The notes beneath the pieces were generated by a model. It had not been told where the DNA came from, did not search any database, and saw only the letters and a list, made by a program, of their open reading frames with translations. DNA of 64,000 nucleotides from Pontibacter fetidus (lineage in GTDB: Bacteria > Bacteroidota > Bacteroidia > Cytophagales > Hymenobacteraceae). Position 1 is the first letter of the stretch, and every line of letters begins with the position of its first letter. The DNA is taken from the NCBI RefSeq assembly GCF_010119545.1, contig NZ_JAAEAA010000002.1, forward strand, positions 62,001 through 126,000, read 5' to 3'. Below are positions 1-64,000 of the stretch, one piece after another. The position numbers and the translations under genes were made by a program.

Positions 1-696
1 GAATAATACCGGTTTACCTTTTGGTATGTGTATCTCCAGCGGGTTAACAATATCGTCCTGTGCATTCGGATCAGAGAAGTCAATACCAAATTCATTGGTA
101 GCGTCAATCAGGGTAGTTTTTGTAACACCAAGTTTACCATCCGGACCAGGGTATCTCACCATCCAGTTAAATTGCTTACCCATAACTTCCACTACTACCG
201 CATCAGCCGGCGCTGCACTTGTAATATTTGTCCAGGTCTTCCAGCCGGCAAATACAAGTATAGCCATAACTATAGCTGGGATCATAGTCCAGATAACTTC
301 TACTTTGTTGTTGTGCGGATAGTAGTAAGCACGCTTGTCATCTTTATGCTGGTATTTATATGAATACCAGAAAAGAAGAACCTGGGTGATCACGAACACG
401 ATACCAATGATGACCATTGTTGTCCAGAACAGGTCATCGGTCCAAACACCGTGCACAGAAGCTACCGGCTGGTTCATTTCGTCCCATGAGGCAGAAAAAG
501 ACCAGGCAAAGGCAATACCGCCTATTATAAGGAACAGTAATAATAATATACTGTTTACTTTATTACTTGTTTTAGTTGTTCCTGCTGCTCTCTGAGAAGA
601 CCCTCTGAAGATAGATGCCAGCGTTCCAATCCTGAAAAGAAGGAAAAGAACTACTAAAAGCAGAATTATGGATAAACCAATAGCGATCGTAATCAT
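1..696 (-). CDS. coxB: Cytochrome c oxidase subunit II (partial, runs off left edge)
   Basis: Subunit II of a haem-copper oxidase, which accepts electrons from cytochrome c through its CuA site in the periplasm. Reading the minus strand from the ATG at 696 gives 232 open codons to the window edge. Four hydrophobic segments lie at about residues 4-25, 48-66, 92-112 and 135-155; the last two, with the VEVIWTMIPA motif between them, form the classic COX2 hairpin, and the first pair is an N-terminal extension. The cupredoxin domain starts with EVMGKQFNWMVRYPG. The CuA ligands would lie off the edge, so the call rests on the N-terminal half. It starts 24 bases after actF and belongs to the same operon, as is usual where Alternative Complex III pairs with its oxidase. 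Confidence 0.93.
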   Translation of the reverse strand, partial: MITIAIGLSIILLLVVLFLLFRIGTLASIFRGSSQRAAGTTKTSNKVNSILLLLFLIIGGIAFAWSFSASWDEMNQPVASVHGVWTDDLFWTTMVIIGIVFVITQVLLFWYSYKYQHKDDKRAYYYPHNNKVEVIWTMIPAIVMAILVFAGWKTWTNITSAAPADAVVVEVMGKQFNWMVRYPGPDGKLGVTKTTLIDATNEFGIDFSDPNAQDDIVNPLEIHIPKGKPVLF

Positions 697-720
697 TATA
701 TTGTGTTTTTAGTAATTTCT

Positions 721-1980
721 CTAAACGTGATGGTGTATACTTTCTTCTATGAAAGGGTGGTTAACAGGTACCAAAGATGCTTTTGTTAAGCCTTTTGTAA
801 ATGTTACCAGGAATACGCCCAAGAAGATCAGTGTTGTACCAATTTCAATGAATCCTATTCCGGCATCACCACGCATTGTTCCAGGCATCATCATCAGGTA
901 AAAATCGAACCAGTGACCAATCAGAATTGCTATAGTTACAATTTTCAACATGATCATTTGACGCTTCGCATCTCTTGTCATCAAAACAAGGAAAGGGAAT
1001 GCAAAGTTTATGATTAGGTTAAAGAAGAAGATCCACTTGTAATGAGGGTCTAAACGATCCAGGAAGTAGATTGATTCTTCCGGAATGTTGGCATACCAGA
1101 TCAGCATGAACTGAGAGAACCAGATGTATGTCCAGAAGATAGAGAATGCAAATACAAACTTACCAAGGTCGTGCAGGTGGTTTGCATTAACTAATTTCAG
1201 GTAACCGTTCTGCTTCAGTATAACTACTGTTAACGTGATAGCTGACAAACCTGCTACAAACCAGCTGGCGAATACGTACCAGCCAAACATAGTTGAGAAC
1301 CAGTGTGTATCAATTGACAATACCCAGTCCCAGGCCGACATTGAAGATGACACACCAAATACTACCAGGAACATAGCCGAAATAGTAATGCTCTTGTTAT
1401 AGTATGTCAAACCTCCATGCAGATCTTCGTTGATTGAGTTTCTTCTTAACCAGTTAAAGAATAAGATCCATAGTGCAAAGAACACAACCATTCTAATTAG
1501 GAAGAACCAGAAGTTCAGGTAACCTGATTTACCGGCAATGATTGGGTCATAGCGCGGGTCATTTACATCGTACAGGTACTCGTGCGTCCAATGGAAAATA
1601 TCATGTCCACCAAACAGGAATACAACGATCATAACTATAGCACCGATCGGAAGGAAATAACCTAATGCTTCAGGTATACGCTTGATCAATACTGACCAGC
1701 CAGCGTAAGCAACATATTGTATCGCTACAAAGAATACCCCGATCAGGGCAATACCTGAAAAGTAAACGTTATTTAACCATAGGTTCAGAAACAAACGCTT
1801 TGTCCAGGATGCGGCTTCGTGACCTGCTGCTGCAGCTTCACCATGTCCGCCACCATGTTCCGCTCCACCACCTGCAGCCATCATAATGATACCTGCAATA
1901 AGCAGTATAACACCGATCGCTATCGTTAAGAAAAACTTGTTAGTTGTTTTTCGTGGTATAATGAGTCTTTCTTCTGTCAT
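721..1980 (-). CDS. actF: Alternative Complex III subunit ActF (NrfD/PsrC-like quinol-binding membrane protein)
   Basis: Integral membrane subunit of Alternative Complex III, the menaquinol:cytochrome c oxidoreductase that replaces bc1 in many Bacteroidota. The protein is 419 residues from the ATG at 1980 (MTEERLIIPRK); a longer reading would need a TTG three codons upstream, which is less likely. About ten transmembrane segments are visible, with a His/Gly/Ala-rich loop near residues 40-60 after the first. The family is the paralogue of ActC. It lies 26 bases after actE and 24 before coxB, so all are probably one transcript. Function is inferred from gene order and family. Confidence 0.93.
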   Translation of the reverse strand: MTEERLIIPRKTTNKFFLTIAIGVILLIAGIIMMAAGGGAEHGGGHGEAAAAGHEAASWTKRLFLNLWLNNVYFSGIALIGVFFVAIQYVAYAGWSVLIKRIPEALGYFLPIGAIVMIVVFLFGGHDIFHWTHEYLYDVNDPRYDPIIAGKSGYLNFWFFLIRMVVFFALWILFFNWLRRNSINEDLHGGLTYYNKSITISAMFLVVFGVSSSMSAWDWVLSIDTHWFSTMFGWYVFASWFVAGLSAITLTVVILKQNGYLKLVNANHLHDLGKFVFAFSIFWTYIWFSQFMLIWYANIPEESIYFLDRLDPHYKWIFFFNLIINFAFPFLVLMTRDAKRQMIMLKIVTIAILIGHWFDFYLMMMPGTMRGDAGIGFIEIGTTLIFLGVFLVTFTKGLTKASLVPVNHPFIEESIHHHV

Positions 1981-2006
1981 TATTTTCAAAAATTAATGCT
2001 TCAGTC

Positions 2007-2660
2007 TTAGTTATTAGGTGTTGGCGTTTCAGTAGGTGCTGCAGTTGAATCACCGGCTGTTTCAGTACCAGCTGCCTCAACAGTTGTACCTGTTTCACCT
2101 TTCTGTAGCTGCTGTACATACATTACAATTTTCCAGCGCTCAGTCGGATCAACCTGTGAGGCATGCGGCATCATTCTACCACGACCATTTGTGATTACGT
2201 GGAAAATATGGCCACCCGGAAGTTCAGCCACTCTACCAGCCGTATATGACGGTACACCTTTAAATTTCTGACCAACCAGGCCTTGTCCGTCTCCTTGTTC
2301 GCCGTGGCACGGAGAGCAAAAACGGGTGTAAAGAATTTTACCTTCGGCCAGGTTTTTCTCCGTTCTTTCTAACGGGTTAAGTAATTCAACACCTGCTGCT
2401 TCTGCTGTATTCTCAGAAAGATACAGGTTATAGCCCTCTTTGCCGCGGGCAACAGTACCTGGAGCCGGCTGACGCATGTTCATACCGCCCGGGTTGAATT
2501 TATTTTCTTTAACCTGTGAATAAGGATCCAATGCAACAGAATGATACATATCTGGTGCGTATTCCAAACCTGGATCCTGCTCATTGCTGCAAGCTACTAG
2601 TATTGCAGAAGAGAAAAGTACCGCAGAGGCTTTTAAGCCGATATTCATGAAATTTTTCAT
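2007..2660 (-). CDS. actE: Alternative Complex III subunit ActE (monohaem cytochrome c lipoprotein)
   Basis: Periplasmic monohaem cytochrome c of Alternative Complex III, 217 residues. The N terminus is a lipoprotein signal with the lipobox ILVAC at about residue 24, so the protein is membrane-anchored by lipid. A single haem c motif CSPCH lies at about 115-119, and a GRGRMMPHASQV segment near 160 supplies the likely axial Met. The C-terminal 35 residues are Thr/Ala/Glu/Pro-rich and look disordered. Its ATG overlaps the stop of actD by one base (TAATG on the minus strand), which suggests translational coupling. Confidence 0.93.
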   Translation of the reverse strand: MKNFMNIGLKASAVLFSSAILVACSNEQDPGLEYAPDMYHSVALDPYSQVKENKFNPGGMNMRQPAPGTVARGKEGYNLYLSENTAEAAGVELLNPLERTEKNLAEGKILYTRFCSPCHGEQGDGQGLVGQKFKGVPSYTAGRVAELPGGHIFHVITNGRGRMMPHASQVDPTERWKIVMYVQQLQKGETGTTVEAAGTETAGDSTAAPTETPTPNN

Positions 2661-3184
2661 TACTTGATTACCTCCTTCTCGTTAACTTCGATTGCGCCGT
2701 TTGAGCGAAGCAGGTTATTTAGAGCTGACATATCAGTTACACCTTCTTTCACTTCAATGGCCATTACAAATTTATCATCTGTAGAGCGCTTATCGAATAC
2801 ATTAACTTTAAATGATGGCTTCAGGCGTGACACAATAAAGAAAGTGATCACCATACCGAAAGCTGCACAAAGTACAGTTAACTCAAATGTTACTGGTATA
2901 AATGCAGGTATAGCAATGTGTGGCTTACCACCAATAATCATTGGCCAGTCAAAACCCAGCATCCAGATTTGCATCCATAATGCGAACGATGTACCGAACA
3001 GACCACAAAAGAAAGCCACGATCGGAAGTCTTGAACGCTTGATACCTAATACATCATCGATTCCGTGTACAGGGTATGGCGAAAATACGTCATATATTTT
3101 TGTACCGGCAGCCCGTACGTTTTCGATGGCATCTAAAAGCACATCTTCATCATCGTAGATACCTAAAACAAATTTCTTATTCAT
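2660..3184 (-). CDS. actD: Alternative Complex III subunit ActD (DUF3341)
   Basis: Small membrane subunit of Alternative Complex III, 174 residues from the ATG at 3184 ([20 protein letters not shown]). An in-frame reading begins further upstream but is rejected because this start gives the usual DUF3341 N terminus. It has an N-terminal cytoplasmic alpha/beta part with the YPVHGIDD motif, two transmembrane helices at about 57-80 and 95-120, and a C-terminal soluble tail. The family has no cofactor and is thought to be structural or to help proton movement. The start overlaps the end of actC by 8 bases and the stop overlaps actE by one, consistent with a tightly coupled operon. Confidence 0.92.
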
Positions 3185-4610
3185 TGCTATGATGTGTATT
3201 AGTGTTAGACTCAGGTGCAGTACCATGCATTGATTTTGCATGTGAAGTATGGTGTTTCACACCTGAAGAAGACTTCAGGATCGCCTTTACCTCTGCCATG
3301 TTCACTACAGGGAAGAATTTACAGAACAACAGGAACAGTGTGAAGAATAAACCTATAGTTCCTACATATATTCCGATATCGATGATAGTTGGAGAGAACA
3401 TTGCCCATGATGATGGCAGATAATCTCTGTGTAGCGACGTAACGATAATTACGAAACGCTCGAACCACATACCGATGTTTACGAAAATAGAGATAATGAA
3501 TGTAGCTGTTAAGCTTCTTCTGATCTTTCTGAACCAGAATAACTGAGGCGTGATTACGTTACAAGTCATCATTGACCAGTAAGCCCACCAGTAAGGACCA
3601 AAGGCACGGTTGATAAAAGCATACTGCTCATATTCCACACCTGAATACCAGGCGATAAAAAACTCAGTTGTATAAGCGATACCAACTATAGAACCTGTCA
3701 GGATGATTACCTTATTCATCGACTCCACGTGTTCCAGTGTGATGTAATGCTCTAAGAAGAACACTTTTCTGGTGATGATCATCAGAGTTAACACCATCGC
3801 GAAACCTGAGAAGATCGCACCTGCCACGAAATATGGAGGGAAGATAGTAGTGTGCCAGCCTGGTATAACTGACGTTGCAAAGTCCATGGATACGATGGTG
3901 TGTACAGAAAGTACAAGTGGCGTAGCAAGACCAGCAAGGATCAGGGATACTGTTTCGTAACGTGACCACGCTTTAGCCGAACCAGTCCAACCCATTGAAA
4001 GTGCTGAATAAGCTCTTCTTGCAATCGGACCAGTTGCTCTGTCACGGATGGTAGCAAAGTCAGGAATAAGACCTATGTACCAGAATACTAATGATACCGA
4101 GAAGTACGTTGAGATCGCGAATACGTCCCAAAGTAGCGGAGAGTTGAAGTTTACCCAAAGCGAACCGAATGTATTCGGTAAAGGTAATACCCAGTAAGCT
4201 AACCACGGACGGCCCATGTGCAATACCGGGAACATCGCGGCACAGATTACGGCGAAAATTGTCATCGCCTCTGCTGCACGGTTAATAGAAGTTCTCCACT
4301 TCTGGCGGAACAGTAAAAGGATAGCTGAGATAAGCGTACCGGCGTGACCAATACCTACCCACCACACGAAGTTGGTGATATCCCATGCCCAACCCACTGT
4401 TTTGTTCAAGCCCCATTCACCGATACCATACCATAGGGTACGGTAAACAGAGTATAAAAATATGGCGAGGCCTACCAGGGCTACAGCAAGAGCAGCCGCC
4501 CAACGTACGTTAGGCTTTGCTTCTACTTGTCTGCAGACATCTTGAGTGATGTCGTGGTATGTTTTCCCCCCTGTTACTAGAGGCTCTCTTATCGGAGATA
4601 CATGCTGCAT
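3177..4610 (-). CDS. actC: Alternative Complex III subunit ActC (NrfD/PsrC-like)
   Basis: Polytopic membrane subunit, 477 residues, of the NrfD/PsrC family. In Alternative Complex III it binds menaquinol next to the ActB iron-sulfur clusters. About ten transmembrane helices follow a 40-residue cytoplasmic N terminus, and the His-rich C-terminal tail ([22 protein letters not shown]) is soluble. Conserved blocks such as [19 protein letters not shown] and the FIAWYSG region match the family. It starts 20 bases after actB and overlaps actD by 8 bases. Confidence 0.94.
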
Positions 4611-4630
4611 AACTCTCTCGAATTTTATTT

Positions 4631-7621
4631 TTAAGCTAAGTTTCTAATTTTAGTCAGGTAAGTCACGTTTGGCTGTACGTTAAGCTCTTCCAGTACGTGG
4701 AAAGCGCGTTCGCCATGCTCGCGGGCCAGAAGTTTAGAGATACGGCTTTCTGCATCTTTCATATCACCGAATACTATTGCATCTGTTGGGCAAGACTGTG
4801 CACAGGCAGTTACAATTTCTCCGTCTTTTGGTCTTCTGTTCTCACGCTTCGCTTCTAACTTACCAAGCTGTACACGCTGCACGCAGAAAGAACATTTCTC
4901 CATTACACCGCGGCCACGAACTGTAACATCCGGGTTAAGTACGAACTTAGCAAGGTCGTTATTCATGGTATAGTCGAACTTATCGTTGTTAGAGTAGGCG
5001 AACCAGTTGAAGCGACGAACTTTGTAAGGGCAGTTGTTTGCGCAGTAACGTGTACCAACGCAACGGTTGTAAGCCATCTGGTTCAATCCTTCAGAGCTGT
5101 GCATAGTTGCTGCTACCGGGCAAACAGTCTCACATGGAGCGTGGTTACAGTGCTGGCAAAGCATTGGCTGGAAAATAACAGAAGGGTTTTCTGCAGGATC
5201 TTCCATTGTTGCATAGTCCTTCTCTTCGTGCTCCACGGCGCTATAGTATCTGTCGATACGCATCCAGTGCATTTCACGACGCATCAGAACTTCCGCTTTA
5301 CCAACAACCGGAATGTTGTTCTCGGCCTGGCAACTGATAGTACAAGCACCACAACCTATACATGAGTTAAGGTCGATAACCATACCCCAGTGGTGGTTCT
5401 TATATTCGTAGTCATCCCAAAGCGAGACTGTAGATGGTTTCGCAGGACCTTCATGGGTTGCGATACGCACATACTCCGTTACTTCTTTCGGGTTTTTGAT
5501 ATACTGTGCAAGCGTATTCTCCTGAACTACCAGACGATCCATGATCGTGTGGTGCGTCTGCATCTGGGCAATTTCAGAAGTGGCGCTTGTTTTTTCTATT
5601 TTAACCGGGCTGGTATAAACTATACCGTTGTTCACTACAGAAGCAATCGGGAAGGCATTGGCACCAACGCCTTTTGCTACCGGCATTGAATCGATGGTAT
5701 GTCCGTAACCCATGGCGATACCTATTGTGCCTTGTGCCTGACCTGGCTGAACCAGTACAGGAAGCTCTATAGATTTACCATTTGCCATCGTTACTTTTAC
5801 TACGTTGCCCTGTACCAGCTGCATGTCTTCTGACATCTTTCTGGACATAGTTACATAGTTACCCCATGTTGCTTTAGAAATAGGGTCAGCCATTTCCTGT
5901 AACCAAGGGTTGTTTGCCTCGGTACCGTTACCGATTGCTACTTTTTCGTAAAGTACGGCTTCGATAGCTCCTGCAGCAGGTTTAGCAGCTGCGCTACCTA
6001 TAGTTGCCGGCGCAAATGTGCTGCTTACAGTCAGCATGCTGCTGCCATTCTGTAACACACCATCGTGTACCGCCTTCTCCCAGGCCTTGTTAAAGTCACC
6101 TGTCAGCACTTTTCTCCAGTTATTACGGATATACTCGTAATAACTGGTAGCATTACCACTCCAGGCAAGAAGGCTATCCTGCATCTGGCGCGTTGTAAAT
6201 ATTGGAGACAATACAGGCTGTGCTAAGCTCAGGTAACCTTTCTTAGGCTCGTAGTCATTCCAAGATTCCAGGAAGTTATGGTCTGGAGCTACGTAATCAG
6301 CAAGCATTGCTGTTTCGTCGTTGCGCTCAGCAAAAGATACTTTTAACGCCACTTTCTTAAGACCACTGATTACTTTATCAGCAAGCGGATGATCAAAAGC
6401 CGGGTTTGCGTTATAGAAGAACACAGCTCCTACAGAACCATTGTTCATATCATTGATTAGGCGAAGCATCTGCGCATCGTTACCCTGCTTAACAAAGTAA
6501 GGAGTGGCAGCATCTATAGTTGTACCGTTAGCGCCTAAAGCAGTGTTAATAGCAGCAACCATGGCCTGAACTGAAGGATCGTTTGAACCTGAAACTACAA
6601 GTGCTTTGCCAGCATTTGCTTTCAGATCTTTCACAGCATTGGCAAGTGCTTTCGCATCTATACCTGCTACATTTGCAGCACCACCGCCCATAATAGCGTT
6701 GTAAAGTGCTGAAACCACTGCATGCTCTTCAGATGGTTTGATTGGAACACGGATATCTGCGTTAGCACCAGTAAGTGACATAATTGTCTCGAACTGGTAG
6801 TGACGCGACATGTTCTTTTTATCAGCAGAAACTTTTCTGTTTGCAATGTATTGCTTAGCGAAGATAACCGGTGCTAACCAGGTACCTAAGAAGTCAGCAT
6901 TGATACCAACTATAATGTTTGCCTTGCTGAAATCGTAGCCAGGTACAACACCATTGTTGGCAGCAAGTAGCGCTGAAGAAGAATTGGCATCATAAACTAC
7001 GTGCTCGAAGTTACCGAAACGTGAGCCAAATTCGTTGATCAGCTGTTTTGTTGATGGCGAAATAACTGTTGAAGAAACGAAAGCTACTTTACCACTTACT
7101 GAACCTAGCTTAGAAGCCAGTTCTTTGTCAAGTTGCTCCCATTTTGCTTCTTTACCTTTAATAAGCGGAGTACGTAGTCTGTTATTATCGTACACGCTCA
7201 GTACAGCAGCTTGCGCTCTTGGGCTTGTACCAAGCGGCGTTAATGCTGAGGTAGGGTTTGGCTCGATTTTGATAGGGCGGGCCTCACGTGTCTTAACAAG
7301 AACACTGTTGTAATCACCGTTAAGGTAATATGTAGTGGCATACCAGTTAGCTGTACCTGGCTCCACATCAACCGGTTTGTTAAGATAAGGGATAGCTTTT
7401 CTTACTGGCGCCTCGCACGAAGCAAGCGATACAGCAGCCACACTAAAACCAAGTAATTTAAGGAAGTCTCTGCGGTGTGTTTTACCAGTAGCAGAAGATT
7501 CCTGGCCGCTGCCTTCACCAATAGGCAGGAATTCTGGAAACTCATTATGAGCATGCTTAGCGAACTCCGGAGTATTATCTAACTCCTCAATTCCTTTCCA
7601 GTATTTTATTCTGTCTTGCAT
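4631..7621 (-). CDS. actB: Alternative Complex III subunit ActB (TAT-exported molybdopterin-oxidoreductase-like iron-sulfur protein)
   Basis: Large 996-residue iron-sulfur subunit. A twin-arginine motif ([11 protein letters not shown]) sits about 48 residues in, after a cytoplasmic leader typical of the 'TAT-variant' family, and ends in a lipobox-like LASC. Residues about 80-690 are a molybdopterin-oxidoreductase fold that in this family carries no molybdenum. The last 250 residues are an NrfC/PsrB-like ferredoxin part with four Cys clusters, starting [11 protein letters not shown] near 757, then [24 protein letters not shown] and CSFC...CAQSC. In the complex these pass electrons from quinol toward ActA and ActE. 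It lies 43 bases after actA. Confidence 0.95.
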
Positions 7622-7664
7622 AATATATTTAGAAAACTCGAATATTCAGATAAAAATTGACTGC

Positions 7665-8990
7665 TTAGTAATGGCATTTAGAACACTCTGTACCACCGTT
7701 TGATGCTACTGTGAAAGCACCTTTAGAAGACTGCTCGTGTAGTTTCACCAGGTTGTCGTAGTATTCGTTTCCTTCTGTGTTCAGAGGCGTTTCGCGGTGG
7801 CAGTCGATACACCAGCCCATGGTAAGTGGAGAATATTGGTAAACAACATCCATCTCCTGGATTGGGCCGTGGCAGGTCTGGCATTCTACACCACCAACCT
7901 GCGTGTGCTGCGAGTGGTTAAAGTATGCAAGATCAGGTAGGTTGTGGATACGAACCCACTCGATTGGCTTATTACGCTCAATAGCTCTGTAGATCTTCTG
8001 AATCTCTGGAGACTCTTTTTTGATCTGGCTATGGCAGTTCATACAGATATTAGCTGAAGGAATGCTGGCACTCTTACTTTCATAAACAGTGCTGTGGCAG
8101 TAGTTACAGTTGATCTGATGATCACCGGCGTGTAGTTTGTGCGAGAAAGCGATCGGCTGCTTCGGCGCATAACCTTCCTGTATACCGATACCCATCACTT
8201 TATCAAGTGCAAGGTCAAGCAATACAACTACAAAGATCAGCATCACCAGTGTGCGAACAGCTTTAGACTTATATACTTTAGAGAAGTCAAAGCGCTGGTT
8301 TACAACTTCTTTATCGTCTTCGTTAAGGTCGCGGTTCTTGTTAAGGTAATTCTTAAGCAAAGAAGAAATAAGTAAAAGCGTTACCACCAATACAATCAAC
8401 ACAACTATAAGAACAACCAGTACGATATCTAAATAGCCACCAACTGCACCGATCGCATCGGTTCCAACATTTTCACCTGGCGCAGCACCTTCCGGGCCGG
8501 CAACAGTTGTTGGGGTTGCAGCTGCCACATCTGCCTGAGAACCTACATAAGCCAGGATTGACTTGATCTCATCATCAGAGAAGGCAAAAGATGGCATTGC
8601 CTGCTTGTTGTACTCATTATATATAGCAACAGCATCCGCGTCGCCAGACTGAATAAGCGCCTGAGAGTTCTTTACCCAGCTGATCAACCAGCTTTCTTTT
8701 CTTCTCTTCTGAACATCTTTCAGACCAGGTCCTACTATTACATCGCTACCGGCAGAGTGACAAACCGCGCAGTTATTTTTAAATAATGCTGCACCCGCAT
8801 CTATCACAGCAGGATCTGCAGAACCAACTTGAGCACCTTCGGTAGAACCTGGCTCTACGCCTTTAGTAGCTACTTTCGCTTGCTCGCTCTCGCCCTGTGC
8901 CTGTGCCCCGAAGGTTACAGCCAAAGAGAATAAGAAGGCAAGGAAAATCTTGTGTTTTGTTTTAAGTATACAGCTAATCATAGCCATCAT
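7665..8990 (-). CDS. actA: Alternative Complex III subunit ActA (multihaem cytochrome c with an extra N-terminal monohaem domain)
   Basis: First gene of the respiratory operon, 441 residues from the ATG at 8990 (a GTG codon lies one codon upstream, and ATGs at 8987 and 8981 are also possible). A signal peptide ends near AQAQG. There are six haem c motifs: CAVCH near residue 73 in a class-I cytochrome c domain, then CNYCH, CMNCH, CQTCH, CIDCH and CSKCH between about 295 and the C terminus. Two hydrophobic segments at about 188-212 and 247-265 separate the two haem regions. The C-terminal pentahaem part is the classic ActA; the N-terminal domain is an addition. It delivers electrons to the oxidase or a soluble carrier. 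Confidence 0.93.
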   Translation of the reverse strand: MMAMISCILKTKHKIFLAFLFSLAVTFGAQAQGESEQAKVATKGVEPGSTEGAQVGSADPAVIDAGAALFKNNCAVCHSAGSDVIVGPGLKDVQKRRKESWLISWVKNSQALIQSGDADAVAIYNEYNKQAMPSFAFSDDEIKSILAYVGSQADVAAATPTTVAGPEGAAPGENVGTDAIGAVGGYLDIVLVVLIVVLIVLVVTLLLISSLLKNYLNKNRDLNEDDKEVVNQRFDFSKVYKSKAVRTLVMLIFVVVLLDLALDKVMGIGIQEGYAPKQPIAFSHKLHAGDHQINCNYCHSTVYESKSASIPSANICMNCHSQIKKESPEIQKIYRAIERNKPIEWVRIHNLPDLAYFNHSQHTQVGGVECQTCHGPIQEMDVVYQYSPLTMGWCIDCHRETPLNTEGNEYYDNLVKLHEQSSKGAFTVASNGGTECSKCHY

Positions 8991-9031
8991 CACTTGCGTT
9001 TTAGTATAATGGTGGAATTACTTTTCGGGCA

Positions 9032-9062
9032 CAAATCTACTATCTGAATTCCATTATTCAAA
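9032..9062 (-). promoter_or_regulatory. Bacteroidota-type promoter for the actA operon
   Basis: On the minus strand, TTTG (9062-9059) is followed after exactly 19 bases by TAGATTTG (9039-9032). This matches the -33 TTTG / -7 TAnnTTTG consensus of the Bacteroidota housekeeping sigma factor. It leaves a leader of roughly 35 bases to the actA start. No Shine-Dalgarno sequence is seen before actA. Confidence 0.8.
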
Positions 9063-9420
9063 CATATACTTTTTATTTTTGGAACCATACCTTACACCCA
9101 TTGGTTTATACCCTCCGAACTATTAAAATCCGGCTTAAATTGATTTTTAAGCCGGTTATTTAAAACTATTCTAAATAAAGAAACTCTGTTTGGAGCGGTT
9201 CTTCTGAATTAGATTTATCCCATATTTTTGCATTTTTAGTACAATCCTCTGCGGGTATACCTTATAATAGCTTTTATAGTTCTAAATCCTCCTTTTTGCA
9301 CCCCTCTATTTATTATAGTGCTTAAACTATACTCAGCTGGTTCTTATCTTTCTGTATCAGTTGCACTTACTGGTCTTACACTATTACAGCTATAGTTATT
9401 TGATTTAATAGCCTAAAGTA

Positions 9421-9451
9421 TTGCTTTTGAAAATACTTAACAGTAATTTTG
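9421..9451 (+). promoter_or_regulatory. Bacteroidota-type promoter for rpsF-rpsR-rplI
   Basis: TTG at 9421-9423 and TAATTTTG at 9444-9451, separated by 20 bases, match the -33/-7 consensus. The ribosomal operon would have a leader of about 25 bases. A second TTTG at 9426 is too close to be the -33 element. Confidence 0.7.
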
Positions 9452-9480
9452 CGAGCTAAAATCAAAAAATTCTAACAAGA

Positions 9481-9846
9481 ATGGAATTAAAAAATTACGA
9501 AACGGTCTTTATTCTGACGCCTCTATTGAACGAGACGCAGATGCAAGAAACGGTCGAGAAGTTCAGACAGGTGCTTAAGGAAAATAGCGCCGACATTATC
9601 CACGAAGAGAACTGGGGACTACGTAAGCTAGCTTACCCAATCCAAAAGAAATCAACTGGTTTCTACCATCTCATCGAGTTTAAAGCTCCTGGCACAGTAG
9701 TAGATCAGCTTGAGCTGGCTTACCGCCGTGACGAGAAAGTTGTTCGCTTCTTGACTACTGTACTGGATAAGCACGCAGTTGCTTATAACGAGCGCAGAAG
9801 AAATGGCGAGTTCAAACAAGCTAAAAAAGAGGAGGTTAAAGCATAA
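9481..9846 (+). CDS. rpsF: 30S ribosomal protein bS6
   Basis: A 121-residue protein that binds 16S rRNA in the platform of the small subunit as a pair with bS18. The sequence [16 protein letters not shown], the [24 protein letters not shown] block and [12 protein letters not shown] are typical of bS6, followed by a basic and acidic C-terminal tail. It is first in an operon with rpsR and rplI; no ssb gene separates them as it does in many Proteobacteria and Firmicutes. Its stop overlaps the rpsR start by one base (TAATG). The codons near the end (GAG GAG GTT) also form a Shine-Dalgarno sequence for rpsR. Confidence 0.97.
9829..9836 (+). promoter_or_regulatory. Shine-Dalgarno sequence for rpsR, inside rpsF
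   Basis: GAGGAGGT ends 9 bases before the rpsR ATG and pairs with the CCUCC core of the 16S 3' end. It is written in rpsF Glu-Glu-Val codons, so coding chance is possible. Bacteroidota genes generally lack such sites. Confidence 0.55.
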
Positions 9847-10097
9847 TGAGCTTAGTTAACGAAAGAGTACACAAGCAGGAGAATCGCCAGAAATACTGCC
9901 GATTCAAGAAGAGCGGAATTAAGTACATCGACTATAAAGATGGTAACTTCCTGCTTAAGTTTGTAAATGAGCAAGGCAAGATCCTTCCAAGAAGATTGAC
10001 AGGTACTAGCCTTAAGTTTCAGCGTAAAGTAGCACAGGCTGTTGCAAGAGCACGTCACCTGGCCATTTTACCTTATGTAACAGATTCTTTAAAATAA
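9846..10097 (+). CDS. rpsR: 30S ribosomal protein bS18
   Basis: An 83-residue small-subunit protein that forms a heterodimer with bS6 in the 30S platform. The segment [62 protein letters not shown] is a full-length match to the bS18 family. In Bacteroidia ribosomes bS18, bS6 and bS21 form the pocket that hides the 16S anti-Shine-Dalgarno, which makes the strong site in front of this gene notable. It is translationally coupled to rpsF by TAATG, and rplI follows after 12 bases. Confidence 0.97.
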
Positions 10098-10103
10098 GGA
10101 GGG
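10096..10103 (+). promoter_or_regulatory. Strong Shine-Dalgarno sequence for rplI
   Basis: AAGGAGGG spans the end of rpsR and the gap, ending six bases before the rplI ATG at 10110. It offers seven consecutive pairs to the 16S 3' end, the clearest such site I noticed in the window. Confidence 0.7.
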
Positions 10104-10109
10104 ATAGAA

Positions 10110-10553
10110 ATGGAAGTAATACTTAAAGATGACGTTAAAGGCGTAGGCTACAAGAACGATATCGTAACAGTAAAGCCAGGCTTTGGCCGTAACTACCTTA
10201 TCCCACAGGGTTTTGCAGTTATCGCTGATAAGTCTAACAAGAAAATTGTTGCTGAGAACATCCGCCAGGCTGCTCACAAAGCTGAGAAAATCAAAGCTGA
10301 TGCACAGTCTCTTGCTGACAGCATTGGTGATCTTACACTGGAAATACCGGCTAAAGTTGGTGAGACTGGTAAGATCTTTGGTTCAGTAACTACAAACCAG
10401 CTTTCTGAAGCTTTAAAAGCTAAAGGATTTGATGTAGACCGTAAGCGTATCTCTTTTGACCAGGATGTGAAAACTGCAGGTGAATACACTGCATCTATCA
10501 ACCTGCACAAAGAGGTGAAGCACACCGTTAAATTCAATGTTGTAGCTGAGTAA
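10110..10553 (+). CDS. rplI: 50S ribosomal protein bL9
   Basis: A 147-residue large-subunit protein that binds 23S rRNA near the L1 stalk. The N-terminal domain MEVILKDDVKGVGYKNDIVTVKPGFGRNYLIPQG is the bL9 signature, followed by the long connecting helix (residues about 45-75) and the C-terminal domain with GKIFGSVTTNQLSEAL. Length is normal. It is last in the rpsF operon, and an intrinsic terminator follows at 10568. Confidence 0.97.
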   Translation: MEVILKDDVKGVGYKNDIVTVKPGFGRNYLIPQGFAVIADKSNKKIVAENIRQAAHKAEKIKADAQSLADSIGDLTLEIPAKVGETGKIFGSVTTNQLSEALKAKGFDVDRKRISFDQDVKTAGEYTASINLHKEVKHTVKFNVVAE

Positions 10554-10567
10554 TCAGAAATACACTT

Positions 10568-10607
10568 AAAAAAAAGCGTCCTGAACTACTTCGGGACGCT
10601 TTTTTTA
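10568..10607 (+). terminator. Intrinsic terminator after rplI
   Basis: An 11-bp stem (10575-10585 with 10590-10600, one T-G pair) and a four-base loop CTAC, flanked by an A tract on the left and seven T on the right. It can work in both directions, but only the plus-strand operon reads into it. Confidence 0.9.
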
Positions 10608-10625
10608 TGTCTATCATGCAACGCA

Positions 10626-10648
10626 AACTATAGCTTTCGGCTATAGTT
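10626..10648. repeat. Paired AACTATAG motif, hairpin form
   Basis: AACTATAGC and its reverse complement GCTATAGTT flank a five-base spacer (TTTCG), giving a nine-base-pair hairpin just after the rplI terminator. It is one instance of the iterated palindrome described in the findings. There is no T tract, so it is not a second terminator. Confidence 0.7.
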
Positions 10649-10681
10649 CGTATTTTTAACAGCAAAGCCAGCCAATACCTT

Positions 10682-11662
10682 ATGTTCCGAACCGAAGTAA
10701 CTATACCCGATGCTATACTTGCGCTTAACCTACCTGACAAGGTTGTAACGATAGGCTCGTGTTTTGCAGAAGTGATCGGAACCAAACTACAGGAGTATAA
10801 GGCCAGCGTACTGGTAAATCCCTTCGGTACTATATTTAATCCATTGTCGGTTGGCCGTTTGCTACAGGCTGTTGCAGGTGAGCAACTTAACATAGCACAA
10901 AACCTGGTGCAGCGCGACGGCATCTGGTATAGTTACGACCTGCACTCGTCCCTCTCCTCCCCTGACAAAGACGAACTGATAAGGTTAATAGAAACCCGCA
11001 TCCGGCAAACACGCGCGCAGCTTAAAGAGGCTAAATTGCTCATCATTACTCTGGGTACGGCTGTGTCCTATAAATTAAGCGATACCGGAAGTATAGTTGC
11101 CAACTGTCACAAGTTGCCGTCAAAGCAATTCAGCAGGGCTTTATTAACTATAGATGAGATAACTGAAAGTATTGATGCCACTTGCCAGGCATTAAAAAAG
11201 CTGAACCCTGCTCTGAACATTATACTTACCGTAAGCCCGGTGCGCCATGTAAAAGAAACTCTTGTGACTAATAGTGTAAGCAAATCTATACTTCGGGTGG
11301 CTGCGCATACTATAACAGAACAGCACAGCCATGTACATTATTTTCCGGCTTACGAAATTATGCTGGATGATTTGCGTGACTATCGCTTTTATGGCCCGGA
11401 CATGCTGCACCCCACCCCTACGGCAGAAGATTATATCTGGCAGAAATTCACAAAAGCCTACCTACACCCTGCCTATCAGGAATTTATATCCGTTTGGGAG
11501 AAAATAAGAAGAGCAATCAGTCACCGCCCTTTTCACCCGCAAACCGAAGCGCACCAGGCATTTATCACCAAAACGATCTTACAACTGCAACAGCTTGCTA
11601 CCAGGTACAACATCTCTATTGCAGCAGAAGAAACGGAACTGCGCCGGCAACTGAACCCATAA
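10682..11662 (+). CDS. GSCFA family protein
   Basis: A 326-residue protein of the GSCFA family, named after the motif visible here as VVTIGSCFAEVIGTKL near residue 20. The family has an SGNH/GDSL-hydrolase-like fold and acts on unknown substrates; the Ser of GSCFA is the likely nucleophile, and the DMLHPTPTAEDYIWQKF block near residue 240 supplies the Asp/His region typical of SGNH enzymes. The NPFGTIFNP and VSPVRHVKE blocks are also characteristic. No signal peptide is seen, so it is probably cytoplasmic. It lies about 70 bases before the YyaL-type gene and may share a transcript with it. The substrate cannot be told from the sequence. Confidence 0.85.
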   Translation: MFRTEVTIPDAILALNLPDKVVTIGSCFAEVIGTKLQEYKASVLVNPFGTIFNPLSVGRLLQAVAGEQLNIAQNLVQRDGIWYSYDLHSSLSSPDKDELIRLIETRIRQTRAQLKEAKLLIITLGTAVSYKLSDTGSIVANCHKLPSKQFSRALLTIDEITESIDATCQALKKLNPALNIILTVSPVRHVKETLVTNSVSKSILRVAAHTITEQHSHVHYFPAYEIMLDDLRDYRFYGPDMLHPTPTAEDYIWQKFTKAYLHPAYQEFISVWEKIRRAISHRPFHPQTEAHQAFITKTILQLQQLATRYNISIAAEETELRRQLNP

Positions 11663-11732
11663 ATTATAGCCTTCCTTAACAACTAAGTGCATAAGGTGCG
11701 TAAAATAAGTATAACACTACAGCACCTATTTT

Positions 11733-13790
11733 ATGGCAAATGCTAAACCCAACCGGCTGCTAAACGAAAGCAGCCCTTACTTACTGCAACACGCCTATAA
11801 CCCCGTAGACTGGTACCCATGGGGGCAGGAAGCACTGCAACGAGCCAAAGCAGAAAACAAGCCGATATTAGTAAGTATAGGATATGCCGCCTGCCATTGG
11901 TGCCATGTTATGGAGCATCAGTCTTTTGAAAAGCAAACTATAGCTGATGTAATGAACGCGCATTTTGTGTGCATAAAAGTAGACCGTGAAGAGCGCCCGG
12001 ATGTTGATGCTGTGTATATGGATGCCGTTCATGCCATGGGTTTGCAGGGCGGCTGGCCTCTAAATGTGTTCCTGACCTCAGAAGCAAAGCCCTTTTACGG
12101 AGGTACTTACTTTACGCCACAACAATGGACACAACTGCTACAGAACATCGCCACTGCTTACAAACAGAACCAACAGGAACTACACGAGACGGCCGAACAG
12201 TTTGTAGAGCATTTGAATATAAGTGACCTGGAAAAGTATGGCCTAAAACAAAACGAAAAGCAGGTAAACGAAGCAGATTTTCAACTGATTTATGACAACC
12301 TGAGCAAACGGTTTGATAAGGAACGTGGCGGATTTGCGCCGGCCCCCAAATTTCCGATGCCTGTAAATTACTTGTTTCTGTTACGCTACTATAACCACAC
12401 CCAGGATGCCACTGCACTTGCCCATCTAAACCTGACCTTGCGTGAAATGGCTTTTGGCGGCATATATGATCAGGTGGGCGGCGGTTTTGCACGCTACGCA
12501 GTAGATGCTGACTGGATGGTACCACATTTTGAGAAAATGCTGTACGACAATGCCCAGCTTATTACCCTTTATGCCGAAGCCTACCAGGTTACCAAGCATC
12601 CGCTTTACAAACAGGTGGTTTATGAAACGATAGCTTTTGCAGAGCGTGAGCTGATGAGCAAGGAGTATGGTTTTTATTCCTCGCTGGATGCGGATAGCGA
12701 AGGCGAAGAAGGGAAATTTTATACGTTCACGAAAGATGAGCTGCAAAGAATCTTAAAAGATGAGGAACCGCTCTTCTCGAAATACTATAACATTACGGCA
12801 GCCGGCAATTTTGAGCACGGGCGCAACATACTTTTCCGGCGCATGAGCGACGAAGCGTTTGCCAAAGAGAACGAACTGGAACTGGAAGTGCTGCAGAAAA
12901 TGGTCGCCTGCTGGAAAAGCCAGCTTATGAAAGTGCGGGCAAAACGGGTGCGACCAGCGCTGGATGACAAGATATTATGTTCCTGGAATGCCCTGATGTT
13001 AAAAGCGCTGGCTGATGCCTATTATGTTTTTGGTGAAAAACACTTCCTGGACCTTGCCCTGAAAAATGCCGACTTCATTTTTGAGAAGCTGCGCGAAGGC
13101 AACAAGCTCTGCCATAGTTATAAAAACAACAAAGCAACTATAGATGGCTTTCTGGAAGATTATGCTTTGCTGATAGTGGCGCTGTTGCGCTTGTATGAAG
13201 TTACTTTTAACGAAGAATGGCTGCAGCAGGCCAAACGCTTTACAGACTATACCCTAGCTAATTTCCTGGATCCGGAAGATGGCATGTTCTACTTTACAGA
13301 CCGGAGCTCGGAGAAACTCATTGCCCGTAAAAAGGAGCTTTTCGATAATGTGATCCCCGCTTCTAACTCTGTAATGGCTAAAAAACTTCATAAACTGGGG
13401 CTATATTTCGATAACGAGCAATACCTGCGGGCTTCAGATAAAATGCTGAACACCATTATACCTTTGCTCCTAAAAGAGCCTTCTCATTTAAGCAACTGGG
13501 CAATTTTATACTATAACAAACTTACCCCTACCGCCGAGGTAGCTATAGTTGGCAAACAGGTACCGGCTATGCGCGAAGAACTAAGTGCCTTTTATCTCCC
13601 GAATATGGTTTTAATGGGCAGTAATCATAAAAGTAAACTACCATTGCTATCTGATAAAGTACCTGTAGATGGCCAAACCACCATTTATGTATGCTATAAC
13701 AAAACCTGCCAGTTACCGGTACATACGCCCGCCGAGGCCTTGAAGCAATTGCAGAGATGGCAGCAACAGTCTAAATTCCCAGCTTTGTAG
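11733..13790 (+). CDS. Thioredoxin-domain protein of the YyaL / spermatogenesis-associated protein 20 family (DUF255)
   Basis: A 685-residue protein. The N-terminal 160 residues are a DUF255 thioredoxin fold: [24 protein letters not shown] followed by the redox motif ACHWCHVM at about 52-59. The rest resembles an (alpha/alpha)6 glycosidase-like barrel with [16 protein letters not shown] and [11 protein letters not shown], the usual architecture of the family. Its biochemical role is not established; family members are assumed to be redox or sugar-active cytosolic proteins. The gene follows the GSCFA gene, and a paired CTATAG motif lies just after its stop. Confidence 0.92.
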
Positions 13791-13803
13791 CATCTGCAGC
13801 CTC

Positions 13804-13824
13804 AACTATAGCCTGCCTATAGTT
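13804..13824. repeat. Paired AACTATAG motif, hairpin form
   Basis: AACTATAG and CTATAGTT flank a five-base spacer 13 bases after the stop of the preceding gene. It has the same arrangement as the copy at 10626. Confidence 0.7.
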
Positions 13825-13906
13825 CATCGCTACAATCTAACTTCGTACCTTGCTACATGTCGTGCTTTTTCCCGACCTTTGTATAGATCAAGTATAGTTT
13901 TCACCC

Positions 13907-16438
13907 TTGTCAGAGCTACTCAATTTTAATTACCCGCCCGAGCCGGCCGTGGACCGTGTTACGTTGTTTGCTGACGTAATTCTACCGCTGCCGCTGCCGA
14001 AGCTATATACCTACCGCATCCCCTTCGAAATGAACGACGATGTGATGGTGGGTGCGCGTGTAATTGTGCAGTTTGGCTCTAAAAGGATACTGAGCTGTAT
14101 AGTTGCCGACATCCATGAGCAGGCTCCCGCCGATTACCAGGCCAAGTATATTATGGATGTGTTGGATGATACGCCTATAGTTACCGTACCGCAGCTAAAG
14201 CTTTTCAAGTGGATCGCGGATTACTATATGTGCACTTTGGGTGAAGTGATCAATGCGGCATTACCATCGGCTTTAAAACTGAGTAGTGAGTCACGTATTC
14301 AATTGCACCCGCACTTTAACCCTGAAGAAGACGATATTCCGCTGGCAACCCAGGAAGTGAAGATCATTTATGCGCTGCAGCAAAACCAGGCCATGACCTT
14401 TACCGACATCGGCAACCTGCTGCAGATCAAAAGTTACCACAAGTTCATTAAGTCTCTGATCCAGAAAGAGGCGATCATTATATATGAGCAGGTAAGCGAT
14501 AAGTTCTCGCCGAAGGTGGTGAAGAAAATACGTTTGTCAGAGCATTTTGTACAGGGAGAAGGCATGCTGGAAGAGTTGTTTGAGCAGCTAACCCCAAAAC
14601 CAAAACAGCTTGACATTCTACTGAATTACCTGCAGAAAGTACCGGTGCACCAAGATGTAAACCTGAACTATAAAGGCATCGAGAAATCTGTTCTTACCAA
14701 TAACCCGCACCTGTCCAAATCCTCTATCGATTCGCTGATAAAGAAAGGTGTGTTGGAGCAGTTCGACCAGATCATTTCCCGTTTCCCGGTTGATGATTCG
14801 CCGCGCCAGCTGCCAATGAATCTTTCAGAACACCAGTTACAGGCAAAGGACGAGATACTTGGCTTGTTTAAGGAGAAAGATACGGTGCTGCTGCATGGTG
14901 TTACGGGTAGTGGTAAAACCGAAGTATACATCGACCTGATAAAGCATGCCCTGGAAGGCGGCGGCCAGGTGCTATACTTACTCCCCGAAATTGCCCTGAC
15001 GGCCCAGATCGTAACCCGCCTGATGAAAGTGTTTGGCGAAAAACTGGGTGTGTATCATTCCAAGTTCTCAGATAATGAGCGTGCCGAAGTATGGCAGGGC
15101 GTATTGTCAGGCAGGTTCCAGGTGGTAGTGGGTGTGCGGTCAGCTGTTTTCCTGCCTTTCCATAATTTGTCGCTGATAATTGTGGATGAGGAGCATGAAT
15201 CGAGTTACAAGCAATACGACCCGGCTCCGCGCTACAATGCCCGCGAAACTGCTTTGATGATGGCGCATTTGCAGGGTGCAAAAACATTGCTGGGCTCAGC
15301 TACGCCTTCTATAGAAACCTACTATAATTGTAAAACCGGCCGCTGGGGACTGGTAACGATGCTTAAACGCTTTGGCGAAGCTCAGCTACCGGATGTAGAA
15401 CTGGTAAATACCCGCGAAGAGCAGCAGCGCAAAACCATGCACAGCCACTTTTCGAGCAAGCTTCTAGATGGTATAGAGCAGCGCCTGAAACGCCACGAGC
15501 AGGTCATCCTGTTCCAGAACCGCCGCGGTTATGCCCCTTTCATAGCCTGCGACGAATGTTCCTGGATTCCGAAATGCCGCAACTGTGCTGTCAGTTTATC
15601 TTACCATAAATTTGGGAACGAGCTGCGCTGCCATTATTGCGGCTACCATGAACACATGCCATCTGATTGCCCTGCCTGCGGTGCTACCACGCTTAAAAGT
15701 ATGGGCTTCGGTACCGAAAAGATAGAAGACGAGCTGAAGCTGATATTACCAGACGCAGAAGTGCAGCGCATGGACCTGGATACCACCAAAAAGAAGAACA
15801 GCTACCAACAGATCATCGCCGATTTTGAGAACGGCAAAACCAATGTGCTTGTAGGCACACAAATGGTAACCAAGGGCCTCGATTTTGAGAATGTAAGCCT
15901 GGTGGGTATCCTTAACGCCGATAGCATCATCCATTTCCCGGACTACAGAGCACATGAGCGGGCTTATCAGTTATTTGTGCAGGTTAGTGGGCGCGCCGGC
16001 CGTAAAGGCAAGCCGGGCACCGTGTTTATACAAACCCGCGACCCGATGCAGGCAATTTTCAGAAAAGTGATCAGTAACGATTACGAAAGCCTATATGAAC
16101 ATGAGATAGAAGAGCGGATGCGTTTTTCGTATCCGCCGTTTGTGCGCATGATTAAGGTAACAGTAAAACATGCTGATGAACGTACCTCTGAGAACGCGGC
16201 TATAGTTCTGGCAAAAGACCTGACCGATAAATTAGGTAAGCAACAGGTGCTGGGCCCTGAAATCCCATATATCTTCCGAATACGCAACCTGTTCCTGAAC
16301 GAGATCCATATAAAGCTTCCACGTGAAAACGTGAACCTGCGTAGTGCCAAAGGCTTAATTGCACAGGCCATACAGCAGCTATACTTGTTACCCGACTTTA
16401 AAGGAATAAAAGTAGTAGCTGATGTTGACCCGATGTAA
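13907..16438 (+). CDS. priA: Primosomal protein N' (replication restart helicase PriA)
   Basis: An 843-residue superfamily 2 DNA helicase that reloads the replisome at stalled forks. The N-terminal DNA-binding domain begins RVTLFADVILPLPLPKLYTYRIP. Walker A is GVTGSGKTE near residue 331 and the DEEH box is near 425. Eight Cys in four CxxC pairs (about 547-595: CDEC, CRNC, CHYC, CPAC) bind two zinc ions. The C-terminal helicase motifs (GTQMVTKGLDF, QVSGRAGR) are intact. The start is a TTG: an in-frame TAG lies only 12 bases upstream, and the next ATG would cut into the conserved N terminus. Confidence 0.95.
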   Translation: MSELLNFNYPPEPAVDRVTLFADVILPLPLPKLYTYRIPFEMNDDVMVGARVIVQFGSKRILSCIVADIHEQAPADYQAKYIMDVLDDTPIVTVPQLKLFKWIADYYMCTLGEVINAALPSALKLSSESRIQLHPHFNPEEDDIPLATQEVKIIYALQQNQAMTFTDIGNLLQIKSYHKFIKSLIQKEAIIIYEQVSDKFSPKVVKKIRLSEHFVQGEGMLEELFEQLTPKPKQLDILLNYLQKVPVHQDVNLNYKGIEKSVLTNNPHLSKSSIDSLIKKGVLEQFDQIISRFPVDDSPRQLPMNLSEHQLQAKDEILGLFKEKDTVLLHGVTGSGKTEVYIDLIKHALEGGGQVLYLLPEIALTAQIVTRLMKVFGEKLGVYHSKFSDNERAEVWQGVLSGRFQVVVGVRSAVFLPFHNLSLIIVDEEHESSYKQYDPAPRYNARETALMMAHLQGAKTLLGSATPSIETYYNCKTGRWGLVTMLKRFGEAQLPDVELVNTREEQQRKTMHSHFSSKLLDGIEQRLKRHEQVILFQNRRGYAPFIACDECSWIPKCRNCAVSLSYHKFGNELRCHYCGYHEHMPSDCPACGATTLKSMGFGTEKIEDELKLILPDAEVQRMDLDTTKKKNSYQQIIADFENGKTNVLVGTQMVTKGLDFENVSLVGILNADSIIHFPDYRAHERAYQLFVQVSGRAGRKGKPGTVFIQTRDPMQAIFRKVISNDYESLYEHEIEERMRFSYPPFVRMIKVTVKHADERTSENAAIVLAKDLTDKLGKQQVLGPEIPYIFRIRNLFLNEIHIKLPRENVNLRSAKGLIAQAIQQLYLLPDFKGIKVVADVDPM

Positions 16439-16492
16439 ACTATAGTTTCCGGCCATACACCAGCTATAGTATACAGGAAAGCAACTATAGTT
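16438..16492. repeat. Cluster of three CTATAG palindromes
   Basis: The gap between priA and the next, convergent gene holds exact AACTATAGTT copies at 16438-16447 and 16483-16492, with a partial copy (GCTATAGTAT) between. The first begins inside the priA stop codon. There is no other obvious terminator here. Confidence 0.75.
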
Positions 16493-16503
16493 TTCGTAAA
16501 GCG

Positions 16504-17382
16504 CTAGATCATTTCTTTACAGTAAGTATCCCAGTAATTAAGCAGAATTTTTACACCCTGCGGCTTATAGGTTTGCCCCATTGCGGGGGTTGGAGTAAAC
16601 TCCCCGAAAACTGCACCTTTATCGGTAGCGTAAAAGTCGGTCCTTACAAATATTTCATACGATTTGCTTAGCTTCCTGGCTTGTTCCAGCATTTCGGGGA
16701 GGCAGGCCGGCGCTTGCTGGTATGTACCTTTAGGGTAACAGTCCTGTATATGGCCCAGCTGGTTCCAATGCTCGTCATAAAACGTACTATAGCCTTTATG
16801 CGGGCTTAATCTGTTTATTAAGTGTATAAAAGCTATTTCGCCGTTAAACGTATGGATCTTATAGTCTACCGGAATCTTATACTCGCCCTGCTCGGTACGT
16901 AAAAACTCTTCTATCAAAAACTCCTGATTCGGATTTTGCTGTAAAGCTGCATGCATGTTAGCCTTGATTTCCTCGTTTGCATACCTGCGTTTATCCATGT
17001 GGTTCACATGGTTATCCATCAGGTAAACCAGGTTACACCCGTAACCTATGGTTGGCCTTATCACATATTGTGCTGGTAGGTCTTCAAAGTTTACTTCGTC
17101 AAGGTTTCTTCCTCTCCAAAACAGATCTGCTACTTTACACCCATGCATCTGGGCAAACAGGCGGGCGTTATACTTATTGCTTAGCTTGCGTTGCCAGTTT
17201 TTATCCGCTTTCCATTCCTGTATAGTTGCTTCAGCACTCATTGTTTTGTTGCGGATCAGTTCCGCACCGGGTTCATTCCAAAAAATCTGGTGCCTATACT
17301 TTATCCGTTTCGAGAACTCACCGCCATCGCGCTGAAGAACTTTATTTAGTATTGTGCGGGTTGTAGTTTTAAGTTTGACCAT
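16504..17382 (-). CDS. TupA-like ATP-grasp protein (paralogue 1)
   Basis: A 292-residue protein of the TupA-like ATP-grasp family, named after a Bacillus gene for teichuronopeptide synthesis. ATP-grasp enzymes join a carboxylate to an amine or thiol through an acyl phosphate. Visible blocks are YVIRPTIGYGCNLVYLMD (nucleotide-binding loop region), EFLIEEFLR, VDYKIHTFNGEIAFIHLINR and VRTDFYATDKGAVFGEFTPTPAMG, the last holding metal-binding Asp/Glu. It is about half identical by eye to the gene immediately upstream at 17482-18366. No glycosyltransferase or capsule genes lie nearby, so the substrate is unknown. Confidence 0.8.
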   Translation of the reverse strand: MVKLKTTTRTILNKVLQRDGGEFSKRIKYRHQIFWNEPGAELIRNKTMSAEATIQEWKADKNWQRKLSNKYNARLFAQMHGCKVADLFWRGRNLDEVNFEDLPAQYVIRPTIGYGCNLVYLMDNHVNHMDKRRYANEEIKANMHAALQQNPNQEFLIEEFLRTEQGEYKIPVDYKIHTFNGEIAFIHLINRLSPHKGYSTFYDEHWNQLGHIQDCYPKGTYQQAPACLPEMLEQARKLSKSYEIFVRTDFYATDKGAVFGEFTPTPAMGQTYKPQGVKILLNYWDTYCKEMI

Positions 17383-17481
17383 AGCTGTTTTTGAAAGTTG
17401 AGTTAGTAAAATTTAACAGGAACTATATGATAAATGCCTACTAGTTAGGTGCAGCACAAAATCAGGTATTACAACTATAGT

Positions 17482-18366
17482 TTATATCATTCCGGGGCAA
17501 TACTTATCCCAATATGCAAGCAACATTTGCTCACCAGCGGGTGTAAAGCTTTTGCCCATGAATGGTGTAGGTGTAAACTCCCCAAAAACGGCACCTTTAT
17601 CTGTAGCATAAAAGTCAATCCTCACAAAAATCTCATATACTTTGCTTAGCCTTTTGGCTTGTTCCAGCATTTCGGGGAGGCAGGCCGGAGGTGGCTGATA
17701 GGCCCCTTTCGCATAGTAGGTGTTTATCTCTTTTATCTGCTTCCAATTTTCGTCATAACAAGTTGTAAATCCTTTGTGAGGGCTAAGCCTGTTAATAAGT
17801 TGTATACAAGCTATTTCTCCATTAAACAGGTATATTTTGTAGTCGTCCGGAATTTTATAATTGCCTTCTTCTGTCCTGAGAAATTCCTGCACTATAAACT
17901 CCAACCTGGAATCATTCCGGACGGCCTCACCCAGTTTTGCCACTATTGCATCTAAGGTATAGTGCTGCTGGTCCATCAGGTTAAAAGTGCCATCCATCAG
18001 AAATACCAGTTTAGATCCAGCTCCGATAGTTGGTTTTATAAAAAATTTGTCCGGTAAATTCTGGGTATAGATTGTACTCACATCGCTACCTTGCCAGTAA
18101 ATTTCGGGTACCAGGCAGCCATACTTTTTAGCAAACTCTATGGAATTGTGCTTATTACTGAGCTTTCGCTGCCAGTATTTTATATCCTGCCATTTAGTTA
18201 GTGGGTCTTGCGCATCCATAGGAATGGCTTTTATAGTTTTACCTTCAGGTGTCCCCCAGAACTCGCTGTTCCGATGCCTTATTCGTTTCGCGAAGCCTCC
18301 CCCCTCACGGTTTAACACCTTATTTATAAAAGAACTGGTATAAGTCTTAAGTTGTGTGCTAAGCAT
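17482..18366 (-). CDS. TupA-like ATP-grasp protein (paralogue 2)
   Basis: A 294-residue tandem paralogue of the 16504-17382 gene, with the same blocks: KFFIKPTIGAGSKLVFLMDG, EFIVQEFLRTEEGNYKIPDDYKIYLFNGEIACIQLINRLSPHKG and VRIDFYATDKGAVFGEFTPTPFMG. Both share an N-terminal pattern (NKVLNREGGGFAKRIRHRNSEFWGTPEG) that looks specific to this subfamily. It lies 99 bases upstream of paralogue 1 and the two are probably cotranscribed. An exact AACTATAGTT (17473-17482) touches its stop codon. The ligase substrate is not known. Confidence 0.8.
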   Translation of the reverse strand: MLSTQLKTYTSSFINKVLNREGGGFAKRIRHRNSEFWGTPEGKTIKAIPMDAQDPLTKWQDIKYWQRKLSNKHNSIEFAKKYGCLVPEIYWQGSDVSTIYTQNLPDKFFIKPTIGAGSKLVFLMDGTFNLMDQQHYTLDAIVAKLGEAVRNDSRLEFIVQEFLRTEEGNYKIPDDYKIYLFNGEIACIQLINRLSPHKGFTTCYDENWKQIKEINTYYAKGAYQPPPACLPEMLEQAKRLSKVYEIFVRIDFYATDKGAVFGEFTPTPFMGKSFTPAGEQMLLAYWDKYCPGMI

Positions 18367-18987
18367 GGTTTACTTAAAAGGTTGGGAATTAAATCAACAT
18401 GTTTTGCTTTTGCTGAAATGGATGAAGACGGAAGTATAGTTGACTTAAAACGTATGTACTAGACACCAATCACTTACAAGCACTGCTTACCATTCATATT
18501 GTTCTGAACAGCTTCTACATAACTACTCTTTACATCCATTTTAACCTGTTTTGTATCCTTAGTTATACCTTAGCTTATTTATATAGTTTAAATATTTATT
18601 AAAATATTAAAAGCATTCACTACTTTTTTCATAAGCAGAAACTAAAGGCTAAGCAGACAGCGCTGTGAAGTATAGTTTATGTAATAGTGTTTATTCAGGA
18701 ATGTACAGCTATAGTTACCGATGGAGGTTTCGGGATCCGAAAGGCGGGGAGTAAGAAAAGAATGGCAGGCTGTTTAAGCTAATCAAAACTTAACTGAACA
18801 AAAAAAGCCCATAATGGGCTTAAAATGCAGGTTTCTGAAAAAACTGAAAAATATTTTAACTTTTTTGGAGCAGACTGTAACTATGGCAATACCGGCCCGT
18901 ATATATAGATACCTTTGGCTAAAAGTTGAAAACCTGAAAATTCTAAGCATCTACCAAGACACTTACGGATTTTCAGGTTTTTCCTTT
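18367..18987. other. Intergenic region, no gene recognised
   Basis: About 620 bases, AT-rich, upstream of the ATP-grasp pair. It holds several CTATAG/TATAGTT motifs (for example at 18711), a short hairpin around TTTCGG/CCGAAA near 18735 followed by a G-rich stretch, and an eight-base palindrome AAGCCCAT/ATGGGCTT near 18807. A 75-codon plus-strand frame beginning at 18814 has no family features and overlaps the next gene, so I do not call it. Confidence 0.6.
18929..18981. terminator. Inverted repeat, possible terminator after the small membrane protein gene
   Basis: Perfect 13-base arms (18929-18941 and 18969-18981, based on AAAACCTGAAAAT) enclose a 27-base loop, six bases beyond the stop of the minus-strand small gene. 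The long loop and the lack of a T run on the minus strand make terminator function uncertain. Confidence 0.45.
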
Positions 18988-19161
18988 TTATACCTCTTTT
19001 CTAAGTCGGTAAACGTACATAATGCCGGCCAACAGAAATAACACGCCCAGTACAATATCCATCGTATCGTGTTCTCCCTTCCAAACCCGGTAAGCATTAA
19101 GTATAGCTGCCGCAAAACAGGCAACTGCCAGTATTATTTTAAAGATCCTGTTATTTCCCAT
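18988..19161 (-). CDS. Small two-helix membrane protein, hypothetical
   Basis: A 57-residue protein from the ATG at 19161 (MGNNRIFKIILAVACFAAAILNAYRVWKG). Two hydrophobic segments at about 7-23 and 33-50, separated by a short charged loop (WKGEHDTMD) and ending in a basic tail YRLRKEV, suggest a helical hairpin in the inner membrane. I do not recognise a named family. The longer in-frame start upstream is rejected because it adds a sequence without conserved character. It is monocistronic. Confidence 0.55.
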   Translation of the reverse strand: MGNNRIFKIILAVACFAAAILNAYRVWKGEHDTMDIVLGVLFLLAGIMYVYRLRKEV

Positions 19162-19243
19162 TATCTGTTGTATTGCAAAAGTATAGGTACTAATATATAG
19201 TTTAAAAGCTAACAATCATAATTCAGCGCAACGCAACCAAACA

Positions 19244-19279
19244 AAAAAGGTCTTCCGGGTTTTGCCGGAAGACCTTTTT
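19244..19279 (-). terminator. Intrinsic terminator after the M14 peptidase gene
   Basis: A 15-bp perfect stem (19244-19258 with 19265-19279) and a six-base loop, with A and T tracts forming the outer stem. It lies 19 bases past the stop of the minus-strand M14 peptidase and can also act in the plus direction. Confidence 0.9.
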
Positions 19280-19297
19280 GCTGAACTATAGTTTTGA

Positions 19298-21850
19298 TTA
19301 CTGGCCTACCAGAAACACGGCATTCCCGAACATAAGCTTGCCACTATGCCAGAACCCACGGAACAACGGATTATCGGCCATATAAATAATTTGTCCGCGC
19401 CCCATAGGTTGTGTGCCAAGTATCAGGGCATCCTGTAATTTCTCTTTTATAGCTGAACCTACAAAGCCAGTTGTATAGTTGTTCTTTTTAAGTACGCCCA
19501 CATTCCAGCCATCTTTCAGGTACTCAAACGTGTTAGATGAGCGCACCAGTGCAAAATACGTATCGCCGTAGCCAAACGCCAGCGGATGCGTTTTATCAAG
19601 ATTAACCCGGAACACACTGCCCTGTACTTCGCTCACTAACGATTCGCGCTCACGATCGCCGTAAACTTTCAGGTTTTGATAAGGGTCTTCGGGCTTTTTT
19701 TCTTTAGCCTTGTCGGTTTCAGCTTTGTCACTGCCTTTCTGTTTCAGGTCAAACTCCTTTTTGCCAGCTAAAAAAGCTGCTGCACTTTCCATGGCAATCA
19801 GCTTGCCGCCGGCTTTTACCCAGTCTTTTACCTCTTCTAAGGTTTGCTCGTCCAGCACTTTGCCATACGAGCCTGCAGGAAGTATAAGCACATCAAACTC
19901 GTGCAGCGGTACATTTTTAAAGTATGCCGTGCTGATGACGGTAACCGGGTAACCGATCTGTTGCTCAAAGTAATGCCAAACTTCCCCAAACGCATTAGGC
20001 GATACACCTTCGCCGGTCATCAGGGCTACTTTTGGCATTTTAAGATAGCGCACCGAACCAGAACCAAAGTCGGCACCGCTGCTTACAAAACCTGTAGCAG
20101 TAGCGCCCAAATCTATCATTTGCTTTTTAGCCAGCTCCCGCACAATCGTGTCAAATTTATCGCCCAGACTTTCGTTGCCGGTACGGGTTATGATGAGCGT
20201 TCCGGCTGCATATTGTTGCTTATCTGTTTCAAACGCTTTTTCGGCCATGCGTACTTTTATACCTTGCTTCTGTAGTTCCGTCAGAAATTTCAGATCCTGC
20301 AGGTTGTTCCAGCGCACCAGGTAGGCATACGGTTTGGCTATAGTTGGCGTAGCTATAGTTGCAGCAGGTTGCTGTTTGTTCTGTGGTTCCAGTTTCTTTT
20401 TTAAAGCATAGGCCTGCACCCCAAACGCATACGGCATTGCCCACGAGGTAATATCGTATGTCAGCGAATCTTCGAGGGTAGCATTGGGCTCAAACAAAAC
20501 TTTTACCAACGTAGACTTCGGCTGGTACATGCTTATCACCACATCCTTTTCTCCTACTTTTACATTTTCTTCCTTACCTGTGGCATAGTTAAAACCTCTG
20601 CCCGATGTGTTTTTGCCGGCATAGCCGTATTGTATCTGTTGTCGATCGAGGTAATCAGTAAGTGCTTTTAAGTTGCCTGATCCATCTGCTTTCAGCACAA
20701 AGGCTTTATAATCTCCGTCGGGCTTTTTCAGGTTGTTTTCGTAGTATTTTCTGAACTCCTGCTTTATCTGGTCGGCTTTCTCGGAAGTGGCCTGCATGGT
20801 AGCCATACTTGCTGCAACATGGTGCGCAATGCGGTCGGTTAGCGTAAGGGTGTCTCCGTTCTGGGTTTCGATGGCCAGGCCTGCCCTGCCCGAACCGCCC
20901 TGCTCGTAGGTCATGCCGATGGCACCGTTAAAAGTTGGCCAGGTATCGCCGTAGCTTGGGTAAAACAGGTCGAAGCTTTCGCGGGTAAAGTATAGCCAGT
21001 TGTTCTTATCAAAATACTGCCGGTTATAGTCTCCGATGGTGTTCTGAAATTGTCGCTGCCAGGGTGTTATACTTTCATGAAAAGGCTTTGCTGCCGGCGA
21101 AAAATAGTAAGGTGCATCTACCCCCATCTCATGGAAATCGGCGTGCACTTGTGGCAGCCAGTTGTTGTAAACCGCCATACGCTGCTTCGACTCTATTTGT
21201 GTTTGCCAGGCCCAGTCGCGGTTCAGGTCGAAATAATAGTGATTTGGCCTGCCGCCCGGCCACGGCTCGTTGTGCTCCCAGGCATAAGGCGATGGATTTC
21301 CGCCCAGACCGGCCGCTTGTTTGTACCATTGTACATAACGTTCGCGGCCATCCGGATTTACGCAGGGGTCTAGTATGACCACCGTATTTTTAAGCCAGCT
21401 TTGTGTTTGGGTATTTGCCGTATTGGCCAGTTCGTACAATACCTGCATCATGGCTTCTGTACTCACCGATTCGTTGCCGTGTATATTATAGCTGAGCCAA
21501 ACTATAGCCGGCTGGCTGCCTTGCGGCTGACCTTGCGTAACGCCTGCTGTTTTCAGGTTATTTTCACGGATCTGGTCTAAACGGGGCAGGTTTTCTTCTG
21601 AGGCTACATAAGCCAGCATCAAAGGTCTGCCTTCGTAGGTTTTGCCATATTCCTGCACTTTAATGCGCTTCGGCACCTGGGCAGCTACATAGTTTACATA
21701 GTCCAGCACGCGGTTGTGCGTTGTAAATTGCTCCCCGAGTTTATAACCCAGGAACTGCTCCGGCGACTGCAGGCTTTGCTGCGCCCAGGCCATTTGCATA
21801 CTTAGCAAGAACAGCAAAGCGGCAGAAATACACGTTAAAGTGTTTCTCAT
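19298..21850 (-). CDS. M14 family zinc carboxypeptidase, secreted (paralogue 1)
   Basis: An 850-residue metallopeptidase from the ATG at 21850, which begins a signal peptide (MRNTLTCISAALLFLLSMQMAWAQ). The M14 domain occupies about residues 30-350: YGKTYEGRPLMLAYV, the zinc motif HGNES, DPCVNPDGRERY, HYYFDLNRDWAW and a third zinc His in HADFHEMG, with YEQGGSGR as the likely catalytic Glu region. The C-terminal half resembles a glutamine-amidotransferase-like domain (VALMTGEGV, FDVLILPAGSYG) seen in many Bacteroidota M14 proteins. No T9SS tail is visible. It is a paralogue of the 30880-33453 gene. An exact AACTATAGTT lies just past its stop. Confidence 0.92.
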   Translation of the reverse strand: MRNTLTCISAALLFLLSMQMAWAQQSLQSPEQFLGYKLGEQFTTHNRVLDYVNYVAAQVPKRIKVQEYGKTYEGRPLMLAYVASEENLPRLDQIRENNLKTAGVTQGQPQGSQPAIVWLSYNIHGNESVSTEAMMQVLYELANTANTQTQSWLKNTVVILDPCVNPDGRERYVQWYKQAAGLGGNPSPYAWEHNEPWPGGRPNHYYFDLNRDWAWQTQIESKQRMAVYNNWLPQVHADFHEMGVDAPYYFSPAAKPFHESITPWQRQFQNTIGDYNRQYFDKNNWLYFTRESFDLFYPSYGDTWPTFNGAIGMTYEQGGSGRAGLAIETQNGDTLTLTDRIAHHVAASMATMQATSEKADQIKQEFRKYYENNLKKPDGDYKAFVLKADGSGNLKALTDYLDRQQIQYGYAGKNTSGRGFNYATGKEENVKVGEKDVVISMYQPKSTLVKVLFEPNATLEDSLTYDITSWAMPYAFGVQAYALKKKLEPQNKQQPAATIATPTIAKPYAYLVRWNNLQDLKFLTELQKQGIKVRMAEKAFETDKQQYAAGTLIITRTGNESLGDKFDTIVRELAKKQMIDLGATATGFVSSGADFGSGSVRYLKMPKVALMTGEGVSPNAFGEVWHYFEQQIGYPVTVISTAYFKNVPLHEFDVLILPAGSYGKVLDEQTLEEVKDWVKAGGKLIAMESAAAFLAGKKEFDLKQKGSDKAETDKAKEKKPEDPYQNLKVYGDRERESLVSEVQGSVFRVNLDKTHPLAFGYGDTYFALVRSSNTFEYLKDGWNVGVLKKNNYTTGFVGSAIKEKLQDALILGTQPMGRGQIIYMADNPLFRGFWHSGKLMFGNAVFLVGQ

Positions 21851-21987
21851 TTTAAAAGATATCTGATAAGGTGCGAGAAGGATAACTATAGCTGTAAAGG
21901 TACTCTTTTTGCAATGCAATTAACCCTTATACTTTATATGCTGCAACTGGTTTGTATACTTACCTGCAGATTTCGTAAAATAGAAGT

Positions 21988-22677
21988 ATGCCCACAATAA
22001 AAACTTTAAAACAGCCTCTTTACCGTGTTCTTTTTGTTGTTTGCATGATAATCTTACTGCCCATAGTTACAGCGCTTTTACTAAGTATTGTACCCGTAAA
22101 CAAAGGTTTTGCCCAGGCCACCCAGCCCGACTCTGTAAAAATCTATATCACCTCCAACGGCATCCATACAGATCTTATACTTCCCGTTACAACACCTTCT
22201 ATTGACTGGCGAAGAAAGATAGCCTTACAGCATTTTGCTGGTGCCGACAGCAGTTTTACATACATTGCTTTTGGTTGGGGCGACCGCCGCTTTTACATGG
22301 AAACCCCAGAGTGGAGCGACCTGACCTTGGAAGTTGCCCTTGATGCCGCGTTTTGGCCCTCGCCTTCAGCCATGCACGTAGAATATATACGTAAACCATT
22401 AACCCCAAACAAACACCAACGCCCGATCCGGGTTACGCCGGAGCAGTACCAGAAGCTGGTAGCTTATATCTATAGTTCGTTTCAAACGAGGGGCGGCAAT
22501 TTTATACTTATACCTGGCAAAGGCTATAGTTCGACTGATAATTTTTATGAGGCCCGCGAAAAGTTTTACTTCCCCAAAAACTGCAACAACTGGGTAAATG
22601 GCGGACTGAAAGCTGCCGGACTCAAGGCTGCATTCTTTGCTCCTTTTCCTTATGCAGTTATGCGGCATTACCGATAA
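21988..22677 (+). CDS. TIGR02117 / DUF2459 family protein
   Basis: A 229-residue protein with one N-terminal transmembrane segment or uncleaved signal (about 12-37) and a periplasmic body. The blocks SNGIHTDLILPV, FGWGDRRFYMETPEW and NCNNWVNGGLKAAGL match the DUF2459/TIGR02117 family. The conserved His, Asp and Cys look like a papain-like NlpC/P60-type catalytic set (Cys in KNCNNW, His in NGIHTD); this is inference and the family has no proven activity. It is divergent from the M14 gene and convergent with the giant surface protein, with which it shares a terminator. Confidence 0.8.
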   Translation: MPTIKTLKQPLYRVLFVVCMIILLPIVTALLLSIVPVNKGFAQATQPDSVKIYITSNGIHTDLILPVTTPSIDWRRKIALQHFAGADSSFTYIAFGWGDRRFYMETPEWSDLTLEVALDAAFWPSPSAMHVEYIRKPLTPNKHQRPIRVTPEQYQKLVAYIYSSFQTRGGNFILIPGKGYSSTDNFYEAREKFYFPKNCNNWVNGGLKAAGLKAAFFAPFPYAVMRHYR

Positions 22678-22715
22678 GACCATAGCCCTACTTAAGCTAA
22701 AACCAAACTATAGAA

Positions 22716-22744
22716 TAAAAAAAAGACGGGCAAAATACCCGTCT
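22716..22744 (-). terminator. Intrinsic terminator between convergent genes
   Basis: AGACGGG (22724-22730) and CCCGTCT (22738-22744) with a seven-base loop. On the minus strand the stem is followed by eight T, so it serves mainly the giant surface-protein gene ending at 22777. Confidence 0.85.
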
Positions 22745-22776
22745 CTTTCTGCTTTAAACCCTAATAGTTTATCTTA

Positions 22777-25700
22777 TTATCTTTTCAATAATTTCGTGTT
22801 AAATGTCTGGCCGTTCAGGCGTGTAGTGATGATGTAAACGCCCGGTGCCAGGTTCTCACCCAGGTCAAGTGTGGCAGTGCTTTGTCCTTTCGCTACCGCT
22901 ATTGCTTTTACCAGCAGCTGCTTGCCCATCATGTTGGTCAGGGTTACTTCCATCACACCATCTTTCTCAGCATCTACATCCAGCTTCACTTCCCTCTCGA
23001 AAGGATTAGGGTACACCAGCACCTTGTTGCTTACCTCCCCGAAGGTTACCATCTGCGGACCATAGTAGGCGAACTCACCATTTGTATCTAGCTGTTTCAA
23101 TCTATAGTAGCGTGTGCCGTACTTACCGTTTTCCTTATCCACAAACTCGTAAGTCTGTTTGATAGAAGAACTTCCGTTTTTGCTTGGCACAAACTGTAAC
23201 TGCTTGTACGTTTTACCATCCTGCGATACATGCACTTCAAATCCCTCGTTGTCGCGCTCCGATGCAGTTGCCCACTTCAATACCACTTCCTTATTATTCT
23301 TCTCTGCCTTAAAGTACAGCAGCTCTACTGGGAGTGGAATTATAGGTCTTTCTGTAAAGAACTCGGTAAAGGAGTAGCAAGCCTCGGCAGGTGTTGTAAC
23401 TACAGCTCTTACCTCAAATGGCTCATCGGTTGCAGGTGTCATGGTATAGGTATTTTGCATTCCGGATGCTACCGACGTTCCCCACGAAGTTGACCCTGCA
23501 CTTCTAACATACCATGTGATCAGTCTTACATCAGAGCTAATAATATCAGTTACAAGTGTGAAAGTTACCGGCTCGTTTATTTTAATAGGATCTTTATCTG
23601 CTGTTACTTCACCAGTAGCTACTTTTATTGGTGTTACAGTTACTGTTCCGGTTCCAGATGCACTAGCGCAATTTTTACTATCTGTTACAACTACAGCGTA
23701 ATTACCAGCTACAGAAGTCTGGAAGCTTGCAACGTTCCCCGGATTAGTTACTCCATTTGGCACTGTCCAGGCGTAGTTGAAAGGACCTGCACCCGTTGCT
23801 GTAGCAGCAACCATAACTGCCGTGCCCTGGCACGTTGTAGGGCTATTAACCGTAACTGTTGGCAGTGGGTTTACAGTAACTGTACTTGTGGCTACCGCAC
23901 TGCTTGCGCATGATTTGCTGTCTGTAACTCTAACAGTATAGGTACCGCCAACAGTTGTTGAGAAACTTGCAACGTTTCCAGGGTTAGTTGCGCCACTCGG
24001 TACGGTCCAGGTATAGCTGTAAGGTCCTGTTCCGCCTGCTGGCACAGCTGTTATAGTTGCGTTTTGACCGGCACAAACCGTTGGGCTGTTTACAGTTACG
24101 GTTGGTAGTGGATTAATAACAACTGCAACGCTTCCTGTCATAGGTTGTGGGCAGGCAGCAACTGGCGGTGTACTTGTTGTGCTGCTTATAGTGGTTGCAA
24201 TTACTGTATAAGTTCCGGCAGCTGTTTTGTTACCGAAGTTTAGTGCAGCACCTGTACCTGATACTGGAGTACCGCTTGCTACATTATTTATCAGTAGCTG
24301 GTATCTAACTCCGATCTGTGATCCGCTTAAACCTACTGGCACACCCACAGCACCTGCCACATTGCAATAAGGGCCGCCACCAGTTACTGTAAAAGCAGTA
24401 GGTAATGGTGTGATGTAAACATTTACGGTTCCGAACGTTTCGCAGGCACTGCCACTCGTTGTTGTTGGCTGCACAGTATATGCCCCTGCAACAGTCTGGT
24501 TTCCGAAGCTTATAGCTCTGCCAGTGCCTGCAACAGGAGACCCTACCGGGCTTCCATTATGGAGCAGTTGGTATGAAACTCCTTGCTGAGAGCCTGCCAG
24601 ACCTACTGGAACACCTGCACCTCCTGCGCAATAAGCACCGCCACCTGTCATAGCTTGTGGTATAACCACATTTATAGTAACGTTGTTAGACCTGTTATTA
24701 TCAGCACATTTCTTGATCGTCTGGTTTTTCTCAATATCTGTTATAAATCGCAGGTAAACCTGATCGCCGTTTTCAAAGCCGCCTTCACCGCCAGTTGTAG
24801 TCAGTGAATAAGTGTATACACCTGGTGTAAAAGGCTGGCTGCCTAACACCACATCTCCCCTGGAGCGCACAAAGTCAACAGTTGTGTTAGCCGTAGCCCA
24901 ATCAAATGCAGTGTTAAGTTCTGCTGTTAATGTTACGGAACCGTTTTTACATATTGGATTTGGTACAGCAGTTAAAGTTGCTGAGTAGCCAGGCAATTCT
25001 GCACTATACATCCTGTTTGATTGCAGTGTAGGCAACACTGTACCACATTGTGACATATTTACATACACGTGGTAATAATCCTGTGATGAAAGTCCGGCGT
25101 CAGTAGTATAATATAAGTCGTTTTTACGTTCTACTTCATGGTTCTTGCCCCACTGGTACGTTTCACCATTGCCTCTTACAACTATTTTTGATTCCAAGCC
25201 TTCTTTTACTATAGGCTGGAAGAACCTGTATGCCATGTTTTGAACAGCTAATGGCGTATTAGGAGGGAATGGGTATGCCAGGTTTGGTGCTGGTAAACTT
25301 GATGCACCTGTTGGAACAGGAGATCCATTAGCGTAAACCGGCTGGCCATTTTCATCCACTAAGTACGGATAAATAACATCTCCAGGCTCCAGATCTCTAT
25401 AGATAGTAGTAGTATAAGTAACCTTTACACCTCTACAGAAAGGATGCGGATTTGCTATAACTACAGCTCTGTATGTAGATTTCTTAACTCTTACGGTCTT
25501 ACTAATTACAGTAGAGCACTGGTTTGCCCCAGAACCTGATGTGCGGGTATATGTTATTGTTACAGTTTTCTCAGTGTCAGAGCCGAGTGCAGTACAAGGA
25601 TTAAAAGTGGTACCACTTACACCAGGGCCGGAAAAAGTACCTCCAGTTGGATTACCTTGTAGTGTTATATTCCCTTGTCCGGAATAAACATCTAAAAAAG

Positions 25701-28700
25701 CTCCGTTTCCATCACTATCACTGTCAGTACCAAGAGAGAAACCACTAATAACCGGATTTGGATTAACTGTTACTGACACTGAAGAGCTTGTACTGGAACA
25801 GCTACCGCCACTAACTATCCTTCTGTAGTAGGTTATACTTTGTGAAGTCACATTTTGTACTGCAGGAGTATAGGTAGCGCTGTTGCCATTAGTTGCAATA
25901 TTGGTCCAACTGGTATTATTACTGCTACTCTGCCATTGATAAGAATATGGAGTGGCTCCCCCTGAAAGTGAAGTACCTGACGATTGGCCAAGTGGGGCTA
26001 TAGTTGCACCTGAACAAACTGTTTGGGTACCAGATATTGAGTTTCCAGCTATAATCGGATTAACTGTAACCTGAACTGCGGTAGACATTACACTTGTACA
26101 AGAGTTGCTATTTGTAGCCTGTACTGAGTAACTACCTGATGTAGTAGCAGAGTAAGTTGCTCCCGTACTTACCTGAGTATTATTTCTAAACCAGGTAAAG
26201 CTTGTTCCTGTATCAGAATTACCTGTTAGTAAAACAGCTTCTCCTTGACAAACCGTTGTCGGTCCTCCAGCAGTTATTGATGCAGTTGGAAGCGGGTTAA
26301 CTGTTACTTGCTTTGTGGTTACGTTAGCGCAATTGTTACCATCCGAATAGGTATATTCAATTGTATAAGTACCTGCAACTAAGGTCGAAGGGTTAAAAGT
26401 AGATGCATTGTTAGTAACTACTCCACCTGTACTATTCAGAATCCGGAAAGTACCACCAGTATTGTTGCCTTGTAAAACTATATTTGGTTCAGATTTACAG
26501 TAAGCAGCCTTTGATGGTTCAATTATGTTTACAACCGGCAATGCATTTATAGTAACAGTTTTGGTTGCAGTATTGATACATGTATTACCATCTGTATAGC
26601 TATACTCTATAGTATAAGTACCTGCCGCCAGTGCTCCAGGGTTAAGCTGCGTTGCATTCGCATCTATAACGGTAGCGCCTTTCAAAATCCTGAAAGTACC
26701 GTTAGCAGGCGAACCAGCTAAAGGAATAGCATCTGCAGATTTACAGTAAGCATTCTGAAGTTGCGTATCTATAGTCACAACAGGAAGCTCATTAACTATT
26801 ACTGAAACGGGTTTTGAAGTTACTTCGCAACCGTTATCGCTTATAACTTTTACTGTATAAGTACCTGGCTCCGATACAATTATAGTTCTGCTTGTAACAT
26901 TATTACTCCACAAATAATTACCTGTTCCTGGATTTGCTGTCAATAAAACAGATTCTCCTTTACATATAGAAATTGTTCCTTCTGCTGCTATAGGTCTGTT
27001 TGCAGTAATAGTAGCGTTTGGACTAGGTATTATATTGAGCACGACAACACTCTTTGCTTGTGTACAAGATGTGGTAGTATTTGTTGAAGTTAATATAATC
27101 TGAGCGCTAAGTGCTCCGCCCATTGTATGATCTATCCTTACCTTTGATGTAGTTATTCCTGTTCCGGGATCTGTCGTTGATTCTAACTCATATAACTTGA
27201 AATCGCCTTTATCTGAATACCACTTATGTGTACCTCCTGAATAGGTACCTTCCAAGAAAATAGATGTCACACCATCTTGATCGTAACAAACATTTTGATT
27301 CCCTCCTTTTATTTCAGCAGTCGGTTGTGGCAATACGGTTACTGCAACTGGATCAGAAATTTTAGTGCATTTTTGTACATCTGGAGTTGACTCTTCAGTG
27401 TTACTAACTAGCACTCTATAAAAACCGGGCGTAGTTGCAATATAGCTGCTTGCTTCCTCCCCTCCAATATCAGTGAAATCGTTTTCATTGCCAGTTGTAC
27501 TTACCTGCCACTGGTACTTGTAAGGTTCTGATGTAGGAGATTGATTTGCGCTAAACTTAACCGAACCACCTTCGCAAAAAGTAGTAGCACCTGTTATACT
27601 TACAATAGCTTTGGTAGGGACATTTGCAACCTGAACAGCAACTGTTTCAGATGTTTGAATACAGCCTTTGTCAGATGTAATTCTAACATAATAGTTACCT
27701 GTTGTTGTGGCACTATAAACGTGTGGGCCTTCTGTTGAGGCAGCAACTGCGGTACTACTTCCATTGCTGTTAAGACGAAACCATTGATATGAAAAATTTG
27801 GTTTGCTAACGGCCACAAGATCTACGTAGTTTTCCGGGCAAAACACCGAAGGTCCTCTTAAAGTAATGTCAGCATCAGGTAGCTGATTAACAGTTACAGT
27901 AACAGTTTTTGCTACTGACTGGCAACCATCTGTAGTTCCGATAACAGTATAAGTAGTGGTTTGAGTAGGATTGGCGATTACGCTCGCACCTGTAGTTGCA
28001 CTTAGTCCTGTAGCCGGGGACCAACTATAGCTATCTGCTCCGGTTGCATTTAATGTAGCGCTGCTACCAAAACAGATTTCCAGATCATTAGTTAAGCTAA
28101 TGGTTGGCTGTTGCTTAACTGTTACAGCTTTTGTAGTTGTATTGGTACAGGACTTTCCATCGGTGTAAGTGTATTCTATAATATAATTACCTGCGCCTAA
28201 AGCCGAAGGATCGAAGCTGGCACCAGATGCTACTTCATTACCGCTTTGCAAAACTCTAAAGGAACCTCCTGAAGGGGAACCTGTCAGAGGCACAGCTGTA
28301 TCAGACGAACAGTATTCTGCATTTAAAGCTCCAATACTAACTATAGGAAGCGGATTAACAACTATAGTTATTGTTTTGGCTTCGGATTCGCACCCATTTG
28401 TAGTACCAATAGCGGTATATGTTGTAGTTGCGGTAGGTGAAACTGTAATACTTGCACCTGTTGTTCCAGTTGTTACTCCATTACCTGACCACACATAACT
28501 ATCGGCACCACTTGCAGTTAAAGTTGCACTTCCGCCTACACATATTTCTGGTGCTATTGCAACTATAGAAACTACCGGCTTGGGTTTAACATCTACCACA
28601 AAGCTTGCTGAGCTTATTTTACTACAAGCATTTGCTGCATTTAAGTTAAGCGTTACGTTTCCTGATGCAGTAGCAGCAAACCCGATTGTTACAGTTCGGG

Positions 28701-30057
28701 TGCCTTGTCCTGCTGTAATAGTACCTACACTAGCCGGAACCGACCAATTATAATTTGTATAGCCTGATGGGGCTGTATAAGTAGCACTCGAACCTGCACA
28801 GAGTTGTGCTGTTCCACTTATAGCATTAGCTGCCAGATTTTCATACACTGTAAAAGTAGTCGGACTAGAGACAACATCTATTTGACCAGCAGCTTTATTA
28901 ACAACACGGATACTATAAATACCAGCTGTGGCAAATATAGTATTATCAATAGCGACTACCATTTGGGTTTTGGCAGCATTTATACTAGCGGGATCAAGCT
29001 CTGCAACAGCACCGCCGGGTTTTGTGATTCGTACCTTAGCTCCCTGGGCAAACTCAGTTCCTGTAATAGTAAGGCTAAATCCTGCATCACCAACCGAACT
29101 ACATGTTTGTGAAAGGGATACTATAGTTGGCGTTTTATTGGTAATATTAAAAGGAGAGCTAGTAGTTGTTAGTGTTCCGCTTGTTGCAGTTAAAGTATAA
29201 CCTTGACCAGCATTATCAATACTTAAACCAGCAAATGTAGCTACGCCATTAATAGCACTAATAGTTTTAGTGCCAGACAAGGTCCCATTACTACCTGAAG
29301 GATTGTTAGCTATCGCTAAAGTAACTAAAGCATTGCTTCCTGTTCCAGTTATAATGGTATTGCCGAACTGGTCTTTAACAACTATAGATGGTGAGGGTGA
29401 GATTACTGTACCTGTTGACGTGCTTATTGGTTGTTGAAAAAAAGCAATTGTACGAGGCGCTCCATTAACCTGTGATAAGGATTTACTAAGAGTTTGTGGA
29501 AAACCCGCTACCTGTGCTCCTGTACCATCATTAATAATAATACTTCCTGTGCTGGGTAACACCCCACCGTTGATAGCCTGTACCTCAACTCCTTTTATAG
29601 TTACTCTATCTCTCTGATTTATCTTATCAGCAGTAAAAGGTATTGTTATTATTGAAGCTGAATAACTTATTTCAGTATTATTAATTGTTACATTAGTATT
29701 AGTATTTCCATTACCACCTATACCATTCTGAACTATAGTAGTAACTCCCGATGTCTTAAATCTCCAACCTGTTGGAGCAGTAAGGGTTATACTCCCGGTA
29801 CCTGCTGCAAAATCGCCATCCATATCCTCATTGATAACAATGTCACCAAATGCAGTATAACCAGGCGTCGAAAGTGTAGCGTTAGCTGCTAAATCTGCCG
29901 AAACAGGAAATATACTTCCTCCTGAAACTGTAACGGTTTGTACGTCGGCCCTAAGATAAACAGCCGACATGATGAGCAGTAGAAGTGTAGCAGTCGCAAA
30001 TGTGAATTGCTTGGCTTTGCTGACTTCAGAAATTAATTGAGTAAAACTTCTTTTCAT
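22777..30057 (-). CDS. Giant modular surface protein with type A T9SS sorting domain
   Basis: A 2,426-residue protein from the ATG at 30057 (MKRSFTQLISEVSKAKQFTF); an in-frame reading 37 codons longer lacks a signal sequence and is rejected. A signal-anchor at about 17-38 is followed by a beta-rich N-terminal domain, an invasin-like Ig module (VVKDQFGNTI), an IPT/TIG-like module (SLTITGTEFAQGAKVRI) and a long series of Ig/PKD-like modules built on 'VCxGxxATLTA', 'YSWSP' and 'TVTVNPLPT'. The last ~80 residues (VLVYPNPFEREVKLDV ... GVYIITTRLNGQTFNTKLLKR) are a type A T9SS sorting domain, so it should be exported and anchored to the outer surface. A role as adhesin is inferred. Confidence 0.9.
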   Translation of the reverse strand: MKRSFTQLISEVSKAKQFTFATATLLLLIMSAVYLRADVQTVTVSGGSIFPVSADLAANATLSTPGYTAFGDIVINEDMDGDFAAGTGSITLTAPTGWRFKTSGVTTIVQNGIGGNGNTNTNVTINNTEISYSASIITIPFTADKINQRDRVTIKGVEVQAINGGVLPSTGSIIINDGTGAQVAGFPQTLSKSLSQVNGAPRTIAFFQQPISTSTGTVISPSPSIVVKDQFGNTIITGTGSNALVTLAIANNPSGSNGTLSGTKTISAINGVATFAGLSIDNAGQGYTLTATSGTLTTTSSPFNITNKTPTIVSLSQTCSSVGDAGFSLTITGTEFAQGAKVRITKPGGAVAELDPASINAAKTQMVVAIDNTIFATAGIYSIRVVNKAAGQIDVVSSPTTFTVYENLAANAISGTAQLCAGSSATYTAPSGYTNYNWSVPASVGTITAGQGTRTVTIGFAATASGNVTLNLNAANACSKISSASFVVDVKPKPVVSIVAIAPEICVGGSATLTASGADSYVWSGNGVTTGTTGASITVSPTATTTYTAIGTTNGCESEAKTITIVVNPLPIVSIGALNAEYCSSDTAVPLTGSPSGGSFRVLQSGNEVASGASFDPSALGAGNYIIEYTYTDGKSCTNTTTKAVTVKQQPTISLTNDLEICFGSSATLNATGADSYSWSPATGLSATTGASVIANPTQTTTYTVIGTTDGCQSVAKTVTVTVNQLPDADITLRGPSVFCPENYVDLVAVSKPNFSYQWFRLNSNGSSTAVAASTEGPHVYSATTTGNYYVRITSDKGCIQTSETVAVQVANVPTKAIVSITGATTFCEGGSVKFSANQSPTSEPYKYQWQVSTTGNENDFTDIGGEEASSYIATTPGFYRVLVSNTEESTPDVQKCTKISDPVAVTVLPQPTAEIKGGNQNVCYDQDGVTSIFLEGTYSGGTHKWYSDKGDFKLYELESTTDPGTGITTSKVRIDHTMGGALSAQIILTSTNTTTSCTQAKSVVVLNIIPSPNATITANRPIAAEGTISICKGESVLLTANPGTGNYLWSNNVTSRTIIVSEPGTYTVKVISDNGCEVTSKPVSVIVNELPVVTIDTQLQNAYCKSADAIPLAGSPANGTFRILKGATVIDANATQLNPGALAAGTYTIEYSYTDGNTCINTATKTVTINALPVVNIIEPSKAAYCKSEPNIVLQGNNTGGTFRILNSTGGVVTNNASTFNPSTLVAGTYTIEYTYSDGNNCANVTTKQVTVNPLPTASITAGGPTTVCQGEAVLLTGNSDTGTSFTWFRNNTQVSTGATYSATTSGSYSVQATNSNSCTSVMSTAVQVTVNPIIAGNSISGTQTVCSGATIAPLGQSSGTSLSGGATPYSYQWQSSSNNTSWTNIATNGNSATYTPAVQNVTSQSITYYRRIVSGGSCSSTSSSVSVTVNPNPVISGFSLGTDSDSDGNGAFLDVYSGQGNITLQGNPTGGTFSGPGVSGTTFNPCTALGSDTEKTVTITYTRTSGSGANQCSTVISKTVRVKKSTYRAVVIANPHPFCRGVKVTYTTTIYRDLEPGDVIYPYLVDENGQPVYANGSPVPTGASSLPAPNLAYPFPPNTPLAVQNMAYRFFQPIVKEGLESKIVVRGNGETYQWGKNHEVERKNDLYYTTDAGLSSQDYYHVYVNMSQCGTVLPTLQSNRMYSAELPGYSATLTAVPNPICKNGSVTLTAELNTAFDWATANTTVDFVRSRGDVVLGSQPFTPGVYTYSLTTTGGEGGFENGDQVYLRFITDIEKNQTIKKCADNNRSNNVTINVVIPQAMTGGGAYCAGGAGVPVGLAGSQQGVSYQLLHNGSPVGSPVAGTGRAISFGNQTVAGAYTVQPTTTSGSACETFGTVNVYITPLPTAFTVTGGGPYCNVAGAVGVPVGLSGSQIGVRYQLLINNVASGTPVSGTGAALNFGNKTAAGTYTVIATTISSTTSTPPVAACPQPMTGSVAVVINPLPTVTVNSPTVCAGQNATITAVPAGGTGPYSYTWTVPSGATNPGNVASFSTTVGGTYTVRVTDSKSCASSAVATSTVTVNPLPTVTVNSPTTCQGTAVMVAATATGAGPFNYAWTVPNGVTNPGNVASFQTSVAGNYAVVVTDSKNCASASGTGTVTVTPIKVATGEVTADKDPIKINEPVTFTLVTDIISSDVRLITWYVRSAGSTSWGTSVASGMQNTYTMTPATDEPFEVRAVVTTPAEACYSFTEFFTERPIIPLPVELLYFKAEKNNKEVVLKWATASERDNEGFEVHVSQDGKTYKQLQFVPSKNGSSSIKQTYEFVDKENGKYGTRYYRLKQLDTNGEFAYYGPQMVTFGEVSNKVLVYPNPFEREVKLDVDAEKDGVMEVTLTNMMGKQLLVKAIAVAKGQSTATLDLGENLAPGVYIITTRLNGQTFNTKLLKR

Positions 30058-30879
30058 ACGATAATAACATTTGGGATTAAAGCTATGGGCAGGACGTTTC
30101 AGGTCCTGGTGGTTAGTTTGTGTAAGCGGCGCGTGAACGATGGAGTAGGCAATAAAAGGACAGGCCACCTTAAAAAGGCAGCTTCACATATAGCAATCAT
30201 TATATTTAACTGCTATTTAAAGTCTATAAAAAGATGCGGATTGGGAGGTTGAAAGGAAGAGTTCTCATATTCTTCCTTAATGCCACCATGGTTTTGTACT
30301 TTCAACATAAAACGTGGAGTTAACACGATTTTCGGCTAAAACAAATACTAAATATTGTTACTTTAGTACAGATATACGCATTAAGTTATTAGCATAGTAC
30401 AGGGATTATTACTTAAAGTTACATTATTATTATACTTTTTTTATCCACTATTTAACTATACCATAATTCGGTACAATTATTATTGAACTATATTTAATTA
30501 TTTAAATATTCCGTTATTAGTATAATTCACAAGCACCTCTTAAAGCTTTGCACCAGCCAAAAACTATAGTTTAAGAAGGGTAAAAAGGAACCAGGCAGAA
30601 TTAAAGCTAAAATACTATTCCGGCAATGGCATCAAACGGCAGGACGTTTGAGTATAAAATAAGCTTCAGAATTTCGGGAAGGGAATGTATGGGTTATGCT
30701 TGTATTTGGTTTGCAGGTAAACTATAGTGTACAATTTTAAATCAGCTTATATTTTATCAATGCTGCATTACCTTACCTTCCTGCTTTATACTAATGTGCT
30801 CAGTTACATTTGCAAAAAGCTATATAAAAAGGCAACTTGCAGTAACTAACTACTTTACCTCACCCTTTATACTTTACCA
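30058..30879. other. Divergent intergenic region between giant surface protein and M14 peptidase
   Basis: About 820 bases, strongly AT-rich between 30340 and 30540. It holds a hairpin CAGGAC/GTCCTG at 30090-30108, a perfect eight-base hairpin at 30253-30278 (AAGGAAGA/TCTTCCTT), an exact AACTATAGTT at 30562-30571, a near copy at 30719, and a -7-like TACATTTG at 30805-30812 that could serve the M14 gene but lacks a clear -33 partner. Much of it is probably leader sequence for the two secreted proteins. No gene is seen. Confidence 0.6.
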
Positions 30880-33453
30880 ATGAAAAAACTGTACGCACTT
30901 GCTGTTACAGCACTTTTAATGAGTTGCCAGTGGGCGCAGGCACAGGCTACGCTCTCTTATTACCTACCCAAAGATGTTACCTATAACAAAAGTATTCCAA
31001 CACCGCAACAGGTACTTGGCTACGAAGTAGGCGAATGGCACGTAAGCCACGACCAACTGGTAGCGTATATGCGTTACATGGACCAGGTATCGGACAGGAT
31101 AACCATAGCGGAGTATGGCCGCAGCCACGAAAACCGCCCGTTATACCTGCTAACAATAACACATCCCGATAACCATAAAAACATTGAACAGCTAAAGGCT
31201 CAGCATAAGCAACTGACCGACCCGGCAAACTCTGGTAAGCTGGATATTAAAAGCATGCCGGCTGTAGTTTGGATGGGTTATAGCGTGCACGGCAACGAAC
31301 CAAGCGGAAGCAATGCGGCCTTACTTGCCGTTTACCATTTAGCCGCTGCACAAGGCCCTGAAATTGACAAACTGCTAAAAGAAACTATAGTTCTGATTGA
31401 CCCATCCATTAACCCGGATGGCCTGAACCGCTTTGCCAGCTGGGTAAATACCAACCGTGGCAAAAACCTGGTTACCGACCCCAACAGCTCTGAGTTTAGC
31501 GAAACATGGCCACGTGCCCGAACCAACCATTACTGGTTCGACCTCAACCGCGACTGGTTACCGTTACAACACCCGGAGTCGCGCGGCAGGCTGGCAAAGT
31601 TCCATGAGTGGAAACCAAACCTACTCACAGACCACCACGAAATGGGCACCAACGCTACGTTCTTTTTTCAGCCGGGCATACCGAGCCGCAATCACCCGCT
31701 ATCTCCTGAAAACGCCTTTAAACTAACCCAGAAAATAGGCAATTACCACGCAAAGGCACTGGATAAAATTGGCTCGCTATACTATACCGAAGAGAGCTAC
31801 GACGACTTTTACTATGGCAAGGGCTCTACGTACCCGGATGTGAATGGCGCAGTAGGTATTTTGTTTGAACAGGCAAGTTCGCGCGGCCACGCCCAGGAAA
31901 GTATAAATGGTGTACTAACGTTTCCGTTTACCATCCGCAACCAGTTTGTAACCACGCTCTCGTCACTGGAAGCAGCCAACGCCATGCGCGAAGAGTTACT
32001 GGCCCATCAGCGCGATTTCTACAAACAGTCGCTGAATGAGTCTAAAAAAGTAGCGACCAAAGCCTATATTTTTGGTTCTGAAAAAGATCCTGCCCGCGCC
32101 TATCATCTGGCTGAAATTATCCGGCAGCACCAGATCGAGATCTACAAACCGAAAGAAACTATAAAAGCAGGCAACACCAACTATAGCCCTGAAAGTGCCT
32201 ACATCGTACCCCTGGAGCAGCCGCAGTATAAACTGATAGAGGCCATGTTTGAAAAGCGCACCACGTTCAAAGACAGCCTTTTCTACGACATCTCTGCCTG
32301 GACCTTTCCGTTGGCTTTTGACCTGGAGTACACCGCGCTGAGTGGCAAAAACTATAAGCTAACCCAGCTCGGCGAAAAAGTTACCAACCCACAGCTACCA
32401 ACTGGCAAAGTAACCGGCGGCCAAAGTTCGTACGCCTATGCTTTTGAGTGGAAAGATTATTACGCACCACGTGTACTTAATACGCTGTTTAACCACGGCA
32501 TACAGGCCAAAGTAGCTACCGACACGTTTAGCGGAAACGGCAAAAGCTTTGGCTACGGAACTATAGTTATACCTGTGGCAGGTCAGCCGGTTTCTGGAGC
32601 TGAGCTATATAAATTACTGGATGAAGCAGCTAAAGCTAACGGTATAGAGGTACATGCCATGCAAACAGGTCTTTCTTCAGCAGGTATAAAACTGGGTAGC
32701 CCGATGATGCTGAACCTGCGCAAGCCAACTATAGCACTGCTTACCGGCGATGGCGTAAACAGCAACGACGCCGGCGAAGCCTGGCACCTGCTCGATAACC
32801 GCTTCGATATAAAGACCAGCCTCATAACAACAGACAACTTTAACCGCATAAACCTAAGCCGTTACAATGTTTTAGTGATGGCCGATGGAAATTACAACAG
32901 CCTGTCAAAAGATAAACTCAGAGCATGGGTGCAGCAGGGCAATACGGTTATAGGCATGGGCGACGCCATTAAATGGCTGGCAGAAAACGGTCTCAGCACT
33001 ATCAGCTTTAAGCAAGCCGAAAATGAAAAAGCAACAGCCCGTAAAGCCTATGCCAGCCTAGACAGCGAATCAGGGGCGCAAGTTATTGGCGGCGCTATTT
33101 TCGAAACGACTTTAGACCTGACGCACCCGCTGGCTTATGGCTATACAGATAAACAGTTACCGATCTTCCGTAGCAACACCCTGTTTTTGGAGCCATCTAA
33201 AAACCCCTATGCCAACCCGGTTATGTATACTGCTAACCCGTTGATGGCTGGTTATATCTCCAAACAAAACCTGCAGCAGGTAAAAAATTCGGCAGCCGTA
33301 GCCGTTACGGCCATTGGTTCAGGTAAAGTAATCGCTATGCCAGATAACCCAAATTTTAGGGCATTCTGGTATGGCACCAACAAACTGTTCCTGAACAGTA
33401 TCTTCTTCGGGCAAATCATTAGTTCCGGTTCGGCAAGGGCCGACGAAGAATAA
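30880..33453 (+). CDS. M14 family zinc carboxypeptidase, secreted (paralogue 2)
   Basis: An 857-residue paralogue of the 19298-21850 product. A signal peptide (MKKLYALAVTALLMSCQWAQAQA) may be read as a lipoprotein signal because of MSC at residues 14-16. The M14 domain shows YGRSHENRPLYLLTI, the zinc motif HGNEPSGSNA, DPSINPDGLNRF, HYWFDLNRDWLP, TDHHEMG and FEQASSRGH. The C-terminal half again has an amidotransferase-like fold (IALLTGDGV, YNVLVMADGNY). Both paralogues flank the giant surface-protein gene. A terminator follows 16 bases downstream. Confidence 0.92.
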   Translation: MKKLYALAVTALLMSCQWAQAQATLSYYLPKDVTYNKSIPTPQQVLGYEVGEWHVSHDQLVAYMRYMDQVSDRITIAEYGRSHENRPLYLLTITHPDNHKNIEQLKAQHKQLTDPANSGKLDIKSMPAVVWMGYSVHGNEPSGSNAALLAVYHLAAAQGPEIDKLLKETIVLIDPSINPDGLNRFASWVNTNRGKNLVTDPNSSEFSETWPRARTNHYWFDLNRDWLPLQHPESRGRLAKFHEWKPNLLTDHHEMGTNATFFFQPGIPSRNHPLSPENAFKLTQKIGNYHAKALDKIGSLYYTEESYDDFYYGKGSTYPDVNGAVGILFEQASSRGHAQESINGVLTFPFTIRNQFVTTLSSLEAANAMREELLAHQRDFYKQSLNESKKVATKAYIFGSEKDPARAYHLAEIIRQHQIEIYKPKETIKAGNTNYSPESAYIVPLEQPQYKLIEAMFEKRTTFKDSLFYDISAWTFPLAFDLEYTALSGKNYKLTQLGEKVTNPQLPTGKVTGGQSSYAYAFEWKDYYAPRVLNTLFNHGIQAKVATDTFSGNGKSFGYGTIVIPVAGQPVSGAELYKLLDEAAKANGIEVHAMQTGLSSAGIKLGSPMMLNLRKPTIALLTGDGVNSNDAGEAWHLLDNRFDIKTSLITTDNFNRINLSRYNVLVMADGNYNSLSKDKLRAWVQQGNTVIGMGDAIKWLAENGLSTISFKQAENEKATARKAYASLDSESGAQVIGGAIFETTLDLTHPLAYGYTDKQLPIFRSNTLFLEPSKNPYANPVMYTANPLMAGYISKQNLQQVKNSAAVAVTAIGSGKVIAMPDNPNFRAFWYGTNKLFLNSIFFGQIISSGSARADEE

Positions 33454-33468
33454 CCTGTAACATAGCAT

Positions 33469-33510
33469 CCATAAAAAAAGCCCGAACTATAGTCCGGGCT
33501 TTTTTTATGG
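33469..33510 (+). terminator. Bidirectional terminator with the ACTATAGT palindrome in its loop
   Basis: Sixteen-base perfect arms (33469-33484 and 33495-33510) include A7 and T7 tracts and a GCCCG/CGGGC core. After one A/C mismatch the apex is ACTATAGT, itself self-complementary. It ends the M14 gene. Confidence 0.9.
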
Positions 33511-33918
33511 ATGTACTTTTCAGCTCCTTCCTTATTCCAAATATTCATATTACAATTCACCAGCCAGTCTTCAGCTTATAACACAATTCCCACAACTCAC
33601 CGATAGGTATAACACAGTATTTAAAAAGTTACAATTACTATTGCTACCATTTTTTCCTTTTTATTAGCAAATTAATATATTATAGTTATGTTATTTATTA
33701 ATTATCAATGCAATAGAGATAAAAAAATAAGCTTTACAGAAACTATATTTTATTATTATTGCTTAAGAATCCAGCTCTGATTTTCTGAAAATTATACTAA
33801 TTAAGTTATTGATACATCAAACATGACAAATGTTTACAACATCAATAATCTATACTTGTATTATGCAATTTTCAGCAAAATTATCTGGTTTATAGTACCA
33901 CAGAAATACTAACTGCTT
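33511..33918. other. AT-rich leader region of the giant adhesin gene
   Basis: About 400 bases with low GC between 33600 and 33900. A TATACTTG at 33851 resembles a -7 element with one mismatch, but I see no matching -33 element. No gene or strong hairpin is present. It probably contains the promoter and a long untranslated leader. Confidence 0.5.
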
Positions 33919-36900
33919 ATGAGAATACTTTTACCCCTGTTGCTTACTTTCTTGTTATTAGGGTTTGCACCAACAGCTGCATTTTCGCAATGCCAGCCGC
34001 CTACTGTTACCTTGCCTGCAGATATTGGTTACTGTGGTCCGAGGACTATAGCTTTTACTACCACTAACGCGGCTCATACACCGGTATATTCCAACGACGG
34101 TGGTACCCTCACTTATTCCTGGAAATTGAACGGGACCGTGGTGGCAACATCAGCCTACCCAAGTATAAACTTCCCGACGCCGGGCACACATAAAGTAACT
34201 ATAACGGTTACCAAAAGGTGTGGCAAGTTTGATGTGGAGATAGCCGAAGACACCCAGCTTATTACAATAGAAGCCATACCTGATGCACCCGACGTGGAAA
34301 GTATGGCAGTTTGTACGGGCAGCAATGCTACGCTGTGGGTAAATAACGCAGATCCTAACCTACTCTATAAATGGTATAACAAAAACACAGGCGCTTTGCT
34401 GGTATGGGGCACATCCTACACCATGAACAATGCCAGCTATATGCAGGTTGAAGTGGAGGCCTTAACAGCCAGCGGCTGTACTTCTGCCCGAACCACAGCC
34501 ACTATAACCACCTCGCTAACCAACGGCAACGCAACCGTACTAAACGGCAACCAGGAAATATGCGCCGGCACCAGACCTGCAACTATAACAGGTAACGCCC
34601 CACAGAACATGACCTTCCAGTGGTTACAAAGTACTACTGGTTCTGGTTCTGGCTACAGCCCTATTGCCTCAGCTACCGATAAAAGCTATTCTCCTCCCCC
34701 ACTTTACCAAACTACCTGGTACAAAAGAGTTGCATACAACGGCGGTTGCGGCGAAGAAACCAACCCGGTAAAAGTAACAGTAACCCCTATCCCCGCAACA
34801 CCTATAGTTTCTGACAGGCTGGTATGTTACGGCGAGCGCGCCATGTTTACAGTAGCTAACAATGATGGCAACACCATCTACAACTGGTACGCCACGGCAA
34901 CAAGCACTACAATGCTGGGCACTGGCCCTACTTTTATCACTCCTCAAGCCGTAACTGGTCCGGTATCTTATTATGTAGAGGCTACAACTACTGCACAAAC
35001 ACAGTGTTATAGCACCATACGTGTCGAAGTTAAAGCCAACTCTACTCCTCAGATCACAAACAACAGCATTACGGCTAACCAGGCCATGTGTACGGGTGGC
35101 AAACCAGAACCCCTGATCGGTACAATGCCAACCGGTGGTGGCGGAGGTTACATTTACCAGTGGCAGCAAAGCACCGATGGCGGCAATACCTTTATTGATG
35201 TACAGGGCGCCAATGCCAAAGATTTTGCACCAGCTTCCCTTAAAGTTACTACCTGGTTCAGGCGCAAGGTAAAAGCAGCCAGCACTTGCCCCGAAACGAT
35301 AAGCAATGCTATAGTTGTTACTGTTACCCCAATGCCGGCAACTATAGATATTGATGAGCCAATGATCTGTTACGGTTCATCGGCCTCCATTATAGTTACC
35401 AACCCGGAGCCTGACTTTACTTACCGCTGGTACGATGTAGCCGAAGGAGGAACGTTACTCGCTACCGGCACCACATTTACAACTACCCCGCTCACATCAA
35501 ACAAAACGTATTATGTAGAGGCTACTTCTGATGCTGGCTGCTATAGTGTACGCCGCTCCGTAGATGTTACCGTAACCCCGTTACCTCCCAAACCTACTGC
35601 CGCTAACGTTACCATTTGCGAGGGCAGTGGTGCCACTCTTGCCGTAGATCCAACAGATGCTTCTATCTTCTACCGCTGGTACAACAGCAACAATAACCTT
35701 CTGGCAACTGGTAACAATTACGTTACGGCTCCGCTAACTATAAACACTACTTATTATGTAGAAGCTGTTACCAAGGCATCGCCGGGTTGCGCCAGCCCTA
35801 AAGTAGCCGTTGAAGTTATAGTTACCCCAAAAATTGCCAATAACGCCATTTCTGCTGATCAGGTGCTTTGCAGTGGTAGCACACCGGCAGCTTTGCAGGG
35901 CACCGTACCAACCGGCGGTGGGGGTGGCTATACTTACCAATGGGAGTATAGTGTAGATGGAAGCTTGTTTTACACAATAACCGGTGCTACAGGCATGCAT
36001 TACGCTCCGGGCTCCTTAACTGCCACCACCTGGTACCGCCGCAAAGTAACAGCTTCCGGCAGTTGCCCTACAAGCATCAGTAATCTTGTTAAAATAGTTG
36101 TAAACCCATTACCGGGCACCCCTTTAGCTGATAACGTAGCTATTTGCACCGGCACAGCAGCCGCCCTTTCTGTTAACAGCCCTGATGCAAACTATACTTA
36201 TAAATGGTATGCAACGGCAACAGGTGGCGCAGCTATAGCAACAGGTACCACCTTTAATACAGGTGTTTTAACTTCGGGCAAAGTATATTATGTAGAGGCA
36301 ATTTCTGCAACGGGATGTATAAGCTCGTCACGCAGGATGGTAACAGTAAGCGTAAAACCACTGCCTGCCACTCCAGCCGCCGACGATGCTGCCATCTGTG
36401 CCGGAAGTATAGCTACTTTATCAGTACTGGCTCCGGACGTGAACCTGGTTTACCGCTGGTACGACAGTGATACCGGAGGCACCCTGTTAGCAACCGGCAC
36501 AAACTATACGACAGAGCCCCTTACCGAAACCACCATCTTTTATGTAGAGGCATCAACAGCGGAAGGCTGTACCAGCAACGACAGAAAAGCAGTTTATGTA
36601 AACGTAACGCCACTACCAGCTATCCCTGATGTAGATAATACGACTATCTGCTCCGGCGATGCTGCTGTATTGTTTGTAAAGAACCCAGACCCTACAGCAA
36701 CTTATAACTGGTATTTGGGTGGTTCACTGCTGGCATCGGGTGTTACGTTTACTACCGACATCCTGGCGTACAGCACTACGTTCCATGTGGAAGCAGTTTC
36801 AAACACAGCTACCGCTTGTACCAGCCCTGCGCGCCGTGCAGCTATAGTTACCGTTACGCCAAACATTGATAACAACAGCATCAGCAGCGCCCAGACCATT

Positions 36901-39900
36901 TGCAGCGGCGGCACGCCATATACACTTACAGGCACACAACCTACAGGCGGTAGTGGTGCTTATGTATACCAATGGGAACGCAGCGAAGACGGAAGCAACT
37001 TTACAAGTATAGCCGGCGCTGTCAACTCAACCTATAGCCCGGGCACGTTAACGATCAGCACGTGGTTCAGAAGGAAAGTAAGAGCGGCATCCGGCTCGTG
37101 TCCGGAACATGTGAGCAACGCTGTAAAAGTTACTGTTTCGCCGCTGCCAACTACACCACTCGCCCAAAACAGCACCGTTTGCTACGGCGAAAGAGCACAG
37201 TTAAGTATAACATCTCCGGATGCCTCTTTAACCTATAAATGGTATACCACAGCGTCAGGGGGCAGCCCGGTAGGTGTAGGCCCGACTTTAACTACCGAAT
37301 CGCTTACCGCTACCACAACTTACTATGTAGATGCAACCAACACAACCGGCTGCGTAAGCAACCGCAGAGCCATAACAGCCACCGTAAGAGCATTACCGGA
37401 AATGCCACAGGCTGCAGATAAAACTATCTGTGCCGGACGTAATGCTACCTTATCTGTTTCTAACCCGGACCCTACCCTGGTGTACCGCTGGTTTAATACA
37501 AGCGGCGACCTGTTGGCAACCGGTACTACCTATACTACAGCTAATCTGTCAGCAACGGCAACATATTATATAGAGGCTTCTACTGTTACAAGCCCTGTTT
37601 GTACAAGTGCCCGCAAAGCAGTTGTGGTATCGGTCAGCCCGATGCCAACAATGCCTGCTGCTGAGGATGTTGCGATCTGTACCGGTGGTTCTGCCCAGCT
37701 TTCAGTAATTTCTCCGGATGTATCGCTGACTTACAAGTGGTATACTTCTGCCACAGGCGGAACGGCAATAGGTACAGGTACAACCTACACTACTGGCTCT
37801 TTAACATCGGCAAGCACGTATTACCTGGAGGCTGTTACGGCTGCAGGTTGCGTAAGCTCCCGCTCGCAGGTTAATGTTACGGTTACGCCGCTGCCCGCTA
37901 CGCCAACTGCCGATAACGTTGCGATCTGTGCTGGTGCACCGGCTACCTTAACTGTAAAAGATCCGTCAGCTAACCTGTCTTACAGATGGTACACAGCGGC
38001 AACCGGCGGAACGTTACTGGCTACAGGTAATACCTATGCGATTGGTTCGGTAGCTGCAACTACAACTTTTTATATTGAAGCTGTAACAACTGGTGGCTGT
38101 GCCAGCACGTCGCGCGGTACTGTTACAGTACAGGTTACGCCACTACCGGCAACACCAAATGCAGATAACGCTACCGTATGTGCCGGCAACAGCACTACGC
38201 TGTGGGTGAAGAACCCGGAGCCCGGACTGATTTATCGCTGGTACGAAGGAGGTACACAGGTTGCAACCGGTATCTCTTACACTACTGCCGTACTTAACTA
38301 TAGCGCTACATACCAACTCGAGGCCGTAACAAACAACAGTACTGCCTGTGTTAGCGCCTCCCGAAGAACAGTGAGCGTTACCGTTACACCGGCCATCACT
38401 AACAACATCATCTCTGATAACCAAACCATTTGCAGCGGCAGCACACCGGCGCCTTTCACAGGCACGTTGCCTGCAGGCGATGGCAGCGACTTTTCATATC
38501 AGTGGGAACGAAGCGAGGATGGTGTAAACTTCTCCGTTATTGCAAACGCCATTGGACAGTCGTATGCGGCAGGCACCCTGAATACCACTACCTGGTTCAG
38601 AAGAAGGGTAAAAGCCAACAACAATTGCCCGGAGCACATAAGCAATGTAATTAAGGTAACTATAAATGCACTACCTGCCACACCGCAAGCCGATAACACC
38701 ACCACCTGCGAAGGCAGTACTACTACGTTAAGTGTAAAAAATCCGGATTCTGGTTATACCTACCGCTGGTATACGGTAGCTTCTGGGGGAACTATACTTG
38801 CTGTTGGCAACACCATTACCACTCCTGCTGTTAATGCCACTACCACTTACTATGTAGAGGCCTCCAATGCATCAGGTTGTCTGAGTCCACGCAAAGCCGT
38901 TACCGTTACAGTTACCCCATTACCAACAGCTCCAACTGTTGCAGATCGCAGCATCTGTATGAATGAGCAGGCTATACTTGCTGTAACTAACCCAAGCGCA
39001 AACCTTACTTACCGCTGGTACGATAACAGCGGCACTTTAGTAGGCTCCGGTCCATCGTACACTACAAATGCCCTTACCGATAACAAAGTGTTTTATGTAG
39101 AGTCTGCTACCATTGCTACGCCATCTTGTGTAAGCAACCGCAGCACCGTTATAGTTAATGTAACACCGCTGCCGGCAACACCTCAGGCCAACGATGCTAC
39201 TGTATGTTCTGGTAGCGCTGCAGATCTAACTATAAAAGATGTAGACCCTAACCTGACCTACAAATGGTACGGAACAGCTGCAGGCGGCACACCGCTGCAC
39301 ACCGGATCAACTTACAGAACGACTACGCTTACCTCTAACAGAACTTATTACATAGAGGCAGTAAATGCGGCAGGTTGTAGCAGCCAGGAACGCAAGGCAG
39401 TTGCTGTAACAGTGGTTCCTATACCAGCCGTACCGGCAGTAGCAAATGCTACCATTTGTGCAGGCACAGGCACAACGCTTTCTGTTGCTTCGCCGGATGC
39501 ATCGCTGACCTACCGCTGGTACGACACCAGTGGCAACCTGCTGGCTTCCGGTTCATTCTTTAACACAGGCATCCTGAACAAAACCACTACTTATGCGGTA
39601 GAGGCCGCAGCTCTTGCTACTTCAGGTTGTGCCAGCTCACGCAAAAACGTAACGGTAACTGTTACGCCACTACCAGCGGCACCTGAAGTAAACCAGCCAA
39701 CGGTTTGTGCCGGCACTACCGCTACCTTGTTCGTAAACAACCCGGTACCTTCGGTAGACTATAGATGGTATGATGAGAACGAGGCACTGATTACTTCTGG
39801 CACATCTTATACTACTGAAGCACTAACTGAAAGCACTATTTACTATGTAGAGGCGGTAACCAGCAACGGATGCGCCAGCCTGACCAAACAAGTAGTATCC

Positions 39901-42900
39901 GTTACAGTAGTGCAGCCGGTTAGCAATAACATTATAGGCTCCGACCAGACTATATGCAGCGGCAGCATGCCAGCCACGCTCACAGGGTCGTTACCAAATG
40001 GAAGCGGCAACTATAGTTACCAATGGGAACGCAGTGAAGACGGCATCAACTTTACAGCCATCAGCAATGCCACTACCCAGAACTATACGCCAGGTGCGCT
40101 TAACATTACCACCTGGTTCCGCAGAGAAGTAAAAACAACGGGCCCTTGTGCCGAGCATAGCAGTAACACGATCCGGATCACGATCACCCCGATCCCATCT
40201 ACGGCTGTTGCTGATAATGCCACTATCTGCGAAGGAAGCACTGCTACCCTGACCGTAAAGGATGTAACCCCAGGTTATACGTACCGCTGGTATACTACCC
40301 CTGTGGGCGGCGGCGCCATTGTGTCGGGCTCCTCTTTTACAACAGGCGCGCTCGAAACCACTACTACTTTTTACGTGGAAGCCGTGAATGCCACAGGTTG
40401 CAGCAGCGCCAGAAGAACGGTAACGGTAACGGTAATGCCGCAGCCGGAAGCGCCCTCAGCATCGGATGTAGCGATCTGTGCCGGTGAGCAGGCAACCCTG
40501 GCCATAGAAAATGTAAATGCAAGCCTTACTTATCGCTGGTTTGATGGCAACGGTACCTTACTGGCGACTGGCACCACCTATACTACTGCCGTACTCAATA
40601 GCAACAGCACCTACTATGTAGAGGCTGTAACATCGGGCACGCCAAGTTGCGTAAGTGGTCGCACGTCGGTGGCTGTTAATGTAGCTACACGCCCTGCCAC
40701 TCCGCTTGCCGATGATGCAAGTGTGTGTGCCGGTACTGCTGCCCAGCTTTCGGTTAAGAGCGTGATACCGGGTATAACTTATAAGTGGTATACAGTAGCA
40801 ACAGGCGGCACCCCGGTATTTATCGGTTCAAACTACACGACGGCTGCCCTTACGTCTGACAGAACATATTATGTAGAGGCCGCTACAGCATCGGGCTGCA
40901 CCAGTGTAAACCGCGAAGCTGTAGTTGTAAAAGTTATACAGCAGCCGGCCATGCCTGTTGTAGCCGACAGAACCGTATGCGCCGGCAGTACTGTAGTGCT
41001 TAGCGTAACCAACCCCGATGCCAACCTGATGTACCGCTGGTATGACCAGAGTGGTGCGGCACTTGCTACCGGCACTACCTATACTTCACGGGCACTTACA
41101 GCCAGCACACTATATTATGTAGAGGCAGTTACTACAACTTCTCCGGGTTGCACCAGCGCCCGCGAAACAGTAAATGTAACCGTAACGCCACTACCTGCCA
41201 CTCCGGTTGCGGATAATGCTACGATTTGTGCAGGTGCCACAGCAACGTTGTATGTAAAGAATGCGACGCCGGCTGTAGTTTATAAGTGGTACGATGATAC
41301 AGAAACCCTGCTGTTTACCGGAACTACGTTTACAACACCTACCCTTACTGCTGACGCCATTTACTATGTAGAGGCAAGCTCTGGGGCAGGCTGCGTAAAC
41401 CAGGCCCGCACCGTAGTAACCGTGTATGTAACGCAGCCGATCACGAACAATAACATTGCTACTGACCAGACTATCTGCAGTGGCGATGTACCGGTTAAGT
41501 TAACAGGCACACAGGCCATGGGCGGCGGCGGCAACATCACTTACCAGTGGGAAAGCAGCGAAGACGGCATCAACTTTAACCTGATTGTGAATGCAACCGG
41601 CAAAGATTACCAGCCGGAGGCACTGCATGTAACAACCTGGTTCAGAAGAAGAGCTACCATCCCGGACGGACTATGCCCGGACCAAGTAAGTAACATCATC
41701 AAAGTAAGAGCGATACCATTACCTTCTACTCCGGTTGCTTCCAACATTACGATCTGTGCAGGCGCAAAAGCTATACTTTCTGTTTCTCCGGAGAATGGCT
41801 ATACGTACCGCTGGTTTAGTGTAGCCAGCGGCGGCACAAGCCTGGCAACAGGTACGATGTTCTCTGTAGAAGGCCTGCAGTCAGAAACCAGGTACTATGT
41901 AGAGGCTGTAAACGGTAATGGCTGTATTAGTCCGCGTAAGCAGGTAACGGTATTTGTAACACCACTACCGGCCACACCGCAGGCAAACGACCAGCTTATT
42001 TGCGCAGGAGGCAAAGCAACTCTGTTTGTAACAGACCCGGATGTGAAACTGAACTACAGATGGCTGGACAGCAACGGCAACCCGGTAGCAAATGGCTCTT
42101 CATTCACAACCGGTAACCTGACCCAGAATACCATTTATTATTTAGAAGCTTACACAACCACCACACAAGCCTGCACCAGCCAGCGCAAAGCAGTAACTGT
42201 TAACGTACAGCAGCTGCCAGGTACACCTGAAGTAGACAATGCTATAGTTTGTGCAGGAACCGGTACCACCTTAACTGTGAAGCAGGCCAACACCGGCTAT
42301 ACTTACAAGTGGTATAGTGTTGCGACAGGCGGCGTGCCACTAGCTACAGGTCAATCGTTTGAGACCGGTGCCCTTACCTCGGACAGAACCTACTTTGTGG
42401 AAGCAGTAAACAGCTCGGCATGTACCAGCAGCCGCACACCGGTGAAGGTGACTGTTACACCACAACCAGCTACACCACTGGCCAACAATGCCTTTATATG
42501 TGCCGGCGAAACTGTAACCCTTGCTGTAATCAACCCGGACATGACCTTAAACTATAGATGGTATGACGGAGCAGGCAAGTTACTGGCAACTGGCAATACA
42601 CATGCTGTAAGTGGTCTGAAAGCAAGCACAACGTACTATGTAGAGGCTATATCCGGAAACGGTTGTGTGAGCCCTGCCCGCAAAGCAGTTGTAGTAAGCG
42701 TAGCGCAGTTACCGGCCACCCCGGTTGTGAGCAACGCCTCCAGCTGTTCCGGCGAAACAGTCACGTTGTTTGTAAAGAACCCTGACCCGGCCCTGCAATA
42801 CAGATGGTACGAAGATGCTACAGGCACAATCCTGCTTGGCTCCGGTGTTTCTTATACATCAGCCAATGCCCTTTACACCAGCAGGTCTTACTTTGTAGAG

Positions 42901-44775
42901 GCAGTAAATACGGCTGGCTGCAGCAGTGCTACCAAAGCGCAGGCCGATGTGCTGGTTACAACCAAGCCAGGTACGCCTGTGGTGCAGGATGCTACGATAT
43001 GCAGTGGCGGTACCGCGACCTTAACTATAGTTCAGCCGGATGCAGCACTTGTGTACAAATGGTTTGATGCGAACGGAACATTGCTACGCATAGGCACCAC
43101 GTACACCACCGTACCGCTGTCTTCTAAAGCAACGTTCTATGTTACGGCCTATACTTCTTCGGGCCCTGCGTGTGCAGGCCCAAGCGAAGCGGTAACTGTT
43201 AACATCATGACCTCGCTTGCCAATAACACGGTTACCGGTAACCAGACCATTTGCAGTGGCGCCAACCCATCTACGCTGTCGGGTTCATTACCTACAGGTG
43301 GTGGCAATACGACGCTGTCATACCAGTGGGAACGCAGCCAGGATGGTATAAACTTCGTGAGTATAGTTGGCGCCTATGCGCAGGATTATGCACCGGAAGC
43401 CCTTACTGCCGATACCTGGTTCAGAAGAGTAGTGAAAGCGGCAGGACCATGCAGCGAAAGTATAAGCAACGCCGTGAAGGTTTCTGTTACGCCACTTCCT
43501 GCTACCCCACTTGCCGACGATGTTACGGTTTGTGCCGGAAGTTCTGCTTCGCTGAGTATCAAAAATCCATCGACAGGAGCTTCTAATATAACTTACCGCT
43601 GGTACTATACTGCTTCTGGTGGCACAGCTATCGGCACAGGTATAAGCTTTACAACGCAGCCACTTTATGCCAATTCAACTTATTATGTAGAGGCAGTAAA
43701 TTCAACAGGTTGTGTAAGCAGCGCCCGTCGTGCTATCACCATCACGGTAATAAAACAGATTACTGATAATACTGTAAGCTCGGCTCAAACCATTTGCAGT
43801 GGAGGCACACCAGTTACCATAACAGGTTCTGTGGCCTTCCAGGGAGCGGACCCTTATAGTTACCAGTGGCAGCAAAGTACCGACGGTATCAACTATACCA
43901 ACATATCGGGGGCGACCGGTCAGCATTATATACCTACACAGGCACTTACCAGAAATACTTGGTACAGACGTGTGGTACGCTCTGCAGGCCCATGTGGCGA
44001 CCATACCAGCAATGCCGTGAAGATGGAAGTAGTGCCGTTACCGGTAGCGCCAACTATAGCTTCGGTTTCTGTGTGCCCGGGCAGCAGCGCTACCTTACAG
44101 GCTACCAACCTGGCACCAGGCACCCGCCTAGAGTGGTACGATTCACCGCAGGGAGGAACTTACTTAGGCGAAGGAACCACCTTTACGACATCGCCATACA
44201 CTACCACATCTTACTGGGTACAGGCCCTTAACAGCACCAGCTGTGAAAGCCCGACCCGCAAAGAAGTGAAGATCATTGTGGTAGATCCGCAGGTACGTGT
44301 GAGTGGCGATGTAACCATTATGCAGGGCAAAGCTACGAAGCTGGTGGCCAGCGGCGGCGCAACCTATAGTTGGTCTCCGGCTACGGGCCTGTCAGATGCA
44401 ACTATAGCAACCCCGATCGCGAAGCCGGAAGTAACCACCACTTATACAGTAACCATGACGACGGCTGAAGGCTGTACGTCATCCGCAACTATAACTGTAA
44501 ATGTGGTGCCAGCTATTGTACCGATGAATGCCATGACGCCTAACGGAGATGGTATAAATGATGTGTTTTATGTGGAGAACCTGGATAAGTACCCGGATTG
44601 CAGAGTAGAGATCTTTACTAGATGGGGCGAGAAGGTTTTCGAAAGCAAAGGCTACACCGAACCATGGAACGGTACCCGCAACGGCAAACCAATGCCACTG
44701 GGTGCTTACTACTACATCATTTACCTGTCGCGAGACGAAGCACCAATTTCAGGAAGTATAACAATTATTAAGTAA
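33919..44775 (+). CDS. Giant repeat adhesin with gliding-motility-type (type B) T9SS sorting domain
   Basis: A 3,618-residue protein with a signal peptide (MRILLPLLLTFLLLGFAPTAAFSQ). By eye it holds about 30 'A' modules of ~80 residues (Ig-like, pattern VCxGxxATLxV ... YRWY ... LATGTTYTT ... TTYYVEAV ... GCxSxRxxVTVTPLPATP) and nine 'B' modules of ~95 residues (NNxIxxxQTICSGxxPxxLTG ... YQWExSxDGxNF ... TTWFRRxV ... SNxVKVTV). A PKD-like unit (YSWSPATGLSD) precedes the C-terminal gliding-motility domain (NAMTPNGDGINDVFYVENLDKYPDCRVEIFTRWGEKVFES), the type B T9SS signal. Cys occur in pairs in each module. It should be an extracellular adhesin or motility-type filament, secreted with the PorP/SprF protein encoded next. 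Confidence 0.93.
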   Translation: MRILLPLLLTFLLLGFAPTAAFSQCQPPTVTLPADIGYCGPRTIAFTTTNAAHTPVYSNDGGTLTYSWKLNGTVVATSAYPSINFPTPGTHKVTITVTKRCGKFDVEIAEDTQLITIEAIPDAPDVESMAVCTGSNATLWVNNADPNLLYKWYNKNTGALLVWGTSYTMNNASYMQVEVEALTASGCTSARTTATITTSLTNGNATVLNGNQEICAGTRPATITGNAPQNMTFQWLQSTTGSGSGYSPIASATDKSYSPPPLYQTTWYKRVAYNGGCGEETNPVKVTVTPIPATPIVSDRLVCYGERAMFTVANNDGNTIYNWYATATSTTMLGTGPTFITPQAVTGPVSYYVEATTTAQTQCYSTIRVEVKANSTPQITNNSITANQAMCTGGKPEPLIGTMPTGGGGGYIYQWQQSTDGGNTFIDVQGANAKDFAPASLKVTTWFRRKVKAASTCPETISNAIVVTVTPMPATIDIDEPMICYGSSASIIVTNPEPDFTYRWYDVAEGGTLLATGTTFTTTPLTSNKTYYVEATSDAGCYSVRRSVDVTVTPLPPKPTAANVTICEGSGATLAVDPTDASIFYRWYNSNNNLLATGNNYVTAPLTINTTYYVEAVTKASPGCASPKVAVEVIVTPKIANNAISADQVLCSGSTPAALQGTVPTGGGGGYTYQWEYSVDGSLFYTITGATGMHYAPGSLTATTWYRRKVTASGSCPTSISNLVKIVVNPLPGTPLADNVAICTGTAAALSVNSPDANYTYKWYATATGGAAIATGTTFNTGVLTSGKVYYVEAISATGCISSSRRMVTVSVKPLPATPAADDAAICAGSIATLSVLAPDVNLVYRWYDSDTGGTLLATGTNYTTEPLTETTIFYVEASTAEGCTSNDRKAVYVNVTPLPAIPDVDNTTICSGDAAVLFVKNPDPTATYNWYLGGSLLASGVTFTTDILAYSTTFHVEAVSNTATACTSPARRAAIVTVTPNIDNNSISSAQTICSGGTPYTLTGTQPTGGSGAYVYQWERSEDGSNFTSIAGAVNSTYSPGTLTISTWFRRKVRAASGSCPEHVSNAVKVTVSPLPTTPLAQNSTVCYGERAQLSITSPDASLTYKWYTTASGGSPVGVGPTLTTESLTATTTYYVDATNTTGCVSNRRAITATVRALPEMPQAADKTICAGRNATLSVSNPDPTLVYRWFNTSGDLLATGTTYTTANLSATATYYIEASTVTSPVCTSARKAVVVSVSPMPTMPAAEDVAICTGGSAQLSVISPDVSLTYKWYTSATGGTAIGTGTTYTTGSLTSASTYYLEAVTAAGCVSSRSQVNVTVTPLPATPTADNVAICAGAPATLTVKDPSANLSYRWYTAATGGTLLATGNTYAIGSVAATTTFYIEAVTTGGCASTSRGTVTVQVTPLPATPNADNATVCAGNSTTLWVKNPEPGLIYRWYEGGTQVATGISYTTAVLNYSATYQLEAVTNNSTACVSASRRTVSVTVTPAITNNIISDNQTICSGSTPAPFTGTLPAGDGSDFSYQWERSEDGVNFSVIANAIGQSYAAGTLNTTTWFRRRVKANNNCPEHISNVIKVTINALPATPQADNTTTCEGSTTTLSVKNPDSGYTYRWYTVASGGTILAVGNTITTPAVNATTTYYVEASNASGCLSPRKAVTVTVTPLPTAPTVADRSICMNEQAILAVTNPSANLTYRWYDNSGTLVGSGPSYTTNALTDNKVFYVESATIATPSCVSNRSTVIVNVTPLPATPQANDATVCSGSAADLTIKDVDPNLTYKWYGTAAGGTPLHTGSTYRTTTLTSNRTYYIEAVNAAGCSSQERKAVAVTVVPIPAVPAVANATICAGTGTTLSVASPDASLTYRWYDTSGNLLASGSFFNTGILNKTTTYAVEAAALATSGCASSRKNVTVTVTPLPAAPEVNQPTVCAGTTATLFVNNPVPSVDYRWYDENEALITSGTSYTTEALTESTIYYVEAVTSNGCASLTKQVVSVTVVQPVSNNIIGSDQTICSGSMPATLTGSLPNGSGNYSYQWERSEDGINFTAISNATTQNYTPGALNITTWFRREVKTTGPCAEHSSNTIRITITPIPSTAVADNATICEGSTATLTVKDVTPGYTYRWYTTPVGGGAIVSGSSFTTGALETTTTFYVEAVNATGCSSARRTVTVTVMPQPEAPSASDVAICAGEQATLAIENVNASLTYRWFDGNGTLLATGTTYTTAVLNSNSTYYVEAVTSGTPSCVSGRTSVAVNVATRPATPLADDASVCAGTAAQLSVKSVIPGITYKWYTVATGGTPVFIGSNYTTAALTSDRTYYVEAATASGCTSVNREAVVVKVIQQPAMPVVADRTVCAGSTVVLSVTNPDANLMYRWYDQSGAALATGTTYTSRALTASTLYYVEAVTTTSPGCTSARETVNVTVTPLPATPVADNATICAGATATLYVKNATPAVVYKWYDDTETLLFTGTTFTTPTLTADAIYYVEASSGAGCVNQARTVVTVYVTQPITNNNIATDQTICSGDVPVKLTGTQAMGGGGNITYQWESSEDGINFNLIVNATGKDYQPEALHVTTWFRRRATIPDGLCPDQVSNIIKVRAIPLPSTPVASNITICAGAKAILSVSPENGYTYRWFSVASGGTSLATGTMFSVEGLQSETRYYVEAVNGNGCISPRKQVTVFVTPLPATPQANDQLICAGGKATLFVTDPDVKLNYRWLDSNGNPVANGSSFTTGNLTQNTIYYLEAYTTTTQACTSQRKAVTVNVQQLPGTPEVDNAIVCAGTGTTLTVKQANTGYTYKWYSVATGGVPLATGQSFETGALTSDRTYFVEAVNSSACTSSRTPVKVTVTPQPATPLANNAFICAGETVTLAVINPDMTLNYRWYDGAGKLLATGNTHAVSGLKASTTYYVEAISGNGCVSPARKAVVVSVAQLPATPVVSNASSCSGETVTLFVKNPDPALQYRWYEDATGTILLGSGVSYTSANALYTSRSYFVEAVNTAGCSSATKAQADVLVTTKPGTPVVQDATICSGGTATLTIVQPDAALVYKWFDANGTLLRIGTTYTTVPLSSKATFYVTAYTSSGPACAGPSEAVTVNIMTSLANNTVTGNQTICSGANPSTLSGSLPTGGGNTTLSYQWERSQDGINFVSIVGAYAQDYAPEALTADTWFRRVVKAAGPCSESISNAVKVSVTPLPATPLADDVTVCAGSSASLSIKNPSTGASNITYRWYYTASGGTAIGTGISFTTQPLYANSTYYVEAVNSTGCVSSARRAITITVIKQITDNTVSSAQTICSGGTPVTITGSVAFQGADPYSYQWQQSTDGINYTNISGATGQHYIPTQALTRNTWYRRVVRSAGPCGDHTSNAVKMEVVPLPVAPTIASVSVCPGSSATLQATNLAPGTRLEWYDSPQGGTYLGEGTTFTTSPYTTTSYWVQALNSTSCESPTRKEVKIIVVDPQVRVSGDVTIMQGKATKLVASGGATYSWSPATGLSDATIATPIAKPEVTTTYTVTMTTAEGCTSSATITVNVVPAIVPMNAMTPNGDGINDVFYVENLDKYPDCRVEIFTRWGEKVFESKGYTEPWNGTRNGKPMPLGAYYYIIYLSRDEAPISGSITIIK
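34300..44290 (+). repeat. Tandem array of Ig-like module repeats inside the adhesin gene
   Basis: About 39 in-frame units. 'B' units begin at 35053, 35833, 36865, 38395, 39919, 41440, 43216 and 43759, with one more near 34540; the numbers of 'A' units before, between and after the nine B units are 1, 1, 2, 3, 5, 5, 5, 6, 1 and 1. The DNA itself is repetitive, with TAYTATGTAGAGGC (Tyr-Val-Glu-Ala) recurring in many units, so recombination between units is likely. Confidence 0.85.
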
Positions 44776-45788
44776 TGCCAGCTATGAGACGTATTTTAAC
44801 TATAGTAGTGGCACTGGTTGCCGCAGCAGGCACCGCACTGGCGCAGCAGCGCCCACAGTACACACAGTACGCATTAAACAATTACCTCACAAACCCTGCA
44901 GTAGGTGGCATAGAAAGCTATGCCGACCTGCGCACCAGTTACCGCGGGCAGTGGGCAGGTGTAGAAGGCGCACCCGAAACCTTTTATGCCACCTTCCATG
45001 GCTCTATCGGTAACCCGGACAACGCGAAAACTTCCCCTAAATCCAGGAAGTCGAACAAGTATGGTTTCTCGGGGCGTAACAGCTACAAAAAAGCTATTCC
45101 GCACCACGGGGTTGGCGCAGTAGTGCAGGTAGATAAAGCCGGTTTATTGCGGACATCTACTGTAAACGGAACATACGCTTACCACCAACCCATCACAAGG
45201 TATCTGACGCTATCAAGCGGACTGGCAGGTGGCGTAACCCAATATAGTGTAGATGTAAACCGTGCGCAGGTACTGGACCCCAGCGACCCTTACCTGACAG
45301 GCGGCAATATGACAGCCACTAAAGTTGATGTAGGGGTAGGTATCTGGCTGTACAGTCCTGATTTTTATGTTGGCTTATCTGGGATGCAGTTACTGAAAAG
45401 CAAGCAGGAAATTGTAACCTCCAATGACCCGGCCATGAACCTGTTGCCCCACTTTTACGGCACGGCAGGCTTACGCTTCCAGACGGCTGGCGATGTGGCT
45501 GTGGTGCCTTCAGTTATGGTTAAAGCTACTTCATCTGCCGCACCGGCCGTTGACCTTAACCTACGTGCCCTTTATGCACAGTATGTGTGGGGTGGTGTAT
45601 CGTATCGGCACAACGATGCCTGGGCATTAATGGCGGGCGTTAACCTGAACCATTTGTTTGATGTAGGTTATTCTTACGAAGTTGCCACCTCCAGCATGAG
45701 CCGGGTTAGTGCAGGCAGCCACGAAGTAGTAGTAGGTTTTAAACTGAACAATGCCAGCCGAGTGCTCTGCCCGCAGTGGGTTTGGTAA
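44775..45788 (+). CDS. PorP/SprF family type IX secretion system outer-membrane protein
   Basis: A 337-residue outer-membrane barrel protein of the PorP/SprF family, which attaches type B T9SS cargo to the surface. A signal peptide (RRILTIVVALVAAAGTALA) precedes QQRPQYTQYALNNYLTNPAVGGIESYADLRTSYRGQWAGVEGAPETFYATFHGSI, the family signature. The end is VVVGFKLNNASRVLCPQWVW rather than a single terminal Phe. The ATG overlaps the adhesin stop (TAATG); a second ATG at 44784 is also possible. Such one-to-one pairing of a CHU_C-tailed adhesin with a PorP/SprF gene is typical of Bacteroidota, and the two are very likely partners. Confidence 0.93.
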   Translation: MPAMRRILTIVVALVAAAGTALAQQRPQYTQYALNNYLTNPAVGGIESYADLRTSYRGQWAGVEGAPETFYATFHGSIGNPDNAKTSPKSRKSNKYGFSGRNSYKKAIPHHGVGAVVQVDKAGLLRTSTVNGTYAYHQPITRYLTLSSGLAGGVTQYSVDVNRAQVLDPSDPYLTGGNMTATKVDVGVGIWLYSPDFYVGLSGMQLLKSKQEIVTSNDPAMNLLPHFYGTAGLRFQTAGDVAVVPSVMVKATSSAAPAVDLNLRALYAQYVWGGVSYRHNDAWALMAGVNLNHLFDVGYSYEVATSSMSRVSAGSHEVVVGFKLNNASRVLCPQWVW

Positions 45789-45816
45789 CTATAGGTTAAG
45801 ATCAACAAATACAGAC

Positions 45817-45856
45817 AGGGCCCGGTATACTTCAGTATTACCGGGCCCTTGTTTTT
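45817..45856 (+). terminator. Intrinsic terminator after the adhesin/SprF operon
   Basis: An 11-bp GC-rich stem (AGGGCCCGGTA at 45817-45827 with TACCGGGCCCT at 45839-45849) and the T-rich tail TGTTTTT. It lies 28 bases past the PorP/SprF stop. Confidence 0.92.
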
Positions 45857-45911
45857 ACATAGTATAAAAGCAGCCAAACTATTACCTTTGCAAAGTACAA
45901 AGCAACAAACC

Positions 45912-46448
45912 ATGAGCGCCAAAAACCTACAGCTATTACTTGAGACAGCCTATGACACTGAGAACCCACAGGTTTTTGAGGAAGGCGCTGTCAGTGTCTA
46001 TAAAAATTTTGAAGATGCCTATAAGACTTTTGTTAAAACGAATAAGGCTACAGACGAGCTGAACTTCAGGTTTGAGCGTGTGCGTTTAGGAGTAGCTATT
46101 GCCTTTCTAAAAGCCTATACCCGCCTGGCCGATAACGAAACAAGTATAGAAGCACTACAGATTTTACAGGAAGCCCTGAAAGCTAAAAGCTCGAAGGAGA
46201 TTGACAAGATCGTGCAGAAAAAGATTGCGGTGTTTGATAACCTGTACCACGAGATTTTTGTGAACGAAGAGCGCGAGCACATACTTGGCCTTTTTGAAGC
46301 TACCCTGGATGCCAGCTCGAAAGAAGAACTGGACGAACTGATGCTGGAAGGACTGGAGTTGCTAACTGCTATCGATTTTGAGCACCATGCCCAGCAGGAC
46401 GATGACGACGAACCTCTGGACGAAGATTTCCTTAAAAGTATACAGTAG
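45912..46448 (+). CDS. Hypothetical acidic alpha-helical protein
   Basis: A 178-residue protein from the ATG at 45912 (MSAKNLQLLLETAYDTENPQVFEEGAV). A longer in-frame reading would begin inside the upstream terminator region. The sequence is acidic, helical and without Cys, signal peptide or membrane segment, and ends in a very acidic tail (QQDDDDEPLDEDFLKSIQ). I do not recognise a family and make no functional claim. TACCTTTG at 45883-45890 fits a -7 element 22 bases before the start, but no -33 is clear. It is followed after 19 bases by the DUF2721 gene, with an exact AACTATAGTT in the gap. Confidence 0.7.
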   Translation: MSAKNLQLLLETAYDTENPQVFEEGAVSVYKNFEDAYKTFVKTNKATDELNFRFERVRLGVAIAFLKAYTRLADNETSIEALQILQEALKAKSSKEIDKIVQKKIAVFDNLYHEIFVNEEREHILGLFEATLDASSKEELDELMLEGLELLTAIDFEHHAQQDDDDEPLDEDFLKSIQ

Positions 46449-46467
46449 CCAAAACTATAGTTGGTAC

Positions 46468-46869
46468 ATGGAAATTACGCTGACCACGCCTGCCCTTTTG
46501 TTTCCGGCGCTCTCGTTGTTACTGCTGGCTTACACCAACCGTTTTATGGCCTTGGCCAACCTTATCCGGAGCCTTAAAACCCGCTACGCCACTACGCAAA
46601 GCCGTTTGGTTTACGGGCAGATCGAAAACCTGCGTGCCAGGCTCATTCTTATCCGTAACATGCAGGCGCTTGGTATTTGCAGTATGTTTGGATGTGTGTT
46701 CTGCATGTTCATTCTTTTTGCAGGCTACGAAACGGCTGGTAAATACCTGTTTGGCCTGAGCTTATTATTGCTGCTGGCTTCGCTGGCTTTGGCGCTGCGC
46801 GAAATTCAGATATCCGTAAACGCCCTGACCCTGGAACTGAACGACCTCGAAGAAACCACTGAACAATAG
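46468..46869 (+). CDS. DUF2721 family membrane protein
   Basis: A 133-residue protein from the ATG at 46468 (MEITLTTPALLFPALSLLLLAYTNRFMALANLIRSL), the usual start of DUF2721. An earlier in-frame start would overlap the preceding gene and is rejected. Three hydrophobic segments at about 6-24, 68-90 and 95-113 are joined by a basic helical loop (RYATTQSRLVYGQIENLRARLILIRNMQ). The family is conserved in many bacteria with unknown function. It is probably cotranscribed with the upstream hypothetical gene. Confidence 0.85.
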   Translation: MEITLTTPALLFPALSLLLLAYTNRFMALANLIRSLKTRYATTQSRLVYGQIENLRARLILIRNMQALGICSMFGCVFCMFILFAGYETAGKYLFGLSLLLLLASLALALREIQISVNALTLELNDLEETTEQ

Positions 46870-46879
46870 TTAGTAACTA

Positions 46880-46962
46880 GTTAAGAGTTAAAAGTGAAGA
46901 GTTAAAAGTTAACTTAACATCACTACGCATAACTCTTAACTCATAACTCTAAACTCTTAACT
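46880..46962. repeat. Imperfect long hairpin of AGAGTTAA / TTAACTCT units
   Basis: Two direct copies of a GAGTTAAAAGT-like unit on the left (46885-46914) face three copies of a CTCTTAACT/CTCTAAACT-like unit on the right (46930-46962). Together they can fold into a long AT-rich hairpin with a loop near CATCACTACGCAT. It fills the gap before queA and may be a repeat element or an RNA structure near the queA start. Confidence 0.65.
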
Positions 46963-46968
46963 AAATAC

Positions 46969-48186
46969 ATGTCTGATCCTAAAAAGCTGGCGATAAAAGA
47001 TTTTGTGTACGAGCTGCCAGATGAACGCATTGCTAAATTTCCACTGCCTGAGCGCGACCAGTCGAAGTTGCTGTACTATAGCCACGGAACTATAGCTGAT
47101 CATACCTTTACAGACCTGCCTTCGCTTTTGCCTGCCGATACCTTACTGGTTTTTAACGACACCAAAGTAGTGCAGGCGCGTTTATTGTTCCAGAAAGAAA
47201 CAGGCGGAATTATAGAGATATTTTGCCTGGAGCCTGTAAAACCTCACACCGAAGTGCAGTTGGCCATGCAACAAACCCATAGCTGCACCTGGAAATGCCT
47301 GGTAGGTAACAACAAACGCTGGAAAAACGGCAAACTATACCTGCACTTTGAAGGCGGCACCGTAACCGCCGAGCGCGAAGCCCAGAAAGACGGACATTTC
47401 CTGATAAACTTTGCCTGGGAGCCTGCCAACCTGACTTTTGCCGAGGTGCTGGAACGCTGTGGTAAACTGCCCTTGCCGCCCTACCTTAACCGCGACCTTA
47501 CCCCCGACGACCGTACTCGTTACCAGACCATTTATGCCAACCAGGAAGGTGCCGTGGCCGCTCCAACTGCCGGCCTGCATTTTACCGATAAGGTAATGGC
47601 AACTATAAAAGCTAACGGAATCACTACAGCCTATTTAACATTGCATGTTGGTGCCGGCACCTTTAAACCGGTAAAGGCCGATGTGATGGAAGAACACGAA
47701 ATGCACGCCGAACAGCTCTACATCACCAAAGATTTTATACTTCAGTTACTGGCACAGGTAGAACAGCACAAACCTGTTATTCCGGTGGGCACAACCAGTA
47801 TGCGCTCTCTGGAGAGTTTGTATTGGCTGGGCGTAAAAGTGCTGCAACAACCTGCGTTACAACAAGACCAGTTACATATAAACCAATGGTTTGCCTACGA
47901 GAGAGCTGAGTTACCTTCCGCAACTATAGCTTTAAAGGCACTGCTACAGTTTATGGCAAACTATAACACCAACCACCTGCACGCCAGCACCCAGATCATT
48001 ATTGCGCCTGGCTATAGTTTCCGTATCTGCAAAGGTCTGGTTACAAATTTCCACCAGCCAGAAAGTACGCTGTTGCTGTTAGTGTCAGCATTGATAGGTG
48101 AGAACTGGCGTAAGGTGTACCAACATGCTATGGATAACAACTATAGATTCCTGAGCTACGGCGATAGTTCGTTATTACTGCCGTAA
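46969..48186 (+). CDS. queA: S-adenosylmethionine:tRNA ribosyltransferase-isomerase
   Basis: A 405-residue cytoplasmic enzyme that moves the ribosyl part of S-adenosylmethionine onto preQ1 in tRNA, forming epoxyqueuosine at the wobble position. Diagnostic blocks are the FDYELP-like start (DFVYELPDERIAKFPLPERDQSKLL), LLVFNDTKVVQARL, AAPTAGLHFT, LHVGAGTFKPV and the C-terminal TNFHQPESTLLLLVSAL. It is somewhat longer than E. coli QueA (356 residues). No other queuosine gene is nearby. Confidence 0.95.
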   Translation: MSDPKKLAIKDFVYELPDERIAKFPLPERDQSKLLYYSHGTIADHTFTDLPSLLPADTLLVFNDTKVVQARLLFQKETGGIIEIFCLEPVKPHTEVQLAMQQTHSCTWKCLVGNNKRWKNGKLYLHFEGGTVTAEREAQKDGHFLINFAWEPANLTFAEVLERCGKLPLPPYLNRDLTPDDRTRYQTIYANQEGAVAAPTAGLHFTDKVMATIKANGITTAYLTLHVGAGTFKPVKADVMEEHEMHAEQLYITKDFILQLLAQVEQHKPVIPVGTTSMRSLESLYWLGVKVLQQPALQQDQLHINQWFAYERAELPSATIALKALLQFMANYNTNHLHASTQIIIAPGYSFRICKGLVTNFHQPESTLLLLVSALIGENWRKVYQHAMDNNYRFLSYGDSSLLLP

Positions 48187-48194
48187 ACTACAAT

Positions 48195-48278
48195 GACCTC
48201 ACAGCGTGCGCAGCTCCTGTGAGCGTCTAACTACGAAGCAATACAGACACTCACAGGTCTGGAAGACGCTGTGAGGTC
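48195..48278. repeat. REP/MITE-like nested inverted repeat
   Basis: Perfect 12-base outer arms GACCTCACAGCG (48195-48206) and CGCTGTGAGGTC (48267-48278) enclose a second inverted pair (CTGTGAGCGTCT and AGACACTCACAG, 11 of 12 matched). The 84-base unit has no open frame and differs from the neighbouring terminator. It is probably a small mobile or REP-like element. Confidence 0.65.
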
Positions 48279-48300
48279 TTCTTACAATCATTTCAAACAA

Positions 48301-48334
48301 AAACGCCTGCCCCGGAAAACCAGAGCAGGCGTTT
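48301..48334. terminator. Terminator between convergent queA and M28 peptidase genes
   Basis: A 10-bp stem AAACGCCTGC (48301-48310) / GCAGGCGTTT (48325-48334) with a 14-base loop. A run rich in A lies on its left and T on its right (TTTCTATTTT), so it can serve both strands. Confidence 0.8.
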
Positions 48335-48381
48335 CTATTTTATAGTTGGGAGACTGATCGTCAAATACCCGGATTTTAAAA

Positions 48382-49782
48382 CTATAACCCGTACTGCGAG
48401 ATCAGGTAAACCAGCGATGCCATAGAGGCGGCACCTAACTGCATTTCGCGGCGGTTTACAGCTTCAAATGTGTCGATGTTTGTGTGGTGATAATCGAAGT
48501 ACCGCTGAGAATCCGGTTTAAAACCGATAAGCGCTACCGTTCCCTGGCCTTTAAGCGGACCAATGTCTGCGCCGCCGTGGCCGGCCCCTATTTCGTGTAA
48601 GCCATAAGGTGCCAGCAGCGGTTTCCAGGTTAATGCTTTTTGTATCTGGGCGGCATTGGCTTCCATGCCAAAACCGCGCGGCGTAAATCCACCAGCATCC
48701 GATTCGATGGCAGCCACGTGTTTCTCGCCTTTTGATTTGGCTTCTTCTGCATACTTACGACCGCCACGCAAACCGTTCTCTTCGTTCATGAAAAGCACCG
48801 CACGTATTGTACGTTTCGGTTTTATACCCAGGTCTTTAAACAAACGCAACACTTCCATCGATTGTACTACACCTGTTCCGTCGTCATGCGCGCCTTCGCC
48901 CAAATCCCACGAATCCAGATGGCCGCCCACAACTATAATTTCGTCTGGCTTCTCAGTTCCTTTCAGCTCCCCTATCACGTTGTAAGACAGTACTTCCGGC
49001 AGGTTCTCGCAGGTCATGCGCATATAAAACTTCAGTCCTGGATCGTTTTTAAGTTGTTTGCTCAGCATTTCAGCTCCTTTTGTACTGATTGCTGCCGCCG
49101 GAATTTTATCTACACCATCCTGGTAGCGGGTGTTGCCTGTGTGCGGCACATCCTGTATGTCGTTGGTCATGGAGCGAACTATAACTGCTACGGCACCAAG
49201 TTTGGCAGCTGCTACCGGGCCGCCACCACGCTGGTCAACGGCGCCACTATAGGCAGCCATCGTTTCTACATGCGTGTTATCGAACGGGCGGTTAAAGAAA
49301 ACTATTTTGCCTTTTACTTTGCGTTTGCCCAGTTTTTCCAGCTCCTCAAAATTATGCACTTCTACTACTTCGGCAGTTAGTCCGCTTTCGCCGGTGCCCA
49401 CCGAGCTGCCCAGCGCTGCAATATTTACGTTTGATGACCCGACCTGCGGGCTCAGGATCCGGCCAATTTCTTTATCGCCGCGCACCCAATGCGGCACCAT
49501 CACTTCCTGCACATATACACGGTCGAGGCCCATTTTATTCATTACCTGCCTGCTCCACTCAACGGCGGCAGCGGCTTGTGGCGAACCACTTAAGCGGGCT
49601 CCTATGTTTTTGGTTAGGTAGCGCAGGTCGTCGTAGCTTTTGTAACTGGTAAGGGCATTGTTGTAAAACTGTTTGATAACAGCAGAGTCAGATGGTACTG
49701 CATTGAGCTGTGCCATAGCCGGCGCCGCTATCACCGTGGCTGCAGCCAACAGCAAATGGTGGAGTCTGTTTTTAATAAACAT
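48382..49782 (-). CDS. M28 family aminopeptidase, secreted
   Basis: A 466-residue di-zinc peptidase with a signal peptide (MFIKNRLHHLLLAAATVIAAPAMAQ). A PA-like inserted domain occupies about 120-250 (RKVKGKIVFFNRPFD). The catalytic M28 domain shows GGHLDSWDLGEGAHDDGTGVV (zinc His and bridging Asp), FMNEENGLRGG (catalytic Glu and zinc Glu) and ESDAGGF, with the last zinc His likely in HHTNIDTFE. It probably trims peptides in the periplasm or outside the cell. No T9SS tail is present. The gene is monocistronic. Confidence 0.94.
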   Translation of the reverse strand: MFIKNRLHHLLLAAATVIAAPAMAQLNAVPSDSAVIKQFYNNALTSYKSYDDLRYLTKNIGARLSGSPQAAAAVEWSRQVMNKMGLDRVYVQEVMVPHWVRGDKEIGRILSPQVGSSNVNIAALGSSVGTGESGLTAEVVEVHNFEELEKLGKRKVKGKIVFFNRPFDNTHVETMAAYSGAVDQRGGGPVAAAKLGAVAVIVRSMTNDIQDVPHTGNTRYQDGVDKIPAAAISTKGAEMLSKQLKNDPGLKFYMRMTCENLPEVLSYNVIGELKGTEKPDEIIVVGGHLDSWDLGEGAHDDGTGVVQSMEVLRLFKDLGIKPKRTIRAVLFMNEENGLRGGRKYAEEAKSKGEKHVAAIESDAGGFTPRGFGMEANAAQIQKALTWKPLLAPYGLHEIGAGHGGADIGPLKGQGTVALIGFKPDSQRYFDYHHTNIDTFEAVNRREMQLGAASMASLVYLISQYGL

Positions 49783-49945
49783 TGTCAGGTGAGTTGTTTT
49801 AGTTTGGTTGTTTGTTTGTGCCTATAAGTTAGAAATGTTTTCGGAGTTATAACATATACACAACGCTATACTTCTATTTTCCTGCTGATTTTATAATTTT
49901 TAAAAGATAGGTATAGTTTTGAGATGCCAGTTTCGCGGAACAGAT

Positions 49946-50458
49946 CTATTTAAGTAAACTATCGGGAGCATACTTGATCTCTAACTTAAGGATAAAGTTT
50001 TGTTGGTGATGAGTGTAATATTTTATTCTCACACTATCTCTATCTCCCCGTATTGGTCCGCCATGCGATCTTGTTTTGTTAAACCCCTCCACAGCGCTGT
50101 AATCAGAATAACTAAAAGGAACTCCGGCTACAGTAAAACTTTCATATTTATGTCCTCCACTGGGCATAGGGTCAAAATCTTCAATTATTCCTTCCACACG
50201 TTTATACTTTTCGTTCCGAAGTGCATGCAATGCAATTTGTTCTGCATCTGATTGATTGCTATAGGCCGACACGGTCCAAATGAGTGAGAAAGCAAATAAC
50301 ATCAAACCAAAAACAGATTTGGAATTAAAGATTGTATCATGAATTCTATAGTTGGCTAATATCCAAATTCCAGAGAAAACAACGAATACTAAACCTATTA
50401 ACCAAAAACTGTCTGACTGTGAGGTAGAGTACTCATAAACAGTTATGAAATCATTCAT
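49946..50458 (-). CDS. Hypothetical membrane protein
   Basis: A 170-residue protein with two transmembrane helices at about 18-38 and 48-67, followed by a soluble domain of about 90 residues. The soluble part (KRVEGIIEDFDPMPSGGHKYESFTVAGVPFSYSDYSAVEGFNKTRSHGGPIRGDRDSVRIKYY) resembles the general layout of DUF3592-like proteins but I cannot assign it firmly. It is monocistronic. Function is unknown. Confidence 0.65.
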   Translation of the reverse strand: MNDFITVYEYSTSQSDSFWLIGLVFVVFSGIWILANYRIHDTIFNSKSVFGLMLFAFSLIWTVSAYSNQSDAEQIALHALRNEKYKRVEGIIEDFDPMPSGGHKYESFTVAGVPFSYSDYSAVEGFNKTRSHGGPIRGDRDSVRIKYYTHHQQNFILKLEIKYAPDSLLK

Positions 50459-50735
50459 TTTGCAGCGTTTACAAAAGGTGGGCCCTTTCAGACTTTACCA
50501 ATTACCTCTTGTTGTTTCAAAAATCCAAGACCTGAACTCATCTGCAAAGAAGGTCAACGTCTGGGTAACAACCTAAGGACAAAGAAGTCCACGGCAGACT
50601 TGCTTCCTGACAAGGATGTCCGGGAGAGCAACACATCAGTTTAAACTATAAGTAAGGTTGGGTCCCAACTATAGTTAGGCAAGAGTGGGGACGGTTGCGC
50701 CATTAAAGCCAACAACCGGCCCTAATCAAGTAAGT
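50459..50735. other. Intergenic stretch with short inverted repeats
   Basis: About 277 bases. Features are GGAC/GTCC around 50577-50590, a palindrome GTTGGGTCCCAAC near 50658, and an exact AACTATAGTT at 50667-50676. The segment 50530-50640 is richer in GC than usual intergenic DNA here and has short frames with stops, so it may be a decayed gene or an RNA. I could not identify it. Confidence 0.4.
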
Positions 50736-51746
50736 CTACTTCACCTCCATTATCTTTTTCAGATCCTGTGGTTTAAGTGTGAGCAGGCCGACTTCGGGTA
50801 AGCGGGTGGTTAGCTCTTTCCAGTTATCGTCTTTCTTGTATACTTCGCGCAGCAGTTTGGTAGCACCATTTATGTCGCCGTTGTTGGCTAAGGTTATCGC
50901 GTGCCAGTATTTCATTTCCAGGTTATTCGGGAACATGGTTTCGGCTTTGCCATATTCCTGCATCGCTTTGTCCATTTGCCCTTTTTCTACGGCCAGGTCG
51001 CCATTGTTCATGTGTTCGTAGGCGCGGTATACTTTCAGCAGGCGCGCTAGTTCGTCCAGTGGTTTTTCGTGGTCATCAACTCTTAAGTCTATCGTTCGTT
51101 CGTCCCAGGGCTGGTCGTTTTTTTTGCCTTTTACCACTACCAGCGCCGCCGATTGTTTGCCACGTATGTCGCCGCCTTCGCGCTCGGCTGCCTGCATGGC
51201 CAGCAGCACACGCTCGGCCAGTGGCTTGCCGGTGCTTTGCTCAAAAGCCTTTGCCATGGCCGGCCACACTTTGTCTGTCAGCATCATGTTGGCCTGTACC
51301 GAAAAGTTTTTGCCAGTAATATGCCCAGCATAGCGAATGCAGTTTTTACCGGTATGGGTCGCCACGCGGCCCTGTGCATCCAATATCGAGACCTGACGTA
51401 CCTCGCGGCCCTCATCATCTTTCAAAAGTATAGCCAGCGCTTCTTCGGGAGTTTTGCCTTGCTTTAAAAGCTCCAGCCCGCGCATACCAAACGATTTGTT
51501 GGTAAACGATTGCGTAGCAACTACCCCAACCCCTGCTTCGGCCCAGGGCACAGCCGTACCCACCGAGAACCAGTGACTTTGCACCCCCACTGCCATTTCG
51601 CCGGTTTCGGGGTCGCGGGCAACTATAGAATAGGTATGGGCCAAGGGTTCGTCGGTTTTAAACACCTGCGCACGGGCAGCAGGCATAGCCAGGCAGCAAA
51701 CCGATGCCACCGTGTAAAGCGTCTTTTTCATGAAGTTCAGGTTCAT
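50736..51746 (-). CDS. DUF1028 family protein with TPR-like C terminus, secreted
   Basis: A 336-residue protein from the ATG at 51746 (MNLNFMKKTLYTVAS); the ATG at 51731 (MKKTLYTV) is equally possible. A signal peptide ends near ARA-QVF. Residues about 25-230 are DUF1028, an Ntn-hydrolase-like family: TYSIVARDPETGEMAVGVQSHWFSVGTAVPWAEAGVGVVATQSFTN. The C-terminal 90 residues contain two TPR-like helical pairs (DLAVEKGQMDKAMQEYGKAETMFP and AITLANNGDINGATKLLREVY). DUF1028 activity is unproven; an amidohydrolase role is only suggested by the fold. Confidence 0.88.
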   Translation of the reverse strand: MNLNFMKKTLYTVASVCCLAMPAARAQVFKTDEPLAHTYSIVARDPETGEMAVGVQSHWFSVGTAVPWAEAGVGVVATQSFTNKSFGMRGLELLKQGKTPEEALAILLKDDEGREVRQVSILDAQGRVATHTGKNCIRYAGHITGKNFSVQANMMLTDKVWPAMAKAFEQSTGKPLAERVLLAMQAAEREGGDIRGKQSAALVVVKGKKNDQPWDERTIDLRVDDHEKPLDELARLLKVYRAYEHMNNGDLAVEKGQMDKAMQEYGKAETMFPNNLEMKYWHAITLANNGDINGATKLLREVYKKDDNWKELTTRLPEVGLLTLKPQDLKKIMEVK

Positions 51747-51936
51747 AAGAGAAGTATAATATTGTTGTAGATATACCGAGATAAGTGTAAGTATGTTGGC
51801 AGTTGTAACTATAAACTGCTGTGTAAGAACCCCTGACAACTATAGCCACAACCCTCTACCAACGTATAAGTATACCATAAAAATCAAACAGCTACAATAC
51901 AGGCCGGCCGCGTTGCCGTCAACATGAAACCTATAC

Positions 51937-52737
51937 ATGAGAAACCCTTATCCTGAAAAAAAGAAACACCGCTTAGCTATACTGATTGACGGCGACAATG
52001 CCCAGCCTAGCCTTATAGTTAAATTACTGGCTGAAGCCGGCAAGTATGGACAGATAACGATACGTCGTATTTACGGCGACTGGACTACGCCGCAAATGAA
52101 CGGCTGGAAAGAATGCCTGAACCACCACGCCATACAACCGATACAACAGTTCAGGTATACGATAGGTAAAAATGCCACCGACAGCGCCCTTATTATAGAT
52201 GCTATGGATTTGCTGCACAGCGGCCTGGTTGATGGTTTCTGTATCGTATCATCAGACTCAGACTATACCCGGCTGGCCACACGCATACGCGAAGCCGGTA
52301 TTTTTGTAATGGGCATTGGGCAGCGCAAAACGCCAAAGCCGTTCGTTAATGCCTGCAACATCTTCATTTTCACCGAAAACTTGATCGAGCATATTGATGA
52401 AAAGCAGATTGAGGATGCGGAACGTGTAGCAGAAAACGGCACAAACCATCAGCGCCCTAACCCAATACCTTTGCTGAAAGAAGCCTTTAGTATGGCTGCC
52501 GACGAAGATGGCTGGGCGCACCTTGGTGCAATAGGCGTAAACCTGCGCCAACTCGACCCCAGCTTTGACCCACGTACTTTTGGTTACGGGCAGTTGTTGC
52601 AACTTATAAAAGCGCACAAAGACCTGTTCACGATCCGGAAAGAAGACGACAAAGGTCCATCAGCGGTATATGTAAAGCGCGCCAGCAAAAGGCGTAACAG
52701 CAAAAAACCAAACTCCTCATCAGCAGAGCAACTATAA
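51937..52737 (+). CDS. NYN-domain (LabA/DUF88-like) protein with OST-HTH/LOTUS domain
   Basis: A 266-residue protein. The N-terminal 150 residues are a NYN/PIN-like nuclease domain with acidic residues in ILIDGDNAQ, NATDSALIIDAMDLL and SSDSDYTRLATRIREAG, the expected metal-binding set. The C-terminal part (NPIPLLKEAFSMAADEDGWAHLGAIGVNLRQLDPSFDPRTFGYGQLLQLIKAH) is an OST-HTH/LOTUS winged helix that binds RNA in other proteins. The tail is basic and Lys/Ser-rich. A single-strand RNA-processing role is inferred. An exact AACTATAGTT begins inside the stop codon. Confidence 0.88.
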   Translation: MRNPYPEKKKHRLAILIDGDNAQPSLIVKLLAEAGKYGQITIRRIYGDWTTPQMNGWKECLNHHAIQPIQQFRYTIGKNATDSALIIDAMDLLHSGLVDGFCIVSSDSDYTRLATRIREAGIFVMGIGQRKTPKPFVNACNIFIFTENLIEHIDEKQIEDAERVAENGTNHQRPNPIPLLKEAFSMAADEDGWAHLGAIGVNLRQLDPSFDPRTFGYGQLLQLIKAHKDLFTIRKEDDKGPSAVYVKRASKRRNSKKPNSSSAEQL

Positions 52738-52769
52738 ACTATAGTTACGCAGAACATTTATCAAACAGA

Positions 52770-52800
52770 AACGGCGACTATAAACAGTCGCCGTTTTTTT
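52770..52800 (+). terminator. Intrinsic terminator after the NYN gene
   Basis: A 10-bp stem AACGGCGACT (52770-52779) / AGTCGCCGTT (52786-52795), a six-base loop and a T7 run. Confidence 0.93.
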
Positions 52801-53186
52801 GTGCCTATAGTTTCAGTAGCACTCTGGCCTACTTGCCATAGATTGCATTAAAAACACTTGAAAGAATCAGAAAACCATAAAACTATAGCATTATAATTTA
52901 TAACTATTTTTGTTTAATCGATCAGCCAAACTTAAGCATTTCTTAACGCAGCATACAATTTATCTTTCAACATTCCTCTAATTGTGCTATTCTAAAATAC
53001 CACTCAAAACACTGTCTAGCAGCTAAATAAAGCCTTTTTAAAAAATTTACAGCAAACTACTCAACGATGTTTAAACAAGTATAGTACAAAGCCATATTAT
53101 ACTTAACCTTAAACAAATACATAATTTAACACCCTTTTATTATAACATTTCCAATAAATATGTAACACTTTTAACTCACCTCACCT
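52801..53186. other. AT-rich leader of the subtilase gene
   Basis: About 390 bases with very low GC from 52860 to 53170 and two CTATAG/AACTATA motifs near 52804 and 52880. No clear -33/-7 pair, hairpin or gene was found. Similar long AT-rich leaders precede the two giant surface genes. Confidence 0.5.
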
Positions 53187-55910
53187 ATGACTAAATTTTT
53201 AAGTTTTGTTATGATCTGCCTCTTCACGGTTGGCAACATAACCGCCCAGAACAAACTTGACAAAGAATTGCAAAGCCTGCTGCAAACTACTACCGGCGCG
53301 GTAGGAGTTGTTGTAACCTTCCACGGCAATGCTGCTCCCACTACCTCCAATATAGCCTTACTTAACTCACTCGGTATTACCAGCGGTGTTACTTTTAAAT
53401 CACTCCCGATTGCCGGCGTACTAGCTACTACAGCTCAGATAAATGCCCTGGTAAATAACGATCAGGTGCGGTCTGTTTACCTGAATAAAAAGCTTACCTA
53501 TTACAACTATAACGGCACCCACCTGACCGGCGTGCGCAGGCTGCGTACCGACAAAGAGATGATCGCCCGTAACAAAGGCATTCCGGTATCAGGGAAAGGC
53601 ATTACCGTGATGATAAATGATAGCGGGGTGGATGGCACCCACGAAGACCTGAAGTTCGGGACACACCTGGTACAAAACGTGCTGGGCTCCACAAACCTGA
53701 ACGGAGTAGACGCAATGCTGCCTGTAACATGGGTTGAGAATGTACCAAATACAGATACTAACTCGGGCCACGGTACGCACTGTGCAGGCTCGGTGGGCGG
53801 AACCGGCGCTAAATCGAATGGCTTATACGAGGGTGTTGCACCAGGCGCTACGCTGGTTGGTTATGGCTCGGGGGCTGCGCTGTTAGTGCTCGATGCTATT
53901 GGCGGTTTTGATTATGCTCTTACCCACCAATACCAGTACGGCATCCGGGTTATTTCTAACTCGTGGGGCACCAGCGGCGATTTTGACCCGAACAACCCGG
54001 TAAACGTTGCCTCTAAAAAAGCGTATGACCGCGGCATTGTTTCGTTATTTGCGGCTGGTAACGATGGCCCGAGCTCTGACACACACAACCCCTACGCCAT
54101 TGCGCCATGGGTAATTTCTGTTGGTGCCGGCGACAAGTATGGCCGCCTAGCAGATTTCTCGTCGAGAGGTGTAAAAGGCGAAGGTGGCACTTTTACGATG
54201 GACGGCGAAACCTGGACCTATGAGAACAGACCAACTATAGTTGCACCCGGCGTTGACATTGTTTCAACCCGCGTTATTGGCCCGGTAGCATCCCTGGAGG
54301 CACAACACGACATCGAAACCCTGGACCCGGCACACGTACCGTACTATACCCACATGAGCGGTACTTCTATGGCTACGCCACACACCGCAGGTATAGTTGC
54401 GCTTTTACTGGAAGCTAACCCTTCTCTTTCTCCGGCCCAGGTAAAAAGCATCCTTCAGAAAACGGCTACCAATATGCCAAACTACGAGCCTTGGGAAGTA
54501 GGCGCAGGGTATGTAAATGCCTATGCTGCCGTGGACCACATTTACCGCAACACCACATTTGGCACGTACGCTAACCTTACCCGTACCTTTAACAGCAGTG
54601 TAAATTCTGTTACAGAGACCACACCTTTTACTATTGACTATAACCCGTTGCTGGCAGCCAATAACCAGATGACCTTTACGGTGGCGGAAGGCACCAACAG
54701 CATTGAAGCAAAAATAAGTGCAGGAGGTTTGTTAGGAGAATCTGGTAACCCGGTCAATCTTATACTTTTAAGTCCGGATGGCACACAATACAGAGCCGGT
54801 ATACCTGTTACGTTTAGCCTGACTTACGACAGAGGTGTTGCCGTAGCATCACCGATGCCTGGCCAGTGGACATTAAAAGTAGAAGGTTTGCAAGGTATAG
54901 CATTCCCGGAAACTATAAACGGTAAAATAAGCCTACAGCGTGTAAACGGCACCTCCGGCATGACTGACATTGCTGGCCACCCTGCCGAAGCAGCTATTAA
55001 AATGGCAGTTGCTGCCCGCTTAGTAGATGGATTGAATGGTGCCTTTAAGCCTGATGATCTACTGAAGCGCATTCAGTTAGCTGATTACCTGATGATGGGC
55101 CAGGCAGTACGCCAGTTTATGCCAACAAACGGCGCTGTTACGTTCACAGACCTGAAAGGCAGCGAAGTTTTACTTGGGGAATCGGTAGTGGCCAAAGGTG
55201 CTGCACTTAGAGACAGACTGCACGCGTACAATGGTGTAATGCTGCCAACCAGTACAGGTAAATTCTCACCGACCGGAAACGTGAACAGAGCCAGTTTAGC
55301 TTACTCGTTAGTGCAGGCACTTGGCTTACAGGAATTTGCACTGGAAAGAAATGGCAAAGCAGTAACAGTTACGGTAGACGGCAAGAAAATTCCGGTAGAT
55401 GACGCCAAGCAAATACCAGCCGGCCTGGAAGGTTATGTAAGTGTAGCCCTGGAGTTAGGTCTGATTAATGCCTATTACAGCGTTACTCAAGGCCCGCTTG
55501 ACCTGTTCCCGACGATGCATGCTACTTTTAAGCCAACACAAAACGTAACCCGCGCCGAGTTTGCTGTTATCGTTACCAGAACCTACAACTCCTGGAACGC
55601 GACCACACAGCCGGTTGCCACATCCACAACTTCAGCAATAAAAACTGCTAACGCCGAAGAAAGCTACGCCTACCCTAACCCAAGCACCGGTCGTAGCACA
55701 ATCAGTTATACAGTTACTGCAGAAGGCCCTGTGGCTATAGAGGTATATGATGTAATGGGCAGAAAAGTACAGACAGTTGTTTCAGAAAAACAGGCTGCCG
55801 GCCGCCATGCCCTTCAGTTTGACGGAAGCAAATTACCAGGTGGCACTTACCTGTACAGAATTACTGCTAACGGCAAAACTTCTACCAACCGATTGATCCT
55901 TACGAAATAG
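53187..55910 (+). CDS. Subtilisin-like serine protease (S8) with SLH-like motifs and type A T9SS sorting domain
   Basis: A 907-residue secreted protease with a signal peptide (MTKFLSFVMICLFTVGNITAQ), an inhibitor-like propeptide (about 30-110) and an S8 domain with Asp145 (NDSGVDGTHED), His195 (NSGHGTHCAG) and Ser394 (SGTSMATPHTAG). Then come a beta-rich domain, and two segments resembling S-layer homology motifs: about 590-645 (GHPAEAAIKMAVAARLVDGLNGAFKPDDLLKRIQLADYL) and about 747-805 (YVSVALELGLINAYY ... FKPTQNVTRAEFAVIVTRTY). The C terminus (YAYPNPSTGRSTISYTV ... GGTYLYRITANGKTSTNRLILTK) is a type A T9SS domain. It is likely surface-bound or released. Confidence 0.93.
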   Translation: MTKFLSFVMICLFTVGNITAQNKLDKELQSLLQTTTGAVGVVVTFHGNAAPTTSNIALLNSLGITSGVTFKSLPIAGVLATTAQINALVNNDQVRSVYLNKKLTYYNYNGTHLTGVRRLRTDKEMIARNKGIPVSGKGITVMINDSGVDGTHEDLKFGTHLVQNVLGSTNLNGVDAMLPVTWVENVPNTDTNSGHGTHCAGSVGGTGAKSNGLYEGVAPGATLVGYGSGAALLVLDAIGGFDYALTHQYQYGIRVISNSWGTSGDFDPNNPVNVASKKAYDRGIVSLFAAGNDGPSSDTHNPYAIAPWVISVGAGDKYGRLADFSSRGVKGEGGTFTMDGETWTYENRPTIVAPGVDIVSTRVIGPVASLEAQHDIETLDPAHVPYYTHMSGTSMATPHTAGIVALLLEANPSLSPAQVKSILQKTATNMPNYEPWEVGAGYVNAYAAVDHIYRNTTFGTYANLTRTFNSSVNSVTETTPFTIDYNPLLAANNQMTFTVAEGTNSIEAKISAGGLLGESGNPVNLILLSPDGTQYRAGIPVTFSLTYDRGVAVASPMPGQWTLKVEGLQGIAFPETINGKISLQRVNGTSGMTDIAGHPAEAAIKMAVAARLVDGLNGAFKPDDLLKRIQLADYLMMGQAVRQFMPTNGAVTFTDLKGSEVLLGESVVAKGAALRDRLHAYNGVMLPTSTGKFSPTGNVNRASLAYSLVQALGLQEFALERNGKAVTVTVDGKKIPVDDAKQIPAGLEGYVSVALELGLINAYYSVTQGPLDLFPTMHATFKPTQNVTRAEFAVIVTRTYNSWNATTQPVATSTTSAIKTANAEESYAYPNPSTGRSTISYTVTAEGPVAIEVYDVMGRKVQTVVSEKQAAGRHALQFDGSKLPGGTYLYRITANGKTSTNRLILTK

Positions 55911-55936
55911 AAAAATATAGAATAGGTTATATGGTT

Positions 55937-55967
55937 AAAAAGCTCCTCAGTTTGGGGAGCTTTTTTT
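55937..55967 (+). terminator. Intrinsic terminator after the subtilase gene
   Basis: AAAAAGCTCC (55937-55946) pairs with GGAGCTTTTT (55956-55965) around a nine-base loop, and the T run continues to 55967. It lies 27 bases past the stop. Confidence 0.9.
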
Positions 55968-56060
55968 ATAGTATTGCTTCTAGTTTTAGAGTTGCTGTGA
56001 AGTGTAATTTTATCTGCTGCTAAATCTTGCTACTTTTATCCTGCTACAACTAAACCTACT

Positions 56061-57575
56061 ATGCCCACGCAGCCACAGCAGACACGTTTCTATACTTATA
56101 CTAACCGAATACTGATTGCAGTTGGGCTCTATACTTTATTACCCTTTCTTATACTTGCCTTTTACAGCCACCCGCAAGCCGACGATTTTAGTTTTGCTGT
56201 GCGTGACCGCGAACTGGATTATTTAACTGTTTTTCAGCAATACTATAACTACTGGACTGGTCGCTACTTTAGCACTATAACCTTATTCCGCATTAACCCC
56301 ATGATCTGGGGCTCACTTTCTGTCTATAGACTTAGTTCTATACTTTTACTCATTCTGTTTTCCGGTAGTATATACTTTATACTATCAACTATAACCCAAA
56401 AAACTCTTTCTAAAACGGGGCTTACTTCCTTAGCAGCCTTGCTATTTGCGTTGTACCTGTTACAATTGCCAAACCCTTCCGAAGGGTTCTATTTTTTCTC
56501 GACCTACGCTACGTACCAGTTGCCTAATATCATGCTATTGGTAATGCTGGCTATAGTTTATAAATTCTTTCAGGCACGAAACTCATGGGTAAAGCAGGTG
56601 TACATTGGGCTGGCAGCTATTGGTTCCGCCGCTATAGTTGGCTCCAACGAAATGGCGCTGGTCATCGCTTTTACAACTGTGGCCTTCATAACTATAGTTA
56701 ATCTTAAAAACCCGGAGGCACGGCCATACTTACTATTCCTTTTTGTAGTTTGCATGGTCTGCTGTTTTATAGCGGTAATGGCGCCCGGCAACTATAACCG
56801 CATGAACGAACACCCAAATGGTGGCAAGCTGATCTGGTCTGTGGTTTATGCAGGATTTATGACGGGGCTTTCTTTTTATCGTTGGCTACTCCCTATACTG
56901 GCGGCATCTATAGTTTACATCTACTGCTTCGGGTTGCCACTGGCCGACAAGGTAAAGCACAACAGGTTGTTTCAGGTTGATATTCGGTTGGTTTTACTAT
57001 ACTTTCTGGTTACTATTTTCCTGATGAATTTTGTGTTTGCCTGGTCTACGGGCGAGCGGCCGACCCCACGATTGGAGAATGTAATCTACTTCTTCTTTCT
57101 GTTTGGGTGGTTTTATGGGTTGCAAGTAGCCATTACTAAGTATAAAACTTTTTTCAGCGCAACTACTATTTCTCCGGTTCCAGCAGCCTTTGCGCTGCTG
57201 ATCTTTTTACTAAGTATTGTGCAGATAGATAATAATATCAGCACAGCTTATGTAGACCTGGCATCGGGTAAAGCTGCTGCTTATGATAAAGCCCTGAACC
57301 AACGGTATACTTTACTCAGAAATTCGGATTGCGCTGAATGTATAGTTGCTCCACTGCCAGCTATCCCTAAATCCATTTACTTTGCTGATATCGTTTCCCG
57401 CTCCGAAAAACCTGAAAATGGGATTGACATGACGTGGATAAACAAAGGAGTAGCGGCTTACTTTGGCAAATCAGAAGTCTACCTGGCTGCACCAAACCCA
57501 CCAGTTCAGGATAACCTTACTACCCTTCGGCAGGCCGGCAAAAGCACCCTCAAAAAAGAATCTGTCATTAAATAA
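56061..57575 (+). CDS. DUF6056-like polytopic membrane protein, possible GT-C glycosyltransferase
   Basis: A 504-residue membrane protein with about ten to twelve transmembrane helices and a C-terminal soluble domain of about 110 residues. After the first helix comes HPQADDFSFAVRDRE; an acidic DDF pair at this place is typical of GT-C fold glycosyltransferases that use lipid-linked sugars, and of the DUF6056 family. GT-C activity is inference. No sugar-export or lipid-carrier genes lie nearby. It is monocistronic, and CTATAG motifs are dense in its coding sequence. Confidence 0.7.
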   Translation: MPTQPQQTRFYTYTNRILIAVGLYTLLPFLILAFYSHPQADDFSFAVRDRELDYLTVFQQYYNYWTGRYFSTITLFRINPMIWGSLSVYRLSSILLLILFSGSIYFILSTITQKTLSKTGLTSLAALLFALYLLQLPNPSEGFYFFSTYATYQLPNIMLLVMLAIVYKFFQARNSWVKQVYIGLAAIGSAAIVGSNEMALVIAFTTVAFITIVNLKNPEARPYLLFLFVVCMVCCFIAVMAPGNYNRMNEHPNGGKLIWSVVYAGFMTGLSFYRWLLPILAASIVYIYCFGLPLADKVKHNRLFQVDIRLVLLYFLVTIFLMNFVFAWSTGERPTPRLENVIYFFFLFGWFYGLQVAITKYKTFFSATTISPVPAAFALLIFLLSIVQIDNNISTAYVDLASGKAAAYDKALNQRYTLLRNSDCAECIVAPLPAIPKSIYFADIVSRSEKPENGIDMTWINKGVAAYFGKSEVYLAAPNPPVQDNLTTLRQAGKSTLKKESVIK

Positions 57576-57718
57576 AAAATATTTTAAACTGCTTGCAACC
57601 CTTTTGCCTCTTCAGGTACTCTTGTTTACAGAAGGCCTGTAGTAAAACTTTCTTAAGGTGTAAGTTAAACAGCAATCAAGCCTTCGCACAAATGTGTTTT
57701 AGGTGTTAAAGTGAACAT

Positions 57719-57757
57719 GGCTCCCGTTACTTGTTGTGGCGGGGGCTTTTGTTTTTT
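57719..57757 (+). terminator. Terminator-like hairpin, 145 bases after the nearest gene
   Basis: GGCTCCCG (57719-57726) pairs with CGGGGGC (57740-57746) with one T-G pair and a 13-base loop, followed by TTTTGTTTTTT. The distance from the DUF6056 stop is long, so it may end a short untranslated RNA rather than that gene. Confidence 0.7.
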
Positions 57758-57954
57758 ATTGCTGTCCACTCCCATCTTCTCTAATCCCAAACTATAGTTC
57801 TTCCGTTTGCTAAAAGTAGTTGCTTAAATACTGGCCGCAGGTAACAGGAAAATATGTCGCACCTACCTTTTTAGGCTTCGAAATTAGTCAGACAAAACCG
57901 TAACTGTAGTTGTGCTTCGTGACAGAATGACATAAAAAGTTAGCCTGAAACCGG

Positions 57955-57985
57955 TTGGCATATTGGTTGATATAGTGCTATCAAC
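57955..57985 (+). promoter_or_regulatory. Candidate dnaK promoter/operator: sigma-54-like element overlapping a palindrome
   Basis: TTGGCATATTGGTTGAT (57955-57971) resembles the -24/-12 sigma-54 pattern, with GA in place of the usual GC at -12. It overlaps GTTGATA-N6-TATCAAC (57966-57985). No CIRCE element and no TAnnTTTG promoter is seen. Low certainty. Confidence 0.3.
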
Positions 57986-58027
57986 TGAAAAGAAATTTTA
58001 CATAGGAAACTATAATAAAACTATAGA

Positions 58028-59959
58028 ATGGGAAAAATAATTGGTATTGACTTGGGTACAACCAACTCGTGCGTTGCCGTAATGGAAGGTAACGAGCCAG
58101 TAGTTATACCTAACAGCGAAGGCCGCAGAACAACGCCGTCTATCGTTGCTTTTTTAGATGGCGGTAACGGCGAGCGTAAAGTAGGTGATCCTGCAAAGCG
58201 CCAGGCCATCACAAACCCACAGAACACGATCGCTTCGATCAAGCGTTTTATGGGCCACAGCTACAACGAGGTTAGCGAAGAAGCAAAACAAGTATCTTAC
58301 AAAGTAGTGCAGGGTGCCAACAACACCGTGCGTGTTGAGATCGGCGACCGCCAATACACGCCACAGGAAATTTCGGCAATGGTGCTTCAGAAAATGAAAG
58401 CTACTGCTGAGGATTACTTGGGCACAACTGTAACAGAAGCGGTTATTACCGTACCAGCTTACTTTAACGATGCGCAGCGCCAGGCAACTAAAGAAGCCGG
58501 CCAGATTGCAGGTTTGGAAGTAAAGCGTATCATTAACGAGCCTACGGCAGCAGCGCTTGCTTACGGCCTGGATAAAAAGCATAAAGATCAGAAGATCGCT
58601 GTATTCGACTTAGGTGGCGGTACCTTCGATATTTCTATATTGGAGCTGGGTGATGGCGTGTTTGAAGTACTTTCTACGAATGGTGATACACACCTTGGTG
58701 GTGATGACTTCGACCAGAAGATCATCAACTGGCTGGCAGAAGAGTTTATTGCAGACGAGAACATTGACCTGCGCAAAGATCCAATGGCACTTCAGCGTCT
58801 GAAAGAAGCTGCTGAAAAGGCTAAGATCGAGCTTTCGTCTTCTAACGAGACTGAGATCAACCTGCCATACATTATGCCGGTAAACGGTATTCCGAAGCAC
58901 CTTGTACGCAAACTGACCCGCGCTAAATTCGAGCAGCTTTGCGATGACCTGATCCGCAGATCTATGGAGCCTTGTAAAAAAGCGCTTCAGGATGCTGGCT
59001 TATCTACTTCTGATATTGATGAAGTGATCCTGGTGGGTGGTTCTACACGTATTCCACGTGTTCAGGAAGAAGTTGAGAAGTTCTTCGGTAAGAAGCCTTC
59101 TAAAGGTGTAAACCCGGATGAAGTTGTGGCAATTGGTGCTGCGATCCAGGGTGGTGTACTGACAGGTGAAGTTAAAGATGTATTGCTGCTTGACGTAACG
59201 CCGCTTTCACTGGGTATCGAGACAATGGGTGGTGTAATGACCAAACTGATCGAGTCTAACACAACTATCCCTACCAAGAAGTCTGAAACGTTCTCTACGG
59301 CATCTGATAACCAGCCGTCTGTTGAGATCCACGTACTGCAGGGTGAGCGCCCGATGGCGAAAGATAACCGTACCATTGGTAGATTCCACCTGGATGGTAT
59401 TCCGCCAGCGCCGCGTGGTGTTCCGCAGATCGAAGTTATTTTCGACATTGATGCCAACGGTATATTGCACGTAACTGCTAAAGATAAAGCTACCGGTAAA
59501 GAGCAGAAGATCCGTATCGAAGCTTCTTCAGGACTAAGCGAGCAGGAAATTGAAAGAATGCGCCAGGAAGCAGAAGCCAACGCCGAAGCTGACAAGAAAG
59601 CGAAGGAAGAAATTGAGAAGCTGAACACAGCAGACTCTATGATCTTCCAGACTGAAAAGCAGCTGAAAGAGTATGGCGAGAAGTTATCGGAAGGTAACAA
59701 AACTGCAATTGAGGGCGCTCTTGGCCAGCTTAGAACTGCACACGGTGCTAAAGATATTGCCGGAATTGATTCAGCAATGGAAGCCTTGAACAACGCCTGG
59801 AGTGCAGCATCGCAGGAAATGTACGCAGCCGGTGCCGGACAGGAAGGCGCTGCTGGTGCAGCAGGCGGTAACGGCCAGGCTGGAGGCCCGCAAGGCCAGG
59901 CAGCCAACGATGGCGGTGTAACCGATGTTGATTACGAAGAAGTAGACGGAACGAAATAA
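58028..59959 (+). CDS. dnaK: Molecular chaperone DnaK (Hsp70)
   Basis: A 643-residue cytoplasmic Hsp70 that folds proteins using ATP. The signatures are intact: [14 protein letters not shown] at residues 4-17, [14 protein letters not shown] near 195, [15 protein letters not shown] near 335 and the linker [19 protein letters not shown] near 390. The C terminus is a Gly/Ala-rich tail ([20 protein letters not shown]) ending [11 protein letters not shown], close to the usual EEV ending. It stands alone; no dnaJ or grpE is adjacent. The gene nearly lacks the CTATAG motif, in line with high-expression codon choice. Confidence 0.98.
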
Positions 59960-59980
59960 GAACCGAATACGCAACTATAG

Positions 59981-60016
59981 AAAAGCCCCGCTGGTTTTAG
60001 CGGGGCTTTTTGTTTT
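59981..60016 (+). terminator. Intrinsic terminator after dnaK
   Basis: A 12-bp perfect stem AAAAGCCCCGCT (59981-59992) / AGCGGGGCTTTT (59999-60010) with a six-base loop, then TGTTTT. Confidence 0.94.
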
Positions 60017-60027
60017 AAATTAATTTT

Positions 60028-60068
60028 ATAGTATATAGCGTTTATATTATATAAACGCTATATACTAT
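60028..60068. promoter_or_regulatory. 41-base perfect palindrome overlapping a start codon
   Basis: Two perfectly complementary 20-base arms (60028-60047 and 60049-60068) around a single T at 60048. The arm core is TAGCGTTTATA. The right arm ends on the A and T of the ATG at 60067-60069, so in mRNA the hairpin would bury the start region. It could be an operator, a cruciform or a translational control hairpin. Confidence 0.8.
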
Positions 60069-60762
60069 GAAACGACTTATACTTCTTGTTTTTACATGTT
60101 ACCTGATACAAAACGCTTCGGCTCAAAATCAGCCAAATTCATATTTTGTTAGCTCTGGAATTGGTGGCTCCATAAAAAAAGAAAATAACGGACACGAGTT
60201 CCGAACTTTTAAAATTACACCATCAATAAATTACGCCATTAACAGGTTATGGTCTGTTGGTTTATTTGCTGACTATAGTAAAAGCACAAGCAAAGTAAAT
60301 TCTACACAGCTCGGAAACGGTCTAACCATTATACACCAAGACTTTATTAGTGAAAGTAAAAACTGGTTTGTAGGACCACAGGCTCGGTTTTATTATCCTG
60401 TTATATCGGGCAGTTTATACTTTTATGGAGAAGTACAGGCTGGCATAAATTCAGAATCTATAAATGGTGAGACGCTTGGAGTAAAAACGGAGATGCAGGA
60501 ATCTCCTATTGGTCCACCAAAACCAGTGACTACTTACCTTACAGTGTCAATAGACAGGGAAATCAGATCTGTTCAGTCCTGCCTATCGCCGGGTATGGTC
60601 TTTTTCCTGACACCAAAGTTTGGGATTGAGCTTGAAGTGAATATACTAAAATACAACAAAACCACGAAAGACAGTGGCTATAGAGGTGAGCCGCAGGAAC
60701 AAAGCCTAACGGCTGATATGAGCCTGGCCAATACAAACCTGGGTGCCAGCTTCTACTTTTAA
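60067..60762 (+). CDS. Outer-membrane beta-barrel protein, hypothetical
   Basis: A 231-residue protein with a signal peptide (MKRLILLVFTCYLIQNASAQ). The body has alternating hydrophobic and polar beta strands (FRTFKITPSINYAINRLWSVGLFADYSKS, NWFVGPQARFYYPVISGSLYFYGEVQAG, MVFFLTPKFGIELEVNIL) and ends in NTNLGASFYF with a terminal Phe, as in OmpA/OmpW-like porins of Bacteroidota. A ligand is unknown. Its ATG is the end of the palindrome at 60028-60068, which suggests specific control. It is followed by its own terminator. Confidence 0.82.
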   Translation: MKRLILLVFTCYLIQNASAQNQPNSYFVSSGIGGSIKKENNGHEFRTFKITPSINYAINRLWSVGLFADYSKSTSKVNSTQLGNGLTIIHQDFISESKNWFVGPQARFYYPVISGSLYFYGEVQAGINSESINGETLGVKTEMQESPIGPPKPVTTYLTVSIDREIRSVQSCLSPGMVFFLTPKFGIELEVNILKYNKTTKDSGYRGEPQEQSLTADMSLANTNLGASFYF

Positions 60763-60784
60763 GCATACTACTGGTATCGACATC

Positions 60785-60817
60785 AATCCCCGTTAAGTTT
60801 AGCGGGGATTTTTGTTT
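60785..60817 (+). terminator. Intrinsic terminator after the outer-membrane protein gene
   Basis: AATCCCCG (60785-60792) pairs with CGGGGATT (60803-60810) around a ten-base loop, followed by TTTGTTTT. Confidence 0.9.
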
Positions 60818-60879
60818 TACGGGCTATACTTTCATCTTCAGTCATTTGCGCTATAGTTAGCATTTCCGTACATTTAGCT

Positions 60880-61374
60880 ATGCTTGCTACTTTCTATACC
60901 TGCAGTTACAACACGCCCATCGGCTACCTTAATCTGGCGGCTACTGATACGCATCTGGTGTCGTGCCTATTTTCGGATATAGCCTACCCTACCTCACCGG
61001 AGCAACCTGCTGTTTTGAAGCAAACTATAGATCAGTTGGATGAATATTTTGCAGGTACCCGCAGGCAATTTGATCTGCCTCTACAACCGGAAGGCACAGA
61101 TTTCCAGAAAAAAGTCTGGGACAATTTATACACGATCCCTTTTGGTAAAACTGTTTCTTATATGGCAGTGGCCCGTGCTGTGTCCGGTGAGAAAGCGATA
61201 CGGGCAGTGGGTGCGGCTAACGGCAAAAACCCGATCTGTCTGATTGTGCCCTGCCACCGCGTTATTGGCAGCGACGGCAGCCTGACTGGTTACGCCGGCG
61301 GCTTGTGGCGCAAAGAGTGGCTGCTAAAACACGAAGGCATCCTGAAACCAACTCAGCAGCTGGCCTTATTTTAA
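60880..61374 (+). CDS. ogt: Methylated-DNA--protein-cysteine methyltransferase
   Basis: A 164-residue suicide repair enzyme that removes alkyl groups from O6-alkylguanine in DNA. The active-site motif IVPCHRVIGSDGSLTGYAGG is complete, with Cys125 the acceptor. The upstream block DFQKKVWDNLYTIPFGKTVSYMAVARAV is the DNA-binding helix-turn-helix and arginine-finger region. The N-terminal part (LDEYFAGTRRQFDLPLQ) is the usual ribonuclease-like domain. No Ada-type regulatory domain is fused. Confidence 0.95.
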   Translation: MLATFYTCSYNTPIGYLNLAATDTHLVSCLFSDIAYPTSPEQPAVLKQTIDQLDEYFAGTRRQFDLPLQPEGTDFQKKVWDNLYTIPFGKTVSYMAVARAVSGEKAIRAVGAANGKNPICLIVPCHRVIGSDGSLTGYAGGLWRKEWLLKHEGILKPTQQLALF

Positions 61375-61469
61375 CCCATAACTAACTATAACACAACCTG
61401 TTTGTATTTATTATAGTATATCAGAACCGTACCAGTGCGGCTACTCCTAAACTATGATAAAACGATACT

Positions 61470-61907
61470 ATGCAGGTTGCTAACTATAAGTCTGATGTGC
61501 GGCGGCTGCCAGCCACGTTAGGTCTCCGCTCCATTGCCTTGCTTATAGATGCAGTGCTGATCATTTCTGTTGCGGCCATTGCCGATTATTACACTATCAG
61601 CAGCAACGAATCCAACTTTTTATGGAAACCCGAAACATTGATCTACCTTTTACTGGGTTGGTTATACTTTGCCGGGGCCGAAAGCAGCCATACGCAGGCT
61701 ACGCTGGGTAAATATTTAGCAGGCATACAGGTTGTGGATGAACAAAACGGTCGCCTCACCTTCAAAAAAGCTTCTGTCCGTTACTTTGCCAAACCGATCT
61801 CGGTACTTGTGGTGCTTATGCGTTTTATGCGCGGCCTACCAGTGGCGCAACACCGTTATTTCCATAACAGGGTAACCCAGGCCTATGTGGTAAAGCAACA
61901 GCGGTAG
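61470..61907 (+). CDS. RDD family membrane protein
   Basis: A 145-residue protein of the RDD family with the motif RSIALLIDAVLIISVAAIADYY near the N terminus and ATLGKYLAGIQVVDEQNGRLTFKKASVRYFAKPIS, the family core. Three hydrophobic segments lie at about 20-40, 56-72 and 108-122. Function is unknown; some RDD proteins are linked with ion transport. It lies 95 bases after ogt and may be cotranscribed. Confidence 0.88.
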   Translation: MQVANYKSDVRRLPATLGLRSIALLIDAVLIISVAAIADYYTISSNESNFLWKPETLIYLLLGWLYFAGAESSHTQATLGKYLAGIQVVDEQNGRLTFKKASVRYFAKPISVLVVLMRFMRGLPVAQHRYFHNRVTQAYVVKQQR

Positions 61908-61930
61908 CCTGCCACTGCAATACTTATCAG

Positions 61931-62054
61931 CCCTCGCTCGCGTCCCGCCACGTTGCCGAGCAACTATAGTTACGCTATGATATCTTAACTATAAACTATA
62001 GTTTAAGCGGCCTGAGGCCGTGGGTAGCTTACACTCTCGGGACGCGAGCAAGGG
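61931..62054. mobile_element. MITE-like element with 17-base terminal inverted repeats
   Basis: CCCTCGCTCGCGTCCCG (61931-61947) and CGGGACGCGAGCAAGGG (62038-62054) match at 16 of 17 positions as inverted ends of a 124-base unit. The interior holds two exact AACTATAGTT copies (61962-61971 and 61994-62003) and a GCGGCCTGAGGCCG palindrome. There is no open frame. No clear target-site duplication was seen. Confidence 0.65.
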
Positions 62055-62138
62055 CAATTAATTTACATATCAACAACAAAAAAGCCCGCTCACCAAAGGC
62101 AAACGGACTTTCTTAATTCCTAATAATATCAGCTTAGT

Positions 62139-62693
62139 TTAGTTTGTAGCTGCGCCATAGGTATCGGCTTCTACGGTGGCGGTGCCGTCTGCTTTTATAG
62201 TTACTTTAAAAATGTGATCGTATTTGCTGTCGGCTACTTCGGCAAATGGTTTTTTAGCGCCTAAGGCTTCTACTATAGGCAATATGGTGTTTGAGTGACC
62301 TACTACTACCACCGTTTTCCCGGCATTATTCTGAAGGATCTGCTGCTTTAATGCATTAAAATCATGGGCTTCGTAGGTATTTATAGTTAGCTTGTTTGCT
62401 TCTGCCAGGGGCTTTACAGTTAAGCTGTTGCGTTTATACTTGGTACTGTAAACGGCATCAACCTTTTTGCCTTTTAAATAAGTGGCTAACGCCTTTGCAC
62501 GTGCTTCGCCGGCCGGGGTAAGCGCAGGGTCCTGGTCTGTGGTATCGGTGGTTACTTTTTCGGCATGTCGTACCACGTATACTATAGTTGGTTTTGCCTT
62601 ATCAGCCACATTTGTATCAGCGGCCTGGTTGCACGACCAAATTAAGCCAAAGGATAAAACAAGTATAAACCGGATGTAAAAAGGGAGTTTCAT
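62139..62693 (-). CDS. Histidine phosphatase superfamily (SixA/phosphoglycerate-mutase-like) lipoprotein
   Basis: A 184-residue protein with an N-terminal signal ending in WSCNQ, a likely lipobox, so probably an envelope lipoprotein. The catalytic motif is VVRHAEK (His nucleophile), followed by the second His in VVVGHSNTI. PALTPAGEARAKALATYLKGKKVDAVYSTKYKR is typical of SixA-like short phosphatases. The substrate is unknown. It lies 34 bases after the TPR gene on the same strand. Confidence 0.88.
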   Translation of the reverse strand: MKLPFYIRFILVLSFGLIWSCNQAADTNVADKAKPTIVYVVRHAEKVTTDTTDQDPALTPAGEARAKALATYLKGKKVDAVYSTKYKRNSLTVKPLAEANKLTINTYEAHDFNALKQQILQNNAGKTVVVVGHSNTILPIVEALGAKKPFAEVADSKYDHIFKVTIKADGTATVEADTYGAATN

Positions 62694-62727
62694 AAGTTAG
62701 CGAGTTTATAGTTTAAGTAATTTAAAG

Positions 62728-64000
62728 TTAGTGTATTGCTGTAACGCCCAGTACACGTTTAGCCTGCGCATTTTTTCCCTCGCGGCGTAACAAATCGGCT
62801 AGTTGCAGGCGGGCGTTATAGTGGTACTCATTTTTTATAAGTGCCGCCTTGTAAGATTTCTTTGCTTTACGGGGCTCATCCATTTTTTCCCACAAAACTC
62901 CGACGGCTGTTAAGCGCTCGGCCATTTCGGTTGGCGTTTCGGGGCGAGGCTGTTGCTTTAACAACGTAGTTGCCTTCTCTACTTCGCCCAGGCTGGCCAG
63001 CAAAGCTACCAGTTTATAAGCATCGGTACGTAATTTATTCTTGCCCGCTAAAAGCGGCTCTAACGTAACTATAGCCGAGTCTTTTAAACCTAATGCCAGC
63101 TGGTATTCTGCCATACGCACCGTGTAAGCCGACCGTAGCGTGCCGCTTGCCATTAGTATGCGCTGCGCGTTTTGTAAGGTAATTAATGCTTCTTTATGCT
63201 TTCCCTGAGCGGCCAGTACATCGGCGTATTGCTGCCGTAGTTCGTAGTTCTGTGGTTTCAGGGCTACAAGCCTGGCCAGTTCTGCTTCGCTTTCAGGGGC
63301 TTTGCCGGTGGTGCCTTTCAGCCAGTGGGCATAGGCCAGGGCTTCGTCGCGCCGGTCGCGGAGGTACGTTGATACGGTTGGTGCATCTTTCACATAACTT
63401 TCTGCTAAAATAATAGCTTCCGGTAGCCGCCCATACGAGGCGTATAGTTTTGCAAAAGCCATCGTGTTCGCCGCTTTCGTCATCAGGTCATCTTCCAGTT
63501 GCAGAGCTTTCCGGTATAGTTCGGCCTGCTGTTTCAGAGCTTCCGTTTCATCCAGTTTGTTATCGCGGCTCATGGCTTCCAGTAGCTCCGCACGTGCAAC
63601 ATATACAGGGGCGTATTTCGGGTTTAAGTTTTCTGCTTTTGCGAGCCAGGTTTCTGCATCGTTATACTTTTTCTGATATTGTTTTACCCGGGCGTATGCC
63701 AGTAGCGCAGGCTGGTACGTAGCATCCCAGGTAAGGGCAGTATCCAGCAAAGCGGTGGCCTGGCTATAGTTGCGGCCTGCCAGCGCTCCCTCCGACAGGT
63801 TTAAGTATACCTGCGCCCAGTTGCCGGCCATTGCCTGTTTGTTGCCCGCCAGGTAAGCCCGCTGCCTTTTTACCAGTTCATCCAGAAAACTATACAGTTC
63901 AGGGTCTTTGGCTTTGAGGTCGGCGGTGGTGTTGATGGATTTATGGTTGAGCGGATGCACTTTTACAGGCTCGAAATACGCCGGATAGGTTTGCGCCAGG
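62728..64000 (-). CDS. TPR-repeat protein (partial, N terminus off the right edge)
   Basis: At least 423 residues; the frame stays open to the window edge (upstream residues read LAQTYPAYFEPVKVHPLNHKS), so the true start lies outside. A GTG at 63960 is not taken as the start. From about residue 70 of the visible part onward the sequence is a solenoid of TPR-like helical pairs (ATALLDTALTWDATYQPALLAYARVKQYQKKYNDAETWLAKAENLNPKYAPVYVARAELL and further units). A scaffold or peptidase-partner role is possible; the missing N terminus would decide. It precedes the phosphatase gene by 34 bases. Confidence 0.8.
   Translation of the reverse strand, partial: LAQTYPAYFEPVKVHPLNHKSINTTADLKAKDPELYSFLDELVKRQRAYLAGNKQAMAGNWAQVYLNLSEGALAGRNYSQATALLDTALTWDATYQPALLAYARVKQYQKKYNDAETWLAKAENLNPKYAPVYVARAELLEAMSRDNKLDETEALKQQAELYRKALQLEDDLMTKAANTMAFAKLYASYGRLPEAIILAESYVKDAPTVSTYLRDRRDEALAYAHWLKGTTGKAPESEAELARLVALKPQNYELRQQYADVLAAQGKHKEALITLQNAQRILMASGTLRSAYTVRMAEYQLALGLKDSAIVTLEPLLAGKNKLRTDAYKLVALLASLGEVEKATTLLKQQPRPETPTEMAERLTAVGVLWEKMDEPRKAKKSYKAALIKNEYHYNARLQLADLLRREGKNAQAKRVLGVTAIH

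What the first reader, a model, noticed from the sequence alone, without database searches (positions are those of the whole stretch)
1..64000. AACTATAGTT: a highly iterated palindrome resembling a HIP1-type signal
I located 18 exact copies of AACTATAGTT: 16438, 16483, 17473, 19284, 28360, 30562, 31383, 32559, 40009, 43023, 46453, 50667, 52737, 54233, 56690, 57790, 61962 and 61994 (start positions). A random 10-mer of this composition is expected about 0.1 times in 64 kb. Shorter forms (CTATAG, TATAGTT, AACTATA) are seen many tens of times but I did not count them all. Copies are in genes (read as Thr-Ile-Val or Tyr-Ser; the third frame has a stop) and in gaps. They are sparse in the act operon, the ribosomal genes and dnaK. 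The pattern resembles the iterated palindrome HIP1 of cyanobacteria. I do not know of a described equivalent in this phylum.
Basis: partly seen in the sequence, partly recalled or inferred. Interest (0 to 1): 0.75.

Follow-up and report, generated by a model that had tools for sequence, protein, structure and literature searches.

The report
Genus-wide iterated DNA word with dialects
Bacteria of the genus Pontibacter have thousands of copies of a short DNA word scattered through their chromosomes, kept by evolution and spelled differently in different branches of the genus; it resembles the self-recognition tags some bacteria use when taking up DNA, but what reads it is unknown.

Summary
AACTATAGTT occurs 18 times in the window and 1,087 times in the 4.07-Mb genome (reversed-word control: 5). 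Order-2 Markov and synonymous-codon models do not predict it. The palindrome, however, is not the basic unit. That is an asymmetric 8-mer, A-R-S-T-A-T-A-R, with 16,572 matches on the two strands of this genome (control 1,046). It is a Pontibacter trait: 39 of 50 genomes show at least 4-fold excess. It has clade-specific dialects: AAGTATAA (probably ancestral), AGGTATAG, and AACTATAG/A in the window's clade, where the word overlaps its own reverse complement and makes the palindrome. Codons inside motif copies are conserved well above the same codons elsewhere, with few exceptions only between genomes sharing the dialect; the window's genome keeps two. Four DNA-methyltransferase families do not track it, so the HIP1 explanation is not supported. 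The pattern is closest to DNA uptake sequences of Neisseriaceae (dialects, fixed core, permissive sites, overlapping dyads), but no full-length type IV pilus/type II secretion ATPase was found in 50 genomes. I favour a self-recognition or uptake-type molecular drive by an unidentified reader (about 0.4); a chromosome-binding protein under direct selection is the main rival.

The parts
16438..16447 (.). AACTATAGTT copy, starting on the last base of ORF 13907-16438; 45 bp from the copy at 16483
16483..16492 (.). AACTATAGTT copy in convergent intergenic gap
17473..17482 (.). AACTATAGTT copy at the edge of ORF 17482-18366(-)
19284..19293 (.). AACTATAGTT copy, between ORFs
28360..28369 (.). AACTATAGTT copy in ORF 22777-30168(-)
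30562..30571 (.). AACTATAGTT copy, between ORFs
31383..31392 (.). AACTATAGTT copy in ORF 30880-33453(+)
32559..32568 (.). AACTATAGTT copy in ORF 30880-33453(+)
40009..40018 (.). AACTATAGTT copy in ORF 33919-44775(+)
43023..43032 (.). AACTATAGTT copy in ORF 33919-44775(+)
46453..46462. AACTATAGTT copy just past ORF 45849-46448; between the ORFs kept, but inside the overlapping ORF 46378-46869 listed
50667..50676 (.). AACTATAGTT copy, between ORFs
52737..52746 (.). AACTATAGTT copy starting on the last base of ORF 51937-52737(+)
54233..54242 (.). AACTATAGTT copy in ORF 53187-55910(+)
56690..56699 (.). AACTATAGTT copy in ORF 56061-57575(+)
57790..57799 (.). AACTATAGTT copy, between ORFs
61962..61971 (.). 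AACTATAGTT copy in the convergent gap between ORFs 60880-61374(+) and 62139-62693(-); 32 bp from the next
61994..62003 (.). AACTATAGTT copy in the same gap, run on from an AACTATAA
1..64000 (.). Dispersed unit A-R-S-T-A-T-A-R in the window: AACTATA[AG] 82 forward + 64 reverse; AAGTATA[AG] 25 + 40; AGGTATA[AG] 9 + 12

Best explanation
SHOWN: Pontibacter chromosomes are rich in an asymmetric DNA 8-mer, ARSTATAR, with a TATA core and lineage-specific outer letters (AAGTATAA, AGGTATAG, AACTATAG/A). It acts at DNA level (both strands, nearly every reading frame that does not make it a stop, genes and gaps). Copies are retained far beyond chance between genomes that share the dialect and, with small exceptions, not between genomes that do not; some sites have changed dialect in place by one G/C transversion. 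In the window's dialect the word overlaps its own reverse complement, which yields the palindrome AACTATAGTT. INFERRED: a sequence-specific reader with these dialects gives copies an advantage and so drives their spread by point mutation at permissive sites.
For: Genome-wide excess over the reversed word of 4.5- to 15.8-fold in 39 of 50 genus genomes; the other 11 at 1.0 to 3.6. In an order-wide sample of 241 genomes (5 of the genus, 24 of other genera of the family) AAGTATAA is strongly enriched only in genus members. Three dialects, each derived one confined to one clade of an ActB tree. In G000 single changes in the TATA core leave 0.5- to 3.4-fold enrichment, outer changes 1.7 to 14.2; enrichment falls with mismatches 38.4, 3.8, 1.2, 0.9, a non-linear fall like that reported for uptake sequences (PMC1939737: abstract and passages). 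Codons inside copies are conserved beyond the same codons elsewhere: AACTATAR 220 of 249 against 140.9 (z 10.3, G048 to G025); AAGTATAR 172 of 196 against 96.7 (z 11.0, G052 to G029); not across dialects (G000 to G026, AAC 28 of 87 against 41.1); control words z -1.2 to 1.3 in 30 genome pairs. In-place switching: 105 AAGTATAA sites of G029 read AAGTATAA 17 times and AACTATAA 16 times in G041. Flanks are not conserved; copies sit in faster-evolving DNA. In G000 density between ORFs is 3 to 5 times that in ORFs, highest in convergent gaps: 10.8 per kb, tandem 5.8, divergent 4.7. For the H. influenzae uptake sequence about 65% lie in ORFs where about 86% is coding (PMC2346458 passage), roughly a 3-fold ratio by my arithmetic. 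Genomes with two dialects and overlapping dyads are both described for uptake sequences in Simonsiella muelleri (PMC3630211 section 11). Motif-poor genomes are larger (medians 5.8 and 4.6 Mb).
Against: No type IV pilus/type II secretion ATPase: PF00437 gives only short weak matches (at most 25.9 bits, about 60 of 370 positions; 3 of 50 genomes just over the cut-off). ComEC is in 50 of 50 genomes, motif-poor ones included, so it does not discriminate. For Pontibacter and natural transformation together one paper was listed, with one occurrence of each term (listing only). The first drop of enrichment, 10-fold, is much shallower than the 92- and 82-fold given for H. influenzae and N. gonorrhoeae. 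In the AAG group the core/outer contrast is weak (A7G 4.5; several outer changes 0.9 to 1.4), the gap/ORF ratio is about 2 for AAGTATAA and AAGTATACTT shows none. Inverted pairs around terminator-like hairpins exist, but only a handful among the 25 printed pairs, and the excess at one spacing comes largely from near-identical repeated sequences. The genome-size association is not corrected for phylogeny.
Confidence: 0.4

Rival explanations
1. The word is the binding site of an abundant chromosomal protein (nucleoid-associated or global regulator) and copies are kept by weak direct selection; dialects reflect changes in its DNA-binding surface.
For: Graded 8-bp specificity around TATA; dialect-specific conservation of copies; overlapping dyads could be dimer sites.
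Against: Copies sit in faster-evolving DNA and are densest in convergent gaps, not in promoter-bearing divergent ones. 16,572 matches of the degenerate word in one genome (both strands, overlapping dyads counted twice) would need selection on very many weak sites. No candidate protein was found.
Confidence: 0.3
2. A HIP1-type mechanism: a DNA methyltransferase plus biased mismatch repair converts near-matches into its recognition site.
For: High iteration and one-off forms, like HIPs. In the AAC clade the core CTATAG could be a type II recognition site (inference).
Against: PF01555 has no match in G025, G029, G032, G041 and G048; PF02086 matches in 3 of 16 genomes, not in G000; PF00145 in 23 of 50, none in G052, G055 and G026; PF07669 in 15 of 16, but as proteins of widely differing length. 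Single-mismatch forms are also enriched, and two of the three dialect words are not palindromes. Not excluded: other methyltransferase families.
Confidence: 0.13
3. A Chi-like recombination signal or self-marker read by a recombination nuclease.
For: Over-represented 8-mer that varies between lineages; AAGTATAR copies lean about 60:40 to the strand with positive GC skew in G000 contig C22 and in G029, G026 and G052.
Against: AACTATAA copies show no strand bias (125/115, 103/102, 73/79), and in G000 contig C1 AAGTATAR leans the other way (63/77). Sister genera do not show AAGTATAA. The excess is far above that of E. coli Chi (recalled).
Confidence: 0.1
4. By-product of composition, codon use or copies of mobile repeats.
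For: A composite intergenic repeat in G000 carries copies, and some AGG genomes hold a hexamer array near ActB. Markov models of high order, which contain the sub-words, absorb much of the 10-mer's excess.
Against: Copies in ORFs exceed synonymous-codon shuffles 28-fold (59 against 2.1); order-2 Markov 146-fold (111 against 0.76); codon-level conservation. The 130-bp windows around 16 repeat copies hold about 50 motif copies of some 2,077 AASTATAR in the same 622 kb; the wider repeat was not counted.
Confidence: 0.03

Closest known systems
DNA uptake sequence (DUS) dialects of Neisseriaceae
   Same: Thousands of copies; a core with clade-specific outer letters congruent with phylogeny; permissive and intergenic location; genomes with two dialects and overlapping dyad pairs (PMC3630211: passages and section 11).
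   Different: Different phylum and sequence; 8 bp; no full-length type IV pilus or type II secretion ATPase found, so no ComP-type receptor is expected; uptake never shown; inverted terminator pairs only occasional; mismatch fall shallower.
HIP1 and alternate HIPs of cyanobacteria
   Same: Genome-wide iterated word, one-off forms common, replacement by other words in some lineages (PMC4390886).
   Different: HIPs are palindromes linked to orphan methyltransferases; here the basic word is asymmetric and four methyltransferase families do not track it.
Uptake signal sequence (USS) of Pasteurellaceae
   Same: Short asymmetric word on both strands, over-represented outside genes, falling over-representation with mismatches (PMC1939737 and PMC2346458: passages).
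   Different: No AT-rich flanking tracts seen here (the USS tracts are recalled); receptor and competence system not identified.
Chi sites
   Same: Over-represented 8-mer differing between lineages.
   Different: No orientation bias for the window's dialect; strong excess seen in one genus only.

Membership tests
HIP (highly iterated palindrome) | Palindromic unit | tested here: not met
   640 of 3,556 AACTATA half-sites lie in perfect palindromes; AAGTATAA and AGGTATAG dialects are not palindromes
HIP (highly iterated palindrome) | Extreme genome-wide over-representation | tested here: met
   1,087 copies against 5 of the reversed word; 179-fold over order-2 Markov in 1.18 Mb
HIP (highly iterated palindrome) | Orphan methyltransferase with matching specificity | tested here: inconclusive
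   PF01555 and PF00145 in 50 genomes, PF02086 and PF07669 in 16, do not track the motif; PF02384 and other families untested; no orthology analysis and no methylome
DUS/USS (uptake sequence) | Dispersed short word on both strands, equal orientation | tested here: met
   8,365 forward and 8,207 reverse matches of ARSTATAR in the own genome
DUS/USS (uptake sequence) | Dialects congruent with phylogeny around a fixed core | tested here: met
   38 Pontibacter loci: 3 AAC, 1 bilingual, 12 AGG, 15 AAG, 7 none; derived dialects monophyletic on an ActB tree printed without support values; 4 species (ruber, roseus, FD36, lucknowensis) missing from the tree
DUS/USS (uptake sequence) | Inverted pairs at transcription terminators | tested here: inconclusive
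   Some clear hairpins flanked by AAGTATAA/TTATACTT, few in number
DUS/USS (uptake sequence) | Type IV pilus machinery for uptake | tested here: not met
   PF00437: short weak matches only in 50 genomes (up to 31 candidates a genome scored); all 14 control genomes ring, 13 over the cut-off
DUS/USS (uptake sequence) | ComEC channel | tested here: met
   PF03772 over the cut-off in 50 of 50, motif-poor genomes included, so non-discriminating; two matches carry an internal stop
DUS/USS (uptake sequence) | Preferential uptake of DNA bearing the word | not testable with these tools
   needs transformation or uptake assays
Chi | Orientation bias along the replichore | tested here: not met
   AACTATAR even on both strands of contiguous stretches; AAGTATAR about 60:40 in four stretches and reversed in G000 C1. 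Replichores themselves were not mapped; GC skew was the proxy

The most novel reading that the evidence does not exclude
A Bacteroidota genus runs a DNA self-recognition (uptake-type) code with at least three heritable dialects and bilingual species, read by a receptor unrelated to type IV pili: an uptake-sequence-like system new to this phylum and a new class of reader.
Probability: 0.3. Interest if true: 0.9.

Novelty: new variant of a known kind. Interest (0 to 1): 0.75.

Why it matters
Highly iterated words are understood mechanistically in few groups (to my knowledge mainly the uptake sequences of two proteobacterial families) and remain debated for HIP1. Pontibacter gives a natural experiment: about 50 sequenced species, three dialects, bilingual genomes and motif-poor lineages. 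If it is an uptake code, it would set species barriers to gene exchange in a free-living environmental genus; if it is a protein-binding code, it would be an unusually dense chromosome-wide binding system.

Tried and rejected
Methyltransferase as driver: four Pfam families searched (over 50 genomes; over 16 chosen genomes); no family showed a pattern shared by the motif-rich genomes; proteins were not compared for orthology.

Type IV pilus: PF00437, rejected for this genus at the sensitivity used. ComEC presence as a predictor of the motif: uninformative.

Codon use and composition: rejected as main cause. Chi-type polarity: not seen for the window's dialect.

First idea that G029 had simply lost the signal (CTATAG intact in 11 of 37 against 0.314 background): revised. 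With the codon-matched test G029 keeps both AAC and AAG copies, so G000, G029 and G052 are bilingual.

First idea that both motif-poor stretches L007 and L013 are foreign islands: L007 is the ribosomal/RNA-polymerase region; only L013 (35% GC, glycosyltransferases, Wzt-type transporter among 6 of 18 ORFs scanned) looks like a variable locus.

Reduced divergence around copies, as a repair or conversion tract would give: not seen; flanks are slightly more divergent.

Caveats: ORFs were called by a crude longest-ORF script. The codon test treats codons as independent, leaves out ORFs over 9 kb, and has small exceptions to dialect-specificity (G025 to G041, AAG 12 of 15 against 7.8, z 2.2; G026 to G000, AAC 5 of 5 against 2.7, z 2.2). 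In one search rows that merge a named locus with stretches of the same genome count overlapping bases twice, and AGG counts include a hexamer array (9 to 14 AGGTATAG copies in L262, L266, L268, L302); figures are free of the first problem. The equation of named loci with handles rests on equal contig lengths and positions. A tree of concatenated window genes agrees in joining G000 with G029, but places the other members of the clade somewhat differently from the ActB tree.

Full report
WHAT IS THERE. All 18 reported copies of AACTATAGTT are exact, against 0.12 expected. The genome holding the window (G000, 4,072,018 bases, 49 contigs) has 1,087 copies; the word read backwards occurs 5 times. 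In 464 kb of this genome order-2 Markov predicts 0.76 copies against 111 seen; order 3 predicts 4.9 and order 4, which contains more of the enriched sub-words, 28.8. Synonymous-codon shuffling of 446 crude ORFs predicts 2.1 against 59. CTATAG is 6,457 in G000 and 472 to 1,644 in the 12 other genus genomes of that sample.

THE UNIT IS NOT A PALINDROME. Pooling 1.18 Mb of the five strongest genomes, enrichment over order-2 Markov is 46.7 for AACTATAG, 16.4 for AACTATAA, 6.7 for AACTATAC and 2.0 for AACTATAT. With the other half ending in A or T next to TATA, the AAC half alone is 9-fold enriched. In G000 single changes in the TATA core leave 0.5- to 3.4-fold enrichment, while outer positions tolerate change (1.7 to 14.2); in the AAG group the contrast is weaker. 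640 of 3,556 AACTATA copies form the 320 perfect palindromes. The palindrome is what results when this dialect's word overlaps its own reverse complement; it is the strongest form (179-fold). Flanks carry little further information.

GENUS-WIDE DIALECTS. The genus is Pontibacter (named loci). ARSTATAR exceeds its reversed control in whole genomes by 4.5- to 15.8-fold in 39 of 50 genus genomes, G000 highest (16,572 against 1,046); the other 11 lie at 1.0 to 3.6. De novo 8-mer counts in fetched stretches show AAGTATAA, AGGTATAG or AACTATAG/A among the top words of most genomes, and none of them in G002, G007, G019, G024 and G030, with 20 to 40 kb each (G019 and G007 do show excess genome-wide, 5.0 and 3.6). 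One search gave 64 loci, of which I examined 41: of 38 Pontibacter loci 3 are AAC, 1 bilingual, 12 AGG, 15 AAG (P. oryzae weakly) and 7 none; Botryobacter ruber and two Hymenobacter, none. On an ActB protein tree (four species missing, no support values printed) AGG and AAC each mark one clade, AAG is spread over the rest, and the motif-poor species fall in two groups. AACTATAGTT itself is 1,087 to 1,477 in G000, G025, G032, G041 and G048, 104 to 330 in G029, G052 and G055, and 0 to 28 in the other 42 genomes. In an order-wide sample of 241 genomes, AAGTATAA is 42-, 23- and 16-fold over control in three of the five genus members, weak in two (2.7 and 1.8), and at most about 2.4-fold in any other genome that I see in the table (ratios worked by hand).

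IT IS A DNA-LEVEL SIGNAL KEPT BY EVOLUTION. Copies occur in both orientations and in nearly every frame that does not make them a stop; they exceed codon shuffles in the three dialects tested. In codon-matched comparisons, codons wholly inside motif copies are conserved beyond the same codons elsewhere. AACTATAR: 200 of 244 against 121.6 (G000 to G048), 220 of 249 against 140.9 (G048 to G025), 118 of 122 against 90.1 (G041 to G032). AAGTATAR: 172 of 196 against 96.7 (G052 to G029), 52 of 68 against 29.6 (G000 to G026). This is dialect-specific: AAC copies are not retained in AAG-only G026 (28 of 87 against 41.1), nor AAG copies in AAC-only G041 (G026 to G041, 22 of 41 against 18.6) or G048 (G000 to G048, 61 of 146 against 74.5). 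Small exceptions: G025 to G041, AAG 12 of 15 against 7.8; G026 to G000, AAC 5 of 5 against 2.7. Control words give z between -1.2 and 1.3 in all 30 pairs. G000, G029 and G052 retain both words. Sites switch in place: 105 AAGTATAA sites of G029 are AAGTATAA at 17 and AACTATAA at 16 in G041; more distant pairs show this less (57 sites of G026 in G000: 10 and 3).

WHERE. In G000, AACTATAG has 0.90 copies per kb of ORF and 3.31 per kb between ORFs; AAGTATAA in the AAG set 0.87 and 1.95, AGGTATAG in the AGG-rich set 0.33 and 1.14, while AAGTATACTT shows no such difference. Gaps between convergent genes are richest (10.8 per kb of AACTATAR; tandem 5.8, divergent 4.7; 55, 281 and 69 gaps). DNA around copies evolves slightly faster than average, with no conserved halo. 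The ribosomal/RNA-polymerase stretch and a 35% GC polysaccharide locus are poor in copies. Motif-poor genomes are larger (Spearman -0.61, n = 50; not corrected for phylogeny).

WHAT COULD DRIVE IT. A methyltransferase, as for HIPs (PMC4390886), should be shared by motif-rich genomes. PF01555, PF00145, PF02086 and PF07669 show no such pattern, though other families were not searched. The closest parallel is the DUS of Neisseriaceae (PMC3630211: passages and section 11 read): dialects congruent with phylogeny, an essential core, permissive location, two dialects in one genome, and in Simonsiella muelleri 1,294 occurrences arranged as overlapping dyad pairs. The fall of over-representation with mismatches (38.4, 3.8, 1.2, 0.9) is non-linear as described for uptake sequences, but shallower than their 92- and 82-fold first drop (PMC1939737: abstract and passages); the one-mismatch class here includes the neighbouring dialect words. 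Against membership: no full-length type IV pilus/type II secretion ATPase in 50 genomes, ComEC universal and uninformative, uptake untested. I therefore claim 'works like an uptake-type drive' at about 0.4 and do not file it as a DUS. A chromosome-binding protein under direct selection is the main rival (0.3).

PRINT. No paper in the held library contains any of the six words AACTATAGTT, AAGTATACTT, AAGTATAA, TTATACTT, AGGTATAG or CTATACCT as a whole word (words inside longer printed sequences are not matched). Searches joining uptake-sequence terms with Bacteroidetes found none. Of five papers with Pontibacter and 'palindrom' (listing) I checked one, PMC4511580, where the word is in the reference for a CRISPR tool. 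Two broader searches listed 10 of 15 and 12 of 38 papers: Neisseriaceae, Pasteurellaceae, cyanobacteria and others, one of them on intergenic TAACTGA direct repeats in Beggiatoaceae (PMC4679880, listing only); no Pontibacter paper on an iterated word among those listed. Preprints and most subscription papers are not covered.

Noticed in passing
L014:2388, L016:18697, L189:1065 and others (16 copies in the 558 kb of G000 loci): A composite intergenic element of several hundred bp contains AGGTCGCGACCT plus modules such as CTCCCTCTCCTG...GGAGAGGGCTGGGGTGAGG; its joints are crowded with AACTATAR copies. No Rfam match in L014, L016, L189.
   Followed up: partly
L262, L266, L268, L302 near 6.9 kb (L144:11906-11973 is the same genome as L302): Some AGG-dialect genomes carry a hexamer array (AGGTAT)n about 3 kb from ActB. 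The AAG and AGG 8-mers would also fit a period-6 reading, but single AAG copies are not followed by the next repeat unit.
   Followed up: partly
window 34972-43684: TATGTAGAGGC occurs 13 times in one orientation inside the 3,618-aa ORF 33919-44775, probably reflecting repeats within that protein gene.
   Followed up: no
L269 (P. sp. E15-1): A motif-poor species shows GGTATACC (count 12 on both strands, i.e. 6 sites) as its top 8-mer in 23 kb; possibly a further dialect.
   Followed up: no
G000 C22, G029, G026, G052 stretches: AAGTATAR copies lean about 60:40 to the strand with positive GC skew, while AACTATAR copies do not; G000 C1 leans the other way.
   Followed up: no
G009:C76:160505-161305; G034:C1:2771217-2771876: The ComEC match carries an internal stop codon in two motif-rich genomes.
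   Followed up: no
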